Below, in pieces: positions 1-32,611 of a DNA stretch of 32,611 nt. The DNA is from Bacteroidaceae bacterium (lineage in GTDB: Bacteria > Bacteroidota > Bacteroidia > Bacteroidales > Bacteroidaceae), in NCBI GenBank assembly GCA_017444485.1, contig JAFSWM010000062.1, positions 1-32,611 of the forward strand, given 5' to 3'. Each line of letters begins with the position of its first letter. Positions within the stretch are counted from its first letter, which is position 1. A program made the translations under genes and the position numbers. Below the pieces are notes generated by a model. The model had not been told where the DNA came from, made no database searches, and saw nothing but the letters and a program-made list of their open reading frames with translations.

Positions 1-51
1 ACACGGACCTTGTTTAAACGGAGAGTGCCGGAGTAGCATGAAGCGTGTATT

Positions 52-123
52 GCGTTTGCCCATCCTGTGAGCGCGGGCGAGACGCCCGCGCTCCCAGGGG
101 CACCATCCGTGGCGTTTGCCCAT
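52..123. repeat. GC-rich hairpin module flanked by 12-bp direct repeats
   Basis: An 11-bp perfect stem (69-79 with 83-93) closes a three-base AGA loop. The arm GAGCGCGGGCG and the trailing CTCCCAGGG match the hairpin module that recurs in later gaps. The 12-mer GCGTTTGCCCAT occurs on both sides, at 52-63 and 112-123. I see no gene in 1-179; the rest of this stretch is unassigned. Confidence 0.7.
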
Positions 124-179
124 GTTTATCGCGTCTCAGAATGCGCTCTGTCACCCCGCCAGGGTTCATCCACTTTTCT

Positions 180-926
180 TTATTGAAATATATCCTGCGG
201 ATACTCGATGTTCACCAGGGAGAGTCCCTCTGCCGGTGCACTCTCGCCCGCTGCACAACGATCGGCGGCGCGGAGTGTCTCCTTGAATTCGTCCAAGGTA
301 AGCCTGCCGTTGCCCACGTCGAAGAGGGTACCCACGATGGCGCGTACCATGTTTCGAAGGAAGCGGTTGGCCGTGATACGAAAGCGCCACATACCGTCCT
401 CCAACGGCATCCACTGCGCCTCGCTGACGGTGCAGAGGGTGGTGTGCGTGTCGGTGCCCCGCTTGCAGAAACTGTTGAAGTCGTGTGTGCCGAGCAGCAG
501 GGTGGCGGCCTGGTTCATACGCTCGAAGTCGAGCGTATAGTGGATGCGCGTGGCGAAGCGTCGGCGGAAGGGATTTTTTACGAGGCAGATGTCGTAGTGA
601 TAGGTGCGGCTGAGCGCATCGAAGCGGGCGTGTGCATCGCTCTTGACCGGCACTACGCGGCTCACGGCGATATCTGGCGGCAGCATACGGCATAGGCGGC
701 GGCAGAGGTCGGCAGCGTCGATTTCTGTCTCGGTGTCGAAGTGGGCCACCATCATTCGGGCGTGCACGCCGGTGTCCGTGCGTCCTGCGCCAAGGGTGCG
801 CACGGGTTGTCTGAGCAGCATGCCCAGTGCGGTGTCGAGGTGTGCCTGCACGGTGTCGGCGTTCGGTTGCACCTGCCAGCCGTGGTAGGCGGTGCCGTCG
901 TAGGAGAACTGGATGAAGTAGCGCAC
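180..926 (-). CDS. truA: tRNA pseudouridine(38-40) synthase TruA
   Basis: TruA converts uridines 38-40 in the anticodon arm of many tRNAs to pseudouridine; it is cytoplasmic and dimeric. The protein is 248 residues with this start, typical for the family (about 245-270). The N-terminus YFIQFSYDGTAYHGWQ is the usual TruA opening, and GRTDTGVHA at about residues 48-56 carries the catalytic aspartate (D51). I chose the GTG at 926 because the frame runs open upstream into rplI, but the extra residues are low-complexity and have no TruA character. The gene follows the rpsF-rpsR-rplI operon in the same direction, 85 bases downstream and beyond a probable terminator, so it may depend on read-through or an unseen promoter. 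The family call is secure; the GTG start is an inference. Confidence 0.95.
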   Translation of the reverse strand: MRYFIQFSYDGTAYHGWQVQPNADTVQAHLDTALGMLLRQPVRTLGAGRTDTGVHARMMVAHFDTETEIDAADLCRRLCRMLPPDIAVSRVVPVKSDAHARFDALSRTYHYDICLVKNPFRRRFATRIHYTLDFERMNQAATLLLGTHDFNSFCKRGTDTHTTLCTVSEAQWMPLEDGMWRFRITANRFLRNMVRAIVGTLFDVGNGRLTLDEFKETLRAADRCAAGESAPAEGLSLVNIEYPQDIFQ

Positions 927-954
927 AGGAAGGATGTGGAATGGTGAGAATGAG

Positions 955-991
955 AAAGAGAGCGGCTGGCACTGGGCGAACCGCTCTCTTT
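955..991 (-). terminator. Rho-independent terminator after rplI
   Basis: The perfect 11-bp inverted repeat AAAGAGAGCGG (955-965) and CCGCTCTCTTT (981-991) encloses a 15-base loop. It lies between the rplI stop and the truA start. On the minus strand the stem ends in CTTT and continues into a T-rich stretch, so it should end or attenuate the ribosomal operon before truA. Confidence 0.6.
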
Positions 992-1011
992 GTGATGAAT
1001 AAAACTCGCCC

Positions 1012-1638
1012 TTAGGCCTCTTCTTGCTCTGCGGGCTCTTCGGCGGCGGGCTCTTCGGCAACAGGAGCCTCCTCGGCGGGAGCCTCTTCTGCAGCAGGAG
1101 CTTCGGCCTCGGCCAGGGGTGCTTCCTCAACCTCGGGTGCTGCGGCTTCCTCTACGGGTGCTACGGCTTCTTCGGCTGCGGGCTCTTCGGGCTGTCCCTC
1201 TGCAATCACCTTGAAGGGCACTTCAACCTCCACTTCGCGGTGCAGGTGTACTTTGGCTACGTAGTCGCCCACTTCTTTGACATCGCGCACGGTGATGATC
1301 TTGCGGTCGATGTCGATGCCCTGGGCACGGAGTGCCTCGGCGATGTGCAGGCTGTTCACGCTGCCGTAGATGGTGCCGGTGGCGCTCACCTTGGTGGCGA
1401 TGACAATGGCCTCGGCAGCGGCGATCTGTGCGGCCTTGGCTTCGGCGGCCTCCTTGATCTTGGCAAGTTTGGCGGCCTGTTGGCGCAGGTTCTCGGCCAG
1501 CACCTTGCGGTTGGCTTCGCTGGCGATGATGCCCTTGCCCTGGGGGATGAGGTAGTTGCGGCCGTAGCCGTTCTTCACATTGACAATATCGTTCTTATAA
1601 CCCAGACCGATGATGTCTTCTTTCAGGATAATCTGCAT
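1012..1638 (-). CDS. rplI: 50S ribosomal protein L9 with long acidic C-terminal tail
   Basis: L9 binds 23S rRNA near the L1 stalk and helps maintain reading frame. Residues 1-148 cover the whole family length: MQIILKEDIIGLGYKND and the NGYGRNYLIPQGKG motif form the N-terminal domain, an Ala/Lys/Glu-rich connecting helix covers about 45-78, and the C-terminal domain ends near PFKVIAEG. About 60 further residues (149-208) consist almost entirely of Glu, Ala, Pro and Val. Usual L9 is about 147-150 residues, so this is a real extension in one open frame, not a run-on into another gene. It is the last gene of the rpsF-rpsR-rplI operon, 29 bases after rpsR and before a terminator hairpin. Confidence 0.97.
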   Translation of the reverse strand: MQIILKEDIIGLGYKNDIVNVKNGYGRNYLIPQGKGIIASEANRKVLAENLRQQAAKLAKIKEAAEAKAAQIAAAEAIVIATKVSATGTIYGSVNSLHIAEALRAQGIDIDRKIITVRDVKEVGDYVAKVHLHREVEVEVPFKVIAEGQPEEPAAEEAVAPVEEAAAPEVEEAPLAEAEAPAAEEAPAEEAPVAEEPAAEEPAEQEEA

Positions 1639-1667
1639 GGCTTCAATCTTGTCTTTGAGGGTTATAC

Positions 1668-1931
1668 TTATTTCATCAAGTCGGTCACGAAGGGCAGCAA
1701 TGCCAAGTGGCGGGCACGCTTCACGGCCTGAGCCAGACGGCGCTGGTACTTCAGGCTGGTACCGGTGATGCGGCGGGGAAGGATCTTGCCCTGCTCGTTG
1801 AGGAAACGCTTGAGGTACTCAGCATCTTTGTAGTCGATGTACTTGATGCCGTACTTCTTGAAGCGGCAGTACTTCTTCTGTTTCTTGTCCACCGTGGGCG
1901 GGGTGAGGTAGCGAATTTCTGATTGTGCCAT
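1668..1931 (-). CDS. rpsR: 30S ribosomal protein S18
   Basis: S18 is a small-subunit protein that pairs with S6 on the platform of the 30S subunit. The 87-residue sequence has the family signature [18 protein letters not shown] followed by [19 protein letters not shown] and the basic C-terminal stretch [20 protein letters not shown]. Length is normal. It starts 3 bases after the rpsF stop, so translation is probably coupled with its binding partner S6. Nothing is odd. Confidence 0.98.
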
Positions 1932-1934
1932 GGC

Positions 1935-2279
1935 TTAGTCCTCCTTTTGTTTTTTAAGGTTACGGCGCTTCTCGGCGTAGGCGGCGTGGAACTTGTCCTG
2001 CTTGATGGTCAGGAAGCGGATCACGCGCTCGTCACGGCGGTAGGCGACTTCGAGTTTGGCGATTGCAGCGGGTTCAGCGGTGTACTCCAGCATGAAGTAA
2101 ACGCCCGTTGACTTCTTCTCGATGGGGTAGGCGAGCTTTTTCATACCCCAATTCTCTTCATTGACAATCTCTGCGCCTTGCTCGGCGAGGATGCCCTTGA
2201 ACTTTTCGACCGTTTCCTTTGTCTGCTCGTCAGACAAAACGGGAGTAAGGATGAAAACGGTCTCGTACTGGTTGGTCAT
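1935..2279 (-). CDS. rpsF: 30S ribosomal protein S6
   Basis: S6 is the small-subunit protein that forms a heterodimer with S18. The 114-residue protein has the family hallmarks: [19 protein letters not shown] at the start, [20 protein letters not shown] in the middle, and a C-terminal strand [17 protein letters not shown] use the ATG at 2279; the frame is open far upstream but that part is the antisense of the HD phosphohydrolase gene. It is the first gene of the operon rpsF-rpsR-rplI, with a good Bacteroidota promoter about 55 bases upstream. In other bacteria the S6-S18 complex can repress its own mRNA leader. The short leader here holds a 6-bp hairpin at 2314-2329, but I cannot confirm that motif. 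Confidence 0.98.
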
Positions 2280-2332
2280 ACGATTGGTTTGGGTGTTAAT
2301 AAAAGGTTTGTTACGCTTTCTTAAAAGCGGCG

Positions 2333-2364
2333 CAAAAATAGGCATTTCTTCTGTTCTTTTCAAA
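2333..2364 (-). promoter_or_regulatory. Promoter of the rpsF-rpsR-rplI operon
   Basis: On the minus strand TTTG (2361-2364) is followed after exactly 20 bases by TATTTTTG (2333-2340). This matches the Bacteroidota primary sigma consensus (TTTG, 19-21 bases, TAnnTTTG). It lies about 55 bases before the rpsF start codon and overlaps the terminator of the HD gene. Confidence 0.75.
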
Positions 2365-2373
2365 GAAATGCCT
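2340..2373 (-). terminator. Rho-independent terminator after the HD phosphohydrolase gene
   Basis: The perfect 11-bp inverted repeat AGGCATTTCTT (2340-2350) and AAGAAATGCCT (2363-2373) has a 12-base loop. On the minus strand it is preceded by CTTTTTAC and followed by ATTTTTG, so it has the U-tract of an intrinsic terminator. The same bases carry the -33 and -7 elements of the rpsF promoter. Confidence 0.65.
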
Positions 2374-2407
2374 GTAAAAAGTTGAAATTCCCGCACTTTA
2401 TGCCGGA

Positions 2408-3643
2408 TTATGACAAAGGATTGCCGCCTGCAGCCACAAAACGGGGATAAAATAGGTATTCTTTGCGCTCTCCGCCGGGGCCTTGGTCGCGCACGATGGG
2501 TGACACCTCGGAAAGCGGACTCATCGTGCCGTCTTTGTGCAGGATGAGGATGTCGCCGCCGGTGGAGTCGTAGAGCGATGTGCTGACGGCGACGGTGTGT
2601 ACAAAATAGTCGGTCTCCTTCATGTTCACACCGAGCGCCTTGCTGACAGCCTGGCGTGCTACTGCCACACGCCCCTCGGGCACACCGCCATCGTACACCT
2701 CGGCCTTGAAGAGGTGGCGCTGGAGGAACATGCTGGAGAGGGTGGCGAGGATGCGGTCGGCATGGCGTGTCCAGACCTTGAGGGCGGAGAGGATGTCGTT
2801 GTCCTCGAGGTTGGCATAGGCATCTAGCCAATCGTCGCTGAGACGGTCGGGCTGTTTGCTCCCATCCAAGAAAAAGGCCAGGGCGGGGGAGGCAAAGAGG
2901 CGTTCCCCTTGTGCCGTGAGCCACTTGGCACGCCGGAGGGCTTGGCGCAGCACCTCCTCGGCGCTCACCACCGTCTTGTGCAGATACACCTGCCAATACA
3001 TCACGCGGCGCGAGGTGAGGTAGTTCTCCACGGTGTAGAGTCCCTTGGCGTCCACAGCCAGCCGTCCGTCGGCCACACGGAGCATGGCCAGCAGGCGTGC
3101 CGCACCCACTGCCCCCTCGCGCACACCGCAGAAGAAACTGTCGCGGTTGAGGTAGTCGAGGCGGTCCGTGTCGAGTTGCGAACTGATGAGTTCGTGGAGG
3201 AAACGTTTGGGGTGTTCGTCCTTGAACACCAGTACAGCGAGGGTGAGTGCGCCGTGCATCTCTTGGTTCATCCGCTGCATCATGCGCAAGGAGACGTCTT
3301 CGTGGGAGATGCCGTGGAGCAGCGTCTTTTCCAGGACGTGCGAGAAAGGCCCGTGGCCGATGTCGTGCAGCAGGATGGCGGCTTCGGCGGCCTCCACCTC
3401 TGAGGCAAAGAGAAACTCGCCGCGCTCCATCAGTCCGCGCAGCGCCTCCTGCATGAGGTGGAACGCCCCGATGCTATGTGCGGCACGGGTGTGTTGCGCT
3501 CCCGGGTACACCAGGGCGGACATGCCGAGTTGCCGGATGCGCGACAGCCGCTGAAACCACGGATGGGCAATGACGTCGCACAGCAGGCCGCGAGGCACGG
3601 AGGTGAAGCCGTAGAGCGGGTCGTTGATGAGAAGCGGGCGCAT
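2408..3643 (-). CDS. HD-superfamily phosphohydrolase (COG1078/dGTPase-like)
   Basis: This 411-residue cytoplasmic protein belongs to the HD-domain phosphohydrolases related to dNTP triphosphohydrolases. It opens with [19 protein letters not shown] and contains the HD metal ligands: H51 in [11 protein letters not shown]93-D94 in [12 protein letters not shown], and D160 in [12 protein letters not shown]. The DRLDYLNRD block is typical of the COG1078 group. The ATG at 3643 is chosen because this opening is the standard family N-terminus; the open frame upstream is antisense to the next gene. It lies 43 bases after the secreted EEP-family gene and is probably the last gene of a thrA-led operon. 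The true substrate is not known; a nucleotide is likely from the family. Confidence 0.9.
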
Positions 3644-3686
3644 AGGGAAAGGGTGGGAGAACGGTTCAGCGAGGGTGGCTAGAGCG

Positions 3687-4571
3687 TCAGAGCCTGAGGC
3701 GGGCGAAGATGGGGTAGTGGTCGGAGGGGGTGCGGCGCACGGGTGCGGCGGGCTGTGACGGGCCTTCTGGTGCGCTTTCTTGGCTCCAGTAACTGTCCGT
3801 GTGGAGCCCATAGGCCTGAATGGTGACACCTGGGGTGACGAAGATGTGGTCGATGCGGCTGTCGGTGTGACGGTCGGGCTTGAAACTGTTGAACGTGCCG
3901 GTCTCGGCAAAGCGCAGTGGGGCGCAGGTGAAGCAGTCGCGCAGGGCCGCGCTGTCGGTGAGGTAGCGATAGATGGCGTCGTGCTGGTCCACGTTGAAGT
4001 CACCGGTGAGGATGGCGGGGCGTCCTTTGGTAATCTCACTGATGCGCCGTGCCACGAGGCGTGCGCTCTCGGCCCGTGCCACTGTGCCGATGTGGTCCAG
4101 GTGTAGGTTGAAGAAATAAAAACGCTTGCCGGTCTGCTTGTCTTTGAAGCAACCCCAGGTGCAGATGCGTGGCAGTGCAGCGTCCCAACCCTTGCTCGGC
4201 TGGTCGGGTGTCTCGCTGAGCCAGAAGGTGCCGCTGTCGGTCAGGCGCAGCCGCTCGGTCTTGTACCAGATGGCGGTGTATTCACCCTCTTCATTGCCGT
4301 CGTCGCGTCCCACGCCGATGTGGGCGTATCCAGCCAGCGTGCCTTGCATGTCGCGTACTTGTGAGGCGAGCGTCTCTTGCGTGCCAAAGATGTCGGGGCT
4401 GACGAAGCCGATTTGCGCACAGATCACAGGGCAGCGACGCTCCCAGCCGTTGCCACGCGTGACGTCGCCGTTGTTGCGGTAGCGCACGTTGTAGGAACCC
4501 ACCAGGAGGGGCTGTGCATCAGCGGCGATGAAGGTGATAAATAGGAGGAGGGAAACAAAAAACTTTTTCAT
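3687..4571 (-). CDS. Secreted endonuclease/exonuclease/phosphatase-family protein
   Basis: This is a 294-residue metal-dependent hydrolase of the EEP (DNase I/sphingomyelinase/inositol phosphatase) fold. A signal peptide is clear (MKKFFVSLLLFITFIAADAQ), so it is exported. The active-site residues appear in the family order: N28 in SYNVRY, E66 in GTQET, H157 in HLDH, D191 and N193 in TGDFNVD, D241 in RIDHIF, and D284-H285 in SDHYPI. Before the last motif there is a Pro/Ser-rich insertion (about residues 262-281). The substrate cannot be told from sequence; related Bacteroidota proteins are annotated as nucleases, phosphodiesterases or sugar-phosphatases. It starts 45 bases after thrA and ends 43 bases before the HD gene. 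Confidence 0.9.
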   Translation of the reverse strand: MKKFFVSLLLFITFIAADAQPLLVGSYNVRYRNNGDVTRGNGWERRCPVICAQIGFVSPDIFGTQETLASQVRDMQGTLAGYAHIGVGRDDGNEEGEYTAIWYKTERLRLTDSGTFWLSETPDQPSKGWDAALPRICTWGCFKDKQTGKRFYFFNLHLDHIGTVARAESARLVARRISEITKGRPAILTGDFNVDQHDAIYRYLTDSAALRDCFTCAPLRFAETGTFNSFKPDRHTDSRIDHIFVTPGVTIQAYGLHTDSYWSQESAPEGPSQPAAPVRRTPSDHYPIFARLRL

Positions 4572-4616
4572 CGTTGTAAAAGTTTTTGGCAGTGAAATGA
4601 GGTGCCAGACGGGTGT

Positions 4617-7058
4617 TCAGATGTTTGCCACACGCATGATGTCGGCAAACACACCGGCGGCGGTGACGGCGGCCCCCGCGCCGTAGCCCTGGATGAGCAT
4701 GGGGTATTCGCGGTAGCGCTTGGTGGTGAGCAGGATGATGTTGTTCGAGCCCTCGATGTTGTAGAAGGGGTGGTTGGCCGCTATCTCTTTCAGCCCCACA
4801 GAGCCCTTGCCGTCTTCCCATGTGGCCACATAGCGCCAGTGTTTGCCTTCGGCTTCGAGCCGCTGCCGTTCAGTCTCAAACTGAGCGTCGAGCGCGGGCA
4901 GTTCTTTCCAAAAGTCTTCGGACGAGGCACTGAAGAGCGCGGCGGGGAGGAAAGGCTCGCTGGCGATGTCGGCGGTCTCCACGCGGTAGCCACTCTCGCG
5001 CGCCAGGATGGTGAGTTTGCGAATCACGTCCTTGCCGCTGAGGTCGATGCGCGGGTCGGGCTCGCTGTAGCCCTCTTCCTTGGCTTGCCTCACGGCACGG
5101 CTCAGGGGCGTATCGGCACTGATGGTGTTGAAGACGAAGTTGAGCGTGCCGCTCAGCACCGCTTCAATGCGTAGGATTTTGTCGCCAGAACCTGTGAGGT
5201 CGCGGATGGTGTTGATAACGGGGAGCCCCGCCCCTACGTTGGTCTCAAAGAGGAACTTCACGCCTTTGTCGCGCGCCGTCTGCTTGAGGTGCTGATAGAG
5301 AGCGTACTCCGACGAAGCGGCGACCTTGTTGGCCGTCACTACGCTGACGTTGTGCGCAAGCAGGTCGTGATAGCACGCTGCCACTTCCTCGCTGGCGGTG
5401 CAGTCCACAAACACGCTATTGTAGAGGTTCATCCCCTTGATCTGACGGATCATGCCCGCGATGCCTGCATCGGGGTGTGCCGCGAGTAGGTCTTTGTAGT
5501 GCCGTTTCCCTGTGGTTGCGGGATTTAGGCCTTCGGCGTCGTAGGCCGCACGTTGGCTGCCCGTGATACCCACCACGTTGATGCGCAGTGCACGCTCCTT
5601 GAGCAGGCTGTCGCGCTGTGCCTCAATCTGTTCGAGCAGGCTACCGCCCACCGTGCCAGTGCCACAGAGGAACACGTTGAGGTCCTGATGGCGGCTGAGG
5701 AAGAAACTGTCGTGGAGCACGCTGAGGGCCTTGCGAAGCACTTCGCGGCGCACCACGAGCGAGATGTTCAGTTCAAGCGCGCCTTGTGCTGAGGCCGCCA
5801 CGCTGATGCCGTTGCGCCCGAGGGTGGTGAAGAGTTTGCCGGTGATGCCCGCCACATTCTTCATCTGCTTACCCACCACAGCGATGGTGGCCAGCCCCTC
5901 GGCGAGCAGGGCAGGGTTCATGGCGCCCTCCGAGATTTCGCGGCTGAACTCTTCGTTGAGCACCTGGCAGGCGCGCAGTCCGTCCTCGGGGCGCACACAG
6001 AGCGACGTGCTGGTCTCGGACGAGGTCTGCGCCACCATGAAGACGCTGATTCCTGCCTCCGTCATCCTGCCGAAGATGCGGCGGTTCACACCTACCACGC
6101 CCACCATGGCCATACCGCTGACGGTCACCATGCTCGTTTCATTCACGCTCGAGATGCCGCGCACGGGATGCTCTGAAGGGGCGGCATCGTTGCGGATCAC
6201 GCTACCCGCGCTGTCGGGGCGGAAGGTGTTCTTTATATAGATAGGTATGCCCTTGGCGCGCACGGGATAGATGGTGGGGGGATAGACAACCTTCGCGCCG
6301 AAGTTGCAGAGTTCGGTGGCTTCTTCGTAGGAGAGTTCGGGGATGGTGTAGGCCGTGGGGATCACGCGCGGGTCGGCAGTCATGAAGCCGTCCACATCGG
6401 TCCATATCTCCAGGCATTCCGCGTTCAGTGCGGCAGCGACGATGGCCGCGGTATAGTCCGAGCCGCCGCGTCCCAGCGTTGTCGTCACGCCAGTTCCAGC
6501 ATCGCTGGCGATGAACCCGCCCATCGCCGTGACGGGGGCAGGAGTGGCAAAGGCCTGTTGCAGCAGCCGGTTCGTGGCGACAAAGTCCACGATGGTCTCA
6601 GCGCCGCGGCGGTTGGTGCGGATGAGTGTGCGGGCATCGGTGAGGCGTGCCTGTGAGAGCACTTCGGCAACGAGGACGGATGAGAGCCGCTCGCCATACG
6701 AGGCCACGGCGTCGGTGGTCTTCTGGGTGAGGTCCTCGGTGAGGAAGATGCCGTGCAGGATGCTTTCGAGTTCGCCGAGCAACTTGCCCAAACTGTCGGT
6801 GAGGGCGTCCTGGCGATGGGCAGGTACGCAGTCGCGTACCATTTGCAGGTGACGCAGTCTGATGGAGGCCACCGCCTCGCGATAGGACTGGTCGCCGCTG
6901 GCTGCACGATGCGCCGTGTCAAGCAGCAGGTCCGTCACACCGCTCAGCGCGCTGACCACCACAATGACAGGCTGGCCAGCCTGTTCCACAATGCGCCTCA
7001 CACGCGCCATACTCTCGGGCGTGCCAACAGACGAACCGCCGAACTTGAGGATTTTCAT
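4617..7058 (-). CDS. thrA: Bifunctional aspartokinase/homoserine dehydrogenase
   Basis: The protein catalyses the first and third steps from aspartate toward threonine and methionine (phosphorylation of aspartate; reduction of aspartate semialdehyde to homoserine). It has 813 residues, close to E. coli ThrA (820). In order: kinase motif KFGGSSVG (residues 5-12), TTLGRGGSDYTAA near 193-205, two ACT regulatory segments (about 308-365 and 390-437), the Rossmann motif GTGTVGG (466-472), then VVTANKVA and the dehydrogenase signature EAVLSGTLNFVFN and GYSEPDPRIDLSGKDVIRK. I use the ATG at 7058; the frame continues upstream only through the intergenic heptamer repeats and adds non-homologous residues. 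ACT domains imply feedback inhibition, probably by threonine. No clear TAnnTTTG promoter is visible in the repeat-filled gap upstream. Confidence 0.97.
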   Translation of the reverse strand: MKILKFGGSSVGTPESMARVRRIVEQAGQPVIVVVSALSGVTDLLLDTAHRAASGDQSYREAVASIRLRHLQMVRDCVPAHRQDALTDSLGKLLGELESILHGIFLTEDLTQKTTDAVASYGERLSSVLVAEVLSQARLTDARTLIRTNRRGAETIVDFVATNRLLQQAFATPAPVTAMGGFIASDAGTGVTTTLGRGGSDYTAAIVAAALNAECLEIWTDVDGFMTADPRVIPTAYTIPELSYEEATELCNFGAKVVYPPTIYPVRAKGIPIYIKNTFRPDSAGSVIRNDAAPSEHPVRGISSVNETSMVTVSGMAMVGVVGVNRRIFGRMTEAGISVFMVAQTSSETSTSLCVRPEDGLRACQVLNEEFSREISEGAMNPALLAEGLATIAVVGKQMKNVAGITGKLFTTLGRNGISVAASAQGALELNISLVVRREVLRKALSVLHDSFFLSRHQDLNVFLCGTGTVGGSLLEQIEAQRDSLLKERALRINVVGITGSQRAAYDAEGLNPATTGKRHYKDLLAAHPDAGIAGMIRQIKGMNLYNSVFVDCTASEEVAACYHDLLAHNVSVVTANKVAASSEYALYQHLKQTARDKGVKFLFETNVGAGLPVINTIRDLTGSGDKILRIEAVLSGTLNFVFNTISADTPLSRAVRQAKEEGYSEPDPRIDLSGKDVIRKLTILARESGYRVETADIASEPFLPAALFSASSEDFWKELPALDAQFETERQRLEAEGKHWRYVATWEDGKGSVGLKEIAANHPFYNIEGSNNIILLTTKRYREYPMLIQGYGAGAAVTAAGVFADIMRVANI

Positions 7059-7141
7059 GGGTGCAATAGAATTATATTCATTGACCATTGATGATTGACC
7101 ATTTACCATTACCAATACCGGAAGGTGTGGCTTTGAGAATG

Positions 7142-7337
7142 TTCAATGTTCATCGGTCAATGTTCATCGGTCAATGTTCAATGTTCATCGGTCAATGTTC
7201 AATGTTCAACGGTCAATGTTCAATGTTCAATGGTCAACGGTCAATGGTCAACGGTCAATGGTCAACGGTCAATGTTCAATGTTCAATGGTCAACGGTCAA
7301 TGGTCAACGGTCAATGGTCAACGGTCAATGTTCAATG
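7142..7337 (+). repeat. Heptamer tandem array, 28 units of KTCAWYG
   Basis: The units are GTCAATG, TTCAATG, GTCAACG, TTCATCG and TTCAACG. Phase is kept without a break for 196 bases (28 x 7). Variation is limited to positions 1, 5 and 6. The sequence translates into the repetitive peptide FNVQ/VNGQ, which is not a gene. Confidence 0.95.
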
Positions 7338-7396
7338 GTTAAAACCTGCGGGCGGGGACGCCCGCGCTCCCAGCGTTTGCAATAGGCGGACTGACG

Positions 7397-7540
7397 ACCT
7401 TAAAACCTTAAGACCTTAAGACCTTAAGACCTTAAAACCTAATAACCTTAAAACCTAATAACCTTAAAACCTTAAGACCTAATAACCTTAAGACCTAATA
7501 ACCTTAAAACCTTAAGACCTTAAAACCTAATAACCTTATT
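7397..7540 (+). repeat. Octamer tandem array, 18 units of ACCTNANR
   Basis: The units are ACCTTAAA, ACCTTAAG and ACCTAATA. Phase is unbroken for 144 bases (18 x 8). The array directly abuts the stop codon (7541-7543) of the minus-strand gene to its right. Confidence 0.95.
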
Positions 7541-9040
7541 CTACCTTACCTTCTTCCCTGTAGGCTCGCCCTCGTTCTGTATGCGGTTGAGGGCAGTGAC
7601 GACGTAGTAGCCAGGGGTTTTCTCGCCAGGCTGGGCTATCTTGCAGAAAGGATACTTCGTGACAGCGACAATGGCGGAGGGATCGGCAAGGTTCATGCGG
7701 CCCTTTGAGGCGAAGCGATACACAACGTATTTCGCTGGCTTGTCGCGCCACGAGGTGGAGGCAGGGGCTTCCCAGTAGAGGAATGTGCCGTCCTTGATGG
7801 TCTCGGTCTTGATGCGCCGCACCTTGCCCGGGGCTACATCGGTGAGCCACGGCATGGCGGGCTGCAGGGCGGTGTAGCGGTGATAGGTCAGTTCGAGGCG
7901 GCGCGCATAGTCGTTGTAGTTGTCGGCGATGAGTTTGCTATACCACAGGCATGAGCCGTCCACGCCCAGCGTTTGGCGTTGCTGCGTCAGTTTGGCATCC
8001 ATCTGGTTCACCTGCGGATTCAGCGGGTCGGCATACTGCATGGTACGCTCCACGTCTTGTCCGATGATGAGCGGACGCCCGCTGCAATAGCGTGCCCACC
8101 ACTGCACCAGTTCCTTATAGTCCGCCGTGGGGTGGCCGATCTGCCAGTAGAGTTGCGGCACCACATAGTCCACCCAACCTTGCTTCACCCACGTGAGCAC
8201 ATCGGCATAGAGGTCATCGTAGTTCTGCAACCCAGCCGTGGCGCTGCCGGGGATGTTGTCGCCCGCCTTGGCATTGTGATAGATGCCGAAGGGCGACACA
8301 CCAAACTTCACCCACGGCTTGGCGGCACGCAGCGTGTCGTGCAGTTGGCTGATGAACTGGTTCACGTTCTGCCGGCGCCAGTCGGCCTTGCTCTGGGTGC
8401 TGAGGCCGTAGAGTTGGTAGGTGCGATCGTCGGCCAAGGTCTGGCCGCTGACGGGGTAGGGGTAGAAGTAGTCGTCGATGTGCAGGCCGTCCACGTCGTA
8501 GCGCCGTACGATGTCGCCGCACACATGGGCGATGTACTCGCGGTTCTCGGGGCGTCCGGGGTCGAAGAGCAATAGCCCGTCATAGGCAAGGAAGCGGTCC
8601 TTGTTCTTCCAGTACGGGTGCGACGCCGCCAGTGCCGTCGTCCCCTTCGTCTTGGCGCGGAAGGGATTGATCCAGGCGTGGATTTCCATCCCACGGCGGT
8701 GGCACTCCTGCACCATCCAGGCCAGCGGGTCCCAGTAGGGGCTGGGCGGTGTGCCTTGCTGTCCGGTGAGGAAGCGACTCCACGGCTCCAGGGCCGAGGC
8801 ATACAGCGCGTCGGCCTCGGGGCGCACCTGGAAGATCACCACGTTGCAGTTTGCCTGTCGGAGCGCATCAAGGTGGCGCGTCAGTTCAGCCTGCATGCGC
8901 TCAGCGCCCAAGCCTTGGAACTGTCCGTTCACACATTGTATCCACGCGCCCCGGAACTCCCGCTTGGGCTGGGGCAGTTGCTGCGCCCCCACCACGGCGG
9001 CATAGGCGACGAGGAGCGAGAGAAGAAAAGTCTTTTTCAT
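7541..9040 (-). CDS. Secreted GHL10-type glycoside hydrolase (DUF187/DigH-like)
   Basis: This 499-residue protein has a signal peptide (MKKTFLLSLLVAYAAVVGAQ) and the glycosyl-hydrolase-like 10 barrel: REFRGAWIQCVNG at the first strand, NVVIFQVRPEADALYAS, GMEIHAWINPFRA, and DVDGLHIDDYFYPYP with acidic residues in catalytic position. Near the end, about residues 410-495, a fibronectin-III-like domain can be read (TFLYWEAPASTSWRDKPAKYVVYRF). E. coli DigH of this family cuts peptidoglycan glycan strands lacking peptide stems; the same activity here is plausible but not shown. The start at 9040 is chosen because it begins the signal peptide; upstream in-frame ATGs add residues lying in the promoter region. 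The TAG stop directly abuts the octamer array. Confidence 0.88.
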   Translation of the reverse strand: MKKTFLLSLLVAYAAVVGAQQLPQPKREFRGAWIQCVNGQFQGLGAERMQAELTRHLDALRQANCNVVIFQVRPEADALYASALEPWSRFLTGQQGTPPSPYWDPLAWMVQECHRRGMEIHAWINPFRAKTKGTTALAASHPYWKNKDRFLAYDGLLLFDPGRPENREYIAHVCGDIVRRYDVDGLHIDDYFYPYPVSGQTLADDRTYQLYGLSTQSKADWRRQNVNQFISQLHDTLRAAKPWVKFGVSPFGIYHNAKAGDNIPGSATAGLQNYDDLYADVLTWVKQGWVDYVVPQLYWQIGHPTADYKELVQWWARYCSGRPLIIGQDVERTMQYADPLNPQVNQMDAKLTQQRQTLGVDGSCLWYSKLIADNYNDYARRLELTYHRYTALQPAMPWLTDVAPGKVRRIKTETIKDGTFLYWEAPASTSWRDKPAKYVVYRFASKGRMNLADPSAIVAVTKYPFCKIAQPGEKTPGYYVVTALNRIQNEGEPTGKKVR

Positions 9041-9064
9041 AAATCCCATTATCGTTTCAGCCGC

Positions 9065-9072
9065 CAAAATTA
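9065..9072 (-). promoter_or_regulatory. Possible promoter (-7 element) of the GHL10 gene
   Basis: On the minus strand TAATTTTG matches TAnnTTTG, 24 bases before the start codon. A TTTG lies upstream at 23 bases, slightly more than the ideal spacing, so support is moderate. Confidence 0.4.
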
Positions 9073-9213
9073 AGGTTTTACGCGCGAAAAAGCGCCAAAA
9101 CCCCATAGTTTTCTGCAATAGGGAGTGGTGTGGTGCGATCATCCCCGCGAACATATGCAAGATGGGTGACTCGTATCTCTGTCATTTCCTTGTATTATCC
9201 AGTCTGCAAAATA

Positions 9214-9248
9214 GGAGAGGGAAGCGAACAAACAACGCTTCCCCCTCC
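9214..9248 (-). terminator. Rho-independent terminator after nagB
   Basis: GGAGAGGGAAGCG (9214-9226) pairs with CGCTTCCCCCTCC (9236-9248) with one A-C mismatch and a 9-base loop. On the minus strand the stem is followed by TATTTTGC. It lies 42 bases after the nagB stop. I see no intergenic mosaic repeats in this gap. Confidence 0.65.
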
Positions 9249-9289
9249 TTCTAGAGTGTGGCTTATTATGGTTGGCTTGCGCCGTGTGC

Positions 9290-10081
9290 TCAGAGTTGTT
9301 CGCGCTCGATGTCCTTGAAGTATTTATAGGTGCCGTGGCGGAGTTCTTCGCAGGCGGCTTCGTCGCAGACGATGATGCCATGCTGGTGCATCTGCAGGAC
9401 GCTGATGGTCCACATCTGTGTGACGGGGCCTTCTACGGCGGCTTGCAGGGCGCGGGCTTTGTTGTGGCCGTTGCAGAGGATGAGCACCTCTTTGGCTGCC
9501 ATCACGGTGCCTACTCCTACGGTGAGGGCGTGGGCGGGGACGCTCGCGGGGTCGCCACCGAAGAAGCGGCTGTTGGCGATGCGCGTGTCGGTGGTTAGCG
9601 TCTTCTGGCGCGTGCGGCTGGTGAGCGATGAGCCGGGCTCGTTGAAGGCGATGTGTCCGTCGGGGCCGATGCCGCCGAGGAAGAGGTCGATGCCGCCGGC
9701 CTCTTCAATCATCTGCTCGTAGTGGGCGCATTCGGCCTCGAGGTCGGGGGCGTTGCCGTTGAGGATGTGGATGTTCTCCTTCGGGCAGTCGATGTGGTCG
9801 AAGAGGTTGGTCTTCATGAAACTGTGGTAACTCTCGGGGTGCTCCTCGGGCAGCCCTACGTATTCGTCCATGTTGAATGTGAGGACGTGCTTGAAGGTGA
9901 CGCGCCCTTCCTTGTTGGCCTTGACGAGTTCCTTGTACATGCCGATAGGGCTGCTACCAGTGGGCAGGCCCAGCACGAAGGGTTTGTCGGCAGTGGGAGC
10001 GGCGGCGTTGATACGTGCCACCACATAGTCGGCGGCCCAGCGCGAGAGCCGCTCGTAGTCGGGTTGGATGATCAGTCGCAT
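9290..10081 (-). CDS. nagB: Glucosamine-6-phosphate deaminase NagB
   Basis: NagB converts glucosamine-6-phosphate to fructose-6-phosphate and ammonia, feeding amino-sugar carbon into glycolysis. The 263-residue protein matches the family length (E. coli 266) and numbering: D72 in FNMDEYVG, D141, H143 and E148 in [17 protein letters not shown], with the phosphate-binding loop [15 protein letters not shown] at about 38-52. It is monocistronic by its own promoter and terminator. No nagA is next to it. The secreted glycosidase downstream could supply amino sugars if it acts on peptidoglycan, but that link is inference. Confidence 0.97.
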
Positions 10082-10127
10082 AGTGTGCGTATTAGGTTAG
10101 ATTGTTTAGATTGCGGAAAAGCAGGGT

Positions 10128-10144
10128 GGGGAAGGCCATTCCCC
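10128..10144 (-). other. Short hairpin in the nagB leader
   Basis: GGGGAA (10128-10133) and TTCCCC (10139-10144) form a 6-bp stem with a 5-base loop. It lies in the presumed 5' untranslated region between the nagB promoter and start codon. Its role is unknown; I do not recognise a known riboswitch. Confidence 0.35.
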
Positions 10145-10156
10145 GTTGGTGCGCAG

Positions 10157-10188
10157 CAAAAGTAGCATAATCGCGGGCGTCGTGCAAA
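10157..10188 (-). promoter_or_regulatory. Promoter of nagB
   Basis: On the minus strand TTTG (10185-10188) is followed after exactly 20 bases by TACTTTTG (10157-10164), matching the Bacteroidota consensus. The start codon is about 75 bases downstream. Confidence 0.75.
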
Positions 10189-10250
10189 CGTTTCTGCCGT
10201 TTTTTGTTTGGGCGGTCTGTTTTTCAGCCTCGCCACGTCCGTAAACGAAG

Positions 10251-10279
10251 CAGGACAACCGCCTCTCGGGGTTGTCCTG
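10251..10279 (-). terminator. Hairpin terminator after the tRNA gene
   Basis: The perfect 10-bp inverted repeat CAGGACAACC (10251-10260) and GGTTGTCCTG (10270-10279) has a 9-base loop. It begins 16 bases beyond the 3' end of the tRNA. The following U-tract is weak (CTTCGTTT). Confidence 0.55.
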
Positions 10280-10295
10280 TACTGATGTTTGAGTG

Positions 10296-10368
10296 TTGCG
10301 GAGACCGGACTCGAACCAGTGACCTCCAGGTTATGAGCCTGGCGAGCTACCAACTGCTCCACTCCGCG
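10296..10368 (-). tRNA. tRNA-Met (CAT), initiator type
   Basis: A complete 73-base cloverleaf is visible without an encoded CCA. The anticodon loop is CTCATAA, the D arm GAGC/GCTC, and the T arm ACTGG-TTCGAGT-CCGGT. The first base C and base 72 A are unpaired and the D stem has A11-U24; both mark initiator tRNAs. The anticodon stem is CCAGG/CCTGG, so only two of the three conserved initiator G-C pairs are present. Reading it instead as an elongator with 5' end one base inward would leave a T-T mismatch in the acceptor stem, so the initiator call is preferred. Confidence 0.93.
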
Positions 10369-10402
10369 ATGTAATGTTGCTCCCCTTTCGGGTTTTGCGG
10401 TG

Positions 10403-10433
10403 CAAAAATAGGGCGAGTTTTTTGTTTATACAA
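10403..10433 (-). promoter_or_regulatory. Promoter of the tRNA-Met gene
   Basis: On the minus strand TATTTTTG (10403-10410) fits TAnnTTTG. TTGT (10430-10433) stands 19 bases upstream as a weaker -33 element. The tRNA 5' end is about 35 bases downstream. Confidence 0.6.
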
Positions 10434-10450
10434 GCAATTGTGCTAAAAAA

Positions 10451-10660
10451 GTTTTCTATTGACCGTTCTTCATTGACCATTGACCGTTGAAAATTGAACA
10501 TGAGCAAACGTCAGCCCGCCTATTGCAAGGGTTGGGAGCGCGGGCGTCCCCGCCCGCCGAAGCGCTGAAAGCAAAACCCGCGAGCGCGACGCCCGCGCTC
10601 CCAGGGATGCAATACCGGAAGCAAGAGGTTTTGCTAACGGTCAATGTTCAATGTTCAATG
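10451..10660. repeat. Mosaic intergenic repeat block between tRNA-Met and ccsA
   Basis: The 313-base gap 10369-10681 holds the tRNA promoter and then this block. Left to right: reverse heptamers (about 10451-10500), reverse hairpin module (10509-10557), linker CGAAGCGCTGAAAGCAAAA (10558-10576), forward hairpin module (10577-10606), linker with GCAATACCGG and GGTTTTGC (10606-10636), and forward heptamers (10638-10660). The stretch 10505-10616 is nearly identical to 19819-19930. Confidence 0.9.
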
Positions 10661-10681
10661 AAAAAAGTGTACAATGAAAGT

Positions 10682-12004
10682 TCAGGCGTAGCTATGCATG
10701 CCGCCGAGTAGGTAGTTCACGCCAAAGTAGGTGAAGAGCACAGCGAGGAAGGCACACAATATATATATATGGTATGTGCGTGGCTTCATCATGGCGGGAA
10801 CTGAGCGTACATGCAGGGGCAGGGCATAGACCAGGAGCGTGATGAGTGCCCATACCTCCTTGGGGTCCCAACTCCAATAAGCGCCCCACGACAGGGCCGC
10901 CCATACTGCACCGAGAAAAATACCGGCAGCGAGTAGGAACACGGCGGGCAGCATCAGGCGCCGTGTGAGCGTGGTGAGGGCGGGCTGGCGGTTGATGAGC
11001 CACAGTGCGGAGAGCACGCAGGTCATGGCGAGTAGGGCATAGGCAGTCATGATGACACTGACGTGGATGGTGAGCAGGGGCGACTGCAGCACGGGCATGA
11101 GCCCACCAATGCGGGGGTGTGCCTCGCTGAGGTGTGCCACGAGTAGAGCGAAGCCTCCGGCCATCAGCGCGGGAGCGGTGAGCAGAGGCTGACGGCGGGA
11201 GGAGAGAGCGGCAATCCACAGCAGGCACAGCGCCATGAAGAGCATCGTCTCGGGGCCGTTACCCATGGGGATGCGACCACCGGCATACCACCGCATCAGA
11301 TAGAGCGCGGTGTGATAGACTATGATGACGTACAGCGCGCAATGAAGCAGTGTGCTGACGGAAAGCGTGCCCAGAATACGCTTGTGGCTGATGCCCGACG
11401 TGGCGAACATCAGTACGGCGAGGGTGAAGCAGCAGATGAAGAGGGGTAGGCTCTTGGGCAGGCGGTTGTAGAGGAGTTCTGCCGTGATGCGCGCCTCGCT
11501 CACTTTTGCCGCGGTGGGTGCGGGGCGTACCAGTTCTCCGCGGGTGGCCATGATGACCAGCCCCACACGCTCGTCGAGTTCCACGGCAGCCTTGCGTAGT
11601 TTCTCGGGCACCGTGTCGTGCGTGAGGGGCTCCACGAGGTAGGTGCCGTCGGGTTTGAAGAGTTGTGCGAAGGTGCAGTGCTTGTCATCGCTAAGGCCCA
11701 GCCTCTGGCGAAGCGTGCGGTCCTTAACAAGAATCATGGGTTGGTCTTTCCAGATGTCAGGGCGCAGTGTCCATCCCGCCAGCACCTGCATGGCAGAGAG
11801 GTTGCGGTAGGTGGCTTTTCCGTAGATAGTCAGCAAGAAGTCGCGTGCCAGTGTGCCGAGTGGCATCACGCGGTCTTCGCCTGCTACTTGCAGGCGTTCC
11901 ATCTTGGCAGCCTCCTCCGCGTTTACGGTGGGCACGCTCTCGCGTGCGGGAAGCGGCAGAACGAAGAGCAGGGATAGGGCGAGGATTGCAGAAAAGGTTT
12001 TCAC
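10682..12004 (-). CDS. ccsA: CcsA-type cytochrome c biogenesis protein
   Basis: CcsA is the membrane haem-handling protein of System II cytochrome c maturation. The 440-residue protein has a signal-like N-terminus and an extracytoplasmic part (about 25-180) with the MPLGTLARDFLLTIYGK segment seen in ResB/CcsA fusions of this phylum. The C-terminal half is a run of membrane helices with the haem-binding tryptophan-rich motif WGAYWSWDPKE (about 373-383). Candidate haem-ligand histidines are TIHVSVIMTAY and LPLHVR (about 398). Start is a GTG at 12004, directly after the repeats. No ResB gene is adjacent; the N-terminal part is short for a full CcsBA fusion, so a partner elsewhere is likely. Confidence 0.9.
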   Translation of the reverse strand: MKTFSAILALSLLFVLPLPARESVPTVNAEEAAKMERLQVAGEDRVMPLGTLARDFLLTIYGKATYRNLSAMQVLAGWTLRPDIWKDQPMILVKDRTLRQRLGLSDDKHCTFAQLFKPDGTYLVEPLTHDTVPEKLRKAAVELDERVGLVIMATRGELVRPAPTAAKVSEARITAELLYNRLPKSLPLFICCFTLAVLMFATSGISHKRILGTLSVSTLLHCALYVIIVYHTALYLMRWYAGGRIPMGNGPETMLFMALCLLWIAALSSRRQPLLTAPALMAGGFALLVAHLSEAHPRIGGLMPVLQSPLLTIHVSVIMTAYALLAMTCVLSALWLINRQPALTTLTRRLMLPAVFLLAAGIFLGAVWAALSWGAYWSWDPKEVWALITLLVYALPLHVRSVPAMMKPRTYHIYILCAFLAVLFTYFGVNYLLGGMHSYA

Positions 12005-12008
12005 ACCG

Positions 12009-12016
12009 CAAAAGTA
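12009..12016 (-). promoter_or_regulatory. Possible promoter (-7 element) directly before ccsA
   Basis: On the minus strand TACTTTTG fits TAnnTTTG and ends only 4 bases before the GTG start, which would give a leaderless or near-leaderless mRNA. No TTTG is seen 19-21 bases upstream, where octamer repeats lie. Confidence 0.35.
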
Positions 12017-12180
12017 GATTTCTAGGTTATGAGGTTATTAGGTTTTAAGGTCGTCAGTCCGCCTATTGCAAGCGTTGGGAACGCGGGCGTCCCCGCCCGC
12101 AGGTATGTGTTAGGTTCAGAGGTTTTGAGGTTCTAAGGTCTTGAGGTTGTCGCGCAGCTCCTTACAACCTTATAACCTCA
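12017..12180. repeat. Mosaic intergenic repeat block between ccsA and the glycosyltransferase gene
   Basis: Left to right: reverse octamers (AGGTTATG type, 12022-12051), reverse hairpin module (12052-12102), degenerate reverse octamers (12103-12148), core GTCGCGCAGCTCC (12149-12161), and forward octamers ACAACCTTATAACCTC (12164-12179). The last units overlap the 3' end of the glycosyltransferase gene and include its stop codon. Confidence 0.9.
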
Positions 12181-13057
12181 AAAGATAGAATCCAAGTTTG
12201 TAGAACTGAAAGAGGGTGAGGGAGGGGCGGCGACTGAGCAGGTTGCGGCGTATCAGGTGACGAGTAGCACGGAAGAGAAGACGGACGGGGGCTGCCAGGT
12301 GCATACTTTGTAGGCGCATGGCGAAACGCGAAAGGCCGATACGTTGTTTATAGGCCAGGGGCAGAGTGTGGAGCGTACGCATGGCGGCTTCGGTGTTGGC
12401 GAGGAAGTGGATGCTGGGGTTGATGCCGCTGTGAAGCAGGGCGTTGTCAGTGTGAAGGACGGGGATGCCGAGTTCTTCCAAGCGCAACCCGAAGAGCACG
12501 TCTTCGTAGCCGTATTCCGTGATGCTTTCGTCAAAAGGTGCACGCTCCATCACGTAGCGGCGCAGCAGCAGTTGGAACGTGGCGATGCGGTCGTAGGGGT
12601 GGCGGTTGCGGTAGGCGGCAGTACGATGTCCGCTCTTCTCGGCTGCGGTTTCGTATTTGTAGCGCAGTTCGCAGTCTGGTGGTGCGGGTGGTGCGGGGTT
12701 GGTGAGTGCGCCACAAACCACAGGCGCTTTTTCGGCGTCTTGCAGGTGACGGGCGATGAAGTCGTCGCTACACACCAGGGCATCGCTGTCGATGAAGAGG
12801 AGCAGTTCGCCGCTCGACTCCATATATAATATATTGCGTGCGTGTGCTCTGCCTTGCCGCGCGGTTTGCTGAATGACGCGGCACGCTCCAGTTTGCTCCA
12901 TGCGCTGGAGGGCGGTGAGGGTTGCCGCATCGTCGCTCGCATCGTTGAGCACCAAGATTTCGTAGTCTATGTGCAAGGCTTCTGCCTGGTGACGCAAAGC
13001 CTCTATCAACGCCTCGGGTGCGAGGTTATGGGTGGGGATAAGGATGGAGAGCCTCAT
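12170..13057 (-). CDS. Family 2 glycosyltransferase
   Basis: This 295-residue protein is a GT-A fold inverting glycosyltransferase. The N-terminus MRLSILIPTHN is the GT2 nucleotide-sugar strand, VLNDASDD carries the early acidic pair, and LLLFIDSDALV (DSD at 90-92) is the metal-binding DXD. ITEYGYEDVLFGLRL near 190-205 is the ED motif of the likely base region. The C-terminus is basic and amphipathic and may sit at the membrane. Its start overlaps the stop of the PorE-like gene by 4 bases (ATGA), so the two are translationally coupled. The last codons (Leu-Arg-Leu-stop) are made by octamer repeat sequence. Donor and acceptor cannot be predicted. Confidence 0.92.
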   Translation of the reverse strand: MRLSILIPTHNLAPEALIEALRHQAEALHIDYEILVLNDASDDAATLTALQRMEQTGACRVIQQTARQGRAHARNILYMESSGELLLFIDSDALVCSDDFIARHLQDAEKAPVVCGALTNPAPPAPPDCELRYKYETAAEKSGHRTAAYRNRHPYDRIATFQLLLRRYVMERAPFDESITEYGYEDVLFGLRLEELGIPVLHTDNALLHSGINPSIHFLANTEAAMRTLHTLPLAYKQRIGLSRFAMRLQSMHLAAPVRLLFRATRHLIRRNLLSRRPSLTLFQFYKLGFYLLRL

Positions 13058-15156
13058 TCTTCCAACTCAAAATACACGTCCTCGTCGTCGGGTGGTGTGG
13101 CTTCCTCTTCACGCCGTGGCTGTGCGGTGGGCCGCACCTGTTGGGGCAGTAGGTTGCCCTGGGCATCGAGCAGTCCATAGGTGGCGCTGAGCACACGGAA
13201 CTCGGTGCGGCGGTTTAGTGCGTTGCAAATGGCCTGTTGTGCGCTGTCGAGGGAGAGGATGAACTCCTCGGTGAGCGTGTCGCCCTCGTGGAGGAAGGTG
13301 TAGGTTTCGGTCATTTTCTTGCTGACCACCTTGGGACGCGTCTCGCCGTATCCGTGTGCCTCGAGGCGTGCAGAGTCAATGCCGTGCTCAATGAGATAGT
13401 TCACTACGCTTTGTGCGCGCCGCTGCGACAGTCCGAGGTTGAAGGTGTCGCTGCTCACATAGTCAGTGTGGGCAGCCATCTCGATGGTGATGTGCGGGTT
13501 CTCGTTGAGGGTGCGCACCATGCGGTCGAGGGCCTCGGTGCTCTCGGGAGTGAGGTCAGCCTTGCCGAACTCATAGAAGATACCCCTCACCAATACGGGA
13601 ATGTTCATTGAGGGCAACGGGAACTGCAGGACGTACTGATGCTCCTCGGCGGGGGAGTGGTCGGCTCGCAGGGCGTTCTGCACGCTGAGGTACTCGTCGC
13701 ACACGGCCAGGAACACATAGTTCACGCCGGGCTTCACCTCACGCTCAAAGGAGCCATCGCTGATGACTCCGAACTTCTCGTTCGTGCCATCGTCGCCCAC
13801 CATATATACCTGTCCGGCAGGCAGTTCGTAGCCATCGCGTTCGTAAACCCATCCCTTGACGGTGTGTAGCACCTCGGGATAGGAGAAACTGTATATCTTG
13901 TCCCATCCTCTGCCGCCTGTGCTGCGGTTGCTACTGAAATAGCCCCTCTTGTGCAACCCGTCGAAGGTCATACCGAAATCGTCGCCGTGGCTGTTGACGG
14001 GTGCAGGCAGGTGTTCTACGGCCCATGTCTGCTGCACGGTGTCTTCCACGGCGCAGAAGAGGTCGAGCCCTCCCATTCCCTCGCGTCCGTCGGAGGAGAA
14101 GTAGAGTTCTCCGTTGGGGCGTAGGGTGGGGAACATCTCGTTTCCAGCAGTGTTGATTTGCGGCCCGAGGTTCTCCACCCCTCCCGTACCGTGGCTGTTC
14201 ATCGGTGTGCGCCAGATGTCGTAGCCGCCATACCCGCCAGGCATGTCGCTCACGAAGTAGAGCCACTGCCCGTCGGCTGACGGGGCGGGATGGGCGTATG
14301 AGGAGAGGGTGTCGGCTGTGATTTTTAGCTGTTGCGGCTTGCTCCACGAAGCGTCGCTGCGCTGGCTGGTCCATATCTCGGCCATACGCGGGTATTCTGG
14401 GTCGGTGCGGCAGATGGTGAGGTACATGGTGCGTCCGTCGGCGCTGAAGGCGCAGGCCCCTTCGTCGTATTCTGTGTTCAGCCCGCCCTCCACTTCGGCA
14501 GGTCTGATCCAGTTGCCGTGCTCGTCCTGCTTAGAGAACCATATGTCGCCCGCCATCTCGCCAGTGATGCCACTGAGATCGTCGCCAGTGACCTGGCGGC
14601 GTGTGGTGCTGAAGTAGAGATGTGGCACCTCGCCAGGGAGCAGTGCGGGGCTGTAGTCGGCGCGTGTGCCGTTGAAGAGAGCCTCTGGCTTGACGGTCCA
14701 TACGGAGCTTTCGGCCTTGAGCCTCGGCGAACTCTCGCACGAGGCCATGCCGTACCATGCTGCTGAGTCGCCTGGATGGGTGTTCAGATATTCTTGATAG
14801 GCCCGTGCCGCATTTTTGTAGTCTCCTTGATAGCGGTACATATCGCCTTGGCGGAGCAAGGTCAGCGTGTCGGTCAAGCCATATCGCTCGGCACTGCGGT
14901 AGGCTCCCAGAGCACGAGCGGTGTATCCGTAGCGACGGAAGCACTCGCCCATCTTGTATTGCAACAGGCCGCGGCGCTGCTTGTCTTTGTTCGGCGTGAG
15001 GTTATAGGCTCGCTTATAGTGATTGGCAGCTTCGGCGTACTCTCCCAGGGCGACATAACTATCGCCCCTGCGCTCCGACTTCTCGGATGTAGCGCATGAG
15101 AAGCCCAAGGCTACGAGGGTAGTGAATAGAATGATGTTACAGACAAGGCGTACCAT
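13054..15156 (-). CDS. PorE-like OmpA-family lipoprotein (TPR, beta-propeller, CRD, OmpA)
   Basis: The 700-residue protein has a lipoprotein signal (MVRLVCNIILFTTLVALGFSC, Cys21 as acceptor). Tetratricopeptide-like repeats cover about 28-135 (GEYAEAANHYKRAYNL; GDYKNAARAYQEYLNTHPGD). Next come WD40/PD40-type propeller blades with repeated DIW, YFSS and LYFVSDMPGG motifs (about 165-420), a short carboxypeptidase-regulatory-like segment (about 435-490), and an OmpA peptidoglycan-binding domain (about 525-656; FYEFGKADLTPES, AAHTDYVSS, LSQRRAQSVVNYL) with a 30-residue insertion. A Glu/Asp-rich tail follows. This order matches PorE, a T9SS component tied to peptidoglycan; equivalence is inferred. 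The start at 15156 is chosen because it begins the signal peptide; the upstream frame is repeat sequence. Confidence 0.85.
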   Translation of the reverse strand: MVRLVCNIILFTTLVALGFSCATSEKSERRGDSYVALGEYAEAANHYKRAYNLTPNKDKQRRGLLQYKMGECFRRYGYTARALGAYRSAERYGLTDTLTLLRQGDMYRYQGDYKNAARAYQEYLNTHPGDSAAWYGMASCESSPRLKAESSVWTVKPEALFNGTRADYSPALLPGEVPHLYFSTTRRQVTGDDLSGITGEMAGDIWFSKQDEHGNWIRPAEVEGGLNTEYDEGACAFSADGRTMYLTICRTDPEYPRMAEIWTSQRSDASWSKPQQLKITADTLSSYAHPAPSADGQWLYFVSDMPGGYGGYDIWRTPMNSHGTGGVENLGPQINTAGNEMFPTLRPNGELYFSSDGREGMGGLDLFCAVEDTVQQTWAVEHLPAPVNSHGDDFGMTFDGLHKRGYFSSNRSTGGRGWDKIYSFSYPEVLHTVKGWVYERDGYELPAGQVYMVGDDGTNEKFGVISDGSFEREVKPGVNYVFLAVCDEYLSVQNALRADHSPAEEHQYVLQFPLPSMNIPVLVRGIFYEFGKADLTPESTEALDRMVRTLNENPHITIEMAAHTDYVSSDTFNLGLSQRRAQSVVNYLIEHGIDSARLEAHGYGETRPKVVSKKMTETYTFLHEGDTLTEEFILSLDSAQQAICNALNRRTEFRVLSATYGLLDAQGNLLPQQVRPTAQPRREEEATPPDDEDVYFELEE

Positions 15157-15201
15157 ACTTATATATAAACACGCGCGGGGCGGTTTTATTGTGTGCGAGG
15201 C

Positions 15202-15409
15202 GTTGAACATTGACCGTTTTTCATTGACCATTGATCGTTGACCATTGACCCGTAGCAAAAACACACGTGCTGCTGGTATTGGTAATGGTCAATGGTCAAC
15301 GATCAATGGTCAATGATAGATGCGGGCGGGGACGCCCGCGCTCCCAATGCTTGCAATAGGCGGGCTGACGATTGCTAATGGTCAATGGTCAATGGTCAAC
15401 AGTCAATGA
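15202..15409. repeat. Mosaic repeat block between divergent porE-like and U32 genes
   Basis: The 340-base divergent gap 15157-15496 holds, left to right: reverse heptamers (15202-15250), a linker with GCTGGTATTGGTAATGG (15251-15288), forward heptamers (15283-15317), forward hairpin module (15321-15370), and more forward heptamers (15371-15409). The remaining 15410-15496 holds the U32 promoter. I see no TAnnTTTG element for the leftward gene. Confidence 0.9.
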
Positions 15410-15429
15410 AAGTAGGCTGCGGCTCGGTA

Positions 15430-15464
15430 GTGTAAATGAAAATCCAGTGGCTTTTCCTTTACAC
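15430..15464. promoter_or_regulatory. Inverted repeat overlapping the U32 promoter (possible operator)
   Basis: GTGTAAATGAAAA (15430-15442) and TTTTCCTTTACAC (15452-15464) form a 13-position inverted repeat with one mismatch and a 9-base spacer. Its right arm contains the -33 element. No gene reads into it from the left on this strand, so a transcription-factor site is likelier than a terminator. Confidence 0.45.
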
Positions 15465-15488
15465 TGCGCTCGCCTTGCACTACTTTTG
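15458..15488 (+). promoter_or_regulatory. Promoter of the U32 peptidase gene
   Basis: TTTA (15458-15461) is followed after 19 bases by TACTTTTG (15481-15488), a good -7 element. The ATG is only 8 bases further on, so the mRNA should have almost no leader. Confidence 0.7.
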
Positions 15489-15496
15489 CAGCCAGA

Positions 15497-16738
15497 ATGA
15501 AATCTGGTGATTTTGAAATTATGGCCCCGGTGGGGTCTTTTGCCTCGCTTACTGCCGCCATCCATGCAGGGGCAGACGCGGTGTATTTCGGTGTGGAGCA
15601 ACTCAATATGCGTGCGCACTCGGCCAACCATTTCTCGCTGGCTGATCTTAAAGAGATCGTGCGCCAGGCTGAGGAAAACGGCGTGAAGACGTACCTCACG
15701 GTGAACACCATTATCTACGACGCAGAAATCGCGCAGATGCAGGAAATATGCCGCACAGCAAAGGAGGCCGGTGTGAGCGCTGTGATAGCGAGCGACGTGG
15801 CGGTGTTGCTCTTCTGCCGCAGCATCGGTATGGAGGTGCACCTCTCCACCCAACTGAATATCTCCAATTGTGAAGCGCTCAGGTTTTATGCGCAATATGC
15901 CGACGTGGTGGTGCTGGCACGCGAACTCAATTTGGAACAGGTTGCTGCGATTCACCATTTTATTGAGACGGAGCGTGTATGCGGGCCATCGGGCCACCCT
16001 TTGCGCATAGAGATGTTTTGCCACGGTGCGCTTTGCATGGCAGTGAGCGGGAAGTGCTATCTCTCGCTCGATAACTTGGGGCGTTCGGCCAATAGGGGCG
16101 AGTGCATGCAGGTGTGCCGAAGGGGTTACACTGTGCGCGACATTGAGACGGGCACCGAACTTGATGTGCAAAACAAATACATCATGAGTCCCAAGGACCT
16201 CAAGACCATTGGCTTCATCGACCGCATGATGAAAGCCGGTGTGCGGGTGTTCAAGATAGAAGGGCGTGCCCGTGCTCCTGAGTACGTAGCCACCGTCACG
16301 GCGTGCTATAAGGAAGCGGTGCAAGCCGTGTGCGACGGCACGTTCACACCGGCAAAGGTGGCGGAATGGGACACTCGCCTCACCACCGTCTTCAACCGTG
16401 GCTTTTGGGATGGCTATTACCTGGGCCAGCGCTTAGGGGAATGGAGCAAGGTGTATGGTTCGCAGGCCACCGAGCGTAAGGTGTATGTGGGGCGGGGTGT
16501 CAAATACTTTTCTAAACTCGCTGTGGGCGAGTTCAAGATTGAAGCCGCAGAGATTACACAGGGCGATACCCTGTTGCTCATTGGTCCCACGGCGGGTGCA
16601 TGCCGCTTCACTGCGGGCGACATTCACGGTGACGACGGCCCCATTGAGGTGGGACGTCAGGGGCAGACCGTTGCCGTTGCCGTACCGTGCAAGGTACGCC
16701 CCAGCGATAAACTATATAAAATCGTGGAAAAGTTGTAA
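15497..16738 (+). CDS. U32 peptidase-family protein, TrhP/YegQ-like
   Basis: The 413-residue protein has the U32 signature EMFCHGALCMAVSGKCYLS (172-190) with cysteines C175, C180 and C187, followed by C203 and C207. The barrel start EIMAPVGSFASLTAAIHAGADAVYFG is typical. Family members named proteases include E. coli TrhP (YegQ), which hydroxylates U34 of certain tRNAs using prephenate with a bound iron-sulfur cluster; length and signature fit that branch better than the longer RlhA. The conserved cysteines agree with a cluster role. It heads a plus-strand row of four genes; no TAnnTTTG promoter is seen before the next three, so they may be co-transcribed through the repeats. The TAA stop merges with reverse octamers. 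Confidence 0.9.
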   Translation: MKSGDFEIMAPVGSFASLTAAIHAGADAVYFGVEQLNMRAHSANHFSLADLKEIVRQAEENGVKTYLTVNTIIYDAEIAQMQEICRTAKEAGVSAVIASDVAVLLFCRSIGMEVHLSTQLNISNCEALRFYAQYADVVVLARELNLEQVAAIHHFIETERVCGPSGHPLRIEMFCHGALCMAVSGKCYLSLDNLGRSANRGECMQVCRRGYTVRDIETGTELDVQNKYIMSPKDLKTIGFIDRMMKAGVRVFKIEGRARAPEYVATVTACYKEAVQAVCDGTFTPAKVAEWDTRLTTVFNRGFWDGYYLGQRLGEWSKVYGSQATERKVYVGRGVKYFSKLAVGEFKIEAAEITQGDTLLLIGPTAGACRFTAGDIHGDDGPIEVGRQGQTVAVAVPCKVRPSDKLYKIVEKL

Positions 16739-16970
16739 GGACCTCAAAACCCAAAATAAGGTTGTAAGGTTATAAGGTTATGAGGGCCTCAAAACCTTAT
16801 AACCTCAAAACCTCAAAACCTAATATAAAGTTGTAGGGCCATCGCGTAGCCCCCTGGGAGCGCGGGCGTCTCGCCCGCGGTAGCGCTGATGCGAGCGGGG
16901 ACGCCCGCGTTCCCAACGTTTTCAATAGGCGGACTGACGACCTCAAAACCTAATAATCTCAAAACCTAAA
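16736..16970. repeat. Mosaic intergenic repeat block between the U32 gene and ribF
   Basis: Left to right: a short forward octamer stretch, reverse octamers AAGGTTGTAAGGTTATAAGG (about 16758-16785), then forward octamers to about 16825, together forming an 18-position hairpin around 16786-16790. Next are the core GGGCCATCGCGTAGCCCC (16836-16853), a reverse hairpin module (16855-16880), a forward hairpin module (16890-16939) and forward octamers up to the ribF start. The long hairpin could act as a transcript 3' end for the U32 gene. Confidence 0.9.
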
Positions 16971-16971
16971 A

Positions 16972-17859
16972 ATGAGTTTCTTCGCCACCATAGGCTTTTT
17001 TGATGGTGTGCACCGCGGCCACCGCTTTCTCTTAGACCAATTGCAGGCAGAGGCCACTGCTGCGGGGATGCAGTCTATGGCAGTGACCTTCGAGAACCAT
17101 CCCCGTGAGGTATTGGAGGATGGCGACGTCGCGGCGCCCCTCTTACTCACTACCACCGAGGAGCGTCTGTCGTTGCTCCGCGCAGCGGGCATCGCCCGTG
17201 TGGAGGTGCTTCGTTTCACGTCTGCCACGGCGAGCCTTAAAGCAGTGGACTTCGTGCAGCAGGTGCTGCTCCCGATGGGGGTGCGCGGGTTGCTCATGGG
17301 TTTTAACCATCACTTTGGCAGCGACCGCGAAACCACCTTCGAAGCCTTGCAAGCGCAAGCGGCAGGTATGGGTGTCAAGATAAAACGTGCCGTGCCACTT
17401 CCCGATGGCCCCGTCAGTTCTACCCGCATCCGCCGTACCGTATCCCTCGGACAGATGGCTGATGCTGCCGTTCTGCTGGGGCGTCCCTACACGCTGACCG
17501 GCACCGTGAACCACGGTAGGCAGATAGGTCGCACCATGGGTTTTCCCACTGCCAACGTTGTCCCTCCTGCCCGTAAACTGCTCCCTGCCGATGGTGTGTA
17601 CTTCGGCAGAGTGATGTTCTCCGAACCGCGTCCCGCGCTTATCAACATCGGCACCCGTCCCACGCTGGGCGAAGGCGGCGAGCGCACCGTTGAGGCGCAT
17701 ATTATTGGTTACGCTGGTGACCTCTACGACCACACACTCACTATCTCCATCAACCATCGCCACCGCGCTGAGCATACTTTCGGAAGTCTTGCAGCACTTC
17801 AAGCGCAGTTAGAAGCCGACCGTGCGGCTTGTCTGTGCCATTATTCCATTGACTATTGA
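16972..17859 (+). CDS. ribF: Bifunctional riboflavin kinase/FAD synthetase RibF
   Basis: RibF phosphorylates riboflavin to FMN and adenylates it to FAD. The 295-residue protein has the nucleotidyltransferase motif ATIGFFDGVHRGHRFL at residues 5-20, SSTRIRRTVSLGQM near 145-160 closing the FAD-synthetase domain, and the flavokinase motif NHGRQIGRTMGFPTANV near 180-196. The N-terminus is short: in relatives some 15-20 residues usually precede ATIGFFDGVH. Octamer repeats end about 2 bases before the ATG, so the usual 5' segment may have been lost or replaced. The last residues SIDY and the TGA stop are made by heptamer repeat sequence (CCATTGACTATTGACC). Confidence 0.95.
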   Translation: MSFFATIGFFDGVHRGHRFLLDQLQAEATAAGMQSMAVTFENHPREVLEDGDVAAPLLLTTTEERLSLLRAAGIARVEVLRFTSATASLKAVDFVQQVLLPMGVRGLLMGFNHHFGSDRETTFEALQAQAAGMGVKIKRAVPLPDGPVSSTRIRRTVSLGQMADAAVLLGRPYTLTGTVNHGRQIGRTMGFPTANVVPPARKLLPADGVYFGRVMFSEPRPALINIGTRPTLGEGGERTVEAHIIGYAGDLYDHTLTISINHRHRAEHTFGSLAALQAQLEADRAACLCHYSIDY

Positions 17860-18055
17860 CCATTGACCATTGAACATTGACCATTGACCGTTGAACATTC
17901 GCAAAACCCATTGCAACCGGTATTGGCAATGGTCAATGGTCAACGGTTAACGGTCAATGATAGATGCGGGCGGGGACGCCCGCGCTCCCAACGCTTGCAA
18001 TAGGTGGGCTGACGACCTTAAAACCTCATAACCTTAAAACCTCATAACCTTAGAG
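17843..18055. repeat. Mosaic intergenic repeat block between ribF and the CPBP gene
   Basis: Left to right: reverse heptamers beginning inside the ribF 3' end (17843-17898), a linker with GCAAAACCCATTGCAACC and GGTATTGGCAATGG (17899-17935), forward heptamers (17930-17960), forward hairpin module (17965-18014) and forward octamers (18015-18055). Nothing promoter-like is seen. Confidence 0.9.
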
Positions 18056-18057
18056 TC

Positions 18058-18831
18058 ATGAAACGCGCCATCCTTTCACTCGCACTCTTCTTCGCCGTTC
18101 AGATGTTGGCGGCTCTTGCTGCCGCGGCTTATATGCTGGCGTGTGGCAAGGAGATTTTAGCCGACACCGACGCTTTCGCCATCGCTGTAGGCAACGCATT
18201 GCTGTTTGGTAACATCTTTCTCGTTGCTATACTCGCCGTGCGCCCACTGCGGCGAGTGGGGACGCACACCATAACGAACCGTTTCTTGTTCGACAGGCGC
18301 AACATAATTTTGTCCGCCCTGGCAATCCTGATTCTTGCGCTGGGCGAGACGATGTTTCTTGCCCCCTTGGGCCTTGACGATTCCGACACCGAGCGGCTCT
18401 TCGCCGCGATGACTACCTCACCGCTTTGTCTCATCAATATCATTGTGGCAGGCCCTGTGGCCGAGGAGTTTGTGTTCCGACGCGGCATGCTGGGTGGCTT
18501 GCTTGCACGGGGCATAAAACCCTGGGTGGCCGTATTCGCCAGTGCGTTGTGCTTCGCCGCCGTGCACGGCAACCTCACGCAAGCCCCGCCAGCCTTTATC
18601 AGCGGCATGCTCCTCGGCATTGTCTATATACGATCCCGTAGCCTCATGCCCTGTGTAGTTGCACACATCGCCAACAATACGGGGGCGTTGCTCTCCCTGG
18701 CATATCCCGCCATGGAGGACACCCTCGTCAGCCAGCACCCCGCCGTACTCCTCGGGGGCGGGTTGTTGTTGGCAGGAATTGCCTTCGCCCTCGTTTTCAG
18801 AATGAAGCCTTATGCAGATAGGAACAATTGA
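18058..18831 (+). CDS. CPBP-family intramembrane metalloprotease
   Basis: This 257-residue integral membrane protein has about six to eight hydrophobic segments and the three motifs of the CPBP/CAAX-protease (Rce1-like) family. They are AEEFVFRRG with E136, E137 and R141, CFAAVHGN with H170, and VAHIANN with H203 and N207. These residues should bind the catalytic metal in the membrane. The natural substrate is unknown; prokaryotic relatives include bacteriocin-immunity and protein-processing enzymes. The gene overlaps dusB by 20 bases, which suggests coupled translation. Confidence 0.9.
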   Translation: MKRAILSLALFFAVQMLAALAAAAYMLACGKEILADTDAFAIAVGNALLFGNIFLVAILAVRPLRRVGTHTITNRFLFDRRNIILSALAILILALGETMFLAPLGLDDSDTERLFAAMTTSPLCLINIIVAGPVAEEFVFRRGMLGGLLARGIKPWVAVFASALCFAAVHGNLTQAPPAFISGMLLGIVYIRSRSLMPCVVAHIANNTGALLSLAYPAMEDTLVSQHPAVLLGGGLLLAGIAFALVFRMKPYADRNN

Positions 18832-19798
18832 TCTCGGGCCGCGCCCCGTGCTTCTCGCCCCGATGGAGGATGTGACCGATATCGGGTTCCGCCTGCTCTG
18901 TCGCAGGATGGGGGCTGCGATGGTTTATAGCGAGTTTGTGGCTGCCGACGCGTTGGTGCGCTATGTCAAGCCCACGCTCGCCAAACTCAAGGTGTGCGAT
19001 GAGGAACGCCCCGTGGCGATTCAAATCTATGGCAAAGACCCCGTGGCGATGGCCGATGCCGCACAAATCGTTTACGAACAGGCTCGCCCCGACGTGATCG
19101 ACATCAACTTCGGTTGCCCCGTGAAGCGTGTGGCAGGCAAAGGAGCAGGGGCAGGACTCTTGCAAAACGTGCCGTTGCTGCTTGACATCGCCCGTGCCGT
19201 GGTGCAGGCAGTACCCATACCCGTCACCGCCAAGACACGCCTGGGGTGGGATATGAACCATCTCATCATCTCCACGCTCGCCGAGCAACTGCAAGACACC
19301 GGCATCAGCGCCCTCACCATACACGGACGCACCCGCTCGCAGATGTACACCGGTGAAGCCGACTGGACGCTCATCGGGCAGGTAAAGGCCAACCCCCGCA
19401 TGCACATCCCCATCATCGGCAATGGAGACATAAACTCCGCGGAACGTGCCCGAGCGGCCTTTGAGCGCTACGGGGTGGATGCCGTGATGATAGGGCGTGC
19501 CACCTTCGGTCGCCCATGGATATTCCGTGAGATACGGAATGCCGAGGTGGGCCTTGCCGACGAACTCACGCCAGACGTCAAGTTGGACATCCTCAAACAG
19601 CAGGTCATTGAGAGCGTCAGCCGCATTGACGAGAAGCGCGGCATCCTGCACATCCGCCGCCATCTCGCTGCCACGCCATTGTTTAAAGGAATACCCGACT
19701 TTCGCTCGCGCCGCATCGCCATCCTGCGTGCGGAAACACTCACTGAACTCTTCGCTATGCTTGAAGAGGTGCGTCCGCTGGTGCGTGAACATCATTGA
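18812..19798 (+). CDS. dusB: tRNA-dihydrouridine synthase (DusB type)
   Basis: Dus enzymes reduce uridines in the D-loop of tRNA with FMN and NADPH. The 328-residue protein carries the family motifs in order: VLLAPMEDVTDIGFR (FMN-binding start), INFGCPVKRVAGKGAGAGL with the catalytic C102, VTAKTRLGWD, ALTIHGRTRSQMYTGEADW, IPIIGNGDI, and VMIGRATFGRPWIF. Length fits the DusB/Dus group. RibF, which supplies FMN, is two genes upstream; this may be coincidence. The final codons are His-His-TGA, where CATTGACC is the first heptamer of the next block. Confidence 0.95.
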   Translation: MQIGTIDLGPRPVLLAPMEDVTDIGFRLLCRRMGAAMVYSEFVAADALVRYVKPTLAKLKVCDEERPVAIQIYGKDPVAMADAAQIVYEQARPDVIDINFGCPVKRVAGKGAGAGLLQNVPLLLDIARAVVQAVPIPVTAKTRLGWDMNHLIISTLAEQLQDTGISALTIHGRTRSQMYTGEADWTLIGQVKANPRMHIPIIGNGDINSAERARAAFERYGVDAVMIGRATFGRPWIFREIRNAEVGLADELTPDVKLDILKQQVIESVSRIDEKRGILHIRRHLAATPLFKGIPDFRSRRIAILRAETLTELFAMLEEVRPLVREHH

Positions 19799-20058
19799 CC
19801 ATTGACGATTGACCATTACAAACGCCAGCCTGCCTATTGCAAGGGTTGGGAACGCGGGCGTCCCCGCCCGCCGAAGCGCTGAAAGCAAAACCCGCGGGCG
19901 AGACGCCCGCGCTCCCGGGGATGCAATACCCGTTGCAATGGGTTTTGCGAATGTTCAATGTTCAATGGTTAAAACCTGCGGGCGGGGACGCCCGCGCTCC
20001 CAACGTTTGCAATAGGCGGACTGACGTCCTCACGACCTCATAACCTTACAACCTAATA
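19792..20058. repeat. Mosaic intergenic repeat block between dusB and the giant-protein gene
   Basis: In the 396-base gap, left to right: reverse heptamers (19792-19817), reverse hairpin module (19823-19871), linker (19872-19890), forward hairpin module (19891-19920), linker with GCAATACCCGTTGCAATGGG (19921-19949), forward heptamers (19950-19968), another forward hairpin module (19977-20026) and forward octamers (20027-20058). The final 136 bases (20059-20194) are unique sequence holding the promoter. Confidence 0.9.
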
Positions 20059-20120
20059 TGTTTTATGGCATACACGCTCCGTTTATTTGTAAGAAGCGCA
20101 GAAATAGGCACTTGGACGAC

Positions 20121-20149
20121 TTTGTATCAGGTATTTTGTCGTATATTTG
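20121..20149 (+). promoter_or_regulatory. Promoter of the giant surface-protein gene
   Basis: TATATTTG (20142-20149) fits TAnnTTTG. TTTG (20121-20124) lies 17 bases upstream, a little closer than usual. The start codon is 45 bases beyond. The lipoprotein gene downstream has no visible promoter of its own and may share this one. Confidence 0.6.
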
Positions 20150-20194
20150 CCGCAATACATACACTTTCACGAATAAAACTTAATCATTACAACG

Positions 20195-23100
20195 ATGATT
20201 CACAGACGAGGAATGCATCTTGAGCCGCACGGAATGGTGGAGAGGCTTATGGTGCTGGCCATTATGTTTACGATGGGCTTCGGAAGCCTTTCGGCCAACA
20301 TTTTGAGGACTGACGACGATGATACCAATGCGCCAGAAGATGCCTGGCGCTACACCGTGATGCTCAGTGCGGTGGACCAACTGAAGCTCGAAATGCCTTG
20401 TTACGACGATACGGGCTATGACTCGTGGATTGACAAGGGCTACGTTTACATCACCATTGATGGCACGGGTAACAAGGAAACGCTCTTCTACTACGAGAGC
20501 GATGACAAAGACGATGACTTTCCCGATGTCTGTGGTAACAAGGGAGTAGAGGGCGACATGGTGCTTTCGCGCGACCAAAACTATTCCTCCATCAACGTCA
20601 CCAACACCAAGGAGAAGTGGTCTATCCCCAAAGTGAGCGGTACGAACTACAGCATCTTGCGCCTCACGTGGAGCATCCCCGATAAATACCGCGGCAAGTC
20701 GGTGACCATTTCGTGGGGCATCCACAAGACGGGTAACGGTCCTGCTGGCCCTGCAGGTGAATCGTCGAAGGACATCGTTATTAACTCTTCAACCATCCAG
20801 ATTCCCGCCATGCCTGCTCCCATCTATCCAAGCGCGCAGGCACCTATGTTGGGTTATGATGCGGCTCATGCGGGCACGATGATGTTGGTTTACACCATGC
20901 CCTGCAATACCATCGACAAGCTGACGGCCTACTACGTAGAAGAGAATGGCGCAGACCAACTGAACCGTATGGTCAACATCGACCCTAACGTCTCTGGCAA
21001 CCTCTACCTGCCCGTAGATCGTTGCTACAGAAACTTCTACATTGTGGCCAACTATAAGGACTCGGAGAACAAGAGCCGTACCACGCAGTCGCAACCCTTC
21101 GACCTCGCGATGCTTCACAATGCCTCGGCCTTAAGCGCCAGCTTAAGCAGCGATGGTAAGGTACGGCTTAGTTGGGTCGTTCCCGACCGCCATTGGCACG
21201 ACCTTATTGAGAGCGACTTTTGGGAAATACAACGATGCACCTCCGGTGTTCCTACACTCAACAGCCAATGGTCCACCATCGGCCAGCTTACATACGACAT
21301 CGGTGCGAAGCAGTACGAGTTTGTTGACGAAGATATGATTTCGGCTTTCGAGGGTAACCCCGTCTATTATCGTGTGCGCCGTACCAGCACTGCACTATGG
21401 GACTGGGCTCCTGGCACCTTTGCCATCACGCAGTTGACATCCATACCAGCCCTGTCCTCCGTACAAAATGCCACAGTGGGACGCAGTTTGTGGAACGACC
21501 AACAGCACGCTGTTAACATCACTTTTAATATGGGCTCTCCTGGGCTGACCGTGAAGGAGGACGGCCTTGCTTATGATGAAAGAGGCCATGCCGTTTTGCG
21601 CACCGCAAAAGATTGGAATACGTTTGCTGCCGAGGTAAATAGCGGACAAACAACGCTTGGGGCCATTATGGCAGCAGACATTAACTTGGGTGAGACGCTC
21701 ACCATGGTAGGAACGACCGAGAATCCCTATTCGGGAATATTTGATGGCAATGGACACGTGCTGTCATTCAACCCTGTGCCTCCTACCGAAACCGACACAG
21801 TGGCTTTTAAGGAAGAGTATGTTGCACCTTTCCGATATGTAGGTAGCGCAACCATTCGCAACCTGCACGTCACAGGTAGCATCAGTAGCAGCAAGAAGTA
21901 TATTGCAGGATTTGTGGCAAAGGTTAACTCCAAACTCACAATCGACAACTGCCGTTCCACAGTCAATCTAATTAGCAGTGTCAAAGGAGAGGCTCATAAT
22001 GGCGGTTTCGTGGCTCAAAGTTCATCGTCGACCAACGTCAATATAAGCAATAGCCTGTTCGATGGCTCATTTGAGGGTGCGGAATGTCATAGTAATGGTG
22101 GCTTCGTGGGGAATGGCTTATCCCAAGTGTATATCTCAAATTGTTTGTTTGCACCTGCAAACCTTTTAACTCTAAAAGACAACTGCGATAATTTTATTTG
22201 CACACCCTACGTCGGTGTCTCTCATGTCTCGCATAGTTATAGCCTGAAATCCTATAAGGTTGGGAGTGGTTCTGATATCATCGTCAGCAACTCTAATACC
22301 GACAGCGAAGGCCGCTTCGTAATCAATAATATAGATGATTGGAATACCTTTGTTAAAAAGGTGTCTAATGCAGGTGGAGCAGAAGTGAATGCCGTGCTGA
22401 ATACTGACTTATGGATTAATGCTTTGCAAGATCGCATATCATCACAATACCATGGAACTTTTGACGGCAACGGACATACCCTCCATATGAATAGTCAAGT
22501 ATTATTTCCCAGCGCAAAAGATTTTACCATCAAGAATCTTCATGTCGCAGGAGAAACCCTTGGTGGTATTCATACTGCAGCCTTGGTTGGTCATAGCGAG
22601 AGTAGCAGTGGTAAACGCAACTTAATTCAAAACTGCCGCGTGAGTGCAATGGTGTCGTGCAAAGATGGTACACATGCAGGCGGCTTTATCGGTCACAGCG
22701 GAAGTTCTAACAACACGATTGAGAACTGCTTGTTTGATGGACAATTTGAATTTTGGTCAAGCGAGGGTTTCGGCGGCGGGCAATATGCTGGAGCATTCAT
22801 TGGATGGGGAAACAGCGGCACGAGTAATGTTGTGGTCAACTGCCTTGAGAAGGGTTCTTCTTATAAAGGTGTAGCCCATGCGGGTTTGAACTATGCCAAT
22901 GGCGGCAACGTATATGGCGGAACTAACTGCTGGACCTACTCCAATTGGGGCGAAGCCAATAAAGTTGATACACTAAAGGCCGACGAACTCGTTGCGAAAC
23001 TTGGCTTTACCAATTGGTCTGCAGCCAGTGGTCAGGTTTTGCCCATCATGCATAAGTTGATGCTTGCCGATGCATCCAAAACTGAATTACTCACAGCGTT

Positions 23101-26100
23101 GGGTTCACAATGGCATCTCGTAAGCGGCAATCTGACACCCCATTTATACACTCAAAGCTCCCCCACCTATGCCACCGTCCTGTGGGACGACCGCGCCAAG
23201 GTGGTGCTGGGCATTGAAAAATTCATTGGCAACAGCGAGGCCAACGTTCCTGAAGGAGTCTTCGCCATCAGGAGTCAAGCCGATTGGAACACTTTTGCGA
23301 AGATGGTGGAGAATGCCAAAGGAGAAAGCGATGTGAATGCCATCCTATTAGACGACATCTCTGTCACCGAAACGGTGGGAACAGCCGAAGCCCCCTACCG
23401 AGGCACCTTTGACGGCTATGGCCACACCCTCACACTCAACATCGATGCGACCGAAGACTATATAGCCCCCTTCCGCTATGTAGCCCACACAACCCACATC
23501 AAACAACTGAACGTAAAGGGCGAAATCACAGGCTTTAACAATACCTCAGGGCTTGTAGGTTATTCAACCGACGACGGAACACTCACCATTGAGAACTGCC
23601 GCGTTTCTGCCCACGTCTATTCTAATGGTGGAAACGTCGGCGGATTCATCGGTCATGGCAACTCGGCCACGAACATCATCCGCAATTGTCTTTTTGATGG
23701 AGGACTGAAAAACCACTACCCGTTAACATACTATTTTGCCTGTGCAGGAGCCTTTATCGGTGCCATCACAGTGGACGGATACTATAAACTCACCGAAGAA
23801 AACAACCTTGAGCGGGGTGAAGGATACCTTAATTTCAACAATGTCGGCGCCAACATCCACCAAATAGACAAGAACACCACCGAAGCGTTTGCAGGTACCA
23901 ACACTTGGACTTACACCCAAGATTGGAGTTCTGTGAATAGAGTCCCTGCCGACATGACAGCCGAACAGTTGGTAGTCAAGTTAGATAAGACACAATGGCA
24001 AGTTGATGAAGAAGGAAACGTCGTGCCCATGCAGCCAGAGAGCAAGGAAACTGTGCTGTACAACGAACGGCGCGAACTGACAAAAGAGGAATTGGCAGCA
24101 GGCCGCTTCACGCAGCAACTCAACACCTCGTGCGTGAACCATCGTTTCAGCTTCACTACCGAACAAGGCTCTTCGAAGCTCACACCCATCAGTTCAGAAA
24201 GTGTGACGCCCACACGAGTTGAAGCCGACAAAAACTTTGTCTATACCTTCAACAACAATGTGCAACTCACCTCCATTAAAGCCGACACCTTGCAAACAGC
24301 TGTCACCCTTACATGGGAAGCAACTGGCCTTGGCGACTACTACCGCATTGTGCGCTACGACAAGATGACAGATAAGACCGATACGTTGGTGGCCGCTTAC
24401 GACCAAATGACGTACATGGACCGCACCCCGCAACCACAACACGCCTACGTCTATACCATTGAGGGCATCACGCAGTGCGAAGGCACGCACGTGAGTTCCA
24501 TAGATATCACCGCTGGTTGTGAGCCAACGGGCATGGTGCGCGGCTATCTGCGCTTGGCCGACGGCACCGCTATGGCGGGTGTCACCGTGAAAGCTACGCC
24601 CAGGAGCGGCAACTTCGTGGGAGCTGTAACGAAAACCACCAAGACCGATGAAGCAGGCTTCTTTGAGATTGGTGGGCTGATTTACCAAGGTTCGGCCACC
24701 TACCAGATTTCTGTTGAAACAACAGGCGAGATGCAGGCTATGGATGTGTTGTCGGCAACCTTTGACGACACGAAGAACCTCATCACAGACCTGCGCTTCA
24801 CGCAGTCTAACTACTATCGCTTCTCGGGACAGGTGGCCTACGAAGGCACAAGTGTCCCAGTCGTCGGCGCACAATTTGAACGCGACGGAGCCATCGTGAA
24901 AAATGGTTCTGGCCAACCTATCATCACCGACTCGCAAGGAAAGTTCACCCTTAGTGTACCTCAAGGCACCCACACCATTCGGGTGGTAAAGGACGGACAC
25001 GTCTTTGCTGACGGCGGTTTCTTCCTCGATGCCGACGATGTTGAACCCACGAAGCACAATTGGCAAAAAGAAGTGGCTGGTTACATCTTCTGGGACCAGA
25101 CGCGCGTTACACTCCGTGGCCGCGTAGTGGGTGGCGATGACCAGGGCGATTTGCCCTTAGGCCAGTCGCTGTCGCGAAACAATCTTGGCGACTCTATCAC
25201 CATCGTTATGCAACTGGAAGGCGACAACGCCTCCTACCTCATACGCGACCAGCTCAATGCCAACATCACAGAGCTACACCACAGATTCCCCGTTGGTTTG
25301 ATTGACACGTGCGATATTGATGTCTATCGTCATCGCCTCGTTATTCATCCCGATGCACAGACGGGCGAATATGCCGTACCGATGCTTCCCGTCAAGTACA
25401 AGGTGACAGAGGTCTATGCACAGGGCTATGCCACACTCTTCCAGTCGGGCGAGGTAGGGCAAACCATCGACCTCACTCGGTTCGCTAATAACGATACCAC
25501 CACGTGGAACCGCATCTATCACACACCGCCCACGTTGGCTGTCAGGCAGTATAACATGACTGGCAAGACCTACTTCGGTATCAACAAATATACCGATATG
25601 GACAACACGGGCAAGAACTATACTATAGAGCTTTGGAACGAAACTACGGGCTATAGTTTCGGGCATCCCGTCTTCATGGCAGGCAGTCCTGTTATTCTCA
25701 TGCTGGCTGCCGAGGAGCAATACTATTGGAACAACGACACCAAGCGATACGTGCCCGATGTGGTGCACTTGCCTGGTGGAAGAGTCTATATAGAGAATGG
25801 CCTCATTGGAACAGACAAGAATGATGTCATAGAACTGGACGACATCGGTGAAGCCATCTATTCCTTCACGCCGCAGAACCTCACCTTTACAGAAGAGGGC
25901 GACATGGCACTGAAAACGCTCACCATTAGTTTGGAGTACGACAGCACGTTCTACGACATCAAACCACTCGATGGCGAACTGCTCAGAGGCTATGTTCTGG
26001 CATCTCAGCCCGTGGCTCAAGGACGGCGTGTGATGAGCGATGGCGGCACCTGCCTCATCGACATCCTACGCGACCCACCTGGTGTGAATTCAAGTGCCTA

Positions 26101-29100
26101 TATCGAAAGCGGAACAAAGCTGAACTACTCGTTCACACAAAGCGTGACAACACAAGCTGGTGTGAAACTCGAACTGAGCAACGGCGGCGGAAGTAGCTGG
26201 TATAATGGCGTATTTTCTGGAGTTGGAGGAGGAAGTGTTGTGGGACAAATCAACAATGTCAGCAGCACGCAACTTGCTACACTACCTATCGTAGCCACCT
26301 ACTATAACAACTGGCAATACAACTACACCTTCGAAACCACCGAGCGCATCAGCACCGGCACAGGACAGTTGGCCGTAGGACGCGATGCCGACGTGTTTAT
26401 CGGCATGACGCGCAATGCGGTAGTGGAAGATGCTATTGCTGTACGCGCCATTACGGACGAGACCTACCAAATTATAAAGAACCACGAAGGCGGTTCGTTT
26501 ACGATGAATGGTGTAAACTACAATGTGCGCCAAGGCACCATGAAGGTATTGGCACAGGGGCAGAATAGCAAGGGCGAAAAAGTTTGGATTGTGCGCGATG
26601 AAGTGTTGCAAGTATCATCACACATCAACAGCACGTTTGTGCACTCTCAAGTTCATATTGAGCAAGAACTCATCCCCGAACTCATCAACATTCGCAACTC
26701 GCTACTCCTGACTCCCGGAACCAGTGAAGAAACAGCACAAGCCATAGCCAACCAGCGAGGTTTCCCCGCTTTCATTAGCAAAGTGCCTGCCGATGATGTA
26801 AACTTCGCTTCCGAGGGGTATTACACCCAAGTAAATCCCACTACGGAAGGCGGTTTAACAAACGACTCCATCCAAGCCCTGAACCGCACCATCTTGACGT
26901 GGATAGGTTTCCTCGCTGTGAACGAGCGAGAGAAAGTGGAAGCATCAGATCTCGTAAAGACTTACGACGTTGATGGCCGTGCCAGTGTCAGCTATAACGA
27001 AGCCTTCACGCTATCAAAGAGCGAAAGTCGCTACTTCCTCTTCCCGTTAATACAAGGAACTGGAGGATTCTCCACTGGAGGATTTGGAGTGAGAAGTCCC
27101 GATGTGGGTCATTCCAATAAATCAACCAATGACAACGAGCAGCACATCGAAATCGAAACTTTTGGCAACAAGATAGCCATCAAGCTTAGCGTAGTAGCCT
27201 CGCTTGACTATAATTATAATTATGGAAAGAATGAGACGGAGGTCAAGAAAGTAGGTTTCACCCTGGCTCCGAGTACAAAGTCAAACTTGGTGGTTAGCGT
27301 GTATCGCACACAAACCAATTCGCAAATTCTTGACGATCGTCGCGCCGCCTTGCTTGATGCGGGCCACGACGAAGAGGATGTTGACCAAATGCTCTTCATG
27401 TATGCCAGCGAGGATTTCATCAAGAATATCCGGTTAGGCGGTAACGGCGTGCCGGGCAATCTGGGTGGCATGTGTAGCTACATGACCTCCGCGCCGCAGA
27501 TGTATCGCAGCCTTGTCTATCGCACGCAAGGCGGTGCTACCAGTGCTCCTTACGAAGACGAGCGCCGCACCAAATACTACAATCCTGGTACGCTGCTCGA
27601 TGCCAAGACCATTGAGATAGACCGTCTGCGCATTTGGGCTGACGAACAGACCGTAAGCAACGTGCCCTACGACGAGCCTGCACGCTTCACCATTCATATG
27701 GCTAACGAGAGCGAAGCGCCTGCTCTGGCAACGCCGGTATTCTATTTCTTTATTGATGACAGCAGCAATGCAAAGGGTGCTAAAGTGCAGGTAGAGGGTG
27801 TACCCCTCTCGGGTAGCGGTTCGTCAGTTGTTATTCCTGTTGGCACAGTCGTGACGAAACAAGTTGAAATCTATCCTGGGGCAGAGTTTGACTACGAAAA
27901 CATCGGTATCAGCCTCTACGACCCCAACGATAAGGCACGTGTGCAAAAGGTTAACCTGACGGCTCACTTCGTGCCCACGGCAGGAAAGGTGAACATCTCT
28001 CTGCCTGGCGACAAGTGGGTGGTGAACACTGAGTCGCAGTTCGATGACCGTCTGCAACAATACTATATGCCTGTAGTCATTGACGGTTTTGACGTGAACT
28101 ATCGTGGCTTCGACCACATTGAGTTACAATACAAGTTGGCCACACAGGGCGACAAGGAATGGGTAAACGTATGCTCGTTCTACAAAGACCCTCTCCTTAT
28201 GGCCAAGGCCAGCGGTGTGTGCGAGCTCATCAAGGACGATGGTCGCATCGTGGCTAACTTCTATGGTGAAGTAGATCCTATTGAACAGGAGTACAACCTG
28301 CGTGCAGTGAGCTATTGTCGCCACGGCAGTGGTTTCCTCACCCGTTCGTCTGCCATACTGACTGGCATCAAGGACACCCGTCGTCCCGGGCTCTTTGGCA
28401 CGCCGAGACCTGAAGACGGCATTCTCGACATCGGCGAAGACATCATGCTGCGCTTCTCTGAGCCGATCGCCGGCAACTATTTGCGCGAACTGAACAACTT
28501 CCAAGTGCTTGGACAAACCAATTCGAGCAACATCACGCTCTCCACCGACCTACGCTTCAACGGCTACGGGTTGGCCTCTTCTCAAGCGACACGTAACTTG
28601 ATGGGCAAGTCCTTCACGGTGGATGTGATGCTTTATCCCGACAAGATTGAAGAAGGCATGAGCTTCTTCTCGCATGGTGAAAACGGAAGTTACTTAGAAC
28701 TTGGTCTGACTGCCGACCACCGTTTGATGGCTGCCTTTGGGCAATCTGACACCACGGGGCTACAAACCAAGGTGTACACCAGTACCGAGCCTGTAGCCTT
28801 CAATGGCCTACATCAAGTGTTCTATACGTTTGAGAATGACATCGTCAATCAAACCACTACGGTCCGTTTCTACGACGGCACGAAGCAAATCGGTTCGTTC
28901 GTTCATCCTGCTGCCTACAATGGTTATGGCAGCATCAACCTTGGTCAGGGTGCAGGAATAATCAAAGAGAACGTTTTCTACAGTGGCGAAATGCTTGAAT
29001 TCCGTTTGTGGAATCGTGTGCTCTCCACCAGTGAGATGAGCGATTACAGCCTGAAGATACTCACGGGCTATGAGTTGGGCTTGCTCGATAACTTCCCGCT

Positions 29101-31777
29101 CAATGAGGGACGTGGTGAGTATAGTTACAACCGTGTGGCTTCAGGGAGCGACCTCGCTCTATACGAAATTTCATGGAAGGTGCCCGACGGCATAGGCATG
29201 ATACTCGACGGGCAGGAGGGGTTCCGTCTCAAGCCCGATAAGTTCCAACGCTGGGACCACCAGGATTATACCTTGATGTTCTGGTTCCAAACAAGTGATG
29301 ACTCGGGTACGTTGCTTGCCAATGGCCGTGCTGAAGACGAGGCGGAGGCCTCCGAACATTTCCGCTTCAGTGTTCGTGATGGATTACTGGAACTGCATCT
29401 TGGCGGTTTGAAGGTGCCTACTACAAGGTATGTTGGCGATGGGCAGTGGCACCATATTGCCCTAACGATGAACCGCTCAAGGAATTTGGGTAGTCTCTAT
29501 CTTGACAAACAGCTGTGCCAAACCTTTGCAGTGGACACGCTGGGTGGCATCAATGGCAACAACTTAGCAGCGGGTGCCCTCTATGACGGCACAGGCATTT
29601 CCCAGCCTATTCACGGATGTATTGACGAAATCGCAATGTTTGAGATGGCGCTGCCCGAGAATAGCATCAAGAATTTTGCTACTACAACGGCGACGGGCGA
29701 TTTAATGGGCTTGATGGCCTATCTGAGTTTCTCGCAGAACGAGTTGCAGATGAATGGTCTGCAGCGACTGATGCCCACTGGTGTGAGTCTGAAACGCTAC
29801 AGAGACATGGCCACCGGACAGCTGACTGCTGCGCGCGACACGATTGTGGCCCAAGACGTTGTGGACCGCCTGGCTGATCGCACCATATATGCTCCGATGC
29901 GCGATGTGCAGACGCTCGAAAACATTAAGTACAGTTTCGTTGCTGATGGTAAGGACCTGCTCATCAACCTTGATGTGCCCGACGAGCGCATTGAGAAGAC
30001 CAATGTCTTCATTCTTGTTCGCGATGTGGCCGACCTGCAGGGCAACCTGATGGCTTCGCCTGTTGCGCTGGAACTCTATGTCTATCGCAATCCGCTACGA
30101 TGGAATGTGAAGCGCGTCTCGCTTACGCCTAACTACGGCGAGGAATATACTTTTGAGGCCACCATTCAGAACCTCAGTGGCAAGACGCACCAATACGCTT
30201 TGGAGGGGCTGCCCATTTGGATAACGGCTTCGCAAACGAGTGGTCGCATAGGGCCTTTGGACGAGGAGACTATCACCTTCACCATATCTCCCTACATCAA
30301 CATTGGCGACTTTGATGAGGTGTTCAATCTGATCGGCGAGGAGGGCATGAACGAGCCTCTGCCTGTCAGCATCAGGGTGCGTGGCGATGCTCCAGAATGG
30401 AGTGTGGACCAGGCCCTGTTGCGCGCCAACATCACGATGAACCTTATGGCACGCGTGGGTATTGAAGGCCGAATGATGAACGACCCCGAGGACCGCCTGG
30501 CCGTCTTTGGCGAAGGACATCGCACGCTGGGCGTGGCGAAGCTGAATGCCAGCGATGGCATTGCCTACCTCACTATCTACAACAGTTCCTCGGCTGCTAC
30601 ACCGCTGCGCTACGAGTTCTACGATGCTTCAACTGGCATTATCCACGTGCTACTTTCTACAGATGAAGTGGGCTTCTTCCGTTCGGGTGCCGTGGTGGGT
30701 ACGCCCGATGATCCTTATGTCTTTGGAACGAACAATGCGGTGGTGCAGACGCTGCATTTGCAGGAGGGATGGAACTGGATTTCCTTCAACGTACATCCAG
30801 AGTCCCTGTCTGTGGGCGAGTTGCTGAATAGTGCTACGAAGTGGGAAGTAGGCGACGGACTGGAAGTCATAAGGCCCAACGGCACCTATGCACAGATTTC
30901 CTACAAGCAGTTCTACAACCCCGACGACCCGAAGAATCCCATCTATGCTTGGGACGAGGCCGATGCGGTGGTTAACCTCGACCCGCAACAGATGTATCGC
31001 TTCTACAGCCACAGCCAAAAGACTGGATACGTTTCGGGTTACACTGCCTACGAACACATCACGGTGAAGCCCGACTGGAACCGTATCGGCTATCTCTCGC
31101 GTCTGAACCTGCCTATTGGCACAGCGTTGGCCGACTATACCGATGATGCTTCTATTGGCGACATCATCAAGTCGCAGTCCGAGTTTGCCGTACTGACCGT
31201 CGATGCCTCTGGCAACAGAACGTGGCGAGGCACCTTGCAGTACATGAAGGCTGGCGAGGGCTATATGCTCAAGCGCAATGCTCGCAGCAATGCCACTTTC
31301 CGCTATCCGCTCTACGACGGACAAACGCGCTATAATGGAAGTGCTGCGATGCTTCCAGCGGCATTCCACAACACAAGCGGCACGAGTATGACCGTTGTGG
31401 CTACGGCCCAAGGTATCGACACCGAGGAGGGAGACATCCTGACGGCCTATCGTGGCGCAGAAGTTTGTGGTGTGGCAATAGCCGATGCCGATGGCTTGTT
31501 CTTCCTCAATGTGGGCGATGTGGATGCTGCAAGCGATGAACTCAGTTTCACCCTGGAGCGCGAAGAAGAAATCATTGGTCAGGCCGCAGGCCGCCAAATG
31601 TTCTACGCACCCAATGCCGCCCATGGAACGCCGGAACTGCCCACGGCCATCAACTTCGTAGAGAGCCGCGACGTCTATGGCGAGGGCTGGTACACCGTCG
31701 GGGGCATACGGCTCACCAAACGCCCCACCGAAACTGGTGTTTACATTTATAACAATGAGAAAGTGATAATTAAGTAA
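20195..31777 (+). CDS. Giant multidomain surface protein with T9SS-like C-terminal tail (3860 residues)
   Basis: I do not recognise a named gene. A hydrophobic segment (LMVLAIMFTMGFGSLSA, about 18-34) acts as signal peptide; starts at residue 1, 7 or 14 are all possible. After N-terminal beta-rich and fibronectin-III-like regions there are three copies of a GLUG/beta-helix-like module starting near residues 473, 715 and 1030 (DWNTF...GTFDGNGHTL...NCLFDG). Another fibronectin-III-like domain (about 1359-1439) and three carboxypeptidase-regulatory-like domains (about 1447, 1542, 1638 on) follow. Two LamG-like domains lie at about 2785-2960 and 3003-3175, a BACON-like segment at 3305-3400, and two GWNWISFNV-type repeats near 3525 and 3622. 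About 3725-3810 resembles the downstream lipoprotein. The end GVYIYNNEKVIIK resembles a T9SS sorting tail. The frame is unbroken. A surface adhesin or glycan-binding role is likely but unproven. Confidence 0.85.
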   Translation: MIHRRGMHLEPHGMVERLMVLAIMFTMGFGSLSANILRTDDDDTNAPEDAWRYTVMLSAVDQLKLEMPCYDDTGYDSWIDKGYVYITIDGTGNKETLFYYESDDKDDDFPDVCGNKGVEGDMVLSRDQNYSSINVTNTKEKWSIPKVSGTNYSILRLTWSIPDKYRGKSVTISWGIHKTGNGPAGPAGESSKDIVINSSTIQIPAMPAPIYPSAQAPMLGYDAAHAGTMMLVYTMPCNTIDKLTAYYVEENGADQLNRMVNIDPNVSGNLYLPVDRCYRNFYIVANYKDSENKSRTTQSQPFDLAMLHNASALSASLSSDGKVRLSWVVPDRHWHDLIESDFWEIQRCTSGVPTLNSQWSTIGQLTYDIGAKQYEFVDEDMISAFEGNPVYYRVRRTSTALWDWAPGTFAITQLTSIPALSSVQNATVGRSLWNDQQHAVNITFNMGSPGLTVKEDGLAYDERGHAVLRTAKDWNTFAAEVNSGQTTLGAIMAADINLGETLTMVGTTENPYSGIFDGNGHVLSFNPVPPTETDTVAFKEEYVAPFRYVGSATIRNLHVTGSISSSKKYIAGFVAKVNSKLTIDNCRSTVNLISSVKGEAHNGGFVAQSSSSTNVNISNSLFDGSFEGAECHSNGGFVGNGLSQVYISNCLFAPANLLTLKDNCDNFICTPYVGVSHVSHSYSLKSYKVGSGSDIIVSNSNTDSEGRFVINNIDDWNTFVKKVSNAGGAEVNAVLNTDLWINALQDRISSQYHGTFDGNGHTLHMNSQVLFPSAKDFTIKNLHVAGETLGGIHTAALVGHSESSSGKRNLIQNCRVSAMVSCKDGTHAGGFIGHSGSSNNTIENCLFDGQFEFWSSEGFGGGQYAGAFIGWGNSGTSNVVVNCLEKGSSYKGVAHAGLNYANGGNVYGGTNCWTYSNWGEANKVDTLKADELVAKLGFTNWSAASGQVLPIMHKLMLADASKTELLTALGSQWHLVSGNLTPHLYTQSSPTYATVLWDDRAKVVLGIEKFIGNSEANVPEGVFAIRSQADWNTFAKMVENAKGESDVNAILLDDISVTETVGTAEAPYRGTFDGYGHTLTLNIDATEDYIAPFRYVAHTTHIKQLNVKGEITGFNNTSGLVGYSTDDGTLTIENCRVSAHVYSNGGNVGGFIGHGNSATNIIRNCLFDGGLKNHYPLTYYFACAGAFIGAITVDGYYKLTEENNLERGEGYLNFNNVGANIHQIDKNTTEAFAGTNTWTYTQDWSSVNRVPADMTAEQLVVKLDKTQWQVDEEGNVVPMQPESKETVLYNERRELTKEELAAGRFTQQLNTSCVNHRFSFTTEQGSSKLTPISSESVTPTRVEADKNFVYTFNNNVQLTSIKADTLQTAVTLTWEATGLGDYYRIVRYDKMTDKTDTLVAAYDQMTYMDRTPQPQHAYVYTIEGITQCEGTHVSSIDITAGCEPTGMVRGYLRLADGTAMAGVTVKATPRSGNFVGAVTKTTKTDEAGFFEIGGLIYQGSATYQISVETTGEMQAMDVLSATFDDTKNLITDLRFTQSNYYRFSGQVAYEGTSVPVVGAQFERDGAIVKNGSGQPIITDSQGKFTLSVPQGTHTIRVVKDGHVFADGGFFLDADDVEPTKHNWQKEVAGYIFWDQTRVTLRGRVVGGDDQGDLPLGQSLSRNNLGDSITIVMQLEGDNASYLIRDQLNANITELHHRFPVGLIDTCDIDVYRHRLVIHPDAQTGEYAVPMLPVKYKVTEVYAQGYATLFQSGEVGQTIDLTRFANNDTTTWNRIYHTPPTLAVRQYNMTGKTYFGINKYTDMDNTGKNYTIELWNETTGYSFGHPVFMAGSPVILMLAAEEQYYWNNDTKRYVPDVVHLPGGRVYIENGLIGTDKNDVIELDDIGEAIYSFTPQNLTFTEEGDMALKTLTISLEYDSTFYDIKPLDGELLRGYVLASQPVAQGRRVMSDGGTCLIDILRDPPGVNSSAYIESGTKLNYSFTQSVTTQAGVKLELSNGGGSSWYNGVFSGVGGGSVVGQINNVSSTQLATLPIVATYYNNWQYNYTFETTERISTGTGQLAVGRDADVFIGMTRNAVVEDAIAVRAITDETYQIIKNHEGGSFTMNGVNYNVRQGTMKVLAQGQNSKGEKVWIVRDEVLQVSSHINSTFVHSQVHIEQELIPELINIRNSLLLTPGTSEETAQAIANQRGFPAFISKVPADDVNFASEGYYTQVNPTTEGGLTNDSIQALNRTILTWIGFLAVNEREKVEASDLVKTYDVDGRASVSYNEAFTLSKSESRYFLFPLIQGTGGFSTGGFGVRSPDVGHSNKSTNDNEQHIEIETFGNKIAIKLSVVASLDYNYNYGKNETEVKKVGFTLAPSTKSNLVVSVYRTQTNSQILDDRRAALLDAGHDEEDVDQMLFMYASEDFIKNIRLGGNGVPGNLGGMCSYMTSAPQMYRSLVYRTQGGATSAPYEDERRTKYYNPGTLLDAKTIEIDRLRIWADEQTVSNVPYDEPARFTIHMANESEAPALATPVFYFFIDDSSNAKGAKVQVEGVPLSGSGSSVVIPVGTVVTKQVEIYPGAEFDYENIGISLYDPNDKARVQKVNLTAHFVPTAGKVNISLPGDKWVVNTESQFDDRLQQYYMPVVIDGFDVNYRGFDHIELQYKLATQGDKEWVNVCSFYKDPLLMAKASGVCELIKDDGRIVANFYGEVDPIEQEYNLRAVSYCRHGSGFLTRSSAILTGIKDTRRPGLFGTPRPEDGILDIGEDIMLRFSEPIAGNYLRELNNFQVLGQTNSSNITLSTDLRFNGYGLASSQATRNLMGKSFTVDVMLYPDKIEEGMSFFSHGENGSYLELGLTADHRLMAAFGQSDTTGLQTKVYTSTEPVAFNGLHQVFYTFENDIVNQTTTVRFYDGTKQIGSFVHPAAYNGYGSINLGQGAGIIKENVFYSGEMLEFRLWNRVLSTSEMSDYSLKILTGYELGLLDNFPLNEGRGEYSYNRVASGSDLALYEISWKVPDGIGMILDGQEGFRLKPDKFQRWDHQDYTLMFWFQTSDDSGTLLANGRAEDEAEASEHFRFSVRDGLLELHLGGLKVPTTRYVGDGQWHHIALTMNRSRNLGSLYLDKQLCQTFAVDTLGGINGNNLAAGALYDGTGISQPIHGCIDEIAMFEMALPENSIKNFATTTATGDLMGLMAYLSFSQNELQMNGLQRLMPTGVSLKRYRDMATGQLTAARDTIVAQDVVDRLADRTIYAPMRDVQTLENIKYSFVADGKDLLINLDVPDERIEKTNVFILVRDVADLQGNLMASPVALELYVYRNPLRWNVKRVSLTPNYGEEYTFEATIQNLSGKTHQYALEGLPIWITASQTSGRIGPLDEETITFTISPYINIGDFDEVFNLIGEEGMNEPLPVSIRVRGDAPEWSVDQALLRANITMNLMARVGIEGRMMNDPEDRLAVFGEGHRTLGVAKLNASDGIAYLTIYNSSSAATPLRYEFYDASTGIIHVLLSTDEVGFFRSGAVVGTPDDPYVFGTNNAVVQTLHLQEGWNWISFNVHPESLSVGELLNSATKWEVGDGLEVIRPNGTYAQISYKQFYNPDDPKNPIYAWDEADAVVNLDPQQMYRFYSHSQKTGYVSGYTAYEHITVKPDWNRIGYLSRLNLPIGTALADYTDDASIGDIIKSQSEFAVLTVDASGNRTWRGTLQYMKAGEGYMLKRNARSNATFRYPLYDGQTRYNGSAAMLPAAFHNTSGTSMTVVATAQGIDTEEGDILTAYRGAEVCGVAIADADGLFFLNVGDVDAASDELSFTLEREEEIIGQAAGRQMFYAPNAAHGTPELPTAINFVESRDVYGEGWYTVGGIRLTKRPTETGVYIYNNEKVIIK
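21611..24060 (+). repeat. Three-fold internal module in the giant protein
   Basis: Three diverged copies begin with DWNTFA at 21611, 22337 and 23282. Each continues with an aspartate-rich NAxLxxDI stretch, PYxGTFDGNGHTL, and one or more GGFIGH...IENCLFDG turns. Copies two and three also end alike (TNCWTYSNW and TNTWTYTQDW). The pattern suggests a right-handed beta-helix or GLUG-type fold built by duplication. Confidence 0.8.
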
Positions 31778-32071
31778 GGTTGTAAGGTTTTAAGGTTATA
31801 AGGTTATAAGGGGCTGCGCGACGCCCTCATAACCTCACAACCTCATAACCTCACAACCTCATAACCTCACAACCTCATAACCTCACAACCTCATAACCTC
31901 ACAACCTCATAACCTCACAACCTCATAACCTCATAACCTCACAACCTCACAACCTCATAACCTCACAACCTCACAACCTCACAACCTCACAACCTCATAA
32001 CCTCACAACCTCACAACCTCATAACCTCAAAACCTCATAACCTCATAACCTTAAAACCTCATAACCTCAAA
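31775..32071. repeat. Octamer repeat block filling the giant-lipoprotein gap
   Basis: The block begins at the TAA of the giant gene with four to five reverse octamers (TAAGGTTG, TAAGGTTT, TAAGGTTA). The core GGGGCTGCGCGACGCCCTC (31810-31828) follows, then 30 forward octamers (ACCTCACA, ACCTCATA and a few ACCTCAAA/ACCTTAAA) in unbroken phase from 31832 to 32071. Only TCCT separates the last unit from the lipoprotein start codon. The left part can fold into a hairpin around the core. Confidence 0.95.
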
Positions 32072-32075
32072 TCCT

Positions 32076-32537
32076 ATGAAACCAACGTATCTTCTGACCA
32101 TTCTCATCGCCCTTGCGCTCTGTGCTTGCAGTTCCGATGAGGGCGATGTAGAGGCAACGCCTTCCTTCCTGCTGCAAGGAACAGACGCACGCCCCACATC
32201 ATGGATAGCACCCGACTATTCGGCCTATGAACTCACGATGTCGGTCCAAGTGCAACTGGGTGACACGCTTGCCAAGTTTCAGAGTGAGCAAGACCTGATG
32301 TGCGCCACCATTGCGGGCGAAGTGCGCGCCGTGACAGTGCCAAAATCTACGATGAACGAGGTTTACTACCCCCTGACCATTGCCGGCAATGCAGGCGAAC
32401 AGACCATTGCGTTGCAATACTACTGCGCCCGCCTGAGCCGCATCTATACCATCCAGGGCTGGGCCGTGTTCGACCCTTCGGCGGCACCCACCGGCGACGA
32501 CGACCTCTACCATCCATGCTTCACTGCAACCTATTAA
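32076..32537 (+). CDS. Small lipoprotein paired with the giant surface protein
   Basis: No named family is recognised. The 153-residue protein has a clear lipoprotein signal (MKPTYLLTILIALALCAC, Cys18 in the ALCAC lipobox) followed by an acidic SSDEGDVE linker, a layout often linked to surface exposure in Bacteroidota. The rest is one beta-rich domain. Read by eye it aligns without gaps over 17 residues with the giant protein: E71-T87 here (EQDLMC...GEVRAV) against about 3745-3761 there (EGDILT...AEVCGV). The following LFFLNV and VYYPLTI strands also agree. It begins 298 bases after the giant gene, separated only by repeats, and is probably co-transcribed. Its TAA stop merges with reverse octamers. 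Confidence 0.8.
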   Translation: MKPTYLLTILIALALCACSSDEGDVEATPSFLLQGTDARPTSWIAPDYSAYELTMSVQVQLGDTLAKFQSEQDLMCATIAGEVRAVTVPKSTMNEVYYPLTIAGNAGEQTIALQYYCARLSRIYTIQGWAVFDPSAAPTGDDDLYHPCFTATY

Positions 32538-32611
32538 AGGTTATAAGGTTATGAGGTTATAAGGTTATAAGGGGCTGCGCGACGCCCTCAAAACCTTATA
32601 ACCTCAAAACC
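32538..32611. repeat. Octamer inverted-repeat block after the lipoprotein, running off the window
   Basis: Reverse octamers (AGGTTATA, AGGTTATG) lead to an exact second copy of the core GGGGCTGCGCGACGCCCTC (32571-32589). Forward octamers (AAAACCTTATAACCTC) then continue to the last base. The two arms can pair into a long hairpin around the core. Confidence 0.9.

Follow-up and report, generated by a model that had tools for sequence, protein, structure and literature searches.

The gaps between genes in the DNA analysed here, a stretch of 32,611 nt that makes up the whole of contig C21 (referred to as the window, its right end being the contig end), appear on balance to be occupied by non-coding palindromic insertion elements that are dispersed and fall into two families, designated H and O. 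This explanation draws on direct observations of dispersal, a conserved core, polarity, independent arms, sites filled here versus overlapping genes elsewhere, and gene stops lying inside arms. Three layers can be separated: H elements, with a 36-nt core and heptamer arms (main unit KTCAAYG); O elements, with a GGGGCTGCGCGACG-type core and octamer arms (main unit ACCTHAHR); and a REP-like GC hairpin that sits within or next to either of them and would constitute a third family. H and O would each consist of an asymmetric core, which is conserved, flanked by a pair of inverted arms of tandem units, and would arrive as units between genes, even inside operons whose genes overlap in relatives.

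The layout of the window is given in Table 1. An initial annotation of this DNA had assigned the modules to eight gaps and the window end, and all nine places were found to carry them. The range that it gave (7079 to 32611) holds for these modules, but one GC palindrome belonging to the hairpin family stands alone outside it. No run of at least two units was found in the 1-7 kb block or in the GHL10-nagB gap, in agreement with the annotation, which had described the ribosomal-thrA block and this gap as free of the system. In every gap having both, reverse runs (two or more units) lie to the left of forward runs, as had also been claimed, with U32-ribF as the main exception; the reverse units of the first gap are degenerate and were spotted by reading the sequence, and in the U32-ribF gap a lone forward octamer at 16741 stands to the left of the reverse octamers.

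Table 1. Repeat features of the window (positions in nt)
Feature	Position	Strand	Remark
GC palindrome, isolated	72..99	.	Hairpin family D11; before module range; direct reading
Left arm, degenerate reverse heptamers	7079..7103	-	Direct reading
H core variant (ACCAATACCGG...)	7104..7141	.	
Right arm, 28 forward heptamers	7142..7337	+	
GC hairpin and tail GCAATAGGCGGACTGACG	7348..7396	+	
17 forward octamers	7397..7532	+	
Left arm, reverse heptamers	10457..10500	-	
Inverted GC hairpin pair, REPIN-like	10509..10606	.	Left-hand tail
H core remainder and right arm of forward heptamers	10610..10660	+	
Reverse octamers, GC hairpin with left-hand tail, reverse octamers, O core, forward octamers	12014..12182	.	
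H element (reverse, then forward heptamers), GC hairpin and tail, forward heptamers	15201..15412	.	Divergent gap
One forward octamer, O-type inverted arrays, GC hairpin pair and tail, forward octamers	16741..16971	.	U32-ribF gap
Reverse heptamers, H core, forward heptamers, GC hairpin and tail, forward octamers	17846..18054	.	ribF-CAAX gap
H core	17896-17931		ribF-CAAX gap
Reverse heptamers, REPIN-like pair, H core remainder, forward heptamers, GC hairpin and tail, forward octamers	19792..20058	.	
O element: reverse octamers, core GGGGCTGCGCGACGCCC, 30 forward octamers	31775..32072	.	
O element interrupted by contig end	32537..32611	.	

Searches of the whole genome showed that the modules are not confined to the window. 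Three-unit heptamer matches numbered 297+201 and three-unit octamer matches 322+153 on the two strands, and the GC hairpin with CTCCC gave 37+28 exact 24-base matches, while each of the three patterns read backwards gave none. The annotation's statement that nearly every gap is occupied held locally, for the window, whose array density was the second highest among 41 sampled stretches, but not for the sampled genome: within 758,633 bases (34%) of the window's own genome, comprising 41 stretches and 510 gaps on contigs all chosen for having a module hit, 89 gaps held a run of at least two units and nine stretches held no array run. Foreign DNA composition was rejected as the cause of array-poor stretches, array density being uncorrelated with GC3 (Spearman -0.05) and with tetranucleotide distance (0.04) over the 41 stretches. 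An exact search with the 18-mer of the hairpin tail hit 11 stretches in 257 billion bases of named genomes, a collection that may omit the own or very near genomes, against about 15 estimated by chance, and 0 of 60 relatives.

The polarity seen in the window extended over the genome and was far from chance. Among 59 sampled gaps with array runs on both strands, 57 were reverse-left and forward-right, none was opposite, and the two mixed gaps represented whole elements in series; the same sense was found in divergent (6/6) and convergent (3/3) gaps and in heptamer/octamer hybrids (8/8). Gaps with runs on one strand only had them on the expected side in 26 of 30 cases and on the other in four. 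Genome-wide matches to the usual and the opposite pattern, nested ones included, were 199:3 for heptamers and 163:29 for octamers. Independence of gene direction is expected of any dyad-symmetric unit; what carries information is the choice between its two dyad senses. The 16 strict copies of the H core in the sample were divided between the strands (7 and 9), and in co-directional gaps nine ran along and six against the genes. These findings bear out the annotation's view that polarity is a property of the repeat system, which is genome-wide; it would be fixed as a trait of the element itself, passed on together with it.

Comparison with relatives supplied sites with and without the elements. 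The ribF-CAAX gap, 198 bp here, was an overlap (-4 nt) in G018, G035, G015, and G066 (L115) and about 44-112 bp in some relatives; the thrA-GHL10 gap was 482 bp here and 43 in G018; at U32-ribF, G035 again had an overlap (-4 nt), and in G018 this gap measured 144 bp and contained a different type of array. The gap of the window was longer than the median of relatives for five of seven array gaps versus 7 of 24 array-free gaps; the two array gaps that were not longer were one of 154 versus 156 bp and U32-ribF, where many relatives apparently have a further gene. The arrays found in relatives kept the same sense, reverse-left in 13 of 13 cases in the fetched stretches, with usual and opposite patterns at 31:0 in G035, 9:0 in G022, 17:0 in G003, and 5:0 in G017; the exceptions were G076, with one usual and four opposite octamer matches, and G033, with one of each. 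In some species of the same genus, units and polarity were kept while cores differed, although 24 of 36 same-genus genomes had neither three-unit pattern. No target duplication was seen at H or O elements, the relatives being too distant to read one (ribF identity to that of the window 60% at best), and neither family yielded a terminal cut site or a transposase of its own; two draft genomes, G003 and G033, had octamer matches without any match to a Y1 transposase. Sites where overlapping genes are replaced by a 198-bp element are suited to testing the origin of the repeats and their effects on operons.

Arm growth by tandem duplication was supported by the order of units within arms. Identical units two apart made up 50/112 of heptamer pairs (0.34 expected) and 50/111 of octamer pairs (0.13 expected), versus 46/141 and 27/136 one apart and 33/83 and 24/86 three apart, respectively. 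After arrival, each arm of an element would grow or shrink independently of the other through tandem duplication, frequently two units at a time. The annotation had suggested amplification by inverted copying or a DNA/RNA-structure role. In inverted copying, strand switching at the hairpin would make one arm from the other. The arms are indeed inverted and carry the same units, and the element at L061 11322-11413 pairs without interruption outside its core. When arm composition, arm length, and duplex energy were compared with those of permuted arm pairs, however, nothing was correlated inside elements: likeness of arms within one element was not above that between elements (p 0.76 for 23 H, 0.95 for 29 O), and own arms formed no better duplexes than permuted pairs (p 0.64, n=14; 0.97, n=17). 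Moreover, eight gaps hold heptamers and octamers together. Since the arms of one element were no more alike than arms across elements, recent inverted copying is not supported, and we consider inverted copying highly improbable; only ancient copying, since blurred by slippage, would escape this result.

Another explanation is that each gap keeps its arrays for a function, as binding sites or RNA signals, serving a nucleoid or translation protein or forming a two-sided terminator or protector hairpin, with polarity reflecting this function. In agreement with the annotation, gaps are predicted to fold as hairpins: RNA z-scores were -3.8 to -12.5, and all 12 hand-picked stretches (11 from the own genome, one from G035) beat all 200 shuffles. 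Unit variation was also non-random across genomes whose ribF proteins are only 41-56% identical to that of the window (41% in G017 and G003, 46% over 232 residues in G022, 56% in G035), with G000, G017, and G003 sharing the variable octamer positions and mostly also the letters found there, and G000, G035, and G022 having their main heptamer variants in common. Position 5 of the octamer was nearly never G (1/500 units in the own genome, 1/75 in G017, 1/57 in G003, but 1/3 in G033), and MacGregor proposed protein or translational binding for the TAACTGA heptamers of other bacteria (PMC4679880). However, G was rare at position 7 as well (14/500), so that its lack at position 5 may be general, the two arms of an element showed no matching for pairing, and presence was patchy at the level of gaps, stretches, and same-genus genomes. 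A function in each gap is therefore judged somewhat unlikely as the source of polarity, and insertion elements remain the preferred explanation. A stop-codon code at octamer position 5 was suggestive; it was not relied on, since position 6 was no freer with A at position 5 (9/147 versus 44/450 non-A, in runs of at least two units) and G was rare at position 7 too. A candidate mini-hairpin, GCGNAGC, was flagged in the cores of 11 of the 40 own-genome array pairs listed, all octamer, and in some relatives; it was given no weight as evidence.

Some gene ends lie within the arms. The ribF stop of the window is the TGA of an imperfect heptamer of the ribF-CAAX element, and where a run in the proper orientation lies close to the 3′-end of a gene, the stop codon sat within perfect units in 18 of 41 genes for heptamers and in 7 of 25 for octamers, although the match of stop to heptamer phase is partly automatic, as a frame entering a heptamer arm must end at an arm TGA. 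Within three units, reverse heptamers closed all three frames in every array tested (204/204) and forward heptamers closed none (0/204), whereas the values for octamers were 205/243 and 122/243, respectively. Closure of all frames read from the neighbouring gene may have aided the survival of H elements at gene ends. Polarity might even be mainly a footprint of selection, arrays inserting either way and only those presenting stops persisting, and both the stops in 25 of 66 genes and the runs inside called G035 genes, all five in the stop-free sense (three of them in a single gene), would agree with this. Yet divergent gaps, into which no coding frame reads, are polar too (all six above and 3/3 in relatives), so that stop selection is not the sole cause; forward octamers close half of the frames and octamers are nonetheless polar; and the perfect Xanthomonas unit GGGAATC has no stop in either orientation and shows like polarity, so that the supply of stops is not a general explanation. 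Selection as the main source of polarity is accordingly improbable, and inheritance of polarity with the inserted element is retained.

The GC hairpin layer has several traits of REP/REPIN sequences, being a short multi-copy intergenic palindrome that occurs in inverted pairs and flanks a RAYT gene. In the sample, 67 of 70 copies were between genes; 29 had an opposite copy within 150 bp, two a same-strand copy, and 39 were alone. A RAYT-like Y1_Tnp domain (C79:45873-46097) lies 130 bp from an inverted hairpin pair; a second Y1_Tnp gene (C84) looks by eye like a plain IS200. At the foot preceding the hairpin in tail orientation, GT[AG]G was not among the 12 commonest tetranucleotides (58 of 70 copies), the leading ones being ACCT (18), ACCC (8), and TTCG (7). 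CGTC-tagged REPs, which are defined by CGTC beside an 8-9 bp stem opening with A/T, do not describe this hairpin, in which, by reading, the tail terminates in CGTC and about 27 nt separate this from a 7-bp stem made only of G and C.

Among open-access PMC papers, no paper with these heptamer or octamer units was found; the comparisons below rest on portions of the papers cited. The annotation had named REP/BIME elements and cyanobacterial heptamer repeats as analogies. REP/REPIN elements with RAYT (PMC6006769, PMC3733652) share GC hairpins in gaps, often as inverted pairs, but fit the GC hairpin layer only, heptamer and octamer arms being no part of the REPs described there. The MITE-like NEMIS, RUP, and RPE (PMC2229807) are likewise small and palindromic and lie in gaps, some of them closing every frame and some being read in frame inside genes, but have terminal inverted repeats of set size, whereas H and O have expandable tandem arms of variable length. 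The analogy with heptamer repeats stands, and not for cyanobacteria alone. TAACTGA repeats of Beggiatoaceae, Cyanobacteria, and five Bacteroidetes (PMC4679880) are intergenic heptamer arrays near start codons. Some of them overlap the upstream gene's stop codon, one of their two senses closes every frame, and some close relatives lack them in the same gap. They differ in being direct repeats (169 sets, one indirect, in the main genome), in that related units are seldom repeated, and in having the stop-bearing sense upstream of starts, where the heptamer sense found here is stop-free.

The closest known system is that of the inverted GGGAATC heptamer arrays of Xanthomonas (PMC4692102), heterogeneous (GGGANTN)n arrays of variable length in gaps. 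Two nearby arrays in convergent (inverted) orientation were reported there in 70 and 75 cases, and long arrays have different gene neighbours in two related species. Both systems pair convergent arrays in gaps with a like sense relative to gene ends. The units found here are not GGGANTN and have no run of three G, so that the G-quadruplex proposal for Xanthomonas does not carry over; here there are also an octamer family, GC hairpins of a nested family, arms that contain stop codons, conserved cores, which go unmentioned in the examined portions of PMC4692102, and a near-absolute polarity that includes divergent gaps, in which Xanthomonas sites are rare. A wider bacterial class of dyad-symmetric 'armed' elements, with a replaceable core and with arm units and inward sense kept across species, marking off neighbouring reading frames from either side in the manner of punctuation, is a speculative and rather unlikely extension. 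If it exists, the heptamer family, the octamer family, and the Xanthomonas arrays would be separate members of it. The genus studied here keeps units and polarity while cores change, and inverted heptamer arrays of fixed gene-end sense are tied neither to G-quadruplex units nor to Xanthomonas.

The repeat system was found to be real, genome-wide and common to part of the genus. The window is the entire contig C21 (32,611 b) of a draft genome (G000) of 2,235,276 b in 115 contigs; other G numbers denote relatives, C numbers contigs and L numbers fetched stretches. Promoter-like TTTG/TAnnTTTG motifs would fit an origin in Bacteroidota. Direct inspection of the nine stretches named in the initial annotation, with the modules scanned on both strands, showed its modules and coordinates to be correct. 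A further 40 stretches of the same genome, all from contigs with a module hit and many picked for length, a choice that may bias array frequencies upward, brought the sample to 758,633 b, in which our simple hexamer-based caller identified 551 genes (approximate starts, uncurated). Runs of at least two units numbered 48 forward and 45 reverse for the heptamer (KTCAAYG), and 59 and 51, respectively, for the octamer (ACCTHAHR). Of the 412 co-directional gaps, 71 held such runs, compared with 10 of the 50 divergent gaps and 8 of the 48 convergent ones, indicating no preferred gene arrangement. Array density varied among the 41 stretches with 4.3 times the variance expected under a Poisson distribution; the window was second densest, and runs were absent from nine stretches of 17–20 kb (L053, L054, L057-L059, L066, L145, L146, L148), for which neither GC3 nor tetranucleotide composition provided an explanation. 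Several G000 contigs start inside repeats (e.g. C37:7, C61:71, C62:24, C83:64, C88:5, C104:38); thus, the assembly seems to break at repeats and copy numbers are lower bounds.

Polarity was strongly maintained. All reverse units lay to the left of all forward units in 57 of the 59 sampled gaps with runs on both strands, the remaining two, both in L143, being whole elements in series, and 26 of the 30 sampled gaps with runs on one strand only had them on the expected side. In whole-genome pattern searches, whose counts include nested matches within one element, the reverse-core-forward arrangement had 199 matches versus 3 opposite for the heptamer and 163 versus 29 for the octamer. The three opposite heptamer matches came from a single place, a stray unit after an ordinary element, and the subset of the 29 octamer cases inspected (C93, C100 and C1) were junctions of successive elements. 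The genus search covered 57 further genomes, and opposite matches were missing from all of them except G076 (4 opposite versus 1 usual) and G033 (1 versus 1). These counts bear out, genome-wide, the left/right polarity noted initially. That orientation ignores gene direction is also true, but this is automatic for a dyad-symmetric unit; the informative and surprising part is that only one of the two possible senses is used, including in gaps mixing heptamers and octamers (8 of 8 in the sample).

The core of the H element, which carries heptamer arms, was CATTRCYAATACCRG..GCAAWGGGTTTTGCKAATG (35–37 nt), with 16 strict copies, split 7 to 9 between the two strands, among the sampled stretches, while that of the O element, which carries octamer arms, was about 19–27 nt, centred around GGGGCTGCGCGACG. 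Of 70 sampled copies of the GC hairpin, 67 were intergenic, 53 had an array within 250 bp, 31 bore the tail described initially and 29 had an inverted partner; in the composites inspected, the hairpin either lay inside an H core or separated the core from an arm. In some relatives the same arms surrounded other cores, GGCT..CGCGACG in G035 and CCATNCGGNCTG-like in G003, G009 and G017. G018, the nearest species by ribF, possessed the GC hairpin (5+2 matches), and the pattern search found no three-unit heptamer or octamer match there. Its U32-ribF gap contained another array type, the left units being AGGTT and the right units AACCT, and the inverted arrays located in this species (table) suggest that additional unit families share a comparable layout.

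Positions of individual features
Feature	Location	Remark
GC palindrome of the same hairpin family, beyond the range first annotated	window 72-99	
Single open frame, 3,860 aa	window 20195-31777	flanked by two element-filled gaps
Whole O elements head to tail	L143 5939-6385; L186 from ~1390	period 63 bp
Inverted arrays, AGGTTAA-like left, TAACCT or CTAAAC-like right	G018, L126 12770-12921; L123 8770-8944	
Heptamer runs inside called genes	G035, L073 5745, 7188, 8260; L075 432, 17181	stop-free sense
RAYT/Y1 in MmeI-type protein, between methyltransferase and target-recognition domains	G000 C79, L066 13665-17192	Pfam scan
RAYT/Y1, apparently as in G000	G035 C47, L182	read by eye
RAYT/Y1 near C-terminus of another methyltransferase-like protein	G016 C3, L183	read by eye

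Amplification by inverted copying, as suggested initially, was not supported by the arms themselves. Arms of the same element differed in unit composition as much as those of different elements (permutation p 0.76 for 23 H elements and 0.95 for 29 O elements), their lengths were uncorrelated (Spearman 0.26, p 0.22 for H; -0.32, p 0.09 for O), and an element's own arms paired no better than permuted ones (p 0.64 for 14 elements and 0.97 for 17). An excess of identical units was found two positions apart, with a smaller one three apart. Such spacing and independence are what tandem duplication of short blocks within each arm would leave, which argues against one arm having been copied from its partner. 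Folded as RNA, 12 chosen stretches did far better than shuffles (z -3.8 to -12.5), as any inverted arrays would. Most likely, these are dispersed palindromic elements with expandable arms.

Comparison with relatives revealed filled and compact versions of the same gaps. The ribF and CAAX-protease genes overlapped by 4 nt in G018, G035, G015 (L097) and G066 (L115) and were an estimated <~15 nt apart in several further relatives, gaps of ~44–112 bp being also found. The window gap is 198 bp; here ribF ends in ...CHYSIDY, heptamer-like units supplying its final codons and an imperfect unit containing its stop codon. The thrA-GHL10 gap measured 482 bp in the window versus 43 bp in G018. U32 and ribF overlapped by 4 nt in L095 (G035), L103 and L105, and the ~640–790 bp interval of many relatives appears to contain an extra gene and is not comparable. 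Among gaps with a syntenic relative in the fetched loci, 5 of the 7 that hold arrays were larger in G000 than the relatives' median, versus 7 of the 24 that are array-free.

For heptamers, 41 genes had a 3′-end lying between 40 nt inside and 30 nt outside a run of the proper orientation, and the stop codon of 18 of these fell within perfect units; for octamers, it did so in 7 of 25. Stop distances peaked at -6, -13 and -20, partly automatically, since a frame entering a heptamer arm must end at an arm TGA. Reverse heptamers closed 204 of 204 frames within three units, and forward heptamers none of 204 (68 arrays), the corresponding octamer values being 205 and 122 of 243 (81 arrays). All five heptamer runs located within called genes of G035 were in the stop-free sense, and a single gene contained three of them. 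Thus, H arms are well fitted to lie across the ends of genes. However, stop supply is not the whole cause of polarity, because polarity persisted in divergent gaps (6 of 6 in G000 and 3 of 3 among relatives), the asymmetry of octamers is only partial, and the similarly arranged Xanthomonas unit has no stop codon in either orientation.

A RAYT/Y1 transposase domain was observed in frame within restriction-modification enzymes, with translated repeats around it (table). The REP/RAYT literature bears on the GC hairpin layer only (PMC3733652, PMC6006769). The REP/BIME analogy drawn initially applies to that layer and not to the heptamer/octamer arms. Literature searches over open PMC papers turned up no description of these heptamer or octamer units. 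TAACTGA arrays are similar to the heptamers in their location and in overlapping stop codons, but are direct repeats, unlike the inverted arms here (PMC4679880). The nearest case found was the GGGAATC arrays of Xanthomonas, for which a study of G-quadruplexes gave 70 inverted pairs in one genome and 75 in another, with a comparable orientation towards gene starts and stops (PMC4692102). Unlike those units, the units in G000 lack a run of three G, and the layout therefore does not need G-quadruplexes. The elements described here are a new variant of a layout already known.
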